Origin: Ampullaceana balthica
Taxonomy: Eukaryota; Mollusca; Gastropoda; Lymnaeidae
DNA: 64,000 nucleotides
Assembly (NCBI GenBank): GCA_944989445.1
Contig: CALYLW010001395.1
Location: forward strand, 124,001 to 188,000
Direction: 5' to 3'
Shown: positions 1 to 64,000 of the stretch, piece by piece
How positions within the stretch are numbered: position 1 is the stretch's first letter
Layout of the letters: every line of letters begins with the position of its first letter
Made by a program: the position numbers and the translations under genes
Notes under the pieces: model-generated
The model's database searches: none
Seen by the model: the letters and a program-made list of their open reading frames with translations, nothing else
What the model was told of the DNA's origin: nothing

Positions 1-400
1 AAAAAAACCGGCCGTTAAAACATCGCGGGATTTTGTTGAACAAATTCCCGAAGTTTCATGTTTCTAGCTACTTTGGAAGTTGAAAAATTAGTGATGAGTG
101 AAAGAAATAAATCCCTTGCGATGTAAACTTTCATAAAATAAGGCAAAAGTGTTGTTTCTACGCCTAGTTTAAACCCTTGCTATTGAACGTTTAATTTAAG
201 TCACAGTAATAGAATCAAATTTACCTTTACTATAAGTTTGACCTGTATTCGTGGTAGTAGTGAGTATCACTGTCTATGGTAATATAAGTGTATGCTATTT
301 ATTTTAGTTTTCGAATTTGATTACCACATACATATGTGAAAATATTTTTTAAATTAAAACAATATATTTCTTAAAGCATAACGTCAAAGTTTAGTTTATA
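1..400. other. AT-rich sequence with no recognised feature
   Basis: I see no open frame with coding character, no RNA gene and no clear repeat structure in this stretch. Confidence 0.5.
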
Positions 401-612
401 GCAGGGATGGCTACCCCTGTAGAAAATGAGAGCCGTTTAGCATTAAACAAAATAGTTGAGAGTTGCATTGAATCACCATGAGTCATTAAGCCTTGTTTGA
501 AAATTTCCCAGTAATCCCCGTAACATATTGTTTTCATAAATTTTCTGCGACACGCAAAGCGAACACAGGAGAGCTATATTTGGTTCTTGAGCCGCCGTTT
601 GGCCACAGTTGT
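401..612. mobile_element. Diverged small hAT-like non-autonomous element
   Basis: The segment shares ordered blocks with the element at 3841-4190: a start like GCAGGGATGGCTACCCCTGT, then GAGAGCCG, GAGTTGCATTGAA, ATGAGTCATTAA, CCAGTAATCC, and a GAGCCGCCG end. The short CAGGG-type terminus and the GC-rich 'gagccgc' end are typical of small non-autonomous hAT elements. It has no coding capacity; the 62-residue open frame over it is incidental. Confidence 0.4.
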
Positions 613-1149
613 TCTATAGACAATATATACTATTGTAATACTAGGCCTAAAAATACAGTAGAAATAGCCCTATACTTATGATTTCTTAGTAAAATAATAA
701 GATAATTCCATTTAATCTATTTTGAAATCCAAAGAATTCGTACGTTCACAAAGCTGCACTTAAGCATGTAATGACTGCACATATTTAAGGTTTGTGAACA
801 GATGTCTCATTGAGATAACAATTTTACTTGAATGAAGACGCCGTTCCGTCTCTTGACCATTGTGAATATTTAACATTTAAACCCAATGTTGCGACACACG
901 TTCAAAGGAAAGCTTAGTGAACAACGATGAAATTGTTGCAATTAAATAGAGTTATTAAATATATATCAAATGTAACATAATTTTAGTTACATACATATTT
1001 TTAACACATACTCTGATGCTGTTAGATAATTCTAAAATGAAAATGTCACAAAAATGTTTTGTAATTTAATCATAATCATGCAGTTATATATACATACAAA
1101 ACATAAACATACTCATATACATAATTACATACATACATGCATTCAGACA

Positions 1150-2271
1150 TACATACATATTATATATACTCATACATACATACATACATACATACATACA
1201 TACATACATACATACATACATACATACATACATACATACATACATACATACATACATACATACATACATACATACATACATACATACATACATACATACA
1301 TACATACATACATACATACATACATACATACATACATACATACATACATACATACATACATACATACATACATACATACATACATACATACATACATACA
1401 TACATACATACATACATACATACATACATACATACATACATACATACATACATACATACATACATACATACATACATACATACATACATACATACATACA
1501 TACATACATACATACATACATACATACATACATACATACATACATACATACATACATACATACATACATACATACATACATACATACATACATACATACA
1601 TACATACATACATACATACATACATACATACATACATACATACATACATACATACATACATACATACATACATACATACATACATACATACATACATACA
1701 TACATACATACATACATACATACATACATACATACATACATACATACATACATACATACATACATACATACATACATACATACATACATACATACATACA
1801 TACATACATACATACATACATACATACATACATACATACATACATACATACATACATACATACATACATACATACATACATACATCACACACATACATAC
1901 ATACATACATACATACATACATACATACATACATACATACATACATACATACATACATACATACATACATACATACATACATACATACATACATACATAC
2001 ATACATACATACATACATACATACATACATACATACATACATACATACATACATACATACATACATACATACATACATACATACATACATACATACATGC
2101 ATGCATACATACATACATACATACATACATACTTTCATACATACATACATACATAAATACATACATACATACATACATACATATACATACATACATACAT
2201 ACATACATACATACATACATACATACATACATACATACATACATACATACATACATACATACATACATACA

Positions 2272-2305
<34 letters not shown>

Positions 2306-2325
2306 CATGCATGCATACATAGATA
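1150..2325. repeat. (CATA)n tetranucleotide microsatellite, about 1.2 kb
   Basis: An almost uninterrupted run of the CATA/TATG tetranucleotide, with a few variants (TCACACAC near 1885, GCATGC near 2098, TTTCAT near 2132). The array is open in several frames on both strands because the 4-bp unit contains no stop. The Tyr-Ile-His-Thr and Met-Tyr-Val-Cys repeat frames are therefore artefacts. The homogeneous core suggests recent slippage, and the true length may be mis-assembled. Confidence 0.97.
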
Positions 2326-2737
2326 CCAACGAACAAACATATACATGTGTTTTGTGTGTTTGTGTGTGTGTCTATTTTGTGTACGAGAATGGAGTCATGT
2401 TTGAAAAAAGATGCTACTTTAAGGAAAACATGTTGTTGACACCTTAAATTTGGGCGAGCTTTATTTTTTGGAAATTTATTTATTTATTTATTTAATTTTT
2501 TTCCCAAACGCTATCCTGTTATAACTCCTTCATTGTCCAGATTATATGCGTGGTTTCTGTGACTGGGTAAAACTATACACCGCGAGGAAAATTACCCCAC
2601 CGGTCAAGAATATTCCCACCAGACAAGATTAGTATACATTTAGACAAACATAAATTATAATATTTACTTACATTCTTGGAGTGTTCTCACCGTGTGTGAA
2701 GCTAATCAAGAAATCGTTGGAATTTAATTTTTACAGT
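2326..2737. other. Non-coding stretch with short GT-rich and T-rich runs
   Basis: A short GT-rich run follows the microsatellite, then a TTTA-rich run near 2475. A small motif, 'accccaccggtcaagaatattccc', near 2594 resembles the 'ggtatattctgg' repeats near 5310. No gene is visible. Confidence 0.4.
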
Positions 2738-2945
2738 CTCAACCAATCTTCCCTTTGAGCTGCGCTGATGCATGTCCAAGTAGATATCTGACCAACACTG
2801 TGCAGCAGTTTATAATACCCGAGCAGTAAATTTTGATGAGGATAAAATAAAATCTGTGTTTGTGGGGTATAACATTTTTCACGTGCAATTGATGCTGTGC
2901 AACTTGGCGCATTAGTTTGTGATTTAGCACACCGACCAAAGAACA
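2738..2945 (-). repeat. Dispersed repeat, copy 1 (related to 27472-27625 and 29205-29405)
   Basis: Shares ordered blocks with two other places in the window: TTCCCTTTGAGCTGCGC, GATATCTGACC, CAGCAGTTTATAAT, and TGTGCAACTTGGC near CGACCAA. Overlapping short - strand frames of 79 and 66 residues are probably incidental. The repeat class is unknown; no terminal repeats were found. Confidence 0.4.
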
Positions 2946-3464
2946 ATAGAGGACTCATTTGTCTTAACAATACATTTCATAGCTTACGCTCACCCACAAA
3001 AATCCCTCTACAGTTAACAAATTTCAAGTCTAAAACAGGCGACATGTATATTTCGGGCAATAAAAACTAAACTTTTAATTTTTATACCTATTGGTATGGT
3101 TTTACATACTGTTAAAAGACATATGAACATATTAAAACAATAATAACACTAACTAACCTATTTTAATTGTTTATATGAATGTAATTATGAATGGGTTTTA
3201 TGTTGACGACATGGTCTTTTTCAAACATACACATTTTTAAATATTCTATAAAAACACACATATGCCTGAATTTGAAATATAATACATTTTATGATTCAGA
3301 AATGAATGCTCTTTAAAACCATACAAGGCACCCAAAAAATGTGCTCCACTTCAAAAGTTTTCAAACTTTATATGCGAGGGATATGAAAATGTCTATTTTT
3401 TTAAAAACGCCCATTAAACAAAAAAAGGGGGGAAGGGGCGGTTACTTCAAGGCTGCATTCTTAC
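2946..3464. other. AT-rich sequence with no recognised feature
   Basis: No open frame of interest and no repeat that I could pair with another part of the window. Confidence 0.45.
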
Positions 3465-3840
3465 AGGAACAGAGGACAACCACATCCTCCTCAAAGATAA
3501 TGTAATTTAACACATGAACACTGGCATTACATAACATGACTACTTGAATCAAAATGTGGCATGGGTTGCCTGAGGAAACCAGGAAAACCAACACTATCAA
3601 CATTTAAAACTCTAATAAAAATGCAAGACTTGCCATAACCAATGATAAGCATATGACTTAATAATATTCTGTATCGAAGGAGCGTCTGTAAATGATAAGC
3701 TAAGAAACAGGTAAGGAATCCAAAGTGTTCGCACGTGTTTGAAAAGCAACAAATATAACCGAGCATAAATTATTCTGTTAATGTTTTGTTTGATTAAATT
3801 GATGTTAAATGAAAATAATAAAAACGCTCTTTCAATAAAG
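3465..3840 (+). mobile_element. LINE 3'-end-like remnant, copy 1
   Basis: Resembles 44660-44960: both contain AACACTATCAACATTTAAA-like sequence followed by ACTAAAAATGCAA-like sequence, and later GAGCGTCTGT...GATAAG. In the 44.7-kb copy the upstream bases encode a peptide like the C-terminal 'YKFSF...R.WNALP...' tail of LINE reverse transcriptases, so this is probably the 3' end of a decayed LINE. It is truncated and non-coding here. Confidence 0.4.
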
Positions 3841-3847
3841 ATTTGTA

Positions 3848-4007
3848 TAGACCAGGGGTTGCCAGACCTGTAGTAACTGAGAACCACTAGACCAGGGGTT
3901 GCCAGACCTGTAGTAACTGAGAACCACTAGACCAGGGGTTGCCAGACTTGTAGTAACTGAGAGCCACTAGACCAGGGGTTGCCAGACCTGTAGTAACTGA
4001 GAGCCAT
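3848..4007 (+). repeat. Four-copy tandem repeat of a 40-bp unit
   Basis: Four direct copies start at 3848, 3888, 3928 and 3968. Each begins TAGACCAGGGGTTGCCAGAC and continues through TGTAGTAACTGAGA(A/G)CCA. The unit is the terminal segment of the hAT-like element that continues to about 4187, so the array is a tandem amplification of one transposon end. Confidence 0.9.
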
Positions 4008-4187
4008 CTTAAAATAAAAATAAAATGTTGAGAGCCGCATTGAAGCACTATGAGTCATTAAACATGGCTTGCAAATCTGCCAGTAATCCTTGTAAAATAT
4101 CTTTTTATAAATTGTACGCGAGCCGCGATGTGAACAAAGAAGATCCGCATGCGGCTCGCGAGCCGCGGGTTGACCACCATTAGTATA
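3968..4187. mobile_element. Small non-autonomous hAT-like element
   Basis: Runs from ACCAGGGGTTGCCAGA to GCCGCGGGTTGACCACCA, giving short imperfect inverted ends of the CAGGGGT type common in hAT elements. The interior holds GAGAGCCGCATTGAA and a GC-rich GCGGCTCGCGAGCCGCG hairpin. No transposase is encoded. The element at 401-612 is a relative. Confidence 0.5.
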
Positions 4188-4309
4188 GACTGTAGCTTTT
4201 GATCTTAAATCGTCGAAATTATATAAGATTTCATATTTTAAAACGAGACAACAACATCATCATTTTCAAATATAAGGTCATGCTTCTTTCATTCGTCGTA
4301 AAATAATGT

Positions 4310-4395
4310 ATAACTAGTGTATTACCCGCGTCAACAATGACGGAAGAATTCAAAATAAATACATTTCAGCTGAAATCTATTTATTTTGAAAAAAA
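4310..4395. repeat. Short dispersed repeat with ACGGAAG...CAGCTGAAATC
   Basis: The block ACCCGCGTCAACAATGACGG with AGCTGAAATCTATTTATTTT recurs near 28766-28820, and a degraded inverted copy lies near 11287-11325 (GACGGGTAATACACTAGT). It usually lies beside the foldback element described at 4503-5011. Confidence 0.45.
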
Positions 4396-4502
4396 TACAC
4401 ATCAGAATAATTAGTAATGTAATACAGAACTGTTATTTATTTCATTTATTTTAATTTTTTTCCTTTTATTTTCACATATAGCACAATTTTATTTCGAACG
4501 TT

Positions 4503-5011
4503 CAAAAAGAGTTATTTTTGGTGCAGTAATTTGGTGCGCTGCTTTATAAAATTAGTAGCGTCACGGACAGACAGACGTGACATACATTGCAAACTATGTA
4601 GTTGATTATTATTTTACTAGGTTGTGCTGCGGCACCGCGGCGCCTGCGGCGCCCACTTTTTTGAGAGTTCCTACGGCGCCCACCTTTTTCAAAAGCCCAA
4701 CTAACTTGTCCTTGTATGATAAATTAGTAATATTAAACTTCCTTAAATGTACGCAAAGGATTTTATAATAGCGGTTGTAGGGTTCCTACGGCGCCCACTT
4801 TCTTTTTGGGCAAAGCCCAAGTAACTTGTCCTTGTATGATAAATACGAAATATTCCTGAAATGTACACTAGGTATTGATATAATAATTTTGACAATGCTA
4901 ATCACCACATGATTTTTTAAGTTCACGTCCCATCTGTCCTGTCCGTGACGCCACTAATTTTAGAAAGCAGCGCACCAAATTACTGCACCAAAAAAATAAC
5001 TCTTTGTGTCA
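4503..5011. mobile_element. Foldback MITE with about 80-bp inverted terminal repeats
   Basis: The left arm (from about 4503) reads AGAGTTATTTTTGGTGCAGT, then TTGGTGCGCTGCTTT, AAAATTAGTAGCGTCACGG and ACAGACGTGAC. The right arm is its reverse complement and ends with AATAACTCTTTG near 5006. The interior carries the 'ggcgcc(ta/gc)cggcgcc' block and the AAGCCCAACTAACTTGTCC block that recur many times in the window. It has no coding capacity. This is the best-preserved complete copy of the window's commonest repeat family. Confidence 0.7.
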
Positions 5012-5275
5012 GTCAGCACTGTTTACAACACACATGCTGACGTCAAAGGTTCGTGCGTTGTTTGGTTAATGTTAATCTGGAAACCAAAATTATTATGATC
5101 TTTAAGTCTATATTTTCAATTTTAAAAAAAATCAGAGTGATGTCTCTTAGCGTTATGGCAGCATAATTGAGGATGATTATATAATAGATTTTAATTAAAA
5201 CCATTTGACTACTTAAAAAAAGAGTTTAATTTCTCTGACAAAGCTAAAACTTGAAGAGAAAGTCTAAAACATCAT
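5012..5275. other. Non-coding, no recognised feature
   Basis: The stretch near 5040-5100 (TGACGTCAAAGGTTCGTGCGTTGTTTG) recurs as its reverse complement at about 47200-47225 next to another copy of the same foldback element. It may be an extended flank or outer part of that family. Confidence 0.4.
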
Positions 5276-5299
5276 TCATCAATTTTACTATATATCCCC

Positions 5300-5470
5300 A
5301 TGTTGTCAAAGGGGTATATTCTGGCTTGAGGGGGTATATTCTTGCCTAGGCCAGTTTAACCCCGGGGGTATATTCTGGGCTAGGCCAGATTATACCCGGA
5401 TATATTCTGGTCAAGGGTTTATTTGGCCTGTTACACCGGGTTACCCGTTCGAAACGTCGCATAATTTTCC
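5300..5470 (+). repeat. Local repeats of GGGGTATATTCTGG
   Basis: Four or five imperfect copies of a motif like GGGGTATATTC(T)GG(C)...AGGCCAG occur between 5310 and 5415. A GGTTACCCGTTCGAAACGTC segment follows; it also occurs in the GGGTACCCG-rich elements near 17340 and 55540, so part of such an element may lie here. Confidence 0.5.
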
Positions 5471-5741
5471 CTGTCATGATCGCTATACAATGCAACCTAG
5501 CCACCATCGTTGCACCTCCTTTCACATAGTAGCCAACGGGATGCTTCCAATAACATACTACATTATACCCTCACCTATTTGAGGTTCCTTATTCGCAAAC
5601 CCGCATATTCGCGTGTTAGGCTCTTAACCCTATCGCATCGTGTGTACTGTATTATTATTATTACCTAAAAGGTGTGTACTGTATTTATCTGTCTAAGTTT
5701 GCCTTTAAATTAGTTCCATTTCCTGTTAATTCTAATACATA
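5471..5741. other. Non-coding flank, no recognised feature
   Basis: No coding signal. The stretch ends in TACATA, the left copy of a probable target duplication for the adjacent long inverted-repeat element. Confidence 0.4.
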
Positions 5742-7485
5742 AGTAGTATAGGAATGGCTGAAACGGGTATCATTTGTGTGGCGCGCCACCGTGCCGCCAC
5801 CACAGTTGTTGCCTTTACCGGCTGCGGCGGCGAGCGGTAATTAATTATGTTAATTAGAGGTGTCATGTTGTTATACAACATGTTAATTAGTGTTAGAAAG
5901 TTAATTAGTATGTCATGATAATTATGTTAATTAGGTTGTCATGATAATTATGATAATTATGTTAATTAGGATATGATATTGTTATATGTAGGACGTGTGG
6001 CGGGAAATTCAAATTTTCTGGTGTTTAAAGGGGGATAATCGTATTTAAGGTTTACTTCCCCTTTTTTAAATTTTTTTCAATGTATTGAATTATTTAATTT
6101 TTAACTTTTTATTCAATTATTTAATAATTGAGTGGTACTCAAATTATTTTTTTATTTATTTAAATATTAAGTGGTTCTCAAGCTATTTTTTAAAAATATT
6201 TTGTAAAAATATTTTTTAATTGTATTTATTTGTTGAATGGTAGTATTTTAAGGTTCTCAAGGTATTTTACTATTTTTAACTGTATTTTATTTTTCTAATG
6301 GTCGTATTTAAGGGTTTTAAGTACTGTTTTTATGTGTTTCAGGTTGTTAGGCGATGTATTTTATTTGGGGTACTCTGCTGGACAGATGTTGTTGGTGGTG
6401 AATTTAATTCAAATAACATAGTGGGGGCAGTCGATGGTATACGTTACAATTAGGAAGGGTTTAGTATATATTATAATTAATTAGACAACTTTAGGAGGGG
6501 TGGAAAAAATGGCGATGTTTATTCCTGTGATGTTAGCATAGAAATGGTGGTATAAAGTATGTACTAAAAGTGACGAAGTGGATTTAGAATGCGTGGGTTT
6601 AGGTTAAAATCAATAGTACAAACGTCGAGAGGGTTTGGATGGACAGATGTTACCAATGGTTGTATGACCGTTTTAATAAGTTAGTGGGGGTATGGAATGT
6701 GGCCCAGGACAAGTAACGCATAGTTTTAGGTGAAAATCAATAGTACAAATGAGGAGAGGGGTATGGACGGGGGCAATTGCAAATGTTGGTGGTTAATTTA
6801 AGGTTGTTTTCTTTGTAAATTTAAATAATTATAGTAGTTTTATAGGATTTTCTAAACTAAAGCAACAGTTTTCATCTTAACAACCTGAAACACATAAAAA
6901 CAGTACTTAAAACCCTTAAATACGACCATTAGAAAAATAAAATACAGTTAAAAATAGTAAAATACCTTGAGAACCTTAAAATACTACCATTCAACAAATA
7001 ACTACAATAAAAAAATATTTTTACAAAATATTTTTAAAAAATAGCTTGAGAACCACTTAATATTTAAATAAATAAAAAAATAATTTGAGTACCACTCAAT
7101 TATTAAATAATTGAATAAAAAGTTAAAAATTAAATAATTCAATACATTGAAAAAAATTTAAAAAAGGGGAAGTAAACCTTAAATACGATTATCCCCCTTT
7201 AAACACCAGAAAATTTGAATTTCCCGCCACACGTCCTACATATAACAATATCATATCCTAATTAACATAATTATCATAATTATCATGACAACCTAATTAA
7301 CATAATTATCATGACATACTAATTAACTTTCTAACACTAATTAACATGTTGTATAACAACATGACACCTCTAATTAACATAATTAATTACCGCTCGCCGC
7401 CGCAGCCGGTAAAGGCAACAGCTGTGGTGGCGGCATGGTGGCGCGCCACACAAATAATACCCGTTTCAGCCATTCCTATACTACT
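5742..7485. mobile_element. Long terminal-inverted-repeat (foldback) element, 1.74 kb
   Basis: The arm from 5742 (AGTAGTATAGGAATGGCTG) to about 6349 is repeated as a near-perfect reverse complement from about 6879 to 7485, so each arm is about 600 bp. The arms contain GGCGCGCCAC, a GC-rich GGCTGCGGCGGCGAGCGG, and long runs of TTAATTATGTTAATTAG-like sequence. TACATA flanks both ends (5736-5741 and 7486-7491), a likely 6-bp target duplication. The 530-bp centre (6350-6878) has no open frame of 60 residues or more, but holds an internal pair of AAAATCAATAGTACAAA repeats. It is probably a non-autonomous DNA transposon; the superfamily is not identifiable from the ends. Confidence 0.85.
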
Positions 7486-7599
7486 TACATAGTTGTACGC
7501 AAAGAATAAGGCTTAACGGTACAATAATACAGTATGGGTAATTATGCTATGCGTTGTTAATGTAATCCTGTACTTACCATACAGAAGATGCATATTCTA

Positions 7600-10510
7600 G
7601 TACAGGTCTCACCAAAGTGAGATAGCATTTTCAGTTTTATATCTTTATTACATTTGTAAAGGTTTCTTTTTATAAAGCCTAAGGTTTTGTTTGATTTTTT
7701 AATAACTTCATTGACATGGGGATTCCATGATAATTTCTCAAGTATTTTGCATCTTTAGTTTGGGTTAGTTCCTTTCCATGAAGTAAATATTTTGAATTTA
7801 TTTGTTTCTTTTTCTTTGTTACTATTATCAGTTGACACTTTTCTGGATGGAAACTCATACTCCAGTTAGTTTCCCATTTTATCAATTCATCTAGGTCTTT
7901 TTGTAAAATTTTGCTATCTTGTTCTGATTTAATTTTCTATAGATTATACAATCATCAGCAAATAACCTAACTTTTGTTCCTGTTGAGATTTTGTTGGGTA
8001 AATCATTTATATATATTAAAAAGAGTAAGGGACCTAGCACAGTTCCTTGTGGAACTCCTGAATTGACCTTTATTGGTGCAGATTTAGATCCATGAATTAT
8101 TACAGTTTTCTCCCTGCCCAAAAGGAAGTCTTGGATCCAGTGATGTAAGGAACCTGAGATTCCAAAGTAGTTAAGTTTTTTAAGTAAACTAAGGTGGTGA
8201 ACTTTGTCAAATGCTTTTGAGAAGTCTAGTAATATTGTATCTATTTGATCATTTTTGTCTAAGCCTTTTGATAGTTCATCAATTAAACCTATTAATTGTG
8301 TTTAACATGATCTGTTTTTTCTAAAGCCGTGTTGATGTGGGCATAGGGCATTATATTTGTCAAGGTGGTTAACTATTCTACTATATATTATGTGTTCTAG
8401 TAATTTACACGTGATACTAGTAAGTGATACAGGCCTGTAATTACCAGGGTCTGATTTATCCCCTTTCTTAAAGAGTGAAGTTACGTTAGCTAATTTCCAA
8501 TCCTGTGGGCACTTTACCCTGGTTTAGAGAGGCTTGAAAGAGAACTACCAGTATTGGGGACAGTTCATTGCTTAGTTTCTTTTAATAACCTTGCAGGCAA
8601 ATCATCTGGGCCAGTAGCTTTGTTTATTTTAAAGTTTTTTAGGAGTGAATGTATACCTATCTCATCTACAGTTATGTTACCTATTTCCTCCATTTTATTT
8701 AAATTTATTAAAACTTCCTTGTCGCCTGAGGCAGAAAAAGATGATGCAAAATATGTGTTAAGGATATTAGCTTTAGTTTCATTATCATTATAGGTTTTAT
8801 TATTTGAGCCTTTTAGTGTGGCTATTCCTGAAGGTTCCATTTTTTTAGATTTGATAAAGGACCATACGTTTTTATTGTTATCTTTTGTAATTACATTGTT
8901 TATATAATTCATTTTGGAGGTTTCGACTAAGTTTTTGTGTCAAGTGTTTAATCTTTAAGTGTTTTTTGTGTATCCTATATGAATAGGTAGCTTTATATTT
9001 CTTAAATAAGTTCTCTTTTTGTTTGGATAGCTTTTTCAATCTAGAATTGAATCAGCATTTGTTAATTTTATTTGATGTTAGTTTTGTTGGAACATTCTCA
9101 TCCGTTATAGTTTTTAGATTTGTTTTTATATCTTTTCAAATTTCTTCTACTGGGCTGTTTGTGTTAAATTTGCTTAGGAAATTTTGTTGGAAGTTAGCCG
9201 CTGATTGGGTGTAGTTTTATTAAATTACATTTATTCCAAAGATATATTATTCTTCTAGGTATCTTATTAATTTTAGTTTTTACACGCTTTTTTTTAAGTC
9301 ACAATGTTTGTATGTTGTATCCATCCATCCATCCATCCTTCCATCCATCCATCCTTCCTTCAAAACTTGAAACGTAAAATTATACCACTTCTGATGGTCC
9401 TAGAGATCTAAAAATTTTACCACAGATAGATCTTGGATGATAAAGCATTGTTTCAAAATTTCTGATCGATCGAATGAACCGTATTGAAATTATTGCATTT
9501 TTAGTTTATCTATAGTCTATATATAAGCACCGGTACCCGTCTGCTTTGTTGACATCCATGGGTTCACCACGTTAACACAACACCGTGGTATAAACTTTGG
9601 GCGGGCGCTTATGAGGTGTTTGTTATAAAAAAAAATAGTGGTAAAAAAGATGTGTGGGCTTCAGACGTGAATTTTAAAGAGTTTTTATTATAAGTTTTAA
9701 AAAATAGCTGTAAAAACAAAGTTTTTGACTATAAATCCCTTATATATCTTCTTCTTCTTCGTTCTAAATTTGAGTTTTGCGTGCCGACGAGTTTCGCGCC
9801 AATTGGCCCGTGGTTTCCGACTTCAGCCTGCTGTTTTATCTGGATGTGCTTCCATAGCCTTTGGTCAGCCAAGACCATCTGCAAGGCAGCAGTTGATTTC
9901 GTCAAGTGATGCAGCGTTCACAGGCCAGTGATGCAGCGTTCGCGGGCCTTATATATGAGACATAACTAAAAGTTGTGATTATGTTAAAAGCGTGTCCTTT
10001 TTTTAAAAAGTTTCTTTAAAATATTTTAATTATTATTGTATTGGTGACCCTAACAATGTCATGGTCGGACAGTCCTGGAATTATTTTATAGTCTAACACT
10101 AGTCCTGGTCTATTTGTTAGGAATAAGTCTAGTGTTTTAGTTTTCCTTGTTGCTGTTTTTACTATCTGTTCTAGGTTTATGTTGTTTATAGTGTCTAAAA
10201 ATGTTTATTAATTTCTTTGTTAGTTTGATAGTTATCAATTGTATAATGTTTCCAATTTATATCAGGAAGTTCCCCATAATCCATAGAACTGCATTTTTAT
10301 TATTCTCTTTTATGAAGGTTAATTGACTACAAAGATTGTTCATGTATTCTAGGTTTGTATTCTGTGGTCTATATATACTGCCTATAATAAGTGGGGATGA
10401 GTTTGGTGTAATTATCTTACCAAAAAAAAAGACTCTATATTAAAATTTGGCTGTGTAGTAATTTCTTCAGCTATGATATTTGATTTATGATATATGATTA
10501 GCAGTTGATA
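7600..10510 (-). pseudogene. Degenerate LINE (CR1/Jockey-like endonuclease-reverse transcriptase), interrupted
   Basis: Read on the - strand, fragments appear in LINE order. An endonuclease C-terminal part lies at about 10505-10020, including a 'GLSDHDIV' motif. A linker rich in basic residues follows at about 9290-8920. Next comes an RT N-terminal part at 8912-8565 with 'INKATGPDDLPARLLKE', then RT core fragments near 8121-7891 with 'SGVPQGTVLGPLLFLIYIND' and the catalytic 'FADDCIIY' box, and a tail at 7885-7679. Frameshifts and stops separate the parts, so it is inactive. The inverted-repeat element at 9296-10012 is inserted between the endonuclease and the linker. The 5' end is truncated. 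I infer a CR1- or Jockey-type clade from the RT motifs; a tree would be needed to settle it. Confidence 0.85.
9296..10012 (-). mobile_element. Inverted-repeat element inserted in the LINE
   Basis: Begins ACACGCTTTTTTTTAAGTC and ends AAAAGCGTGTCC, giving short inverted ends around an ACACGCTTTT core. Internal landmarks are a (CATC)n tract near 9321, GATGGTCCTAGAGATCT, GATCGATCGAA, and CACGTTAACACAACACCGTGG. Near-identical copies lie at 21690-22190 and, reversed, within 39880-40264. It contains extra bases (9770-9940) not present in the 21.7-kb copy. No transposase is encoded. Confidence 0.7.
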
Positions 10511-10759
10511 ATTTAATCTTTTCTGTTATCCTGTGACAAACGTTGCTTACTACGTTTCATGCAAAATAAATAGTTCTTTGTTATTAACATGTGTAAAAAT
10601 TACACTTTATTTTTTACATGTTTTGGTAATGTTGTAATAATGCATTGAAAAATGGGCGAATAAACTGACAAGTCATAATCATCAATGAAGCTTAAACGGC
10701 TTCAAATCACATATGTGCTTGATGTGGATCACATGACAGTCACATAATTTATTTTTAAC
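10511..10759. other. Non-coding, no recognised feature
   Basis: AT-rich sequence between the LINE relic and the next foldback element. No coding signal. Confidence 0.4.
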
Positions 10760-10764
10760 TCACT

Positions 10765-11085
10765 GTGCTGTATTATTGGTGCACTGATAATTGGTGCGAA
10801 GTATTCAATGACGCAAGTTAACGTCCGTCTGACTCCGCATCAATATTTGTTAATACTTCGATCTTCAAACTTCTTTGCTGCTTATCACTTTATGTTGTGT
10901 GTAATTCACTATGCATTTACTATGATCCTGATTATATCATTAATATTCATGCAAACTTATATAACGCGAAGCCTAAGCTTGGAGGTTTTTTCATAACACA
11001 TATATTCGTATATATAATCTAAATATATACTTTGTTATGTCCGTTCGTAACGCTAGATTTTAGAAAGCGCACCGCTAAAAAAAAA
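10765..11085. mobile_element. Diverged foldback MITE copy
   Basis: The left part TATTGGTGCACTGATAATTG followed by GACGCAAGTTAACGTCCGTC, and the right part GTCCGTTCGTAACGCTAGA with TTTTAGAAAGCGCACCGC, are diverged versions of the arms of the element at 4503-5011. The interior differs from the well-preserved copies. Confidence 0.45.
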
Positions 11086-12522
11086 TAGCCTTGAAAAAAA
11101 TACTTCAGAAAAAAAAACAAACCTCCACTATTTTCAAACGTCCGCATAAAATTGTTCAATATGGACAAAATATTTAATTTTTCTCTCCTTGTCTCTACAT
11201 TTCTGATTATTTACAATGCGGCTTTCAGGCAAAAGGGACAATTACAAAAACCAAAATATATCCATTTTGAAAACTTCCTTCAGGTTTGACGGGTAATACA
11301 CTAGTATCGTCATAAATGACAAAGGTATGAATATTTGAAGTTCAAAGTTTTTTCGTTTTTTTTCGCAGTGCTGATTTTGAAAGACTATATCTGTAAAACA
11401 ATTTTACTTATACCCACTTACTCACCCCCAGTTCAACCAAAAGTATGTGGAAAACAAACTCAAGTTTTTCAGGGGTACAAAATAATTTATTCATAAAAAT
11501 TTATTGACATGAAAATGGATTTGCATCATTTTTTTAATCAAAATAAAAAAGGAGGTAAAAACAAAAAATTAAAAATCAGCCAAAGAACCGGGATAAAAGA
11601 TAATTATATCAAAATGAAGGGTAACTAAATATATATAACATAGATAAATTGTTCACCCACAACTTCAATAATTAAAATAAATGTACGGTTAGAAAAATGC
11701 AAGGGTTCTCAAAAAGTAAATATTTAGTCATTTTCAAAAAAAGTGTACAAAAATCCCACATATCCCTAAAGTTGACAACAATGCATGAAAATAAAGACTA
11801 ATCTTTACCTTATAACTATTCAATAATGAAATTACCCCAATCTATATATATTTAAAAAACAAGTGAGTTTGGATATGTGCAATGGTTCATATGATCTTAT
11901 AAGAGCAGAAAAGTTGTATTATATCAAAATTAAATAATTACAAATGTTTTTTTATCCCAATATTAAAAATTGTTATTAATTATTAATATACAAAATAGAT
12001 GAGCTTAATAGTCAGCTTACAAATAAATTATTTAATTTAACATGCCTTTAAACATAGTCATGAAACAAGCAAAGCTATTTATAAGTCGCATCAAAAGATC
12101 AATATAAAAGTTACTAATAAAGTGATTTGGTACCTCTCCCTCTCTTCAAGCACCAGCCTCTCATGTTCCTTAGGTGAAGAGCTCAGCTTTTCTGTTATTT
12201 CCAAAAGATAAATTAGGACTTATTAAATCCAAATCCAATACCTTATCCAAGAAAAGTACATAGTCCATTGATGAAATTGAATTCAAGCCGTCCACAACCT
12301 TTTCCACTTGATTTTGAAATTATAAGGCTGGCACCTTGTTTTAGCAGTGACATCAAGGTTTTCAAGTTGAAAATGAAAATTTATCAAAGTTTAATTTCAA
12401 ATTTTCAAAATTAATAGGAGTAGAGAACAAAATGATTTTAAAATAAACATAAATAAATTATAAATTAAGAAAATAAATTATAACAAAGTCATTAAAATAA
12501 TTAATACTATTAGTATTAGTTT
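11086..12522. other. AT-rich sequence, no gene recognised
   Basis: Apart from a degraded GACGGGTAATACACTAGT motif near 11287 I see no recognisable repeat and no coding region. Possibly ageing transposon debris. Confidence 0.45.
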
Positions 12523-12720
12523 TCAAGTTACCTGAGCCAATGACTTTTTATTTTCCTCTTTTAAAACATAGAGTTTCAAAAGTAGTTTGCTGTTCATAAA
12601 ATGTGTTGGCAGTGACGGTCTTCCACCCTTTCCACTAGTCAGAAAAGTGCTCTTAAGTGCACCGTATTTTTCACCATCATCTAACGAAATTGAACACATA
12701 TTTCGTAGTAAATAAATCAA
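12523..12720 (-). CDS. Possible exon or transposon fragment, unknown function
   Basis: A 65-codon - strand open frame has balanced composition (for example 'SLDDGEKYGALKSTF' and 'GKGGRPSLP'), unlike the AT-driven frames around it. It could be an exon or a piece of a mobile-element protein. The reverse strand shows CTTACCTGAG-like bases near its 3' side, compatible with splicing, but I cannot assign a family or partners. Confidence 0.2.
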   Translation of the reverse strand: MIYLLRNMCSISLDDGEKYGALKSTFLTSGKGGRPSLPTHFMNSKLLLKLYVLKEENKKSLAQVT

Positions 12721-14010
12721 ATATTATAGTAAATATTCTAAATATATTTTGACATTCTGAAATTTCTTCATAAGTGATTTATAACTGAAACAAAAACATA
12801 ACTAACTTATTGACTTTTTATATCCCTTTTATTAACTTCACCGTCTTGTCTGTCGTGATCTCTTTGTCGGGCGGGCGGAAAAAAACAAAAGTAAAAAATG
12901 ACCACTTCCCATGATGCTATCGAGCTTAAAAGTTATCCGTTTCCTCAATGTGAATGTCAGGAAAATTATTATTATTAAATGTATTTTTTTTTAAATTTGT
13001 CATTCAGTTTTTATGTGCGGATATATTTTAAATGGCGGCTGGATAGTAAAGTCAACTGTGCACTCGCCTCACAAGCTGAGGGGAGTGGGATCTAGCCAAC
13101 GTTAAATATTTGAAATACGGTTTCATTAAAATGTGCCTCAATGGACTTAAATTATTTTCAGATCGAAAGTAAAGTCACTGGAAGTTTACAGTTAAGTTTC
13201 TTAACTATAATAACTGGAGAATGAATCAATAAATCCATATATAAAAACTAATATGTAAAAATGAATATATTGAGTACCAAATTGGTAAAAACTTTTTTAG
13301 CCAAGGTTCAAATAAAGTCTTTTTTAAAAATATATTTTTAAAGTTAATTTTCATGTTGTTAGTGAGCACACACTTTTTATCTCAAGTATTTTCCAAACTA
13401 AATTATAATTATTTTTCAGCAACGTATAAGGTATTAAATAGAAAAAAGTGCTATTTTTTTCTAATATTCAAAATTTACTTACCTAATAATGTATGTTATG
13501 TTCAGAAAGGGCATTAAGATGATAATTATCATTACAAGAATACTTTATCACATCTCTATCTCTTAATTATTGTAGACTGAATATATGTTTTTAGTCACAT
13601 TGACAGCTTGTGTGAGTTTAGGATACAGCACATGTATTATAACATTATTTTGTAATTATTTTAAGTGTCATTAAAAGATATCTAAAATAGCGAGGAAGGT
13701 CCTTAAATCAATACGATTTTCAGAGATTATCAACCAGTAGATAGAGTTACTCAGACATACTCCCATAAAGATTGTGTTCAAGAGGTTTTCAATAGGGTAT
13801 ATCTTCATTAGATTACGTAGCTTAAATATTTGGGATTAATCCGGTCATAAATCTATAGCAACATGTATTACAATGAGCGCAAATGATAAAATATAATAGG
13901 AATTGTTATTTAACAGCTGTGACAGTATTTGGATGTGTGTTCATTTTTCATGATTTTTAATTTCAAGTTAAAGATGGAAATGTTATCACTGATATTTTAT
14001 CACATTAACG
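12721..14010. other. AT-rich sequence, no gene recognised
   Basis: No open frame of interest on either strand. Around 13025-13090 a more GC-balanced stretch holds GGATAGTAAAGTCAACTGTG, but no signal was identified. Confidence 0.45.
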
Positions 14011-14011
14011 G

Positions 14012-16553
14012 ATCAAGTTGCTATGATGCTATCAAGGGCAGCACAAGGAGCACTCATTGGATGGGCCTAGAATTCTTTTAGCAACCTTTCGGACAAAGAA
14101 ACGTAGCATCAACCAAGATTGTATCCAATGCTACGCACCCACTAATGAAAGTAATGAAAGAGACAAAGAAGAATTCTACAATAGAGTAATGACCATAGTC
14201 CAGGGTCGCCCTCAGAAGAATATCGTCATCCTCATGGGAGACTTGAATGCCAAGATCGGCAATAGCAACACAGGGTATGAAGAGGTTATGGGACAGCAAA
14301 GGATAGGCAAGATGAACGACAATGGTGAGAGGTTTGCGCAAACATGTGCCACAGTAGACTTGGTCATAGGAAGGAGTATTTTCCAGCACAAGTGAATACA
14401 TAAAGCTACATGGGTCTCACCGGACATGAGAACGATGAACCAAATATACCATGTAAGTTTTTTAAAAAATATTCAGGCAATCTCTCGAAGACGTACGTGT
14501 TAAGAGGGGAGCTGATGTTGCCTCAGATCACCATTTTATTGTAGCCAGGATGAAATTAAAACTAAAGAGACATTATACCGAGCAAACAGCATATAGGACT
14601 CGGTATAATATCTCCCTCCTGAAGGACCAAGCCAAAAAGGAATAATTAAAGATCTCAATATCCAATAAATTCCAAGCCCTACACGAAATACACGAAGACG
14701 AGACCACCGAAGGAAAGTGGAAAAGCGTGAAAGAAACAGTCCAGTCAACATACCAAGAAGTGCTAGGAAACAGGAAACGGGCACACAAAGAATGGATAAC
14801 AGCATGTACACTGAGTAAAATAGAAGATAGGAAAAGAAAGAAATCAGAAATGAATAACAGCTGCACACGAGCACAGAAAAAAAGTCCCAGAAGGAGTATG
14901 CAGATGCAAATAAGGAAGTTAAGAAAAGCATCAAGAGGGACAAGAAAGAATTTGTTGATAAACTTGCTAAAGAAGCAGAAGATGCAGCTCACCAGGGGAA
15001 CATGAGGGAACTGTTTGATACAATTAAGACGCTGTCCTGTAAATTTAGCAAGGTAGAGAGACGAGTGAAGGATACAATGGGAAACACCATACCAAGTGAA
15101 GAGCAACATAGAGGGAGATGGAAGGAGCACTTTGAAGAGCTCTTAAACAGCCCAGAACCAATGAATCCACCAGATATCCAACCAGCTGATAATGACCTGC
15201 TAATTGCAATATTTCAACCAAAGAAGAGATTAGCAGGGTCATTAAACAACGCAGAAATGTAAAGGCTGCAGGATATGATGGCACCCCAGCAGAGGCATGC
15301 ACTGAAGGCGGACTTGGAAACCAGTGTGTAAATGCTACACCCTCTGTTTATGAAGATATGGGAATAGGAGCAAGTTCCTTCCGATTAGAAAGAGGGATAC
15401 TTTATCAAGATTCCAAAAGAAGGGGGATTTAAGCTCCTGCTCGAACAACAGAGGGCTCACCCTGCTGTCCATCCCAGGAAAGGTTTTCAGCCGTGTACTA
15501 CTTAACATGATGAAAAACGCCGTAGACCCTCTGTTGCGGGACAAACAAGCTAGCTTTAGCACCAAGAGATCTTGCACTGACCAGATAGCGACACTGCGCA
15601 TCATTCTAGAGTTGTCACTAGAGTGGAACTCGCCGCTCTATGTCAACTTTGTTTACTATGAAAAAGTCTTCGACAGTGTTGAGAGGTAAACCCTGTGGAG
15701 ATTGCTAAGGCAATACGGGCTGCCACAGAAGATTACGAATATAATTAGAAACATGTACGAAGAGTAAAACTGCGAGTTGTCCATGTTCAGCAGGTGACAG
15801 ATGCTTTCCAGGTGAAGACTGGTGTGAGACAAGATTGCTTGCTGTCACCATTACTGTTCATGTTAGCCATTGACTGGGTGATGAAATCATCTGAAACCGG
15901 CTTGTTACGCATTTGTATTTCCAATTTGAAGAATACAATTACTTTTAATATTATACACGTAACTTGAGTAGAGTCTATTCACGTTGTCTCTTGTGTGGTG
16001 AGCTTACTCATGGGCAGAGAGCCCACCGAGATCTAACGAAGCGCTATAAATATACGCTAACGACCACTGGGAAGACTTCATGGGAGGCAGCAGTCAGCGA
16101 ATGAGCCTCAATATGCCTTGTGATACTGACAGGGGAGCAGTGTTTGGGGCTAGCAGACAACAGGCTGCCAAGTCCAGACAACAGGCTGCCCAGTCCAGAC
16201 AACAGGCTGTCAAGTCCAGACAACAGGCTGCAAAGTCCAGACGACAGGCCGCCAAGTCCAGACGACAGGCTGCCAAGTCCAGGCGACAGGCTGCCAAGTC
16301 CAGACGACAGGCTGCCAAGTCCAGACGACAGGCTGCCAAGTCCAGACAACAGGCTGCCAAGTCCAGACAACAGGCTGCCAAGTCCAGACAACAGGCTGCC
16401 AAGTCCAGACGACAGACAAGGATAGATGATGCTCAAAACCATCCTGATGGCATTCCAAACGTCACTTATTGGACATGAGGACGTAACTTTCGGGCCAGAG
16501 TAGGGCTAATGAGCCATCAAAGGACACACAAAGCCGCCAAAGCAAATGAATAA
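14012..16553 (+). pseudogene. Degenerate LINE (endonuclease, reverse transcriptase and finger-like tail)
   Basis: On the + strand a non-LTR polyprotein can be followed through several frame changes. Endonuclease pieces come first: 'MLSRAAQGALIGW', then 'CIQCYAPTNESNERDKE' and 'ILMGDLNAKIG' at 14020-14395. A charged linker follows at 14727-15262, with 'IPSEEQHRGRWKEHFEELLN'. RT pieces lie at 15240-15890 ('AAGYDGTPAEA', 'ASFSTKRSCTDQIATLR' and 'LLSPLLFMLAIDW'). A C-terminal tail at 16041-16553 ends in a 'GRNFRARVGLMSHQRTH' finger-like motif. The RT palm after 'LAIDW' is missing, so there is an internal deletion before the tail. This layout and wording are typical of the LINEs annotated in databases as craniofacial-development-protein-2-like. 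It is inactive. Confidence 0.8.
16157..16421 (+). repeat. 21-bp minisatellite inside the LINE C-terminal tail
   Basis: About 12-13 tandem copies of a 21-bp unit, CAACAGGCTGCCAAGTCCAG plus A, with A/G variation giving CGACAGG. The period is a multiple of three, so in the frame that runs from the upstream LINE tail it encodes a seven-residue repeat of the type R-(R/Q)-Q-A-A-K-S. It continues in frame into the finger-like motif, until a TGA at 16476-16478 that appears to replace a Cys codon of that motif. Confidence 0.9.
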
Positions 16554-16889
16554 TATTTTGTGAATGGTCATCGTCAATTAAAATGGAAAAAAAACGTTCA
16601 AGTAAATCTCACCCCTATGTTATAACAATACTGTGACACATTCAGCACATACTGTACAATTAAATTAAATATTTCTTAAACATGAGTGTATTATCTATTA
16701 TAAAAAAGTCTCATTGGAATAAAATTAAATGAATTCAAAATAATAAAACTCTTTAGTTAATAAAACCTTAAGTTATACACACCAGAAATAATCAAACAAA
16801 CAATGGAGCAAAATGACATGAACTTTCTTCAAATTAATATTCTGTTTACCACGTTTTTATTAACTCACTTTCGTTCCTCTATGTGTGTC
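16554..16889. other. AT-rich sequence, no recognised feature
   Basis: No coding or repeat signal beyond simple AT-richness. Confidence 0.4.
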
Positions 16890-17190
16890 TGTCCACAATT
16901 TTTCAAATCTGCCAACGTAAAATTAAACCATTTTTGATGGTCCTAGAGATCTCAATATTTTACTACAGATAGATCTTAGATGACAATGCATTGTATCGAA
17001 ATTTCAGATCGATCGAATGTACTGTTATTAAATTATTGAAATTTTTAGTTTATCTTTATATAAGAACATGTATTATCTGTCTGCTCTTGTTTACATTACA
17101 TTTAGGTGGCGAGTTCACAACAACCCCGACCACATCAACCATGTTTAACATCAACGGGAGATCAGTCATTTCCAGTCTGTAAGTGTATGT
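16890..17190. repeat. GATCGATC-family repeat fragment
   Basis: Contains GATGGTCCTAGAGATCTCAA, ACAGATAGATCTTAGATGAC, ATGCATTGTATCGAAATTTC and AGATCGATCGAATGTAC in the same order as the elements at 9296 and 21690. It lacks their downstream half and the ACACGC end, so it is a partial copy. Confidence 0.55.
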
Positions 17191-17280
17191 GTATTATATT
17201 TGAACATAATCAATACTTCAAAACTCACCATAGCATACAATTAGACTAAAAAAGAATAAAATAAATAAAATTAGTAGGGC

Positions 17281-17446
17281 CTGTGAGTAGGGCTGTCAAT
17301 ATTGTTGAAAAATGCTGCCCGGGTATCCGTCCAAATTTCGAACGGGTACCCGGCTTACCCGATCGAAACATGACATAATTTTCCACGTCATGACCGCTAT
17401 ACAATGGCGCTGTGTTGGAGAAGGTAGTATGGGAGGAGAACGGATG
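17281..17446. mobile_element. Terminus of a GGGTACCCG-type element, cut by the assembly gap
   Basis: GGGCTGTCAATATTGTTGAA, followed by CCGGGTATCCGTCC and GGGTACCCGG, matches the left end of the element at 55475. The right part is lost in the N run. Confidence 0.55.
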
Positions 17447-17857
17447 NNNNNNNNNNNNNNNNNNNNNNNNNNNNNNNNNNNNNNNNNNNNNNNNNNNNNN
17501 NNNNNNNNNNNNNNNNNNNNNNNNNNNNNNNNNNNNNNNNNNNNNNNNNNNNNNNNNNNNNNNNNNNNNNNNNNNNNNNNNNNNNNNNNNNNNNNNNNNN
17601 NNNNNNNNNNNNNNNNNNNNNNNNNNNNNNNNNNNNNNNNNNNNNNNNNNNNNNNNNNNNNNNNNNNNNNNNNNNNNNNNNNNNNNNNNNNNNNNNNNNN
17701 NNNNNNNNNNNNNNNNNNNNNNNNNNNNNNNNNNNNNNNNNNNNNNNNNNNNNNNNNNNNNNNNNNNNNNNNNNNNNNNNNNNNNNNNNNNNNNNNNNNN
17801 NNNNNNNNNNNNNNNNNNNNNNNNNNNNNNNNNNNNNNNNNNNNNNNNNNNNNNNNN
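17447..17857. other. Assembly gap (411 Ns)
   Basis: An unbroken run of N. The open frames that span it are meaningless. The true size and content of the missing DNA are unknown, and an exon could be hidden here. Confidence 0.99.
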
Positions 17858-18300
17858 AATGTTACTGTAAATGATTTTTATAGTTGGCCTTTCTTACCGC
17901 TAAATATACAGTAAAGGCATGTAAAGAATTGAGCGAGCAAAAAATGGTCTTTAAAAAACATTGCTAAATAACAAAATATATTAAACTCTACATAGCGCGA
18001 CTGTGAATCTTTAAATCCATTTATATTTGCTATACAAACATCATTGGTCAAAATAAACATTTTTCTACTGTTCTGATAAAATAGATTTTCAAATATGAAC
18101 AGGCTTGAGTATTTGTTGTTATGTTTCCGTTTTAAAATAAAAAACAATCAACTGTCATTAATTGAGACATTAATATGGGTAAGAGGCACACAATCATTTA
18201 TTGACTAAGCCCTGAAGTATTTCAGGCGACTACACATAGATGTAAGTCATTAAAAAAATAGTCATTAACCAGTCACCATTAAAAAGACGCTAATGTAAAC
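17858..18300. other. AT-rich sequence, no recognised feature
   Basis: An 89-residue - strand open frame (18147-17878) is AT-driven and shows no recognisable motif. Confidence 0.4.
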
Positions 18301-18696
18301 ATGACATTGGCATGCACTAGTTTATTCCCGTACACCAATGACAGGGAGCATTTCTTGGCTAGCCAGCGTGCCACGTGTCGACAACAGCGATGCCATACCC
18401 TCAGGTACACAACACAGGTGACATCACATCCTCCAGATGATGTTGTTGTTCTCCAATTTAAGGACTGTTACTTCCTTCAAGCAGTAGTTTTAAACTTTGT
18501 CTCACTAGTATTTATTCGTGAATCTGTAAAAGTGTTAACGTTTGTTCAAGTTTTGTCTTGTTGCAATGAGTTTTTGACATTTAATTTATTAGGAATGTTC
18601 ATAGCTGCAAAAGAGAAGAGGCTGATAATGCAACAAAAGGAATATCAGTTTTTTTTTAAACGTCTTATAGATTGTGTGTCATATGACGAGAAATAG
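18301..18696 (+). CDS. Uncertain open frame, unknown function
   Basis: A 131-codon frame beginning with ATG. The sequence has mixed composition with a Cys-rich start ('ATCRQQRCHTL') and hydrophobic middle ('QAVVLNFVSLVFI'). No domain is recognised. A second frame (18674-18871) overlaps it. It could be chance or an exon of an unknown gene. Confidence 0.15.
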   Translation: MTLACTSLFPYTNDREHFLASQRATCRQQRCHTLRYTTQVTSHPPDDVVVLQFKDCYFLQAVVLNFVSLVFIRESVKVLTFVQVLSCCNEFLTFNLLGMFIAAKEKRLIMQQKEYQFFFKRLIDCVSYDEK

Positions 18697-18902
18697 AACG
18701 AAAAAAGGAACAATTGGATTATTCATTGAACTAAATATTTGCATATGGGCGACGGAAAGAGACAGTCCGAAAGCGAGGGAGAACGAGGGAGTGAGAAGAC
18801 GCAAAAGAATTAGGTTTTTGCTATTCAATAATTATCGTCGTCATATTGTGCCTTACGGTGTAAGGATGTAGCAAACAAAGCAACAGAAAAGCGATGGGAT
18901 AT

Positions 18903-19130
18903 TTAAAAATCTTTTTCGATTGGCAGAACATAGTTGAAGTCCGTTTCGCCAACAAATACTTTCGCACTGAAGTTGATACTTAGACGTTCCCCATCATCAA
19001 AGTGCTGATAATTGCACACATTCAGACAAAGGTCAAACCTACATTCAAACATGCTGACTGGAATGTTACTATTTGCTAGTCTCTGTGGTGAGTGCATGTT
19101 AATGTAACTATCAAACCTCTGAAACACTTT
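18903..19130 (-). CDS. Candidate - strand exon, faintly integrin-alpha-like
   Basis: A 74-codon frame ending in TAA at 18903 with good codon character. It includes 'FECRFDLCLNVCNYQHF', 'DDGERLSINFSAKVFVGETD' and 'VLPIEKDF'. The Cys-x4-Cys-x3-Cys pattern followed by a beta-strand-like 'RLSINFSAKVF' recalls the membrane-proximal stalk of integrin alpha subunits, but this is a resemblance only. The frame stops without a membrane helix, and a usable acceptor (TTTCAG at about 19120) lacks a good pyrimidine tract. It may be a pseudo-exon. Confidence 0.3.
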   Translation of the reverse strand, partial: KVFQRFDSYINMHSPQRLANSNIPVSMFECRFDLCLNVCNYQHFDDGERLSINFSAKVFVGETDFNYVLPIEKDF

Positions 19131-19209
19131 TCTTTCTCACTCCGAACTAAGTCTAGATTATTAGCAATTGCCACAAAAACGAAACCCGTGTACAAGATAT
19201 GGTAACCAG

Positions 19210-20236
19210 TGGATAGCGAAGGATGTGACATGGTCACGATGATGTGACATGGTCACGTTGATGTGACACGGTCACGATGATGTGACACGGTCACGATGAT
19301 GTGACATGGTCACGTTGATGTGACACGGTCACGATGATGTGACACGGTCACGATGATGTGACATGGTCACTACGATGTGACATGGTCACGATGATGTGAC
19401 ATGGTCACGTTGATGTGACACGGTCACGATGATGTGACATGGTCACTATGATGTGACATGGTCACGATGATGTGACATGGTCACGTTGATGTGACACGGT
19501 CACGATGATGTGACACGGTCACGATGATGTGACACGGTCACGATGATGTGACACGGTCACGATGATGTGACATGGTCACTATGATGTGACATGGTCACGA
19601 TGATGTGACATGGTCAAGATGATGTGAAATGGTCACGATGATGTGAAATGGTCACGATGATGTGACATGGTCACGATGATGTGACATGGTCACGATAATG
19701 TGACATGGTCACGATGATGTGACATGATCACGATGATGTGACATGGTCACGATGATGTGACATGGTCACGATGATGTGACATGGTCACGATGATGTGACA
19801 TGATCACGATGATGTGACATGGTCACGATGATGTGACATGGTCATGATGATGTGACATGGTCACGATGATGTGACATGGTCACGATGATGTGACATGGTC
19901 ATGATGATGTGACATGGTCACGATGATGTGACATGGTCACGATGATGTGACATGATCACGATGATGTGACATGGTCACGATGATCTGACATGGTCACGAT
20001 GATGTGACACGGTCACGATGATGTGACACGGTCGAGATTATGTGACATGGTCACTATGATGTGACATGGTCACAATGATGTGACATGGTCACGATGATGT
20101 GACATGGTCACGATGATGTGACATGGTCACGATGATGTGACATGGTCACGATGATGTGACATGGTCACGATGATGTTACATGGTCACGATGATGTGAGAT
20201 GATCACGATGATGTGACATGGTCACAATGATGTGTT
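19210..20236 (+). repeat. 19-bp minisatellite with a palindromic unit
   Basis: About 54 tandem copies of GATGATGTGACATGGTCAC. Each unit contains the inverted repeat GTGAC-NNN-GTCAC, with ATG or ACG as the spacer. Variants are clustered: units with ACACGGTCAC alternate with ACATGGTCAC in the 5' half, ATGATCAC and ATGGTCATG occur in the middle, and the array degenerates at 20185-20236. There is no coding frame. Confidence 0.95.
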
Positions 20237-20799
20237 TGGAGAGTTGGTGAACGTATTTATTAGTGACAAAAGCTTTTTTTGTGTTTTTTTTTAAAACTTC
20301 ATTTTTGTTTTGCATTTTTAAGCAATCTGGCCCACTCATTATCTTAGAGCTTCATGAAACGTTCTTAGGAAGCGTCAGTGAGCGAATGAGTGTGAGAGAG
20401 AGAGAGAGAGAGAGATAAATAAGAATAGAGAGGGAAAGAGATATTAGAAGAGCTAAAATGAGAGAGCATGATGCCTTGTTTCTTCATCTGGCAACTCATT
20501 CATTTGAAATAATTTAAATAAGTAACACCTTTTCAGAGATGAAGATGATATTTTAAATTACATAAAACGTACATCGATATTTTTTTCAGAGCTGCAAACA
20601 TGAAATCAACTAATTTATTATTAATGAAACTTGTGACATTCATAGCCAAATGCTTTATTTCCATAGTCGATGCAAACAATTTTTTTTTCTTTTTTAACGT
20701 TTTGAAATATGTTATTAATATTTAATAGCCCCGAAAAAACACATGATTATATCAAATAAAAAACACAAATTATTTACAAAAGGAGACGACGACAACATA
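20237..20799. other. Non-coding with a (GA)n microsatellite at 20393-20415
   Basis: A short (GAGA)n run lies within otherwise unremarkable AT-rich DNA. No gene is seen. Confidence 0.45.
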
Positions 20800-20960
20800 C
20801 ACTATATTCCGGCGTATAAGAAGACTTTTTAACTCCTTAACTCTTCTCAAAAATCTGGAGTTGTCTTATACGTCAAAAATAGCTTAAAACATATATTTTA
20901 AAAAGAAAATTTTGGGGTCGTCTTATACTCCCAGTCGTCTTGTAAGTCGGAAATATACGG
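20800..20960. mobile_element. Pogo/Tigger-like MITE, 161 bp
   Basis: The left end CACTATATTCCGGCGTATAAG and the right end, whose reverse complement is CCGTATATTTCCGACTTACA, form imperfect inverted repeats of about 27 bp around a GTCTTATAC...GTCGTCTTATAC interior. TA dinucleotides flank both ends (20798-20799 and 20961-20962), as expected for Tc1/mariner/pogo insertion. Confidence 0.65.
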
Positions 20961-21689
20961 TACTAGGTATGGCTTGAAAATGCCACCATCCTATCATTGG
21001 CGTACTTTTTTTTTACAAAATCCTAAATGAATATACTCTTTTAGTCCTTTTATATGGAGAAGCGTCACTACTACTATTGATTCGGGTGAATCACATGGTT
21101 AATACGCCGAAGACCAACTGCTATTAACTTTCTTTGTGGATTTCCCGCTGACTACTCCAGCACATCTGTAGATACCACATAGTTTTCACAACTCTAGCAC
21201 AGCCAACCAAGCCACACATGTTTTCACCAGAGGTTTATTTTAAAGCATTATTTTTATAACACACATAGTTTTATAGAAGAAAAGGGAGCTATCGATAGAA
21301 AACAACCAACAGCTCTTTCATTAACAAAACTGTTTTGTAAATAAGACATTCATCGCCAAACTAATTAAATTGAGGTAATCCTGCAGTTTCTAGTTATATT
21401 ATTTAACAGCAAAATTTAATTTTCTCGTGAGGACTTACGTTTTATCTATTAAATGCATTATTATATGTTGTATTTTAGCTATTACGGCATTAATTTGTAA
21501 GATTAATTTCACAAGAAAGTTAATTTTCGCTGTGAACTAATATACGTTTAGAAACTGCAGGATTATCAAAAGATGATTATTGGTCAAGCTTCAGTTTTAT
21601 TATTCAGGAAAAATATATAAACATAAATCAGAATAATGCCTAATCATAATATAAACAAAAGTTTATGTTTATTATTTCTGTTTTTACAC
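20961..21689. other. AT-rich sequence, no recognised feature
   Basis: The block CTGCAGTTTCTA near 21383 and its reverse complement GAAACTGCAGGATTA near 21551 suggest a possible small inverted-repeat unit (about 21375-21566), but its ends are not convincing. No gene is seen. Confidence 0.35.
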
Positions 21690-22190
21690 GCTTTTATTTA
21701 AGTCACAATGTTTGTATGTTGTATCCATCCATCCATCCTTCCATCCATCCATCCTTCCTCAAATCTTGAAACGTAAAATTATACCACTTCTGATGGTCCT
21801 AGAGATCTAAAACTTTACCACAGATAGACCTTGGATGACAATGCATTGTATTAAAATTTCAGATCAATCGAATGTACCGTATTGAAATTATTGCATTTTT
21901 AGTTTATCTATAGTCTATATATAAGCATCGGTACCCGTTTGCTTTGTTGACATCCATGAGTTCACCACGTGAACACAGCACCGTGGTATAAAACGTTGGG
22001 CGGGCGCTTATGAGGTGTTTGGTATAAAAAAAAATAGTGGTAAAAAAGATGTGTGGGCTTCAGACGTGAATTTTAAAGAGTTTTTATTATAAGATTTAAA
22101 AAATAGCTGTAAAAACAAAGTTTTGACTATAAATCCCTTATATATGAGACATAACTAAAAGTAGTGATTATGTTAAAGCGTGTCCTTTTA
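21690..22190 (-). mobile_element. Inverted-repeat element (ACACGCTTTTATTTAAG ends), copy 2
   Basis: Starts ACACGCTTTTATTTAAGTCA and ends TTAAAGCGTGTCC. Internal order matches the copy at 9296: (CATC)n, GATGGTCCTAGAGATCT, GATCAATCGAATGTACCG, CACCACGTGAACACAGCACC, GGGCGGGCGCTTATGAGGTG, and TTATATATGAGACATAAC. This copy lacks the extra internal segment found in the 9296 copy. Non-coding. Confidence 0.75.
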
Positions 22191-22373
22191 AAAAAAAGAT
22201 TTTTTAAATATTTAATTATATATTATAATTTTAAGATAAGTAGACATGATTGAGCATTTAGTGCATCATGATTTGTTATTAAAATAAAAATAATCGAGCC
22301 ACAAAATAATTAACGATACTAAATGCTGATGTCGATACAATAACACATCTATACAAACTGTCAAGAAAAAGCC

Positions 22374-22381
<8 letters not shown>

Positions 22382-22404
<23 letters not shown>

Positions 22405-22406
22405 CA
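22382..22406. repeat. (TA)n microsatellite
   Basis: A run of TATATA flanked by CATACATA. It makes the overlapping - strand frames open but meaningless. Confidence 0.9.
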
Positions 22407-22418
22407 TACATACATATT

Positions 22419-22874
22419 TTGAAATATATAAAGTTTATAAATATTACAGGTGTGCTGGTTAAAGGTAAAACCGAGATGCACTTATTGTTAAAGGTGTATT
22501 TGCTACTAATAAGAGTACTCAATGACCTGTTACAACCATTAGCCACCACCGAAATATGCCTGTCAGTTCCTCAACTTTGTCAGGTTCTAGCGTCGGTAAC
22601 CTCTGACCTCGGCCCCAAACATCGCGTGGGGTCACATTCCATACCTACATATTCAAAGTTTAGGATACTTGCCCCCTACCAGCTTCAGACATTTGTGAAC
22701 GTTCTTGGATTACAGAGTAGATCAGATAGTGAACTAAACGCAAAGAAATGTGTGGTTTTAAATACAATGGAATTAGCGTGGGTTGTTTACATTCATAATA
22801 TGGGTATGTGTGTAGTCGCTGTGCTGTATTCATCAACACAGCATTCCATAATTAATGATAATGATCTGACATGA
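22419..22874 (+). CDS. Uncertain 151-codon open frame
   Basis: A continuous frame of 151 codons with mixed, non-repetitive composition (such as 'SVPQLCQVLASVTSDLGPKH' and 'YQLQTFVNVLGLQSRSDS'). An AG with pyrimidines at 22447-22449 could act as an acceptor. No family is recognised and no partner exon was found. The most plausible alternatives are a mobile-element fragment or a chance frame. Confidence 0.25.
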   Translation: MKYIKFINITGVLVKGKTEMHLLLKVYLLLIRVLNDLLQPLATTEICLSVPQLCQVLASVTSDLGPKHRVGSHSIPTYSKFRILAPYQLQTFVNVLGLQSRSDSELNAKKCVVLNTMELAWVVYIHNMGMCVVAVLYSSTQHSIINDNDLT

Positions 22875-23039
22875 ATGGTCCGGTGGGTGTGTTAAAAAAA
22901 ACATATGGATTGTTAAATGGTTTGTGAATTCTAACGAGATACATTGCACCTAAGATCTGGGATATCAATATATTCTTCAAGAATCTAAATAAATTGATTA
23001 TTCAGCCAATTTATTTTTCGTAAATAAAAAATCCCTAAG
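22875..23039. other. AT-rich, no recognised feature
   Basis: Short non-coding spacer before a cluster of GATCGATC-family fragments. Confidence 0.4.
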
Positions 23040-24360
23040 AATCAAAGTTTTTGATTATACATCCTTTATTTACGAGACATAACTAAAAGTATGTTCATTG
23101 TAATACGCATCGCGCGACAATCGAAAATTTTAATTGTCTCATATATAAAGGATTTATAGTAAAAAAACGAATACAGTCTGCCTGCTAAATTTCAGCTCGA
23201 TTTGATCACGGGTTATAAAAACATGTTTAATATAATTCGCACCGCGCGATAGACTAGCATAAATATTTACAGATCGGGAATATATATTTAAAATTATCGT
23301 CAATACAATACGCACCGCACCGCACGACAGGAAAATATTAATAAAACAACCCCGTAAAAACAAAGTTTTTGAGTATAAATCCCTTATATATGAGACATAA
23401 CTAAAAGTATTTATTATGTTTAAATGCGACAAATATATACAGACTGAATCTGCCTTAACTCAGCTTTGCTTTTAACCCGGAGGGACGGGAGAGGGGAAAG
23501 GTCTTGTCACCGCGTCGGGCGTCGCGGACGAACGACAGAGAGAGACGGTTCCAAACATTTACAGACTGAAACCAAAATTATCCCCCTGCCGCTATATATA
23601 GGTGCTAGGTCAACTCTAGCAGACGACGACTTTTGTTTTTCTAAATAGTGATTTATATAGTCTGGATAAACTAAAAATACATTAATTTAATTACGGTACG
23701 TTCGATCGATCTGCAATATTAATACGATGCATTGTTAGGTAAGACGGGTCCGTGTGCCAAATTTCAGCTCGATGGCTTCACTGGAAGTGGGTCATTTTCG
23801 ACTTTTGTTTTTCTAAATAGTGATTTGTATAGATAAACTAAAAATGCATTAATGTAATTACGGTACGTTCGATCGATCTGAAATTTTGATACGATGCATT
23901 GATACGTGAGACGGGTCCGTGTGCCAAATTTCAGCTCGATGGCTTTACTGGAAGTGGGTCATTTTCGACTTTTGTTTTTCCGAGGGCGGATGGGCGTCGC
24001 GGGACGAACGAACGACGAACGAGTGACGAAAAATGAGACGGCGGTGAAGTTAATATAAGGGATTTAAAAAAGGTTTTTTAATATAATAGGCACCGATACA
24101 CTATAGCACAAAAATTAACATGCATATACATAGAGATAACCTAAAAATTATTTAATTAAGTTACAGTACATTCGATCGATAAGAAATTTTGATAGATCAT
24201 TTTTATGTTTGGCACGAGTCTGCCTGCAAAATTTAAGCTCACTACTATACGAGGGAATTAGTTAAAATCGATCCAAAATTTTTTCAGCAAACAAAAAATC
24301 ATCAACCAGACGCCACGAATAAAGTATTTTTAAAAAATCAATATCGACTGACTGGATAGC
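23040..24360. repeat. Cluster of GATCGATC-family repeat fragments, partly in tandem
   Basis: Several pieces of the same family as 9296 and 21690 lie together: TATACATCCTTTATTTACGA and TATATATGAGACATAACTAA blocks, ATAATTCGCACCGCGCGA blocks, and two near-identical units of about 175 bp (23626-23800 and 23801-23975). Those units read GACTTTTGTTTTTCTAAATA, GTTCGATCGATCTG, then CAAATTTCAGCTCGATGGC. The GC-rich GCGTCGCGGGACGAACGAAC motif near 23990 also belongs. No coding region. Confidence 0.6.
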
Positions 24361-24469
24361 TTCATAAATACTGATGACACACGCAATGAATACATATATA
24401 GCAAACTGTTAGAAAGGTGACTATGCCATTATCAATTGTTGCCACAAATGAAAATTATTTTAAACGAAT

Positions 24470-24985
24470 TGGCGCCAGTGCGGGCCCGGATGAGACACTT
24501 TGAACTGATCGTAAATCCCTGTTTGATAAGCCTGTCCTACTTCCCCAGAGGCATAACTGAGATCTCCCCCACCCTCTTAATAGGGGTCATGTAGCTACGC
24601 CTGGATTGCTGGATGGTTAATTTCCTTTAAATTCGATCTTACGTCCGATGTTGCGGATTCCCTGCTCAAACAGGGAACTCCAGCCGCTAGGTTTAAGAGA
24701 CTACGTCACACGTACCAGAAGTGTCGGGGATGAAACGGCTTCCTGGGTTACCCACCCTCAAACGAAACTTCGTCGTCGCTAACACCTATGGCTGCCAACG
24801 ACCACCTAACAGCAACTGTAGTCATTATCCCCAATCATTTTGCCAGAACACCTATAATTAAGGTCTTAAAATGGTGGAACCCTGCTGTTTTCAAGGTACG
24901 TGCTAACACCAATAGACCATTCCATCTCTGCATCAGGCTACGGTGATAGATATTCCTGCCTGAGGAAGTGAAGTTGTTTGTTGTT
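24470..24985. other. GC-richer unclassified segment, possibly LINE untranslated region
   Basis: Base composition changes abruptly from the AT-rich flanks. The segment reads like non-coding retroelement DNA (TGCGGGCCCGGATGAGACAC at the start, GATATTCCTGCCTGAGGAAG at the end). No open frame, tRNA-like box or second copy in this window could be matched, so the class is unknown. Confidence 0.35.
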
Positions 24986-25084
24986 TTTTTTAATTGTTAA
25001 GCATGTTTACAATAAAATTGATGATTTCGTACGGTGTAAAAATATTAAGAAAAAAAGACAAATGCTGTATTCATGTTTATTGTT

Positions 25085-26050
25085 TGATTTAGCGGAGAAT
25101 TGGCGGGCAATTTTTTTATAAGGAAAATCGAAAATGTGAAAGATGTAAATGGAGCTTATATTTGTAAGCGACGTTTATTTAGCTCAAAATCGAGTACACT
25201 GTATGTTCTTCTATGTCAGGGGTCGGCGAACAGGGGTAAATTACACCATTTGAGTAAAAATGAATTCTTGGGGATAACGGAGACTAGTTGCGGACATATT
25301 AAATCCGCTAAATATATTTAAATTTAGATAAACCCACTACTGAGCCGGTTCCATCTAGAAAACGCATTATAAAAATGAGAGTAAATTCTTTGCTATTTAG
25401 CTTATTGAGAACACTGATGTTAGTAATGCGCAGCTTATGGGATATTTTCGGTACAAAGGTTTTCAAATAATTGAAGAGGACAATGTCAAGGAGTTGATAA
25501 ATTCATTTAAGTTAATGAATACTTTGATACGGTTAATTAAAAATCTGAAGACTTTATTACTGTGTCTGTTGATGGAGCTCCAGCTATGTTCGGTCGTGTA
25601 CGTGGTTTTTCGGCTTTCGAAACAGAGAGGAATCCAAAAATAGAAGTAAACCACGGTTTGATCCATTGTCATGGCTCTGCTTGTGAAACATATAAAACCT
25701 GAACTGGAGGTCGTCATGCATAATGTTTTCCATATAGTAAATTTCATTTAAAGGATATGTACTGCAAACGCGACTGTTTCTTGATTTATATAAAGAGTGT
25801 GAGGCTGAATATACAGACCCACTGAGGTACGGTGGCTTTCATGCGACAACGTTCTGAACAGAGTGTGGGCTCTGAAAGCTGAACTTCAAACATATCTGGA
25901 TGTTCAGAAGCATGGTTTAGCATAGACGTTTACGAACTGTTATAGCGATGCACATCTGGCTTACTTAGCTGATATTGTTGAGTATTTGAATGTGTTGAAC
26001 ACATAATTACCGGGAAAAATATCATTATATGACGTCATTGTTTTAGCTGA
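25085..26050 (+). pseudogene. hAT transposase relic (SCAND3/ZBED-like)
   Basis: A CAGGGGTCGGCGAAC sequence at 25216 resembles a hAT terminus. Downstream, translated in shifting frames, is a peptide like the conserved core of SCAND3/ZBED-type hAT transposases: 'TVSVDGAPAMFGRVRGFSAF' at about 25560-25620, followed by 'GLIHCHGSA' near 25660. Stops and frameshifts are frequent from 25750 on. The left part (25100-25321) is open but not recognised. Inactive. Confidence 0.65.
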
Positions 26051-26540
26051 TATTTTAATTTTGGAAAAGGGAACGATGTAAAAAGAGAATTTGAGGATTG
26101 TTAATTATAAAATACTTCGTGTACATTTCAGGAATATTTCGTATTCATCATACAAGGATAAGTTACTTGGGCTTTTGAAAAAAAAAGTGGGCGCCGTAGT
26201 CGCTTTACAGGGATATCACTCTGCTTTTTTTAAAACTGAAAGTAAAGACTTAAAAATCATTATATAACGTCAGTGTTTAGCTCATATTTTATTTTTGGAA
26301 ATGGGAACGATGTAAAAAGAGGATTTGAGGATTTTTAATTATAAAATACTTCGTGTAAATTTCAGGGAGTTTAATATTACGTATTTATCACATAAGGACA
26401 AGTTAGTTGGGCTTTTGAAAAAAGTGGGTGCCACAGGCAACCCAGCACAGCCTTGTATAATTATATTTCTTATTTCGCGCTTCACTGTCTTAGTCTCGTC
26501 TTATCTATTACACAAGCTCCATCTTTACAGAAGATTGTTG
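26051..26540. repeat. Two partial copies of the foldback MITE interior
   Basis: Blocks AGCTGATATTTTAATTTTGG, GGGAACGATGTAAAAAGA, CTTCGTGTACATTTCAGG and GGCTTTTGAAAAA...GTGGGCGCCGTAG occur at 26040-26200 and again, diverged, at 26260-26440. The terminal arms are missing, so these are truncated copies in head-to-tail order. Confidence 0.6.
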
Positions 26541-26547
26541 CGTCCTT

Positions 26548-26665
26548 AGGGGCCGTCCATAAATGAAGTCACGCGCCTATGGGGGGGGATTAGGGTGAAG
26601 CATTTGTGACGATGTGTGACGATTGGGAGGGGGATGTTTAAAGAAATGTGACGTAATATAAAAAA
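26548..26665. mobile_element. piggyBac-like terminus (GGGGCCGTCCATAAATGA)
   Basis: TTAGGGGCCGTCCATAAATG followed by GTCACGCGCC and a G-run resembles the left end of the TTAA-flanked element at 46364. No matching right end with TTAA was found, although a C-rich tract near 27060 may be its remains. Confidence 0.4.
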
Positions 26666-27471
26666 ACATCCAGCAGTTATAAATAAGATGTCCACTTAGC
26701 TATTCATTGCTTGCTATTTATTTAATTACGTTTTAAATAGCTTCACGTGTCTTACGATGTGCACAGCTCGAGAAAATTTATCAAATATTTTTTTTTCTTT
26801 TGAAATATTCCCTGTGAAATACTTTTAACACGAAAATGCTTGAGAAGTATCTGTCAAAGAGAAATAAAATTCTGACAAACTACGAGGTATTTTCATACAC
26901 ATTTTTCCTCTGAACATGAAAAATAAATCGTAAAACACACAAACAGGTTTAGGTTCTTTGAAGGATCAATGACAGACAGTTAACGAGTCCTTAAAATACG
27001 CCGACATTATTCAGTTACTAGTTGAGACAGGCCAATGTGGTTGTTTTTTTAAAAAAATCTACCCCTCCCCCCTTCTCATTCATTCCTCTGCTCCTATCGC
27101 AACCAAGTTGAAAAAGTGCCTAGTTTTAAAAAAAATTAAACTATATTTTATTTGTTCAAAGATATTTACTGTAATAACAAAAAATAAATGAATTTTAAAT
27201 TATTTTTCTTAAAAATCTGGACACAACAAGGGTTTTTAAAATAATTTGGGCTGGATTTAAAATTAAAAGTTAAAGGCTTGGTTTGCAAAGGGTTGGTGGT
27301 GTCATAACTGTTACCAGCCACCCACAGGTGTTGACACACCTTGCTGAAAAAAATTTAAACAAACTCGCGCCCTTTCTCGTGAAGGCCTTGCAGAAAAAAC
27401 TGATTTTAATAAGACGTACAAAGTTGTCAGTGTCTTAAGTTTATCAATTAAAGGTTATTACCATCGCCAAA
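26666..27471. other. Non-coding, no recognised feature
   Basis: AT-rich DNA with a C-rich tract near 27060-27080. No gene-like sequence. Confidence 0.4.
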
Positions 27472-27625
27472 GTTCCTTTTAAGCTGCGAATTTGCGCGGC
27501 CGCGCAGTTCTCTGGCCGACACCACGCATAGGTTTAGAATAACCGCGCAGCAAATTGTGTAGTATTGCACAAAAAAATGGATGCTTTGCAACTTTGCTCA
27601 AGACTTTTTTTTTACTTTGCACATG
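27472..27625 (+). repeat. Dispersed repeat, copy 2
   Basis: Shares AAAGTTCCTTTTAAGCTGCG, GCGCGGCCGCGCAG, CAGCAAATTGTG and GCACAAAAAAATGGATGCTT-GCAACTTTGC with 2738-2945 (reverse) and 29205-29405. Confidence 0.4.
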
Positions 27626-27929
27626 AATCAACGAATCTTATGGGGAACACTGACCACCGCCTAGCGGACATTAACATCCAAGCTGCTGGGTCCTTGGACC
27701 TTACTGAACGTGACGTCGTTGTTGTTGACATTTTGTTTGAACGTTCAGTTTACTGTATTTTTAGTTTATGAGTAAGACTAATGCATTTACAGCAGGAATA
27801 AAAGTTTGTAGAGCACAATAGTATGTTTTTTTGGAAGTGTGCTGTTAGCTACTGTGTGAAACGAGGTGAATGGATGGTGGCTAGGTTGCATTGTATAGCC
27901 GTCACGTCCACGAAAATTATGCGGCGTTT

Positions 27930-28085
27930 TGGACGAGAACCCGCGCAGCTTTTTTCAACAATATTGACAGCCCTAGTTACGATTTGGGATGTAACGGACA
28001 CCCTTGACCCCGGAAAACAAATCCCTGCCTTCACGGACATTTGAACCAGTGACCCCCAAGCGCGCTGGCCGCTCGAACACCGTTA
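27930..28085 (-). repeat. tRNA-derived SINE-like unit
   Basis: On the - strand, starting near 28080, the sequence has a tRNA-like head: an A-box-like GCGGCCAGCGCGCTTGGGG followed 20-30 bases later by a B-box-like GGTTCAAATG. It then runs into GGCAGGGATTTGTTTTCCGG. It does not fold as a complete tRNA by eye. It lies just upstream of the first recognised receptor exon. Confidence 0.4.
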
Positions 28086-28175
28086 GCGGTAAACTTTTTA
28101 TGACCGAGCAGCTCTTATAGTAGGTAGCTAACGTAGAAATACAATTTTTACTGACGTTCGAAATATGTTCAACAG

Positions 28176-28390
28176 GGTCTACAGAAATGGCAATACATCC
28201 TTTTGTTAGTCATACTTCAATAAACGGTGAACCCATTGTGTTCATATGTGGTTCAGAAACGGAAGGCTTACCCCTTTATACCAATATAACATTCATATCT
28301 ATTTGGCGGAGAGTGAGTCGCCCGAATGAGGACGTCATTCAAAGACTGGCTGAATTCAAGCCATTGAGTGCACTTGACGTAAAACTCAAA
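28176..28390 (+). CDS. Receptor exon a: first half of the Ig-like domain
   Basis: Acceptor TGTTCAACAG, donor GTAAGT; enters in phase 1 and leaves in phase 0. It encodes about 71 residues with 'INGEPIVFIC' (B strand and first Ig cysteine), an 'NIT' glycosylation site and 'FISIWRRV', whose Trp suits the Ig C strand. The in-frame ATG at 28187 is probably internal, because the frame is open up to the acceptor. The - strand exon 59404-59597 has the same phases and a similar plan ('EGEPFSLTC'). Confidence 0.75.
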
Positions 28391-31300
28391 GTAAGTAGTA
28401 AAAAGGGAAATTTCCTATACAAAATGCAGACATACTTGTAAAATATTTTTTTCCGAAGAGCAACCACACTTATATTGTGTTCAGTAATTTCATAAAACTG
28501 TTGCATTTAGGTTAGGAATGGTTTAAATTAAATGAATTGATAATTATGTTATAGCGCTGTGAGCCCAGTTGCTTGCTGGGGTACTGCGCTACATAAATTA
28601 TATTATTATTATTATTTGATTATTATATGCGCCTGTGAATATGTATTATTTTTTTAAACCCCTTATAAATCAACAACAACATATTATTAATTTATATCAT
28701 GTTTTATCTCAACCAATTTGGAAAATGCGTTCCATTTAAGCGATTATAACTAAACTAGCGTATCACCCGTCAGAAATGACGGAAGTTTTCAGCTGAAATC
28801 TATTTATTTTGAAAAAATGCACTTATTTAGGGCGCCTACGGCGCCGACCTTTTTCAAAAGCCCAACTAACGTGTCCTTGTTTGATCAATACGAAATATTA
28901 AACTTTCTGAAATGTACACAAAGTATTTTATAATAGGGGTTGTAGGACGCCGTATTGATTTTATAATTAACCATCAACAAATCCTCTTTTTACATTGTTC
29001 CCTTTTCCAAAATTAAAATATGAGCTAAAACAATGACGTCATATAATATTTTTTACAGCGCATCTTTAATTTGCACACCTTTTGATGCATTGGTGCAATA
29101 CTTTGGTGCGCTGCTTTCTAAAATTAGTAGCGTCACGGACAGACACTACAGACGTGACAGAAATTGCAAATTATGTATATTGATTAAATAAGAGCCTATT
29201 TTTAAATTGTCGGTGAGTAATGTTCCTTTGAGTTTGCGCGGCTGCAGATATCTGATGGAAACCACACAACAGTTTACAATTACTTCGCAGCACATTCTGA
29301 TAAAAAAAAGAAATATTGCACAACAAAAATTTTGCTGTGCAACTTTGCACACGAGTTATTTTACTTTGCACACGGACCAACGAATTTTAGATGCAAAATT
29401 GTCGGTGAGCTTTCCATGTAAGCGACCTGCATAAAGAGCAGCCTCTTCATAAGTATTTAGTGTAATCGTATTGTTAATTAACTAGGGCGTTTTATGTCAA
29501 ATTAACTGATTATTCTGTTTTAATTGCGTTTAAATTAGTCAAATATTTCCAAGCAATATAAGATAGCATAAAAAGCTGGTTCTATTTAAAAACGTTTTTT
29601 TTTAAAAAAAAACATTAGAATGATGACTCGTTAAAATGTAAAATTACCTGCAACTCATTGCATTTTTAAAATAATAAATAAATAAATAATTGAGTGTAGA
29701 ACACAAATTTATATTATACAGAATGTATTCATTGCATTTTTTCAAATCGTTCATCTTACCAAAATAAGATTTCTTTTTTTTTAAATTTATTTAATCTCCA
29801 CAGATTGCTGACACTGTCTCAGACTCGGACTGGAGTTTTACATATCAAAATTCTTTGAATTGTACAGAAATTAAGATGTTGATGCCAAATGCTTCATGCA
29901 TTAAAGATGCCGCTCAGTATTTTTGTGACATATCGTATTTATCTAAGTCACGTTCATATTTGAGAAAACGTCTGAATCATGATCTGACTTGTGAAGGTGA
30001 GTAGATGAATAAATAAAGGAGTCTTATAGCAAGTAAGTGGAATGTTGCAACACATTTATAATGAGTCTTATCGCGTTAATTATGTCTTAATTTACTATTA
30101 TACTTTGCTGTTTTTATTTACCATTTACATTACTTTTTTGAAATAGACATCAATGAATTGTTTGAATTGATTTTTTTATAGACTTATTTAAATCACTTTC
30201 AAGAAATGCTTGTTTAAATGTGGTAGAATTTTGCATCACAATTTCGGACCTAATTCCAAATGTCTATTTGAGCTTTAAAAAATGTTACCTTTCCTACCTT
30301 GATAAAAATACAATTTTATATGAACAGAAAAATGTATATGATTGCATGTCACATTTCAAAAAGGGAAACTTTTTAAAATAAACTTAGTTTAGACCCATTT
30401 ACTGTGTCAAAATCAGCTGTTTATAAGAGGGTTTTCCAAGGCCGATGAAAATGCAATCCTTTATATATTAGTTAGACACCATCGGTGACATCTATAGTGC
30501 GAACTTATCTTTGACCTACTTTCTTACATCTAATCAAGTGCAAAGTTGCATATGGAGTCATGAAAAGTAAAGTGTACTTTCCTTTAAAGTAAAGTACACT
30601 GTCAGACAATGATGTCCTAACGGGCAAGTGAAGCAGCTTTCAAAATTTTCTGTAGCCACGGCTAGCACAATGCCCAAACGCCTTTCCTTCCCCAACTGAT
30701 GTCAGGTACCCAATCTGAGCGGCATGGGTGGACTCAGGGATACTCTCTAGCCCTGGTATCAAGACCCTGCCTTCACCTAGACTCGAACCCGCCACTCTCG
30801 GTGATAGAACAAAGCACCCACGGCCATGGTTAAATTTTTTTTGATAATCAGATGGATTACCGGACTTGGACTTGCCCTTCATATCATTTACCCGGCACCT
30901 CAATTTACCCGGCACCTCAATTTACCCGGCACCTCAATTTACCCGGCACCTCAATTTACCCGGCACCTCAATTTACCCGGCACCTCAATTTACCCGGCAC
31001 CTCAATTTACCCGGCACCTCAATTTACCCGGCACCTCAATTTACCCGGCACCTCAATTTACCCGGCACCTCAATTTACCCGGCACCTCAATTTACCCGGC
31101 ACCTCAATTTACCCGGCACCTCAATTTACCCGGCACCTCAATTTACCCGGCACCTCAATTTACCCGGCACCTCAATTTACCCGGCACCTCAATTTACCCG
31201 GCACCTCAATTTACCCGGCACCTCAATTTACCCGGCACCTCAATTTACCCGGCACCTCAATTTACCCGGCACCTCAATTTACCCGGCACCTCAATTTACC

Positions 31301-34300
31301 CGGCACCTCAATTTACCCGGCACCTCAATTTACCCGGCACCTCAATTTACCCGGCACCTCAATTTACCCGGCACCTCAATTTACCCGCACCTCAATTTAC
31401 CCGGCACCTCAATTTACCCGGCACCTCAATTTACCCGGCACCTCAATTTACCCGGCACCTCAATTTACCCGGCACCTCAATTTACCCGGCACCTCAATTT
31501 ACCCGGCACCTCAATTTACCCGGCACCTCAATTTACCCGCAACCTCAATTTACCCGGCACCTCAATTTACCGCAACCTCAATTTACCGCAACCTCAATTT
31601 ACCCGCACAACCTCAATTTACCGCAACCTCAATTTACCGCAACCTCAATTTACCCGGCACCTCAATTTACCGCAACCTCAATTTACCGCAACCTCAATTT
31701 ACCGCAACCTCAATTTACCGCAACCTCAATTTACCGCAACCTCAATTTACCGGCACCTCAATTTACCGGCACCTCAATTTACCCGGCACCTCAATTTACC
31801 CGCAACCTCAATTTACCGCACCTCAATTTACCGCAACCTCAATTTACCGCAACCTCAATTTACCGCAACCTCAATTTACCGCAACCTCAATTTACCGCAA
31901 CCTTCAGTCGTTAGATAAAAATCATTGTAAAAATAACCATTTTGATTATGATGTTTTTTTTACCATCAATGACCCTTGGCTGACTCTTTCCAATCATCGT
32001 AAAATGACCAACGTCGGACTAGAACTTACAAGGTAACACAAACAAAAAATAACACTACCATCTTTCATTGAAACAATGACATCTACTGCGTTTGGACAAC
32101 CTCTATCTGGCATCTAAATTTTGCATCCAATCCAAAAGTTCATTTAGCTGAAACTATAAAAAAGAGTTCTCTTATTCACCCTGATGACATGAAAAACAAG
32201 ACACCACCACTTGAATGTGAAGGATCATCTCAAATCTAAACTGTTCTCCCTGCAGCTGATTACGTACGTCCGCTAACTATATAATCATTCATTCATCTGC
32301 TTATATCGGAGACAACGAAAAGGGATATTTATAGTAGCATCATTTTCTTTTACAATAGCATATGTTTATAATAATTGGAAATGACGATCAACGGTGACAA
32401 ATAACGCCGCACACGCATTATTGTTGTAGATAGTTTAAATCGGGTCTCTTACTAATCTTTTTCATCAGCCCTAAGCACACAACTCCATTTTATTATATCC
32501 AATCATATTCTACAAGTACAAGACCAAAATGTACATTAGAATTAATATATATGATTTTAAAAATAAAATATATATATATTAAACAAACCTAAAACTAAAA
32601 AAACACTAAAAGGCACCGAGAGCCTTTTAATTTAATCATCTCATGGTAAGAGCTCTGTTGGTTTTAGGGACATTTATTTAATCATAAAAATTTAAAAGAT
32701 CCTTTTTTAAAAATTTGATTGTATTTAATACTGTAAATATCTGTACTGAAGGGAGACTGTTTGCTTTTACGATTTTTACATGATTTAGTTTATTGTTGTT
32801 TCTTTTTTTAAAAACTGATGCGTTCTTAAAATTATTCTGGCTTTCGTTGGCTTGTCTTTGTTTCATTACTCTCTTGTTTTTCTCAACTTTTTCATTTATT
32901 GTGAGCTACAGGCGTGAGAGAGGATGGCACAGTCCATACTGATGTTGTTCTGGGAGCGGCCTCCGGTGTACCAGCAACACTGGTTGCCCTTAGTCTTGTA
33001 ATTGTAATATGGAAGCGGTGCAAAAAAGTCCCTCCTCTCGGTGAGTCTCTAAAGGAAATGCTTCATTTGTTTTTCTCAACAATAAATTTTGGATATCTAA
33101 AATAAACTTTGTGATCTGCCCTAAAAAAACAATATCAATATTTTTTTCACATGCACCCAGACGAATATGATGCCTTGACAAGTCATTAAAACATTTTAAT
33201 AAACAGTCCTTAACGTAAATTCAATGAACTTTTATATACAAAATATGCTTAAGGAAATTATATATTAAATACTGAAGATACCTATTTACCCGTTTCCTGA
33301 TTTTCACTGATTCTTAAAATTTATTGAGTAAGAATAGAATATTTAAAAACAAACACATATGTATAGACATTTGATAAAATGACACTTCGTCAATCATTCA
33401 ATGTCATTTGTGTCTGACTCTTTGTTTCAATTTTTAAAAAAAGTTTTCAAGATAATCTTAAGCAGCATTTGTTTTCATATGTTTAGTGTTTAGATGTTTA
33501 GTGTTCAGATGTTGAGTGCCAAAAAGTTTAGTGCTTATATTTTAGTGCTTAAATGTTTGGCGCTTAGATGGTTTGTACTTAGATGGTTTGTGCTTAGGTT
33601 GTTTGTGCTAAGATGGTTTGTGCTAAGATGGTTTGTGATAAGATGGTTTGTGCTAAGATGGTTTGTGCTAAGATGGTTTGTGCTAAGATGGTTTGTGCTA
33701 AGATGGTTTGTGCTAAGATGGTTTGTGCTAAGATGGTTTGTGCTAAGATGGTTTGTGTTAAGATGGTTTGTGCTAAGATGGTTTGTGCTTAGTTGGTTTG
33801 TGCTTAGTAGGTTTGTGCTAAGATGGTTTGTGCTAAGATGGTTTGTGCTAAGATGGTTTGTGCTAAGATGGTTTGTGCTAAGATGGTTTGTGCTTAGTTG
33901 GTTTGTGCTAAGATGGTTTGTGCTAAGATGGTTTGTGTTAAGATGGTTTGTGCTAAGATGGTTTGTGCTAAGATGGTTTGTGCTAAGATTGTTTGTGCTA
34001 AGATGGTTTGTGCTAAGATGGTTTGTGCTAAGATGGTTTGTGCTTAGTTGGTTTGTGCTAAGATGGTTTGTGCTTAGATTGTTTGACCTATTCACAATAT
34101 GATTATAATTAATTTTGTATGCCAGCCTAGGACAATTTAACATCTTTTTTAAATCCTTTATATTAACTCGTGGTGTCTGCGGCCGACCGACCTTGCTTGC
34201 TTGTCGCCAAAACTTTTGATCGATTTTTAACCCACTTGCTCGCAAGATAGCGAGCTGAAATTTTGCAGGCAGTTTCGTACCGATGATAAAAACAATGTAT

Positions 34301-37300
34301 CAAAATTTCAGATCGATCGCATGTACCGTAATTAAATTATTGATTTTTTAGATTATTTTATTTATTCCTATGTATCATGCTATTTTTTTAGATAGAGCGT
34401 CGCGGTGCGTATTATATTGAACAACCTTTCTGTCGCGCAATAAGGTGCGTATTTTATTGACAGCTCTTTTTATAAACATATTCCTGATCGGTGCGCATTA
34501 TATTAAACATGTTTTACGACACAACTGCAATTTTGTATTTCTGGATGGTCTGGCGCTGCGTATTATAATGAACATTCTTTTAATTACTTCTCGTACATAA
34601 AGGATTTATAGTCAAAAACTTGGTTTTTTACGGGTTTTTCTTATTATAAGAATGGCTTACTCTACTGGCTTTCACTTCACTGCTGCTGATAAGTAGCAAT
34701 ATTTCGTTTTTATTAATTATTGTTAAGTAATATCCTTTTAGTTTAGAAGAACATTCGAAATTTCTTGTTAATCGACAGTTTAATGATGCAAAATGCAGAA
34801 ATGTTCTACGTCTGTACATTTGATCGCTATATAAACCATGACATGTATTAGTTAGTGACGTCGTTTTCGTTAACAAGCTTATACACAATGTTTAATGATT
34901 TCTTTTTTTCCAATTTCGACCCCATTCCCTTATAGCAAACTGACACAATCGTCTATCAAAAGGAAAAAAATAATAATAACTTGATCTCTTTGAAATGGAA
35001 TACTATTACAAGTATAAATTGTTTCAACGCTTTCAGTCGTGACATAATCGATGTATAAATATTATATTAGCGCAAAATTTGTAGGAGAATACTATAAAAA
35101 AAACTGAAGACGTTGGATTAACGTAAATTTTGTTTCACTCGTTTTACCATATCTCTTGACTTTAAAATAAAAACAAGAATAATATCAATAATATCATGCT
35201 AGACTTTAATACAAGAAATAATTGACTTATTGCTAGATTTAGTACTCGATTGTCAAACATGTTATTTGCGAACTCCTTCCTAATGTTAGAATGAATTCAA
35301 GGTAAATCAAGGTCCCAAAGACGTGTACCGAAGGGTGGCATAGAGTGTCATAAAGGTTTACTGATCAGGATTTCGATTAGGCAAGCCATGAGCTATATTC
35401 TCGTGCTCCAAAATATGTCAGTGTAAACATGCCAGTTGATTTTGAAAGAATTAGATAGTCTATCAATGCAACAACAACACAAAAATGCTGCGGTGAGACA
35501 ATTAGGTTAAAACGACTTAACTACTGTAAACATTTTCTTTTTTTTATTCTAAAAAAGTAGAAACAGAAATGTTGGAAGTTACATGTGATGAAACTACATT
35601 TTCTAAACTTTTAAAAGCTTGCCTTAATGAAGTTGAGACGCGAGGTTTGTACTTTTAATTAATCCCTTCTTGATTTTTTAAGTTTAATTTGAAAAACTCC
35701 CCAATAAGATAATTGTTCCCCTTTGAAACTTGCTTCTTAACCTACAAAATTTACAGTGTTTCCTCACATATCGTGGTAGTTAGGGACCGAGAGCACCCGC
35801 GATGTTCGAAAATCCGCGAGTTAGGAAAAAAAACTTTATTTTTAGCTTATTTAATTGTTTACAGGATGTTTAACACCATCCCTGTAATTTTTATAACCCA
35901 CCCTTTACTGTATTAATAATAATAGAAATATTGTTACACTTGTTAGGTTGTACTGTAGACTAGTACAGTTCAGTACTGTACATAAATACACCTGTAACAC
36001 TAGATAATTAATCAAGTACGTACATGCAACAAGGTAGTGACTGTGGCAATACATGTATAACACATACATACATGTATATTTGAAAAAAAAATCGATTTCT
36101 AAAAAGAAATTACAAATTAAACAAATTAATAATTATTAAAATAAAATAAAAAAAAATAATTGAAGCAAGTAGGAGAGAGAGAAACTTTACAATACGTAAA
36201 CACGTATAAAAAAATTAAAGAAACTTTACAATACGTACATACGTATTAAAAAATTAAAGAACCTTTACAATACGTACATACATATAAAAAATTAAAAAAC
36301 CTTTACAATATGTACATACCTATAAAAAAATTAAAGAACCTTTACAATACGTACATACGTATAAAAAATTGAATAACCTTTACAATATGTACATACGTAT
36401 AAAAAAATTAAAGAACCTTTACAATATGTACGTATGTATAAAAAATTAAAAAACCTTTTCAATACGTACATAAGTTTGAAAAAAAAGTTTTTATCTGAAA
36501 CAAAATTACAAAATACAGAGGCAAATGAGGCAAAATACTGCGCAATTGATATTATGACGATGAAGGGCGATGATGTGTATCAGCAATGACTGCTTTTATG
36601 ACTCTTCTGAAATCCCACATGGCACAGATAAAGGAAAACACGCGTCAATTACGTAACTGTTCAAAAGTTTCGATGTTCTCATTGGCCATCTCGTTCTCCA
36701 CGAACCAATCACAGAGATCCTTACAAATGACGTCAGTCTCTCTTGCATAGATGCTACACTACGCTTCTTTATGCGGCTAGTGAACCGAGAAACCAAGCGC
36801 ATGTGGGCCATGTACCAGTATTTATTTTTAGTGTATTTTTTAAAATAAAAGTTATTATACTTAAATATTTTTTTGAAAACATTTTGTTACTGTTTTATTC
36901 TTCCTATAAAATAAATAATATTTATAATACACAATTTTTGATATTGTAATTATTTTTAATACCCGTATTTAATTTTCTAATATTCGATTATCACGGTTTT
37001 TATGGATTAAGGTGGAAATCCGCGTTATTAATTTATCGAAAAAAACGTGAAGTAGCGAATCCGTGATAATCAAACAGCGAAGCAGCGAGGGAACACTGTA
37101 CTTTTTATTGAATGACTTTTGTGGGTGGGGGGAAAACATGCCGTTCTAAACGGAATATTTCTTGTTATTTGAATACGTAACATTGTTTAAAATTAAACTT
37201 AGCCTACATGTTGTATTATGGAGAGAAGTGTTATTGGTATAAATAATATGTATATTGTTTAAATATGTTTTTCTAACTTTTTATGAAACAGGCCTTCAAG

Positions 37301-40300
37301 TGAATGGTATATATAGACTGAGTGGGAACCAGAAGGAATCTTATCAATTAAGAGAGGCCATAATGAAAGGTTGTTATTTTTAAAAGCACAATTAATCTAA
37401 CACATTCTCGCTAAACTCCTGGTTGTGTTTCCTACATCTTCCTTCAAAGACAAGAATATCACCTTCTTTCATTGAAACAAACAGCATATTGATACTACTA
37501 TTTCAAAATTTAGTCAATAGCCCTGTGCCAAATATAGGGTAAAAAAGGAGAGTCTTTGGATCTTTAAATGATACCCTAAATATTAATCAAAATCGCAGCC
37601 TAGACAGTAAAATAGTTGTTCGTTTTTTTAAAAATTTAAGTGAAGATTAATATAACAGACTGAAAATTACATTTTGCAGATGGACTGTGAGCGAATATAA
37701 CAGTTTGCTAAATCTGGAATTAAATTTACAGTTTCAGCTATTTTGTTTTTGAAACGTAGCACGCATAATATTTTTAACATTTTAATTATATTTTAATTAA
37801 AATACCAGATTTATTATTGGAGAATTTTTTTTTAAAATGACAATAGTAATACCGTCAGTTAAATCACTAAACCTTGAAACACTAGAGCGGATAAAAGTAG
37901 AAGTGCAAGGTAGAAATAAAACATATGAGTATTGTAGAATATTGAGTATTACGGAATGTGAACACCTGAAATAACTATGTAAAATAACGGGGTCACTTCC
38001 GGAAGTTATGTAAATAATAAATATTGCGTTCAATGTGAACTTGAACGACTTGCTTATGATTGTATTCTAATTGTCTTCATGTTTGACCATGACCATAATT
38101 AACGAACAAATACTGAAACCATTCAGTACACCACATTGGCGACGAGGATGAACATCATGGGATGTCAAACATTTGTCACGGTGATGACAATTAATAAAGA
38201 AAGATAAGTAAATTAGACAAGACGAGAAAAACGCCACATTCACCTTGTTTGGCATTGGCATTGGCGAATAGGATTGGCGGACGTCATTATTATATTTATA
38301 TGTCACGTTGATGACAATAATAAAGAAGTATACATACAAGAATGTCTAAACTTAAACAATTTGATGAGAGCCTCGAGCCATTTTCAAACTACAAAGAAAG
38401 GCTCGACGCACACTTCATGGCGAACGACACAGCTCCCGTGAAGCAAACTGCAATTCTACTCTCATCAATAGGACCCAAAATGTATAATTTATTAAGGTCC
38501 TTGACCACACCACAACTACCATCCACAAAATCATATGAAGAATTGTACAAAGTTCTTCAAGACCACATGTCCCCTGCTCCTCTGGAGATTGTGGAACGTT
38601 TTAAATTCCACAAAAGAATTCAACAGGAAGGGGAATCAGTGAGCACATTCCTTGCAGAAATCAGAAAGTTATCTGAATACTGCAACTTTAAGGAAAATCT
38701 TGAAGAGTCTTTAAGGGACAAGTTTGTGGTGGGCATCAGAGATGACACAATTCAGAAAAGGCTTTTTACAAGAAATAAACTTATCTCTGGATAAAGCAGT
38801 TGAATTGACCTTGGCTATGGGGCAAGCCACAAATGATGTCCTCTCGATACATAAAGGTTCAAGTGAGGGAGAACAAGTGTCTTTCGTAAATAAAAGAAAA
38901 TTATCCAAGAGTGTAGCATACCCTCCTTGCCTTTCTTGTGGTAAAACTAACCACCAAAGGTCTCAGTGTTATTTCAAGGACGCCATATGCAGAAGCTGTT
39001 CAAAGAAAGGACACATTAAGGCTATCTGCAAAAATAGTCAACGAGCAAGTACTAAAAGTAAAGGAGGAAAGATTCACCACATTAAATGGAATGAAGAATC
39101 AGATGAAGATTCCGACACCATTTTTGAGATTTATAATGTTCACAACGTAGAACATACAAAGAAATTTTGGGTTTACCCCATTATAAATAATATTAAAGTA
39201 AAAAATCTTTTTTTAAGAAGGACACGCTTTTATTCACATATAGAAAGTGCACTAAAAAGAAGAAAATAAACGTTTTCTATGATAACAGGTGAAATCCGTG
39301 AACATATCCACTGCACATACAAGCGTGGGGCGCTGAAATTTTGAGATCTCTCAGATTTACACAACTCATTTCTGTTTGCAATTATTCTTTTGCATATAGT
39401 TAAGTATTTCTAATTAATATGATAGTAGCATGTATATGATCAAAGTTGTGAAACTTTAAATGTTTATTAATATTCATACTCATAAAAATTTGTATCTATG
39501 TTTCGCAGCCTTGCACATGATAGAGAGTTGTGAAGAGCGCCCCACGCTTTTATGTGCAGTGGATAGGTTCACGGGTTTCACCTGTTATCATAGAAAACGT
39601 TTATTTTCTTCTTTTTAGTGCACTTTCTATATGTGAATAAAAGCGTGTCCTTTTTGAAAAAAGATTTTTTTTAAAGTATTTTATTTTCTACTTTTTAGTC
39701 TCAAATTTTTTTTATTGATTTTTCGACCTTATCAATTAAATTTAATTAGTTATGCCCCCTTTTCATTACAGATTTATGTATAATAAAAAAAAACATTTTC
39801 CCTAACTGAAAATTGAACCTCGTACCCCCATGTCGGCAATCGATCACGCTTATATTTCGGGCAGCAAGAATTGATGTTGATAGTACTTTTTAAAGTTATA
39901 ATAAAAACTCTTTAAAATTCACGTCTGAAGCCCACACATCTTTTTTACCACTTTTTTTATACCAAACACCTCATAAGCGCCCGCCCAACGTTTTATACAA
40001 CGATGATATGTCCACGTGGTGAACTCATGGATGTCAACAAAGCAGACGGTACCGTTGCTTATATATAGACTATAGATAAACTAAAAATACAATAATTTCA
40101 ATACGGTACATTTGATCGATCCGAAATTTTGATACAATGCATTGTCATCCAAGATCTATCTGTGGTAAAATTTTGAGATCTCTAGGACCATCAGAAGTGG
40201 TTTAATTTTACGTTACAAGATTTGACGGATACAACATACAAACATTTTGAGTTAAATAAAAGCTTGTAAAAATGGAACTCGATACTGGCTGCCCGATATC

Positions 40301-43300
40301 TGTGACGACAAAAGCAGACTATCACTCTATTTTTTTAAGAAGCCACCAGTAACCAGTCCAGTGAGAATGAAGTTGAAAACCTACACGGGAGAGGTAATCA
40401 CTCATGTAGGAACAACAACAGAAAAAGTTTCCATAAACAACAACACTAAATACCTTACTTTAGTGATTGTGAAGAATGGCGCACATCCACTCCTAGGCAG
40501 AGAATGGATTCATAAATTAAAAATAAGTAATAAAATGTAAAAAAATCTTTTTTTAAAAAGGACACGCTTTTATTTAGAAACATTTACAGACTGAAACGCG
40601 CTGATCTCCTCTGGCCTTGATTTAAACACGTGAATTTGGTAATTGAGGGCTGGAGTGAAACCAGTGAGCCGTGGAGGTCAACTCTAGCAGACGACTATAC
40701 ATTCTAAATAGTGATAAATAGAGATAAACTAAAAATTGATTAATTTAATTACAGTACATTCGATCGATCTGAAATTTTAATACAATGCATTGTCATCCAA
40801 GATATATCTGTGGTAAAATTTTGAGATCTCTAGGACCATCAGAAATGGTTTAATTTTACGTTACAAGATTTGTAGGAAGGATGGATGGATACAATATACA
40901 AACATTGTGACTTAAATAAAAGCGTGTAATAATAAAATTGCCTCAGTCGATTAACTATACCTCAGTCTCAAGTGACAAGGAGAAGGTAGAACTCGACCGA
41001 ATTCTGAAAACACACTCAAGTGTATTCAAAGGTGGAATTGGAAAAATTAAAGATATTAAAGCATCATTTCATTTGAAAAATGCATGCAAACCAAAATTTA
41101 TTAAGGCTAGACCTGTACCATACTCCTTAAAAGAAAAGGTTGAAGCCGAATTAAAGAAACTAGAGAAGGAAGGAATTATCACCAAGGTTACAAATAGTGA
41201 ATGGGCTACACCTATCGTTCAAGATATTAAATCTTCTGGTGATGTTCGCATATGTGGAGATTATAAAACCACCTTAAATCCAGCTCTAATTTCAGAATCA
41301 TATACACTTCCAAGAATTGAAGATATTTTCACAAATCTGGGTAGAGGACAGAAATTCACTAAAATCGATCTCACTCAAGCCTATCTACAGTGTGAACTAG
41401 ATGAGGAATCTAAAAAGCTCACTACAATTAACACCCATCTAGGACTTTATGAATATAACAGATTGGTTTTTGGAATTACATCAAGTCCTGCTATATTTCA
41501 ACGTAGCATGGATACAGTGCTGTCAGGATTAGAAAATGTCCAATGTAATCAGGGATGATATAATCATCACAGGGGAAACCAATGAATCACACTTAAAGAA
41601 CATTGACATTGTTCTAAATAGATTGGAAAAATTTGGCTTAAGAGCAAATTTACAAAAAGTGTAATTTCTTCCAAGATGAAATACTCTTCTGTGGCCATAA
41701 AATCAATAAAGATGGACTACATAAAACTGTTGACAAAGTGGAAGCAATCATAAATGCTCCCAGACCAACAAATGTAAAGCAATTAAGATCATTTCTTGGA
41801 ATGTTAAATATTATATAATTTCAATAACATTGCTACTGTTATCAATCCACTGAATGAACTTCTTCAAAAGAATATAAAATGGCAGTGGTCTAATAAACAA
41901 GAGAAAGCATTTCTAAAGGCTAAAGAACTCATAGCATCTGAAAAAGTTTTAATGCGCTATGACCCTAAATTACCATTGAGACTTGCCTGTGATGCAAGCC
42001 CATATGGACTTGGAGCAGTCGTATCACATATTACAGATGAAGGAAAGGAAAGGCCCATAGCTTATGCATCAAGATCCTTAAACAAGGCTGAAAAGAACAC
42101 TCTCAAATTGATAAAGAATCTTTGGCAATCATTTATGCAGTAAAGAAATTCTGTTCATATGTATGTTCTAGGAAATTCACTCTGTAACTGATCATAAGCC
42201 TTTGCAGTATATATTCGGACCAGCGAAAGGAATTCCACAAATGATAGCTTCAAGACTGCAACGTTATGCTGTATTCCTATCTGGATTAGATTATACAATT
42301 GAGTATAGATCAACAGAGAAACATAGTAACGCTGATTGTCTATCAAGATTACCATTAGCAGACACAGTTAAGGAAATGATAGACATTGATGATCTTTACT
42401 ACACAGAAATCCTTGACTACGCTCCAATAAGTGCTACAAGTATCAGGAAAGAGACAGCTAGAGACACAATATTATCTCAGATCTCTAGATACATAAATGA
42501 ATCTTCTTGGCCAGAAAATGCTAATACTAATAATGATGGATTAAATTCATTTCTAACAAGAAAGCATGAATTATCAATGCAACAAGGGTGCATAATGTGG
42601 GGAAACAGAGTAGTTATTCCTAAGAAACTACAAACCCAAGCATTAAATCTGCTCCATGAAGGACATCTTGGAATAATGAAAATGAAATCTACTGCAAGAC
42701 AAACCATGTGGTGGCCTAATATGGACAAAGACATAGAAGGAATCACAAAGAAATGTACAGGTTGAGCAAAACAATTATCAAATCCAGCACAAGCCACACT
42801 TCATCCGTGGGAATGGCCTCACAAACCATGGCAAAGAGTGCATGTGGACTATGCAGGACCATTTCTCAAGACTATGTTTTTAGTGGTGATAGATGCACAC
42901 ACTAAATGGGCTGAAATAATACCGACAAGTTCTACTACATCATCTACAACGATCGATATACATAGAACAATGTTTTGCAAGGTTTGGACTACCCAATCAA
43001 ATTGTTAGTGACAATGGACCACAATTTGTATCTGAAGAATTCAACAGATTTGTCACTAACAATGGTATTAAACATATTACCAGCTCACCATATAAACCTT
43101 CCACAAATGGACTTGCTGAAAGATTAGTTCAAAGCTTCAAACATGCAATGAAAGCTTCTGCAAGTGACTCTGGAAGTATTGTCACAAAACTAGCAAGATT
43201 CCTACTTGCATATCGTAATGCTCAGCACAACACAACGGGCGAATCACCTGCACAATTGATGTTTTGTAGACAACTTCGCACCAGAACTTCAATGGTCAAA

Positions 43301-46300
43301 CCAAGTGTTGACGAAACAGTACTTAAAGCAACAAGCTGAGCAACATAGATTCCACAAAGGACAATTCCGTGAATTCAGTCCAGGACAAACCGTCCTCATA
43401 AGGGACTACAGGAATCTAGACAAATGGATCAGTGGAACAATTGTAGAGAGATCTGGTCCGCTCTCCTACATTGTTGAAACATATCCAGGGATAACATGTC
43501 GCAGACATGTAGATCAGATAAGATCATCATCGGCACACATCCCTCCAGCCATTCAAAGGGAAGAAAGACCGAAATGGTTCCCTCCTCTTCAGGTCGCAGA
43601 ACCAGCCTCTACAAGTAAAGATAGCGTGCCGACTGTCATCTGTTCCTGACACCTCAGCAGTCAAGGAACCAACAACTCAAACTACATCAGAAGCGACAGA
43701 TACTTCTGAAAATGTTTTAAGAAGATCGAAGAGACAATCTACGCCCACTAAAAGACTAATAAGTGAACTTTAAGTGTGCATGTGTTTGAGTTGAATACAC
43801 ATATTGTACATTTCTTTTGGAGGGGAGATGGTGTGATATATTGAGTATTACGGAATGTGAACACCGTAAATAACTATGTAAAATAAGGGGCTCACTTCCG
43901 GCAGTAATGTAAAATAATAGATATGACGTTCAATGTGAACTTCAACGACTTGCTTATGATTGTATTCTAATTGTCTTCCATGTTTGACCATGACCATAAT
44001 TAACTAACAAATACTGAAACCATTCAGTACACCACATTGTATTTTAATCATTGTATTTATCAATTAAGAGAGACCATAATGAAAGGTTGTTATTTAAAAA
44101 AAAATTAATCTTGCACATTCTCGCTAAACTCCTGGTTGTGTTTCCTACATCTTCCTTCAAAGACAAGAATATCACCTTCATTACTTCTTTCATTGAAATA
44201 AACAGTATATTGATACTACTATTTCAACATTTAGTCAAAGCCCTGAGCCAAATATAGGTTAAAAAGGAGAGTCTTTGGATCTTTAAATGAAACCCTAAAT
44301 ATTAATCAAAATCGCAGCCTTGACAGTAAAATAGTTGTTCCTTTTTTTAAATTTAAGTGAAGATTAATATAACAGACTGAAAATTACATTTTGCAGATGG
44401 ACTGTGAGCGAATATAACAGTTTGCTAAATCTGGAATTAAATTTACAGTTTCAGCTATTTTGTTTTTGAAACATAGCACGCAAATTGTTTTTAACATTTT
44501 AATTATATTTTAATTAAAATACCAGATTTATTACTGGAGAAAAATTTAAAAAATGACAATAGTAATACCGTCAGTTAAATCACTAAATCTTGAAACACTA
44601 GAGCGGATAAAAGTAGAAGTGCAAGGTAGAAATAATACATATGACTATTAATTATAAATTCGAAATATACCTCAAAGATAATCTAATACAACCCTCACAT
44701 AAACATATGAATGAAATCACTTGTCTTATTCGGAATGAAGGAAAAAACACATACAAATTCTCTTTCGTCCGGTCTCGAATTCGGACGCGAAATGCGTTGC
44801 CTGATCAAACAAGGGAAACCCAACACTCTATCAACATTTAAAAATCTACTAAAAATGCAACACACGAGATAAACGATGGATAGGCGTAGGACAAAATAAT
44901 CATTTGTATAGAAAGAGCGTCTGTGATAGATAAGATAAGATATTTTAGAAAAAGAAACTTATCATACGTTTTAAATAACTTCTTTTTTAAATAAAAAAAT
45001 CTATAAAATCTAGTACACTTTTTATTTCATGCAAATTTGTTAGTGCCACATTCTTAGTGCCACTTTCTTTGTGCCACTTTCTTAGTGCCGCTTTCTTAGT
45101 GCCATTTTCTCAGTAGCACTTTCTTTAAATTAAAAAAAAATTCTGAAGCTTTTTCAAGAGAGTAAATAATTAATGGAAACATATGGTTCATAAATTTACG
45201 TGCCTCCTCTTTACTGCCTATCCAGATATTAAAACAACAAAAATAACATAATTTACCCACATATATTTTACTTGAACTTTTCAATAAAGCCAAATATTAC
45301 CATTAAAAACGTAATTAATAAAAATCAAATTTAAAATTTAAAGCGTTACTGACTTGAAATAACCTCAACATCAAACAAGAGTTGTTTAATATCTGATAGA
45401 TTAACATAACGCCCATTCAGCTCATTTTTTTATGTTTACAAAAGATTTTGAGAAAGGGCTTGGCGAGCTGAAAAAAGCCAACATCTTCATAATAACAGAC
45501 ATCATCAAGAGACAACTGCGTGACGTGCAAAACTCCCTCATCCCATATAATGTTTCGAGCCAGTTATTGGAAGCAGTAGGTAATTTGTTTTTTTAAAAAT
45601 TAGTTGGTTTTTTGTGTAAGAAAATGTGTTAATATATATTTTTGTTATCAATCAATTAATTAAACGATAAAAATATCTGCTTGGTGGAGTATTAAAAATG
45701 CATTCGTTTTTGAGAGGGTAACTTGGTTAGGTAACTTTCATATGAAACATTGTCAGTTAGAAAAAAAAAGAATCAAAAGTTCTTTATCCAATAATAGCGA
45801 AAATACCTCAAAATGGTATAACCATTGCTGACCTATACAACTAGGAAATTTTGGCTGATTTATTAAAATTAAGAAATTAAATTAAATAAAAAATAAAATA
45901 TATAATTAAACTGGCTAATGCTGTGACTAATACCCTGTTTATATGTTATACATTTACTAATTTAAAAGCCTGGTTGCAGTCTCACCCCCATTATTATTAT
46001 TTTTTTTTGTGAAAGATCAGAAAAAAAAATTAAACGAAGCTAATTTTTTTTTAAATTTGCATTAATATCCTTATTATCTGTATTAATTTTCCCCTATTTA
46101 GCAGCTGATAACCCCGCTGAGGTTGTAAGGGGACACGTAGAGTCTGTACTGTCCGGCCTCACAGATTTCAATGCTGAGATACTCTACCTATTCCTCAAAC
46201 ATCTGAGAAAGTAAGAGAAACAGAAGCGTAAAATTTTTTTGTTGTTTTTCAAGAAGTAGAATAAAGTGTTTATGTTTATTTCACATACAAAAAAATAATA

Positions 46301-48967
46301 ACACTTGTTCATTTCTTCGTTATGATTTTTTCCCCATAGATCTGGAAACCAAAGAATACTTAAGGGGCGTCCTTAAAGTACGTCACGATATTTTTGAACA
46401 TTTTCATCCCCATCCCCCTGTCACAAACTGTCACAAATTTTGGACACCCCCCCCTAAAGTACGTCACAGTTTTGAACAATTTTGAGAAAATTAACAAATT
46501 ATCAATAATATAATAGTCCAAGTCACTCACTCACTGGATGTGGAACGCTGAGGAACGATGTACAACATTCTATAGCAGTTGGAAAAATCGTCTGCTGATT
46601 AGCACTATAAAACATTTTTATATGACGTCATTGTTTGATCTTACATTTTAAACTACAACGTGTGCATCGGTGCGCAAAATGATTATAAATTAAAGATGCG
46701 CTGTAAAAAAATATTATATGACGTCATTGTTTTAGCTCATATTTTAATTTTGGAAAAGGTGACAATGTAAAAAGAGGATTTGATGATGGTTAATTATAAA
46801 ATACATTGTGTACATTCCAGGAATTTTATATTTCGTATTTATGAAAGAAGGATAAGTTACTTGTGCTTTTGACAAAAAATAAAGTGGACGCCGTAGGTGC
46901 CCTACAACCCCCATTATAAAATACTTTTTGTACATTTCAGAAAGTTTAATATTTCGGATTTATCAAACGAGGATGTGTTAGTTGGGCTTTTGAAAAAAGG
47001 TTGGCGCCGTAGGCACCCTAAAAAAGTCGGCGCCGCAGTCGCCTCTGCGCCGCAGCACCACCTAGTACATATATGTTTACGCTCAATTATCGCTGACTGC
47101 CTCACGCCTAACGCTAAGGGACATCACTCTCCTTTTTTTTAAAATTGTAAATATGGAGTTAAAATCATAATTATTTTGGTTTTCAGATTAACATTAATCA
47201 AACAACGCACGAACCTTTGACGTCAGCATTTGTGTTGTAAACAGTGCTGACTGACTCAAAGAGTTATTTTGTGGGGCAGTAATTTGGTGCGCTGCTTTCT
47301 AAAATTAATTTAAAAATCGTGTTGTGATTAGCACTGTAAAAAATATATATTATATATAAATACTGTAAGTACATTTCAGAAATATTTCGGATTTATCATA
47401 CAAGGATAAGTTACTTGGGCTTTTGACCCCAAAAAAGAATGGGCGCCGTAGGCGCCCTACAACCCCTATTATAAAATACTTTGTGTACATTTAAGGAAGT
47501 TTAATCTATATATATAAATCTCTTCGTGGTCGGACCCTGCGAGGCAACAAGAAGCTGCATGTGCAACAGATACTAATTTTAGAAAGCAGCGCACCAAATT
47601 ACTGCAGCAATGCATCAAAAGGTGTGCAAATTAAATATGCGTTGTAAAAAAAAATATATGACGTCATTGTTTTCGCTGATATTTTAATTTTGTAAAAAGG
47701 GAACAATGTAAAAAGAGGATTTGATGATGGTTAATAATAACATCAAAAAACAAAGGGGGCGCCATAGGCGCCCTACAACCCCTATTATAAAATACTTTAT
47801 GTGCATTTCAGAAAGTTTAATATTTCGTATTTATTAAACAAGGACAAGTTAGTTGGGTTTTTGAAAAAGGTCGGCTTCGTAGGCGCCCTAAAAAGTGCAT
47901 TAAAGGGGTAAAATAACTCTCCATGAGCAAGTCTGCGGCGTATGCTACGCCACGGGGCGTCTAGTATAACATATTTATCATTTAAGGACAAGTTAGTTGT
48001 GCTTTTGAAAAAAGTGGGCGCCACAAGTGCCACTGCGCCGCAGCACAACCTAGTAATTAAAATGTTATCTAAAACACACGTGACGTCACACAAGGTCTGA
48101 CCCCCTTCCCCTCTATCACAAACTCACACTTTCTTACACCTCCTTGCCCTCCCCCCTGGAGCGTGACGTACTTACTGAACGGCTCTTAAGTACTTGTTCA
48201 ATGCTAACATAATGCTCTAGTATCTTATTTTAAGAATTGTTTTCAAGGAACAAAAGTAGTCATTACATTTCGTATAAAATATGTATTATTTAAAGCTTTG
48301 TCTGTCATACGCCCAAGATATCTCATCATGTTTATTGCACCGCTGCGCAGTACTTTTCGTCACTCTATTTATTTGGACCTTATTATGTAAAAAAATAAAT
48401 AAATTTAAAACAACCTTTTTAGTCCAGCAGTGTCCAGCACTTAGTGTAAAGGGAAATAATTACATATATAGTCTTCCAAGTGGTATCGCTGAATTAGAAC
48501 TTTATTTTAATTTTTTTAATGATTTTTAATTAATGATACAAATAAGTAGTAATATTATTTTTTTTAAAAGCTTAAGGGGTGGAGTAAAAAATATTAAATA
48601 GCTAAACTCTATTTACTAGTAGAAATACAAATGAAATTATTAAAATAAAGGTATACCATTTTTCAATATTCGAAAAATGTATTAATACATTAAGTTCATA
48701 ATATGATTCCAGGTCCCGTTATTACATCTAAATTCTTTACATAAGTAAGGCTAGAATAGTGGAATTTAGTGGCGATTTATGTTGAAGATTCGAGTTAAAT
48801 TTTAGGGTTAAAGATTAGGGCTTGTGTAAAAAATATTTATTGCTGAAATCGAATAGTAATTTGAGGCCAAAACTATCACTGCTTCTACTCTTTTTATTTA
48901 TTATTTTTATAATTTTAAAAATGTTTAAAATATTTTTTTGTGTTTCTTGTTGTTGTATTTTTTGTTC

Positions 48968-49008
<41 letters not shown>

Positions 49009-49631
49009 GGCTGTGGAAATTAACTATTAATTAATCGATTAATATTTAAAAATTTTAATCGATAAGAATTAATTTGATCTATTGAAATTTAAGAAAATAA
49101 TTCGAATATAATTTTTTAACCAATTTATTATTTATTTTATAATTTCTGTTACTAACATAGTTTTCCGTCGTATTACTATTTTCTATTTAGACGTGCAAAC
49201 GTATACAAACAGTTTTTTCTTCCTTATTTCTTGCATAGAAGAACGAATTTGCTGTGTTACGTCACAAAATTTGAGAGCCATGGAATTACCGCTACTTAAC
49301 GGGATCGATATATGCGTTATATAAAATATAATTAATCGAAATTAATCAATTAATTTTTTCCTGATTAATGGAACAAAAGAAATTAATCAGTACCAGCCCT
49401 AAAATATTTATATATGTGTTTATATATATATATTTGTATATTTTTAGAGTGGTGGAGTACAGCTCCGTAAACCTAATGAATGCCCACAACATCGCCGTTG
49501 TTCTAGCGCCAACAATTTTCGCATCAACTACACGGGAAGATGTTGGAGATATATCCCTGCTAATGGCAGCAATAAAAGACGAAGAAATCAAGAAAGCCAG
49601 TTTGATTGAATATATGATCAACTGTTTATGA
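28176..49631 (+). CDS. Ig-transmembrane-RhoGAP receptor gene (eight exons seen, 5' incomplete)
   Basis: Joining eight exons with GT/AG borders and matching phases gives about 376 residues: one Ig-like domain, one membrane helix and one RhoGAP domain ending at TGA 49629-49631. Exons are 28176-28390, 29804-29996, 32912-33040, 35558-35644, 37292-37369, 45445-45579, 46102-46210 and 49448-49631. The Ig domain has the B-strand Cys ('VFIC') and the F-strand 'DAAQYFC' motif. The helix is followed by the basic 'WKRCKK'. The RhoGAP part keeps 'GIYRLSG' with the arginine finger, 'KRQLRD' and 'NIAVVLAPTIF' with the conserved Asn. RhoGAP domains speed GTP hydrolysis by Rho-family GTPases, so the inferred job is to couple an extracellular ligand to Rho signalling at the plasma membrane. 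No signal peptide or first exon was found. The introns are full of mobile DNA. The gene model has not been tested against transcripts. Confidence 0.75.
28555..28620. repeat. SINE-tail-like sequence ending in (ATT)n
   Basis: AGCGCTGTGAGCCCA...GGTACTGCGCTACATAAATT followed by ATTATTATT resembles the 3' tail of short interspersed elements in invertebrate genomes. Only the tail is recognisable. Confidence 0.4.
28755..29185. mobile_element. Foldback MITE copy, intronic
   Basis: Carries GGGCGCCTACGGCGCCGACC, AAAAGCCCAACTAACGTGTC, ACGTCATATAAT and TTGGTGCGCTGCTTTCTAAA followed by TTAGTAGCGTCACGGACAGA. Only the right arm is well preserved. It lies between the two Ig half-domain exons. Confidence 0.6.
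29205..29405 (+). repeat. Dispersed repeat, copy 3 (intronic)
   Basis: Contains TGTTCCTTTGAGTTTGCGCG, GATATCTGATGG, CAACAGTTTACAAT and GCTGTGCAACTTTGCACACG, in common with 2738-2945 and 27472-27625. Short open frames on both strands here are incidental. Confidence 0.4.
29804..29996 (+). CDS. Receptor exon b: second half of the Ig-like domain
   Basis: Acceptor TTAATCTCCACAG, donor GTGAGT; phase 0 in, phase 1 out. It encodes about 64 residues with 'SDWSFTYQNSLNCTEIKML', glycosylation sites NCT and NAS, and 'KDAAQYFCDISY', the Asp-x-Ala-x-Tyr-x-Cys signature of the Ig F strand. The last residues are basic ('SRSYLRKRLNHD') and end in 'LTCE'. The phases match those of the - strand exon 57402-57600, which carries 'NDSGSYYCIIY'. 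Confidence 0.75.
29997..30599. other. Intron sequence, no recognised feature
   Basis: Follows the GTGAGT donor. One in-frame-looking stretch near 30180-30375 ('LFKSLSRNACLNVVEFCITI' read on the + strand) is open for about 65 codons. It could be an extra exon of the ectodomain, since it follows a pyrimidine-rich TTTTTTATAG, but no donor was evident. Confidence 0.35.
30600..30829 (-). repeat. tRNA-derived SINE-like unit, intronic
   Basis: Read on the - strand from 30829, GGCCGTGGGTGCTTTGTTC is followed by a clear B-box GGTTCGAGTCT and then by TCAGTTGGGG-GAAGG near 30695. This is the layout of a tRNA-derived SINE head and core. The overlapping 91-residue - strand frame is incidental. Confidence 0.5.
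30886..31908 (+). repeat. 17-bp minisatellite changing to 16-bp units, intronic
   Basis: About 60 copies of ACCCGGCACCTCAATTT. Units are nearly identical to about 31540. They then change to a 16-bp form, ACCGCAACCTCAATTT, mixed with 17-bp units and some hybrid units to 31908. All three + frames stay open because the unit has no stop and 17 is not a multiple of three; the 350-390-residue frames are artefacts. Confidence 0.95.
31909..32911. other. Intron sequence, no recognised feature
   Basis: AT-rich. No gene or repeat identified. It ends in a good acceptor TTATTGTGAGCTACAG before the membrane exon. Confidence 0.4.
32912..33040 (+). CDS. Receptor exon c: transmembrane helix
   Basis: Phase 1 in, phase 1 out (donor GTGAGT). 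It encodes 'GVREDGTVHTDVVLG' (short juxtamembrane stalk), then the hydrophobic 'ASGVPATLVALSLVIVIW' and the stop-transfer run 'KRCKKVPPL'. The order and charge place the Ig domain outside the cell and the following exons in the cytoplasm. Length is 43 codons. A symmetrical phase-1 exon like this is common for domains added by exon shuffling. Confidence 0.75.
33041..33545. other. Intron sequence, no recognised feature
   Basis: AT-rich. Towards its end, degenerate copies of the TTTAGTG(C/T)T motif lead into the minisatellite. Confidence 0.4.
33546..34085 (+). repeat. 15-bp minisatellite, intronic
   Basis: About 36 copies of GGTTTGTGCTAAGAT with scattered variants (GCTTAGTT, GTTAAGAT, GATAAGAT). 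The period is a multiple of three, so long frames appear on both strands: Trp-Phe-Val-Leu-Arg on + and Asn-His-Leu-Ser-Thr on -. There is no start or splice context, so I regard them as non-coding. Confidence 0.93.
34140..34640. repeat. GATCGATC-family fragment, intronic
   Basis: Contains CGAGCTGAAATTTTGCAGGC, ATCAAAATTTCAGATCGATC, GTCGCGGTGCGTATTATATT and TCTCGTACATAAAGGATTTA, matching blocks in the 23.0-24.4 kb cluster, in mixed order. Truncated. Confidence 0.5.
34641..35557. other. Intron sequence, no recognised feature
   Basis: AT-rich. It ends in the acceptor CTTTTTTTTATTCTAAAAAAG for the next exon. Confidence 0.4.
35558..35644 (+). CDS. Receptor exon d: start of the RhoGAP domain
   Basis: Phase 1 in, phase 1 out; 29 codons, donor GTTTGT (weak). 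It encodes 'VETEMLEVTCDETTFSKLL' and 'KACLNEVETRG'. This corresponds to the first helices of RhoGAP domains, where the family has a '...P.vl..c...lE.rGl' pattern just before the arginine-finger loop. Only about 15 residues separate it from the membrane helix. Confidence 0.7.
35754..37099. mobile_element. Pogo/Tigger-like non-autonomous element, intronic
   Basis: Inverted ends CAGTGTTTCCTCACATAT and, at the right, GCAGCGAGGGAACACTG are flanked by TA on both sides (35752-35753, 37100-37101). Further in, TCGTGGTAGTTAGGGACCGA and the right-hand AATCCGTGATAATC continue the pairing imperfectly. It is 1346 bp long and encodes no recognisable transposase. It holds the tandem repeat at 36175-36480. 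Confidence 0.65.
36175..36480 (+). repeat. Tandem repeat of about 40 bp, seven to eight copies
   Basis: Units read AAAGAACCTTTACAATACGT then ACATACGTATAAAAAATT, with alternating TACGTACATACGTA and TATGTACATACGTA. Each unit contains a TACGTA-type palindrome. It lies inside the pogo-like element. Confidence 0.8.
37292..37369 (+). CDS. Receptor exon e: RhoGAP arginine-finger exon
   Basis: Acceptor TTTTTATGAAACAG, donor GTTGTT; phase 1 in and out; 26 codons. It encodes 'GLQVNGIYRLSGNQKESYQL' followed by 'REAIMK'. The 'GIYRLSG' loop matches the 'GIFRxSG' arginine-finger motif of RhoGAPs, and 'LREAI' matches the helix that follows. The catalytic Arg is present. Confidence 0.8.
37340..37928 (+). 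repeat. Direct duplication, left copy (exon e end plus intron)
   Basis: The segment from TTATCAATTAAGAGAGGCCA, inside exon e, to GTAGAAATAAAACATATGA matches 44056-44645 with only scattered differences. The Ty3/Gypsy element lies between the copies. Confidence 0.9.
37933..38137 (+). repeat. 5' long terminal repeat of the Ty3/Gypsy element
   Basis: About 205 bp, TGTAGAATATTGAGTATTAC to TACACCACATT, matching 43832-44038 with about a dozen differences. It is followed by GGCGACGAGGATGAAC, the position of a tRNA primer-binding site. GTAT precedes it (37929-37932) and also follows the 3' LTR, a likely 4-bp target duplication. Confidence 0.85.
38342..39203 (+). pseudogene. Gag-like region of the Ty3/Gypsy element
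   Basis: Starts with ATG at 38342 ('MSKLKQFDES'). A capsid-like region follows ('EELYKVLQDHMSP', 'KRIQQEGESVSTFLAEIRKL'), then two CCHC zinc knuckles of spacing C-x2-C-x4-H-x4-C ('CLSCGKTNHQRSQC', 'CRSCSKKGHIKAIC') at about 38934-39046. A frameshift near 38780 separates capsid from nucleocapsid. The frame is then cut after 'NNIKVK' by an inserted element at about 39204. Confidence 0.85.
39204..40264. mobile_element. Composite insertion in the Ty3/Gypsy protease region
   Basis: About 1.06 kb separates 'IKVK' from the protease 'MELDTG'. GTAAAA is present on both sides (39198-39203, 40265-40270) and may be a target duplication. The left third (39204-39680) is a foldback with arms of about 125 bp around AAGGACACGCTTTTATTCAC. 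The right half (39884-40264) is a reversed copy of the element at 21690. Non-coding. Confidence 0.7.
40272..40538 (+). pseudogene. Aspartic protease remnant of the Ty3/Gypsy element
   Basis: 'MELDTGCPISVTTKADY' carries the catalytic Asp-Thr-Gly. After a frameshift near 40330, 'VRMKLKTYTGEVITHVGT' and 'HPLLGREWI' match the flap and C-terminal 'LLGRxWL' parts of retroelement proteases. It ends at the second insertion. Confidence 0.75.
40539..40932. mobile_element. Second ACACGC-ended insertion in the Ty3/Gypsy element
   Basis: About 0.4 kb, AAATCTTTTTTTAAAAAGGA-CACGCTTTTATTTA at the left and TTAAATAAAAGCGTGTAA at the right. The ends include the inverted pair ACACGCTTTTATTTA/TAAATAAAAGCGTGT. 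The interior carries GTTCGATCGATC-like and GATCTCTAGGACCATC blocks and a GGATGGATGGATAC tract. It is shorter than the 21690 copy and lacks its central region. Confidence 0.75.
40938..41650 (+). pseudogene. Reverse transcriptase of the Ty3/Gypsy element
   Basis: Contains 'KARPVPYSLKEKVEAEL', 'GIITKVTNSEWATPIV', 'GDVRICGDYK' and 'TKIDLTQAYLQ', then 'LVFGITSSPAIFQRSMD', the ordered RT motifs of Ty3/Gypsy. The Tyr/Phe-x-Asp-Asp box survives only as 'DDIIITGE' after a frameshift at about 41545 that removes the preceding residues. Confidence 0.85.
41651..42370 (+). pseudogene. RT connection and RNase H region of the Ty3/Gypsy element
   Basis: Contains 'LRSFLGMLN' (41785-41812), 'RLACDASPYGLGAVVSH' with the RNase H Asp (41981-42030), 'RPIAYASRSLN' and, after frameshifts, 'VTDHKPLQYIFG' and 'STEKHSNADCLSRLPL'. 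Breaks near 41660, 41812 and 42140. Confidence 0.8.
42371..43340 (+). pseudogene. Integrase of the Ty3/Gypsy element
   Basis: The HHCC zinc domain is partly seen ('HEGHLGIMKMKSTARQTMWW', 'KKCTG'). The catalytic core follows: 'VDYAGPF' and 'VVIDAHTKWAE' around 42842-42910, 'IVSDNGPQFVSEEFNRFV' near 43000-43055, and 'STNGLAERLVQSFKHAM' with the Glu near 43100-43150. Stops and frameshifts occur near 42764 and 42950. Confidence 0.85.
43341..43775 (+). pseudogene. Integrase C-terminal tail of the Ty3/Gypsy element
   Basis: Contains 'HKGQFREFSPGQTVLIRDY' and 'GTIVERSGPLSYIVE', which match the 'GPY/F' C-terminal module of many Ty3/Gypsy integrases, then 'RRHVDQIRSSS'. A frameshift at about 43640 is followed by 'RSKRQSTPTKRL' before the polypurine tract. 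Confidence 0.75.
43832..44038 (+). repeat. 3' long terminal repeat of the Ty3/Gypsy element
   Basis: TGTGATATATTGAGTATTAC to TACACCACATT; the partner is 37933-38137. It is followed by GTAT (44039-44042), the same four bases that precede the 5' LTR. Confidence 0.85.
44056..44645 (+). repeat. Direct duplication, right copy (partial exon e plus intron)
   Basis: TTATCAATTAAGAGAGACCA onward matches 37340-37928. It contains only the last nine or so codons of exon e with its donor (AAAGGTTGTT) and has no acceptor just upstream, so it should not be a functional exon. Confidence 0.9.
44660..44960 (+). mobile_element. LINE 3'-end remnant, copy 2 (intronic)
   Basis: A frame at 44641-44841 ends with 'NTYKFSFVRSRIRTRNALPD', recalling the C-terminal 'YKFSFFPRTIRxWNxLP' of LINE reverse transcriptases. 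The downstream sequence TATCAACATTTAAAAATCTA is shared with 3590-3620. Truncated. Confidence 0.5.
45046..45122 (+). repeat. 14-bp tandem repeat, about six copies
   Basis: Imperfect copies of TTAGTGCCACTTTC in the intron before exon f. Confidence 0.8.
45445..45579 (+). CDS. Receptor exon f: RhoGAP middle
   Basis: Acceptor TTATGTTTACAAAAG, donor GTAATT; phase 1 in and out; 45 codons. It encodes 'DFEKGLGELKKANIFIITD' then 'IIKRQLRDVQNSLIPYNV'. The latter aligns with the RhoGAP 'lLKxyLRELPEPLIPy' motif. The Lys and Arg that contact the GTPase are kept, but the usual Leu-Pro-Glu-Pro is replaced by Val-Gln-Asn-Ser. Confidence 0.8.
45580..46101. other. Intron sequence, no recognised feature
   Basis: AT-rich. 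It ends in the acceptor TTTTCCCCTATTTAG. Confidence 0.4.
46102..46210 (+). CDS. Receptor exon g: RhoGAP middle helices
   Basis: Phase 1 in, phase 2 out, donor GTAAGA. It encodes 'AADNPAEVVRGHVESVLSGL' then 'TDFNAEILYLFLKHLRK'. The family has 'LP..n...L..Ll.hL..v' in this position, and 'NAEILYLFLKHLRKV' fits this helix well. Confidence 0.8.
46364..48185. mobile_element. piggyBac-like TTAA-flanked element with nested repeats, intronic
   Basis: TTAA stands on both sides (46360-46363, 48186-48189). The left end GGGGCGTCCTTAAAGTACGT and the right end, whose reverse complement is GAGCCGTTCAGTAAGTACGT, are imperfect inverted repeats followed by CAC. TTAA target sites are the hallmark of piggyBac. 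No transposase is visible. The inside is filled with several copies of the foldback MITE family (46600-47300 and 47310-48060). Confidence 0.65.
46600..48060. mobile_element. Cluster of foldback MITE copies inside the piggyBac-like element
   Basis: At least three partial copies carry AATTTTGGAAAAGGTGACAA, GGCTTTTGAAAAAAGG-TTGGCGCCGTAGG, TTGGTGCGCTGCTTTCTAAA and GGCGCCCTACAACCCC. The stretch 47525-47580 has CGGACCCTGCGAGGCAACAA, the end shared with 54225-54250. Short frames on both strands here are repeat-derived and not genes. Confidence 0.65.
48190..48960. other. Intron sequence, no recognised feature
   Basis: AT-rich. Open frames at 48281-48529 and 48822-49034 have no recognisable motif. 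A (TA)n run lies at 48973-49004. Confidence 0.4.
49005..49402. mobile_element. Small TAGGGCTG-ended inverted-repeat element, intronic
   Basis: Begins TTAGGGCTGTGGAAATTAAC and ends TACCAGCCCTAA. Both sides carry ATTAATCGATTAAT-like sequence in opposite orientation (CGATTAATATT and AATTAATCAATTAATT). About 0.4 kb and non-coding. It sits 45 bp upstream of the last receptor exon. The class is probably hAT, judged from end type only. Confidence 0.6.
49448..49631 (+). CDS. Receptor exon h: RhoGAP C-terminus and stop
   Basis: Acceptor TTTGTATATTTTTAG, phase 2 in. It encodes 'VVEYSSVNLMNAHNIAVVLA' then 'PTIFASTT' and ends 'KASLIEYMINCL' before TGA. 'NLMNAHNIAVVLAPTIF' is the diagnostic RhoGAP 'NxMtxxNLAxvfaPtLl' helix, with the second Asn that helps to stabilise the switch regions. 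The protein ends soon after the domain. Confidence 0.85.
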
Positions 49632-49734
49632 GTGGGGAAGTAGGTATGCAATGTTGAGCATTGCATTATTTTTTTTGTTTATCCTCTAGTCATCAAATCT
49701 TCAGCAACTGAGTTAAAAAAAACTGAAAGCTAGA

Positions 49735-50348
49735 CACATCAAATTATTGTCAAAACATCAAATCATTGTCTAAACATCGATTCATTGTCAAAACATCAAA
49801 TCATTGTCAAAACATCAAATCATTGTCAAAACATCAAATCATTGTCGAAACATCGAATCATTGTCGAAACATCAAATCATTGTCAAAACATCAAATCATT
49901 GTCGAAACATCGAATCATTGTCAAAACATCGATTCATTGTCAAAACATCAAATCATTGTCAAAACATCAAATCATTGTCAAAACATCAAATCATTGTCAA
50001 AACATCAAATCATTGTCAAAACATCAAATCATTGTCAAAACATCAAATCATTGTCAAAACATCAAATCATTGTCAAAACATCAAAGTATTGTCAAAACAT
50101 CAAATCATTGTCAAAACATCAAATCATTGTCAAAACATCAAATCATTGTCAAAACATCAAATCATTGTCAAAACATCAAATCATTGTCAAAACATCAAAT
50201 CATTGTCAAAACATCAAAGTATTGTCAAAACATCAAATTATTGTCAAAACATCAAATCATTGTCAAAACATAAAATCATTGTCAAAACATCAAATCATTG
50301 TCAAAACATTAAATCATTGTCGAAACATCGAATCATTGTCAAAACAAA
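49735..50348 (+). repeat. 19-bp minisatellite, probably in the receptor 3' untranslated region
   Basis: About 32 copies of CATCAAATCATTGTCAAAA, with variants CATCGAATCATTGTCGAAA at both edges and CATCAAAGTATTGTC inside. It begins about 105 bp after the receptor stop and ends just before AATAAA. The 160-200-residue frames over it arise because the unit lacks a stop in the reading phases used, and are not genes. Confidence 0.93.
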
Positions 50349-50354
50349 AGTTTA

Positions 50355-50360
50355 AATAAA
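50355..50360 (+). terminator. Polyadenylation signal AATAAA of the receptor gene
   Basis: Canonical AATAAA about 720 bp after the receptor stop, immediately beyond the minisatellite. T-rich sequence follows at 50385-50430, as expected downstream of a cleavage site. Inferred from position only. Confidence 0.5.
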
Positions 50361-51044
50361 GATCAAGCTTTAAAATTGTGTCTTAAATTTTGACCTTTTA
50401 TTTATTTATTTATTTTAATTTTTGGATTTTGTCTATTCAAACTTTCATATAATCATTACCTACTAGATACTATTAGGAAAGTAAAGTAAACATTGAAAAT
50501 AAATGCTAATCATAGAGTTTAGAAATTTTAATCAGCATTTTTAAATGTTAATTAACAAATGTGTCCTTTCCTCAACTCCCTAGAACAGTGGTTTCCAAAT
50601 TAGTCCGTACGGAAACCCAGGGGTCCCCCGTACCATTCAGGGGGTCCTTGGAAAATTAACATTGATTTGGGGGGTACCTGAACAACGTCAGTGGGTCCAT
50701 GCAAGGTTAAATATAAAAAAAAATAATTGTGATAATTTTTTATTGTTATGGAAATTAAAATAAATAATCCTATATTATATAAGGCAATTTTCTGTGCGGT
50801 CATCGATAGCGATTGGTCCCTCAAACTCCTACAGACTCCTACAGCCAATCAATAGAGAAAAATTAAATCTCATTTACATATTGAACGACGTTCAAGACGA
50901 GTTATTTTTGGTGCAGTTTTTTTTTCCAAGAGTTTATTTTGAGCGGTGCGCATTGGGATTTGTAGTAAAAAACTTTGTTTTTACGGGTTATTTATTATAA
51001 ATATAATGTGCAGTATGTTTGACGTGATACACATGTATCGCCGG

Positions 51045-51550
51045 TCGAGACGGCGGGTCTCTCGAAAAATCACGGTGGAGGGGGGGGTAGGATCTCTCGA
51101 CAAACCGCAGTGGTGGGGAGGTAGGGTCTCTGGGCAGACAGCAATGTGGGGGGTAGGGTCTCTGGACAGACCACGATGTGGGGGGTAAGGGCTCTGGACA
51201 GACCACGATGTGGGGGGGGGGAGATAGGTGTCACGTGTGAATCACATGATGGATGACGGAGAGGTCACGTGAGTGAAAGCGCGGGAAAAAAAGAGTCGTT
51301 CCCATTGGCTAGGAAGGTTGGGGGGGATCAGTGTTAGAGTTGGCTGGTGTAATGGCAGATGTGTGCCAGTGTATTCCACGTTGTATAACCTCAAATTATA
51401 TGTTATGTACATAGTATACATATTAAGTTTTATAAGTTTTGTATTGAGATAACGCCTACAAGTTAAATTAATAAGTAAAAACCATTGACAATATGGTCTC
51501 TGGACAGACCGCGATGTGGAGGGAGGAGGTAGGGTCTCTGGATAAAGCCT
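51045..51550 (+). repeat. Degenerate GC-rich tandem repeat inside the hAT element
   Basis: Four or five imperfect units of about 32 bp, GGGTCTCTGGACAGACCACG followed by ATGTGGGGGG, lie between 51055 and 51215. A further separated copy lies at 51494-51540. Sequence between them is non-coding. Confidence 0.8.
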
Positions 51551-51689
51551 CTGGTTGAAACGATGACTGGTGACGTTTCATTTTCCTTTTGACGTCAGTT
51601 GATGTGGATGTTGTGCTGTCCTAACATGAACTTCACATGTCACCCTACACATATTCCTGTCCTTTGACGGGCTTTGTTGCTAGTTAACA

Positions 51690-52090
51690 ATATAATAACC
51701 CAAGTCACTCACTGGATGGATGGAATCGTAACGCCATGACGTCATTGTTTGAGCTTATATTTTAATACAAGGTCTGCATCAGGAGGTGAGCAAAATAATT
51801 ATAAATTAAAGATTATTTTTGAAATAGTACAACAGTCAATAGCAGTTTAAAAAGCGTGTGGTGTTACTTGCAATAAAAATATTATATGACGTCATTGTTA
51901 AGCTTATATTTTAATTTTGGAAAAGGGAACGATGTAAAAAGGAGATTCGAGGATTTGTAATTATAAAATAATTTGTTTACATTTCGGGAAGTTTAATATT
52001 TCGTATTTATCAAACAAGGATAAGTTACTTGGGCTTTTGAAAAAATTTGGGTGCCTTAGGCGCCCTAAAACCCCAGATAATAAATAAAAT
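51690..52090. mobile_element. Foldback MITE copy inside the hAT element
   Basis: Has ATGACGTCATTGTTTGAGCT, AATTTTGGAAAAGGGAACGA, GATTCGAGGATTTG and CTTGGGCTTTTGAAAAAATT followed by GCCTTAGGCGCCCTA. Terminal arms are eroded. Confidence 0.55.
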
Positions 52091-52470
52091 AGTATCCGAA
52101 TGCCTTTTCTACTAATTAATTTCCATCTTAGGTGCTCTCATTCATGGCTATAATGTTGATTTACCTATAAAAGGTAGTAGAACTACGGTAATTTGCACAG
52201 CTATAACAAATCAAAATACTTGGTTTGTTGAAAGGTCTAGTTTAATGTGTGAGAAATGAGGGAATTCCTAAAAGTAGGTTAGAAAAACATACGTTTTTAA
52301 ATTTAATCTATGAGGGTTACAAGGTTGGGTAATTTTCAGTGTGACGGGGAGTTATATTTACCGAAATTGTATCATATCATCAAATAATTTTTGTCATAGT
52401 GCTTTACTGTATCATTCCATTGAAAAAGTTAATAATTAATAACAGTGGTTTGTTACAACACATAAGAGAA

Positions 52471-53560
52471 TGAGTGAGCCGAAGAAACAATGCAGACAAT
52501 ACAGCGGTGTTGAATATGTGAAGTAAGGCTAAAGTTTTGAAAACAGGTACGAAAGGTGAAAACTTATTTGATGAAAAAAAATATTTTTTGAAGTTAAAGC
52601 AATACCCTTGACTTTTTCGGCATACTTAAAACAAACTGTACCCAATGTATTTTCAGTACATTGTGTCATTTATCGACATCATTTTTTCGCAAAAAATCTT
52701 AGCGAAAGTAAGCATGGATCACTAGATTATGTCATTAGAGCTGTTAATAAAATCAAAAGTAAAGCCTTCAATCAGAGATTATTTACTCAACATTGTTTGT
52801 AAAATGAAGAAGGCTATAGTCGTATACTTATTTACACGGAAGTACGTTGGTTATACACAAGTATATATTTAAATCAATCGATTTTATGCTCTCTTTGATT
52901 CAGTGTTGGAATTCCTGGAAAACAAATACAATTATTTGCGACACAATTAAGTCAAAAATGACATATCCTTTATGAATGATTTATTTACCAACTTTAAAGA
53001 ATCTAATTTGAGACTACAAGGTGACCAACTAATTTTTATCAAAACTAAAAGCGTAATATCTGCGTTTGCTGAAATCCTTTTTCTGTACGACAAAACTTGG
53101 GAAGATGAGAATGTTTTCAGTTTCCAAATCTTTCGAAATTGCAAAGTAGAGATAAAGATTTGATGGCTTACTGTTAACACTTAACGCCTCTTCGTGCAGA
53201 CTTGAACCAAAGATTGGAAGACATTATTCACTTGGATATTTTCGACTTATTGAAATAAAGAACCAATGTTTGAACTAGGCTACCACGAATTCCGGGTACA
53301 AGAACAGATCCCAATTTTATAACCTAAATTCTGGGTTATTCATTGTAAATAAATTGTTGATTGCTTTCCAGTCTTCCTATGTGGTAGAACAAAGATTCAG
53401 TGACGTTATGAAAATCATCATTAAAAAAAAATTCAAACCGACTAGAAATGGGTGCTCGTGGGGATTTGCGGTTGCTACTCACAAACATTGAGTCGGTCAT
53501 AAATACACTCATAAAATCTCATCGCGTTCATCCAAGTTATTAATTGTTTGTTATTTTATT
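52471..53560 (+). pseudogene. hAT transposase (SCAND3/ZBED-like) relic
   Basis: Starts 'MSEPKKQCRQYSGVEYVK' at 52471. An internal deletion follows, then 'VHCVIYRHHFFAKNLSES' and 'LDYVIRAVNKIKSKAFNQRL' (52655-52790), 'RILIYTEVRWL' and 'FLYDKTWEDENVFSF'. Near 53375, 'VEQRFSDVMKI' corresponds to the C-terminal dimerisation part. The order matches SCAND3-like hAT transposases. Several stops make it inactive. Confidence 0.8.
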
Positions 53561-53735
53561 TTAAACAAAAGTTATAATTTCAATAGAAATTTCTTCATTA
53601 AAATATTGCTTTTTTGGTTTGTAATTTTTGTATTATGGATTTTTATAGTTTTTTTTTACTTGGGGGTCCGTGGGCAAGTTTTGACTATAAAAGGGGTCCG
53701 TGGGTCAAAAAAGTTTGGGAACCACTGCCGTAGAA

Positions 53736-53890
53736 TATCTCCATTATTTTTCTCAAAATATATATTTTTAATTTAAAAAGAATTCTCGGATAAGTAACAA
53801 TGCACATTTTGAATCAAATCAATGTTTAGTAGGAATAGTACCAAATTATCGTATAACTTATCTTATAACTTATCTTATAATTTATCTTCA
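53736..53890. other. Non-coding spacer, no recognised feature
   Basis: AT-rich spacer containing three copies of ATAACTTATCTT near 53850-53880. Confidence 0.4.
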
Positions 53891-53892
53891 AA

Positions 53893-54740
53893 CTAGACGC
53901 CCCGCGGCGTAGCATACGCCGCAGACTTGCTCATGGAGAGTTCTTTTACCCCTTTAATGCATTTTTTTAGGGCGCCTACGGCGCCGATCTTTTACAAAAG
54001 CCCAACTAACTTGTCCTTGTTTGATCAATACGAAATATTAAACTTTCTGAAATGCACACAAACTATTTTATAATAGGGGTTCCCTTTTTCCAAAATTAAA
54101 ATATCAGCGAAAACAATGACGTCATATAATTTACAGCGCATATTTAATTTGCACACCTTTTGATGCATTGGTGCAGAAATTTGGTGCGCTGCTTTCTAAA
54201 ATTAGTATCTGTTGCATATGCAGCTTCTTGTTGCCTCGCAGGGTCCGACAAAGAAGAGAATTATATATATAGACTAGACGCCCCGCGGCTTAGCATACGC
54301 CACAGACTTGCTCATGGAGAGTTCTTTTACCCCTTTAATGCAATTTTTAGGGCGCCTACGGCGCCGACCTTTTTCAAAAGCCCAACTAAATTGTCCTTGT
54401 TTGATCAATACGAAATATTTAAACTTTCTGAAATGCACACAAAGTATTTTATAATAGGGGTTGTAGGGCGTCTATAGCGCCCCCTTTGTTTTTTGATGTT
54501 ATAATTAACCATCATCAAATCCTCTTTTTACATTGTTCCCTTTTTACAAAATTAAAATATCAGCGAAAACAGTGACGTCATATAATTTATTTTTACAGCG
54601 CATATTTAATTTGCACACCTTTTGATGCATTGGTGCAGTAATTTGGTGCGCTGCTTTCTAAAATTATTATCTGTTGAACATACTTGCATCTTGGTGTCTC
54701 GCAGGGTCCGACCACGAAGAGAATTATATATATAGATAGA
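53893..54740. mobile_element. Two foldback-family elements in direct tandem
   Basis: Unit one (53893-54272) and unit two (54273-54740) each begin ACTAGACGCCCCGCGGC, run through GCAGACTTGCTCATGGAGAG, GGGCGCCTACGGCGCCGA and GGTGCGCTGCTTTCTAAAAT, and end in CGCAGGGTCCGAC followed by GAAGAGAATTATATATATAG. Unit two contains an extra ATAGCGCCCCC...AACCATCATCAAATCC segment. A reversed copy lies at 47515-47960. Confidence 0.75.
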
Positions 54741-55072
54741 TAGATATGTGGGTTCTGATTCTCTGTCTTATTCCCAAGTAACGAGTCAATAAATATGTAA
54801 TTTTTAAAACTTTGTTGAAAACGAATATCTTAACATTGAAAGCTCAATATGTAACTAAATTTTTATCACACAAAGTTAAACTGACAGCATTTTCATATAT
54901 AAATGTAATAAATTCGTTATTGAAAATACGCAAACCAAATCACACATTTCTATTAAATTTCAATCATAATGTTGCTGTTTGCTTATAATTCTCATTTTTT
55001 TAAAAAAACGGAACTATTTTAAACACAAATACTGGAAATTAGATGATGTAGACGTGTTAACAGTAGGCTTGC
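54741..55072. other. AT-rich, no recognised feature
   Basis: A short GATA run at 54730-54746 is the only simple repeat. No gene is seen. Confidence 0.4.
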
Positions 55073-55312
55073 TGTAATAATGATATGTGTCACGTATGAT
55101 GAAAAGAACAGTAATTTTGCTGCAAGAACGATATGTGTCACGTATGATGAGAGAACAGTAGGCTTGCTGTAAGAAAGATATGTGTCACGTATGATGAAAA
55201 GAACAGTAGGGTTGCTGTTAAAATGATATGTGTCCCGTATGGTGAAAAGAACAGTGGGCTTGCTGTAATAACGATATGTGCCACGTATGATAAAAAGAAA
55301 AGTAAGCTTGCA
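55073..55312 (+). repeat. Tandem repeat of about 46 bp, five copies
   Basis: Units read ATATGTGTCACGTATGATGA then AAAGAACAGTAGGCTTGCTG. Five copies differ by a few bases. The hydrophobic - strand frame across it (55344-55138) is repeat-derived. Confidence 0.85.
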
Positions 55313-55472
55313 ATTATATTTATCCTGCTTAAAAACATGTACATATATATTTTAAATCTAAAACCTTATTGCACTATCATCCATATTTTGTCGAGAACCT
55401 CAAACTATTTAGACATATAGCTGCTAAAACATTTAATTGTAGAATTAATCCAATAAAACAAGTGCACCTTAT

Positions 55473-56412
55473 CTAAGGCAGTCAATATTGTTGAAAAAAG
55501 CTGTCCGGGTACCCGTCCAAATCTGAACAGGTACCCGGGTTACCCGTTCGAATAACCTCAAATTTTGCCGTCATGCCCGCTATTAGCATTGTACATGTAC
55601 TTCTTTGTTCATTATGGAAATGCAAATTTACATGTGATGAATCAGCGATTTAAAACTAATGTCATTGAAATACTACTATGTTACAGTAAAATAGTAATAT
55701 AAAAACAATGTGTATAGGGGTGCCGCAGTGATTTTTGGGGGGTTTTGGGGGGGGTGGGGCTAAACAAAGTCATTCAAAGGTAAAGGGCGGCAATCGTATG
55801 ATGACATGGTGAGTTATTTCTAGTTCATAGCTGACAACTGTTGTAATTAACCTAACTTTCCGAGACTTGCCCCTACTGAGTGGACCCAGCCCCCAGAATT
55901 TATTTGTGTTTTAACAGTGATTTTTTAAAAAATGTATGGTGGTGATAGGAGTGAAGTAAGGAGTGAGGGGGGGATTAGATAAACAACGTTGGCTTGTCTC
56001 AATGTTTTCAGCATATTTAAAAGCCAAAGCCAGGGTCATTTCTGACAGTTCATGCCCTTCCTAAATATTGGCGTTGCGGTCTTTTTTCCTTATTTTTTAG
56101 ATGATTTTTGTTTCATGTTCCAAAAAAAAGGTGCATCAAAATACATTTAAGTTTGTCAGGACCATGTTTTATTCCGGTTAAAAGTTATTTTTAAAGCGTT
56201 TTCGTGTTAAACGTATTTCACAGCATATTTTACAAACGAAAAGTTTTAATTTGATAAATTGATCACGAAATTTGAACACAAAATAGCAACAGTTTGGCCA
56301 CCGTTGGTATGGAGATTGCAGCAACCTTTTCACAGGTACCCGTGCACAAGTTTAATACCCGGGTAATTGCTCGGCAACGGGTTCCTGGGTACCCGTCGAC
56401 AGGCCTAACCGT
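55473..56412. mobile_element. GGGTACCCG-rich inverted-repeat element, about 0.94 kb
   Basis: The left end GGCAGTCAATATTGTTGAAA leads to TGTCCGGGTACCCGTCC. The right end ACGGGTTCCTGGGTACCCGT leads to CGACAGGCCTAACC. The ends are imperfect inverted repeats rich in the GGGTACCCG palindrome. Between them is a run of C and G tracts and AT-rich DNA with no open frame. A related left end lies at 17281-17446. Confidence 0.5.
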
Positions 56413-56589
56413 ATCACATTTTTTTAAAATTTGAACTTAAAAATTGAGTTGCTTGTATAGATTCGCATCTCTGCCTGCAAGTTTATGTCTATCAAAAAGC
56501 ATCTGTATTTACTTTTGTTGATCTCCACATGCAAGAAAACATTTGCTCAAAGAAATTTAGCAAAACTCAGATGAAGGCGGGTCTTCTGA

Positions 56590-56680
56590 ATGTCTTGGAG
56601 TGCCACAGAAAATTTCTGTGCCGGGCCGAATGTGGCCCGCGGGCCGCACTTTGCCCACCCTTTACCCAAAAGGATCTACG
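56590..56680. repeat. hAT-terminus-like fragment (GGCCCGCGGGCCGC)
   Basis: GAATGTGGCCCGCGGGCCGC followed by ACTTTGCCCACCC resembles the GC-rich right ends of small hAT elements. No left end was found. Confidence 0.35.
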
Positions 56681-57401
56681 ACACATTAAGTGTAAATTCA
56701 TTTCTTTAAATTTTGAGAAATGGGCGTTACTTAAATATGTGTATACCAAGGCGTAATTTATTTGTAATTAAAACAATATTTTTACAAAATAGAGGAAACA
56801 AAAATAAAACAACAAAGAAACAGGTCAATTTAGTGCCTTTGTTTAATTTCCTTTACATGATTTTTTATTTCTAAAGAAATTGCTTTTCGTTCGTCCATGA
56901 AATGCCTGTAGTGTTAATTTAATTTTAACCGTAATGCATTTGTTATTTCTTTCAAATTCACATTTTTTAATATTTTTTTCTAATATTTTTTCATTAAAGT
57001 GGTTACATTATGAATTATTTCTTGTATATAAGTAATATCCTAATGCTTTTTTTAAAATTTAAATTAATTTGCACATGTTGTGCAATAAACACTATCTTTT
57101 AAACCAGACATTTAAAACAGTTACATGTATTACGTCAAATACAAATGCCAACACCATTAACATATTTTATACTTAAAGAAATTAATTGTTTAAAATATTG
57201 ACATAAAATACAAAAGAAATTAACATTTTGCCACTAAGAAAATGTCCTTGCCATTCATTAGGCAAACGATCTCTCCCACTCCCCCCCCCACCCACCCAAA
57301 AAAAGAAATAAAAGATAATAAAAGACATTTTTGTTTGCTTTACCGATTTTAAACTAATGATAACAGAACGAGTAGCACTAGCCTTTAAGGGCGGCGCATA
57401 C
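56681..57401. other. AT-rich, no gene recognised
   Basis: If the - strand Ig gene is complete, its membrane exon should lie on this side. I searched for a hydrophobic exon with flanking AG/GT and did not find one. Confidence 0.4.
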
Positions 57402-57600
57402 TCGTGGTGACATGAAGGACTTCAGAGCGGTTCAACAGTATGGGTGGACTATAATCAAAATAGATAATGCAATAATAAGATCCGCTGTCGTTCATCACGG
57501 CTTGCTTCGATTTAGATTTGAGTTGGACTTTCCACCTGTTGTACAATTGTAAATGTGGTCCTTTGGTTTCCATCGTCCATCTTTCTTTTAGTGGTTGATA
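57402..57600 (-). CDS. Second Ig-like gene: second half of an Ig domain
   Basis: On the - strand, acceptor GTTTCCTTTAAG, then 66 codons and donor GTATGC; phase 0 in, phase 1 out. It encodes 'LQLYNRWKVQLKSKSKQAVM' and 'NDSGSYYCIIYFDYSPP', a textbook Asp-x-Gly-x-Tyr-x-Cys F strand, then 'NRSEVLHVTT' with an NRS glycosylation site. The same phases and position of the F strand occur in the + strand exon 29804-29996, which points to a paralogue. No downstream transmembrane exon is visible on this strand. Confidence 0.7.
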
Positions 57601-57602
57601 CT

Positions 57603-58139
57603 TAAAGGAAACAGAACATAAAAGAAAATTAAAATAGGTTTTTTTAAAAATCATACACATACGTTTCTTTTTAAATATTGTTTTATGTGTATCATTAAAC
57701 ATGACTATACCATACAACTTGTAAACATTAACAATTTCAACTAAAAACATGTTCCAATTGTACACACACACACATAAATACACACACAGACACACACACA
57801 ACAAAAAGAAACAACAAAAGAAAAAAACAAAAGAAATAAACAAAAAAGAAAAATTGGTCCAAAAAAATGTTTTTTTAAAGAATCATTTTTAAATACTCGG
57901 GAGTTAACCCTGAATTTGATAAAAATTTACCTCAAGAATTATTTTTTTTTAATTATTTAATGGATGGGTCGAATTAGGACTTGCTTGCTTTGTAAAACAA
58001 ATGTGCACATAGAGATCATTTTGTGCCCAAGACTTAAAAGTCTTGAAATATAATTATAAAACAATATCATTTAAGAGTAATTTCATTCAAAGTTAGCTGG
58101 ATTGTTCTATTGCTATTCTTGAAAATTGTAAACTACAAT
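57603..58139. other. Non-coding, putative intron of the - strand Ig gene
   Basis: Includes a (CA)n-rich and A-rich tract at 57760-57850. The 152-residue - strand frame through it is low complexity at its start and merges with the Ig exon only by read-through of the intron. Confidence 0.45.
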
Positions 58140-58512
58140 CCTACATGTGGAAGAAATCAGAAGCCCCGAGCCTAGTGCTCTTCATGGGTCTGGAAGACCC
58201 TCCCAGCTATCTGGCCCCCTCCCCCAGAAAAGGACGTTACAGCTGGGAACGAGTGGTCGCTTCTGAAGCGGCCACCTGGGCATCCAGGACAAAGAGTCGA
58301 AGATGCCTCCCACCAAGTTTGACCTCACAAGGAGGGGTGGAATTTCCTTACTACGACCCGCTACCACTTTGGCGCTACCCCGGCAAAGCATACGGGTCTC
58401 TATGGTTAGGACCGCCGCAATGCGGGGGGTCATCAATGACCTACCGAGGGTGCAACCCCCACTGGAAGGTTTCCTCAGGGCTGCAATCAATAAATCTGAT
58501 CTTATTGTTTTG
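58140..58512. other. GC-rich unclassified segment
   Basis: Sharp rise in GC against AT-rich flanks. Frames of 77-123 codons are open on both strands, which GC-rich DNA produces by chance. Words such as GCCCCGAGCCTAGTGCTCTT and GAAGGTTTCCTCAGGGCTGC suggest retroelement untranslated DNA. I could not match it to another part of the window. Confidence 0.35.
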
Positions 58513-58679
58513 TTGACAAAAACATTTAGTTGCTAATTCATTACGAAGAGGCTTTGCCATTTCTAAGATCGGAAAAAGTCATATTCATTTAGTAATGTTC
58601 TATATATATTTTAGAATGCATTTTAGTATTTAGTGGAACAACATTTTGAAGCATAAATACAGTCGAATCACTAAGTTCT

Positions 58680-58910
58680 CAAAATTTGATAGCATGGTAA
58701 AATTACGAAACTGTTTTTCTCTTTTCAAGTCCAATAAGCTGTCTTAAATTAACGGACAATTAACAAATAGCTGATGAGATAATTCCTTCTAAACATACCT
58801 ACATTTAAATATTGACTGCTGATAAGATAATTCCTTCTAAACATACCTACATTTAAATATTGACTCGTAACTTCCATTAAATTTTTATGAAATTTGTCCT
58901 GAATAAAGAT
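58680..58910 (-). repeat. Inverted-repeat partner of 63770-63965
   Basis: Read on the - strand it matches 63770-63965 on the + strand: AAATTTCATAAAAATTTAAT, then AGTCAATAT, TTTGTTAATT, TTAATTTAAGACAGCTTATT and CAGTTTCGTAAT. A 48-bp stretch (CCTACATTTAAATATTGACT and neighbours) is tandemly doubled here at about 58768-58863. Short similar peptides are encoded at both sites, but no gene is recognised. Confidence 0.7.
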
Positions 58911-59403
58911 ATATATAGCCCCAATATTTCTAGTATTAGACTTCCGATTAATTATGACAAAGTCTATGGTAATTTCACAGCTATTTTCTTCTAGATGCAA
59001 GAGGTTGGATTTATTATTTCTTTTCAAATTTCTTCAGGCTGTAAAAAGTATTTTAAAATTTGTCTATATGTAACAAACAAAATGTGCAATTTCTGTTAAA
59101 CATTTTTTAAGCTTATTTTGTGTATTTTAATCAAAATTTCTTAAAAGGAACCCACGAAAAAAACTTTTTTTTATTAAAATAAAATAGAATTTTTTTGTCA
59201 GGCTAATCAAAGGGACTATGTGATTGGCTATTTTGACTCTTTACAAGAATATCAATTTCTTTACAAATCATTTTTAAGCAAAGTCCTTTCTAATCACAAT
59301 GTAACAGAATTTATAAAATGTGTTATTATTTACATTAATGGTTGGTAAACAAAGTAAAATTAAAACCTCATCATAAAGACCTTATAGATACAAACAGCCC
59401 TAC
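58911..59403. other. Non-coding, putative intron of the - strand Ig gene
   Basis: AT-rich. A - strand frame (59027-58749) contains 'NSCEITIDFVIINRKSN'. It might be an alternative ectodomain exon, but its splice sites are ambiguous. Confidence 0.35.
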
Positions 59404-59597
59404 CATCTCGCCGAGATCCAGATCTGAAATCAGTGGATGGAAATACGATACTAAAGCACAGTACGGCTCAGGGCTTTCAAATAACATTTTACACAACTGA
59501 AGCCCAAATATCGACGCCAGATACCCAGGTATGTCTTCCAGACGTCTAGTGTCACATGTCAAGCTGAATGGCTCTCCTTCTGTGACTGTTAACTTGT
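59404..59597 (-). CDS. Second Ig-like gene: first half of an Ig domain
   Basis: On the - strand, acceptor CTTGAGATTCTAG, donor GTAGGG; phase 1 in, phase 0 out. It encodes 'DKLTVTEGEPFSLTCDTR' (Ig A' and B strands with the first Cys) and then 'FESPEPYCALVSYFHPL' up to 'DLDLGEM'. Both phases and the 'GEP...C' start match the + strand exon 28176-28390. The upstream signal-peptide exon was not found; the LINE at 60 kb lies on that side. It could be a functional paralogue or a fragment. Confidence 0.6.
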
Positions 59598-59985
59598 CTA
59601 GAATCTCAAGAAAACATATTGTCTTCAGGGGACAGTGTATCTTCGAGGATTTTAAAAAGAAAATACAAATTATATTATTGTATTCAAATACAATGAGAGC
59701 CTATATGGTTTTTAAAAAATACATAACACTAACATTAATGTTTATTTAATAGCTTTAACAATTACATAACATATTTTGACTAAGCCTGTGGTATAAGTAC
59801 GAGTTCTACGCGTTAAAGGTTTTAAAATAAAATTATATCGATTTAGTGCATCTCGGTTTTTACTACTCCTCTTTTCATTTCAAATATCAGATTAATTCTA
59901 TAGCCTGATTTTATTTTTTATAAGTACTATACATATGGCATTAGGCTGAAGTGAATGTACATTCTCTTTTGGGTCGAGCCGTTAG
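59598..59985. other. AT-rich, no recognised feature
   Basis: Upstream side of the - strand Ig exon. No start codon with a signal-peptide-like sequence was found. Confidence 0.4.
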
Positions 59986-59989
59986 GCTC

Positions 59990-62900
59990 TTAGGACCCGG
60001 TTCATTTTATCAAATGCAAGCCTCATCAAGCGGGCATCGCCATAGAGGTATTCCTCTGCAGGTACCGTGACTTCTCCTTCCAAATACCCGCACAGCTCGG
60101 GGCACCCTTCGAGTCTCCTCCGGGTGGCCACACAGCCGAGAGGCCAGTTCCCTTCTAGTGTTGAACTTGTACAGGTAGCTTCGTATGGAACAATGTTTAG
60201 TTCTCATTCTAGTTATGAGCGTCTGATTGCTACGTCCAATTTCCCAACAGGAGTCGCTTTTGCTCGTTCGCGTCATGTAATGGAATAACTTCTGGCTGAG
60301 CTTCCAGATGCCCAGCCCTGAAGCCATTTCTCTCGGAAATGGTCTTTTAGCCACGATCAGTGGGTCATCGGGTGACTGGTTTGCGGCTGAGCTGACCCAC
60401 CTCTCGCTAACTTATCGACCCTGTCTGAATGAGGCTCGCCACTGAGCCCAGTGATGTACTGAAGGACTACTTTTCCGCCTCGTGCTAGGATTTCAATAAT
60501 GTCAGGTCTAGGTTGGAGGTATTGAATAAGTACTCCGTTTCCACTTCTGCCATCCTTGAAACGTGAGCCGTCCAAGAAGACTTTTAACACGCAGTCGCCA
60601 TTAGCCTCAATTGTCTTCAGAGTCTCGTCTCGCTTGAGCTCGACGGGACTGGCTTTCGTCACCGCTGTATTTGCCAGTGTCAAACGTAGTTCAGGCAAAT
60701 CAAAGCTTTCACGTGGTCCTCGAGCAGGGACCAGTTGCATTCGTGCCCTGTGATTGGGTATGGGGACTGAGTCTTCTAGTTCGTGGACCGTATCCAAGAA
60801 GGATGGTCTTTTCAGTCGGGTCCTCTTTACCCATCGGTCTTGTAGTTGGAAGCAGGGTTCGTCATGCTCCAACCCACGGTATCGCTCTACCGTGGTCATG
60901 ATTCCAAGTTTGACATAATTTCTACAGTGGCTGTTAGTGTCGTACGCAACGCCCCGAATAAAAAACGTAGAGCTTGGTTTTTTAATCGATCCAGTCCCTC
61001 TAGAGCCGTCTGGCTCGCAAAGGCCTGGACCGGGCGGATGTAGTCAATGGCACCCCTCCCACTACCGAGATAAAGAGCTCTCAGTAGTCTTGCGTCCGTG
61101 CCCCAACTAGTGCTAGCCAGTTTCTTCTTTAGGGACAGTTTAGCTGTGGCTTTGGCGCACAATTCACGTACATGGTTATGTAGTTGGGCCTTCTGGTCCA
61201 ACTTGATTCCCAATTACGTTGGTGTCCGATCCCAATTCAATCTTCTCCCACATATCTGAAGCACCACCTCATGCTTCAGGGCATTCCGTCCATTTGTAAA
61301 AATGGAGTGGACTGTTTTCTCAGTATTGACTACTAGGCGCAATCAGTTGGCGTAGTCTTCGATTCGATTCAGATCTTCCTGCAGCCGGTTCTGCAGTGTT
61401 GCAACGTCTTTTCCTGAACTCCATATAGCAAAATCGTCAGCAAACATGGCATTCTGCGACCCCAGAATGCCTTGTAGGTCGTGGACGTAGGCTAAGAACA
61501 ATGTACAACTGAGGGCGGAACCCTGCGGGAGTCCGTCCTCCAGGCGTGCCTCGTTGGATACTGACTCCCCCACTTGGGTCTTGATCGTTCTGTCCGTAAG
61601 GAACGATTTTATCCAACTTTACATGTTTGCAGTGCCACTTAACTGCTGCAACTTATAAAGTAGCCCTCCACGCCACACCTTGTCGTATGCCTGCTTCAGA
61701 TCGAAGAACACCGCAACGGTGTGATTCCTCGACTGCAGTTCATTTGTAATCGTCTGAATTAAACGGAGAGCCTGGTCCATCGGTTGGCGTCCCTTTCGGA
61801 ACCCACCCTGAGTCATTAGAATGCTTTTGGTCTTTTCGAGGAACCTGTAGAGTCGTGCATTCTCTAACCGTTCAGCTACCTTCCCCACACACGATGTGAG
61901 GGAAATTTGTCGGTAACTGGACAGGTGTTCACCTGTTTTCCCCTCTTTGGGAATTGGGGTTATTGTGGCCTTTTTCCACATCTTCGGCAGCGTGCCTGTT
62001 GTCCAAGTTATATTTATGAAACTCAATAGTTTCATTCGGGCTGTCTTGCCCAGATGTTTGAGCATTTCATTGTGAACTTTATCAGGACCTGGTGCTTTGC
62101 CAGCTTGACACTTGTTAAGAGCGGTTTGCAACTCTGTCATTGTGAAGGGGGCCGCGAAAACCTCTAGTTGAGGACCCATGCTTTGTCTCCTTGAGCCCTA
62201 AGTCCATTCAGTCCATTGTTCGGCTAAAGTCAGATCTGGCACCTTTCTTGTTTACCTGGGCTAAGTGTTTGTTTAGCGCTCGTGCACGCTTAACTTCACT
62301 AGCCCTTTGGCCCTTTAGTGTTGTCAAAGGTTGGAGTTCCTCGTTTTTCCTGCGCCAGATAGTGTATCTATGATCCGCCAAACTTTTCTCCCGTCTACGA
62401 GGTCGAGTTTTTCGCACGTATTTACCCATTTCGCCTTCTTCGCTTTGTCGATAGCCGCCCGGAATTCAGCCGTCAGTCTGTTGTACGCCATACGAGCTTC
62501 GGGTGTCTTCAACCTAGCGGCCTTTTCCGTGCTTTTGCTCGTTCTTTCACCAATTCTGCCAGACTCTTCTCCCAGTAAGGTCTGAACTTCTGTTTGCCGT
62601 TAATCCTTGGGTATCGTTCGCCTCGCAACCCCAAGGATTGTGTCAATAAACCGCCCGTAGGTGGCATCCATGTTGTCTCCTGCAACATCCAGCAGAGCGA
62701 GCTTGGTATCGCTCTCGGCCTCGTACTTACGCAAATCGGCCTTACGGAACTGCCCATGCCTTCTTTCAAATCGAGGTTTTTTTGCACCAAGCACAAATTC
62801 AATCAGGATTGGGGGATGGTCGCTCCCTACTTCCTTTAATACTTCCAGTCAATGCTGTGACTCTAGGTCAGCGGATATAAGCGTTAGATCTGGGCGGGAC

Positions 62901-63600
62901 TCCGTGCTTTGGCCCGTGTGCAGCAGTGTCGGTTCACTGTCTGCGTTCTGAAGCCTGATGCAATTCGTAATGATACAGACGTCCTCAATGTAACGGACTG
63001 ACGCGTTCCATTTGGCATAGGCCCAGTCAGGAGATTGTGCGTTAAAATCTCCTGCTATTATTGTTCTACCAAAAGTGACATCTTCCCCAATTGGAAGTGT
63101 GATTGGGTTTCTGGGCGTATTATACACGTTTGTGATCGTAAAGCCAACGTCACCTTTAAAAACTCTCACAGTGAGAGTATCAGTGTTGCCGTAACACTTG
63201 ACTTCGAGCAGTTCCATCGTTAAATTATTCCGGACAGCTGTGGCAAGACCTCGACATCGCGGGTCACACTTGCAATGGTATAACGAGTAACCAGTGATAT
63301 GAAACGGCTTTCCCTTAAGAATCGTTTCTTGGAACAGTGCTACATCCACTTTTCGTTCGTGGAGTATTTTGGTTGCTTCGTGTGCCTTTTGCCTTATGCC
63401 ACAGACATTCAACAAGGACGGCCAGTCACCGATTGACCGCTTGGACATGGCCTGTCGTTCGTCACCATGCCTCTAAAAGGGGATGTAGCCAACCGACCCG
63501 ACGTACCACCATCCTCCGAGAAGGGGTTTTCAAGGTCCATTCCGGAACCTGCGTTTTTCGATAAAAGAACCATAGAATAGAGAGGGGGCTTAAGTAATTT
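59990..63600 (-). pseudogene. Degenerate LINE with endonuclease, RT and RNase H (I/R1-type layout)
   Basis: On the - strand an N-terminal piece leads into the apurinic endonuclease at 63448-62849 ('VDVALFQET', 'IIAGDFNAQSPDWAY'). A linker follows at 62802-62208, then RT at 62179-61619 ('GKAPGPDKVHNEMLKHLGK', 'TPIPKEGKTG', 'GGFRKGRQPMDQ', 'FFDLKQAYDKVW') and 61573-61343 ('LPQGSALSCTLF', 'FADDFAIW'). A C-terminal RNase H lies at 60899-60357 ('VFLDGSRFKDGRSGNGVLIQ'), then a tail to about 60010. The RNase H places it among I-, R1- or Nimb-type elements. Frameshifts separate the parts and the endonuclease appears cut before its end, so it is inactive. No first ORF is in the window. Confidence 0.85.
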
Positions 63601-63707
63601 GACCGAATCTATAGTTAGCCTAGACGAAATCTTTATAAAACCGGTTCCAAGTCTTAATCGAACAGGCCTTTTCATGATATGGTGGGAATCTATTAATAAA
63701 AATATTG

Positions 63708-63710
<3 letters not shown>

Positions 63711-63757
<47 letters not shown>
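63711..63757. repeat. (AT)n microsatellite
   Basis: About 23 AT dinucleotides next to the 5' side of the - strand LINE. Confidence 0.95.
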
Positions 63758-63761
<4 letters not shown>

Positions 63762-63769
63762 CTTTTTTT

Positions 63770-63965
63770 AAAGACAAATTTCATAAAAATTTAATAAATG
63801 ATACAAGTCAATATGTAAATATGAGTATATTGAGAAGTGTGTATCTTATGAGCAATTTGTTAATTATTCGTTAATTTAAGACAGCTTATTGGAATTGAAA
63901 AAGGAAAAACAGTTTCGTAATATTTCTATGCTAACAACTTTAAGAACATTGAGATGTGACTGTAA
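63770..63965 (+). repeat. Inverted-repeat partner of 58680-58910
   Basis: AAATTTCATAAAAATTTAAT through GACAGCTTATTGGAATTGAA matches the - strand of 58680-58910. The pair brackets the LINE region and part of the second Ig gene. The last 35 bases of the window show nothing further. Confidence 0.7.
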
Positions 63966-64000
63966 ATATGTTTCAAAACAACATTGTTCTGCTAAAATGT

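Follow-up and report, generated by a model that had tools for sequence, protein, structure and literature searches.

A compact gene of the snail Ampullaceana balthica that appears to encode a single-pass receptor with a RhoGAP domain

Can an extracellular domain, a membrane helix and a RhoGAP domain be carried by one small snail gene? The question is raised by eight exons on the plus strand of a 64,000-nucleotide stretch of Ampullaceana balthica contig CALYLW010001395.1 (C1395; positions 124,001 to 188,000, the whole stretch analysed, here called the window). An earlier note, made from the letters alone, had read these exons as an Ig-like domain, a single transmembrane (TM) segment and a RhoGAP domain, in an order for which it knew of no described family. 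The gene, here gene A, appears to be genuine and to encode a type of receptor not yet described, with a distant sister gene of the same layout in the same genome.

Exons of gene A and its copies in the genome

All eight exons (E1-E8) with their matching phases were located (Table 1). Spliced in silico, every exon is bordered by AG and GT, the phases are compatible (incoming 1, 0, 1, 1, 1, 1, 1 and 2), and the joined frame runs through 374 codons with no stop before the TGA ending at 49631. The acceptor of E7 may instead lie at 46102, giving an exon of 109 bases, the length of the exon on C271. Donor scores are weak for E4 (0.7 bits) and E5 (-1.4 bits), at which the paralog C271a, described below, has GTATGT and GTAAAT. 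With E4-E8 as training set, the codon usage of E1-E3 gave no usable signal (-0.06, -0.31 and 0.15 bits per codon). Across the window Rfam gave no match at gathering score; NCBIfam gave none either.

Table 1. Features of the window (positions counted from its first nucleotide)
Feature	Position	Strand	Description
Candidate signal-peptide exon	19051..19087	+	MLTGMLLFASLC; phase-1 donor GTGAGT
E1	28176..28390	+	Ectodomain, first half, Ig-like, with C24; phase 1 in, 0 out; C271 counterpart 56% identical
E2	29804..29996	+	Ectodomain, second half, DAAQYFC motif; phase 0 in, 1 out
E3	32912..33040	+	Transmembrane helix GAASGVPATLVALSLVIVI, mean hydropathy 2.09; basic stop-transfer KRCKK; phase 1/1
E4	35558..35644	+	Opening part of RhoGAP; phase 1/1, shared at its borders with the C796 exon (L023)
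E5	37292..37369	+	Arginine-finger exon, GIYRLSG; phase 1/1; weak donor GTTGTT
LTR retroelement, E5-E6 intron	37930..44040	+	LTR pair 92% identical; absent from C1937
E6	45445..45579	+	RhoGAP; phase 1/1
E7	46105..46210	+	RhoGAP; phase 1 in, 2 out
E8	49448..49631	+	End of RhoGAP, NAHNIAVVLAPTIF; stop TGA
Gene B, second Ig-like exon	57403..57612	-	...NDSGSYYCIIYFDY...
Gene B, first Ig-like exon	59401..59604	-	LDKLTVTEGEPFSLTC...; weak Pfam Ig_2 match, E 0.05, below cut-off

A diverged paralog, C271a, lies on another contig and matches gene A exon by exon: order, strand and phases agree for all eight, with GT-AG borders throughout, the same stop position and 374 codons; given this eight-exon counterpart, the structure of gene A cannot be put down to chance. 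The two genes are 55% identical over 371 aligned codons (dS 1.22, which is near saturation, dN 0.315, dN/dS 0.26). Identity to the C271 counterpart is 53% within the tblastn match and 49% across the exon for E2, and 55% and 49% for E3. By part, dN/dS is 0.29 for the Ig-like region, 0.22 for the TM region and 0.25 for the RhoGAP region; values for single exons are noisy (0.57 for E4, saturated for E5), and weight is put on the dN/dS totals alone. Purifying selection acts on all parts of gene A.

A search of the genome with the RhoGAP query gave 19 matches at E ≤ 0.1, among them 15 in five loci of gene A type: the window, C1937, two on C271 (C271a and C271b) and a lone copy of E8, named E8', on C1395. 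The other four, with E of 0.025-0.098, lie on C86, C1370, C399 and C1524. The ectodomain/TM query gave at least nine matches at E ≤ 1, confined to three loci (the window, C1937 and C271); genome match counts from searches of this type are lower bounds. At each of these three loci the ectodomain and TM exons stand directly 5' of the RhoGAP exons, in order and on a single strand, and the whole C271 protein as query (29 matches at E ≤ 1) brought no additional ectodomain locus. The C271 paralog and this co-occurrence at three of three loci make separate transcripts unlikely, and we place the Ig/TM and RhoGAP exons in one gene, as the earlier note did.

The two other loci are read as partial copies. 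C271b (C271:556153-560120, minus strand) has E6, E7 and E8, 71-89% identical to C271a. E8' (L022:4371-4553, equal to C1395:192353-192550, outside the window) is E8 alone, with a phase-2 acceptor and an in-frame stop; it is 57-60% identical to E8, with a dN/dS of 0.17 over 58 codons. Ectodomain or TM exons were detected at neither locus. The repeat ends hemming in E8' look Helitron-like in the printed sequence. In a large non-redundant protein collection no relative was found at E ≤ 0.001 (none scored from 3980 and from 187 candidates).

The C1937 copy may be the other haplotype of the window gene. Introns included, its DNA is 98% identical to window positions 28987-34085, 94% to 26583-28995 and 97% to 34641-35703. 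There are no base differences in E2, E3 and E4, and six in E1, where three residues change; in tblastn matches E5 and E8 show no differences (the first residue of E8 being a split codon), E6 shows two residues and E7 one. All eight exons of C1937 match without a stop. The flanks of the LTR retroelement in the window gene (37341-37929 and 44057-44649) are 95% identical to each other with gaps set aside, a duplication that spans about 590 bases and takes in the final 29 bases of E5. C1937 has this flank once and lacks the element; the insertion is thus polymorphic or copy-specific, and came with the duplication.

Could the same pattern come from two adjacent genes that were duplicated together, an Ig-TM gene with E3 as its last exon and a soluble RhoGAP gene that starts in E4 or ahead of it? 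Neighbouring genes can be copied as a block, in both copies read-through of the E3 donor adds a short tail before a stop is reached, the window copy has an in-frame ATG at the fifth codon of E4, and C271b and E8' are RhoGAP-only partial copies. We nonetheless think this quite improbable. The end of E3 and the start of E4 are both in phase 1 in both diverged copies, E4 of C271a has no ATG, and the homologous exon of C796 (below) is preceded by an acceptor. What the E3-E4 intervals of gene A and C271a have in common is sequence around the donor, a 0.5-kb dispersed repeat and matches at chance level, so that beyond the repeat nothing is conserved above chance; simple-repeat frames aside, the interval has no open frame longer than 59 codons. 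This non-conservation and the missing ATG make a separate RhoGAP start exon unlikely, and at none of the three loci do ectodomain/TM exons occur without RhoGAP exons. Decay of gene A into a pseudogene would fit the weak E4 and E5 donors, the LTR element in the intron with its duplication of the end of E5, and the partial copies nearby. It is harder to square with eight exons that are free of stops and frameshifts in two diverged genes, with a dN/dS of 0.26 over 371 codons, or with the intact match of all eight exons in C1937, which has no LTR element; of the alternatives weighed here we hold decay to be the most remote.

The RhoGAP domain and its pedigree

The Pfam family named in the earlier note, RhoGAP (PF00620), matches E4-E8 of gene A at 5.1e-31 (108 bits against a cut-off of 24.5), spanning profile positions 3-146 of 148, and the C271a protein at 1.6e-30. 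The arginine finger GIYRLSG and the conserved Asn (NAHNIAVVLAPT), both pointed out earlier, were found in the window copy, which also has IIKRQLRD with the conserved Lys and Arg. The arginine finger and these Lys, Arg and Asn residues are the catalytic positions of RhoGAP domains. A stretch LPEPL, which we take to be usual, is missing, and LRDVQNSLIP stands there. C271a keeps the arginine finger and has S for the LRD arginine and S for the conserved Asn; ARHGAP15 likewise has S at the conserved-Asn place in the PDB alignment. C1937 has Y for the Asp of LRD.

By sequence, the nearest solved relatives are ARHGAP15 (2.5e-19) and ARHGAP12 (3.3e-19). The genome has an ARHGAP12/15/27-like gene on C796, which over the stretch compared is 53% identical to the ARHGAP15 and ARHGAP12 PDB chains. 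Compared with E4-E8, its introns lie at the same places and in the same phases: before E4 and at E4/E5, E5/E6 and E6/E7 (phase 1), and at E7/E8 (phase 2). Its E4-homologous exon is four codons longer and has an acceptor in front, and its RhoGAP exons joined at those borders are open to the end. Gene A thus resembles the ARHGAP9/12/15/27 branch both in RhoGAP sequence and in five intron positions and phases, as seen in the C796 member. The identity of its GAP domain is 29-32% to ARHGAP15/12 and just 29% to C796, so the split is old.

Not every RhoGAP locus that was read has the full set of introns: L001, L015 and L018 have no intron at E4/E5, and L002 and L006 have an apparent intron at E4/E5 and none at E5/E6; L019 has gaps near both. 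A RhoGAP family search of the genome listed 56 places, none of them the short exons of the window. Twelve ten-kb segments around some of the family hits, C796 among them, were tried and carry RhoGAP exons just distantly like those of gene A. Six RhoGAP matches, also distantly like gene A, lie within 70 kb at C540:11439-79573, possibly as a tandem array.

Membrane helix, 5' end and ectodomain

A single membrane helix with a basic stop-transfer had been proposed, and the hydropathy profile agrees: the eight best 19-residue windows all fall in one segment, the highest at 2.09, and the segment is conserved in C271a. When both strands were scanned for phase-1/1 exons with a membrane helix and a basic tail, E3 was the sole result (listed with an acceptor 6 bases upstream); laxer cut-offs gave one further candidate, at position 50944 of the window. 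The linker from the helix to the beginning of the Pfam RhoGAP match is about 27 residues long, which would place the GAP near prenylated GTPases.

The frame of gene A opens at an acceptor, and a 5' exon is therefore needed. A signal-peptide scan gave nothing upstream at the stricter cut-off and one candidate at the relaxed one, 19051-19087, the only one of its kind on the plus strand of 1-28175. The relaxed scan also gave ten candidates on the whole minus strand and one on the remaining plus strand; with ten on the minus strand, an exon of this type can arise by chance. The peptide is identical in all 13 residues in C1937, in a stretch of DNA that matches at 92% identity. On C271 the 2.7 kb ahead of E1 contain no counterpart, and a laxer scan of that segment gave one unlike, poor candidate. 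Possibly 19051-19087 is the signal-peptide exon of gene A.

How far is the ectodomain Ig-like? The part of this claim that rested on residues stands: the cysteine pair C24/C112 and DAAQYFC are present. The fold itself is not confirmed by any profile, and the ectodomain has no Pfam family at E ≤ 10. C24, C103, C112 and C134 are conserved between the paralogs, together with the last-strand motif (DAAQYFC / DIAEYFC), which we compared with the D-x-A/G-x-Y-x-C-like hallmark of Ig domains. A profile of the two paralogous ectodomains gave three PDB matches at E ≤ 5, one of them an antibody chain and none a convincing Ig; the best, a V-ATPase subunit at 0.0044, is probably due to chance. A mixed profile of gene A, the neighbouring gene B (Table 1) and B', two of whose three rows are B-type, gave 37 PDB matches at E ≤ 1, the best at 7e-4 (whole chain); 36 belong to the Ig superfamily (IgSF), and many of these are near-identical Fc receptors. 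An hhalign comparison of the gene A ectodomain with gene B was not significant (probability 0.6%). Pairwise A/B scores lie above shuffles by z 2.4-3.4, values that 7-53 of 2000 shuffles reach. The ectodomain consists of two exons, parted by a phase-0 intron and bordered by phase-1 introns, and gene B, read by eye, is laid out likewise. From these sequence comparisons, the ectodomain is probably a small, disulfide-bonded, diverged V-like Ig domain. Custom HMMs for snail IgSF domains are described in PMC7588048, so that a missing Pfam hit weighs little.

The general architecture could be right and the ectodomain still be another small cysteine-bonded binding domain, not an Ig fold. The Pfam result, the lone antibody among the three matches of the paralog profile and the hhalign probability would all suit such a domain. 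Conservation of C24/C112, the Y-F-C motif, the two-exon layout with phases 1-0-1 as in gene B, the IgSF share of the mixed-profile matches (36 of 37) and the A/B z scores argue for the Ig fold, and we regard another domain as unlikely, if the least unlikely of the alternatives. Somewhat further down we would rank a pseudo-GAP receptor, in which the RhoGAP fold binds GTP-loaded Rho proteins without hydrolysis and so senses or sequesters them. RhoGAP folds can be non-catalytic, as in p85; here LPEPL is gone, and LRD is altered in two copies, with S for its arginine in C271a and Y for its Asp in C1937. Both paralogs have the arginine finger, however, and the window copy keeps the Lys, the LRD Arg and the Asn.

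Proposed origin and action, and the neighbouring gene B

We think it likely that gene A is one compact single-pass ectodomain-TM-RhoGAP receptor gene, with a putative origin by shuffling and a putative contact-GAP mechanism. It would have arisen by exon shuffling at phase-1 introns, when a RhoGAP module of ARHGAP9/12/15/27 type, with a phase-1 intron at its start, came to lie behind an ectodomain-TM module. The ARHGAP9/12/15/27 branch has a preference for Rac and PH-dependent membrane targeting, and the receptor body would replace the lipid-binding domain of the soluble protein in this targeting. From parts and an order that are read directly in the genome, we would predict a protein that is exposed at the surface, binds a ligand, clusters and acts as a GAP on Rac-type GTPases. 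The ectodomain may meet a ligand on a neighbouring cell or particle, whereupon receptors would cluster. The clustered GAP, held at the inner membrane face of the contact, would then hydrolyse the GTP of a Rac-type GTPase there (possibly of Cdc42 or Rho), and protrusion or phagocytosis would be damped locally, the contact thus signalling inhibition or 'do not advance'. Adaptors, kinases or recruited GAPs usually stand between a receptor and Rho GTPases; a direct fusion would be a minimal switch from contact to cytoskeleton. Gene A would also be a clean case of phase-1 exon shuffling yielding a new receptor class, and it offers a ready-made chimera for studying ligand control of GAP activity.

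Members of the ARHGAP9/12/15/27 branch are soluble proteins with PH and other modules (WW/SH3) before the GAP. In gene A a membrane helix and an ectodomain stand in the place of these modules, and Pfam on the spliced chain found RhoGAP alone. Plexins, large sema-domain single-pass receptors for semaphorins whose split GAP acts on Rap/Ras, are alike in principle, with a GAP fold in the same chain as a single-pass receptor. Gene A is not a member, there being no sema/PSI/IPT ectodomain among the Pfam matches to its 374 residues. Its ectodomain, possibly a V-like Ig fold missed by standard Pfam models, invites comparison with invertebrate IgSF proteins, among them those of snail FREP type. PMC7588048 describes FREPs as secreted proteins joining Ig to fibrinogen domains; RhoGAP is the sole Pfam domain in gene A. 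PTC2 of Biomphalaria glabrata, a polymorphic single-pass transmembrane cluster, likewise combines small single-pass proteins in a gene cluster; according to PMC7494358 its genes have no known domains besides the TM segment, and the main text of that paper has no occurrence of 'Rho' or 'GTPase'. A literature search on transmembrane or receptor RhoGAPs, with most subscription papers beyond its reach, found no such receptor described among the matches listed, in line with the earlier note, and no family of Ig-TM-RhoGAP order is among them.

Gene B, whose Pfam Ig matches are weak, gave 20 matches at E ≤ 1 as query, of which 12 fall in six loci: on C1395 in the window and at 217-219 kb, on C1937 at 210-214 kb and 240-242 kb, and on C271 at 542-543 kb and 585 kb. 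The other eight (E 0.004-0.64) lie on C122, C1409, C410, C2580 and C51. At all five RhoGAP-type loci a B copy lies beyond the 3' end, on the opposite strand and convergent, at distances of about 8, 25, 8, 16.5 and 12.7 kb; for one of the six B loci (C1937, 242 kb) no partner of type A was found. The two exons of B, compared with those of B', give dN/dS values of 0.14 and 0.20. Joint duplication accounts for the A-B pairing at least in part. A more speculative and doubtful reading is that A and B form a linked recognition system, a co-inherited pair of receptor and ligand or co-receptor. Once a matching partner on an adjacent cell or a particle is bound, the receptor would shut down Rac-type GTPases directly with its own tail. 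If true, the pair would be a one-protein path from self/non-self recognition to the cytoskeleton, without adaptor or kinase, and the co-inherited gene B makes the search for a ligand directly testable.

Very long simple and minisatellite arrays occupy 1036-2322, 19219-20230, 30885-31905 and 33560-34085 of the window, three of them within introns of gene A.
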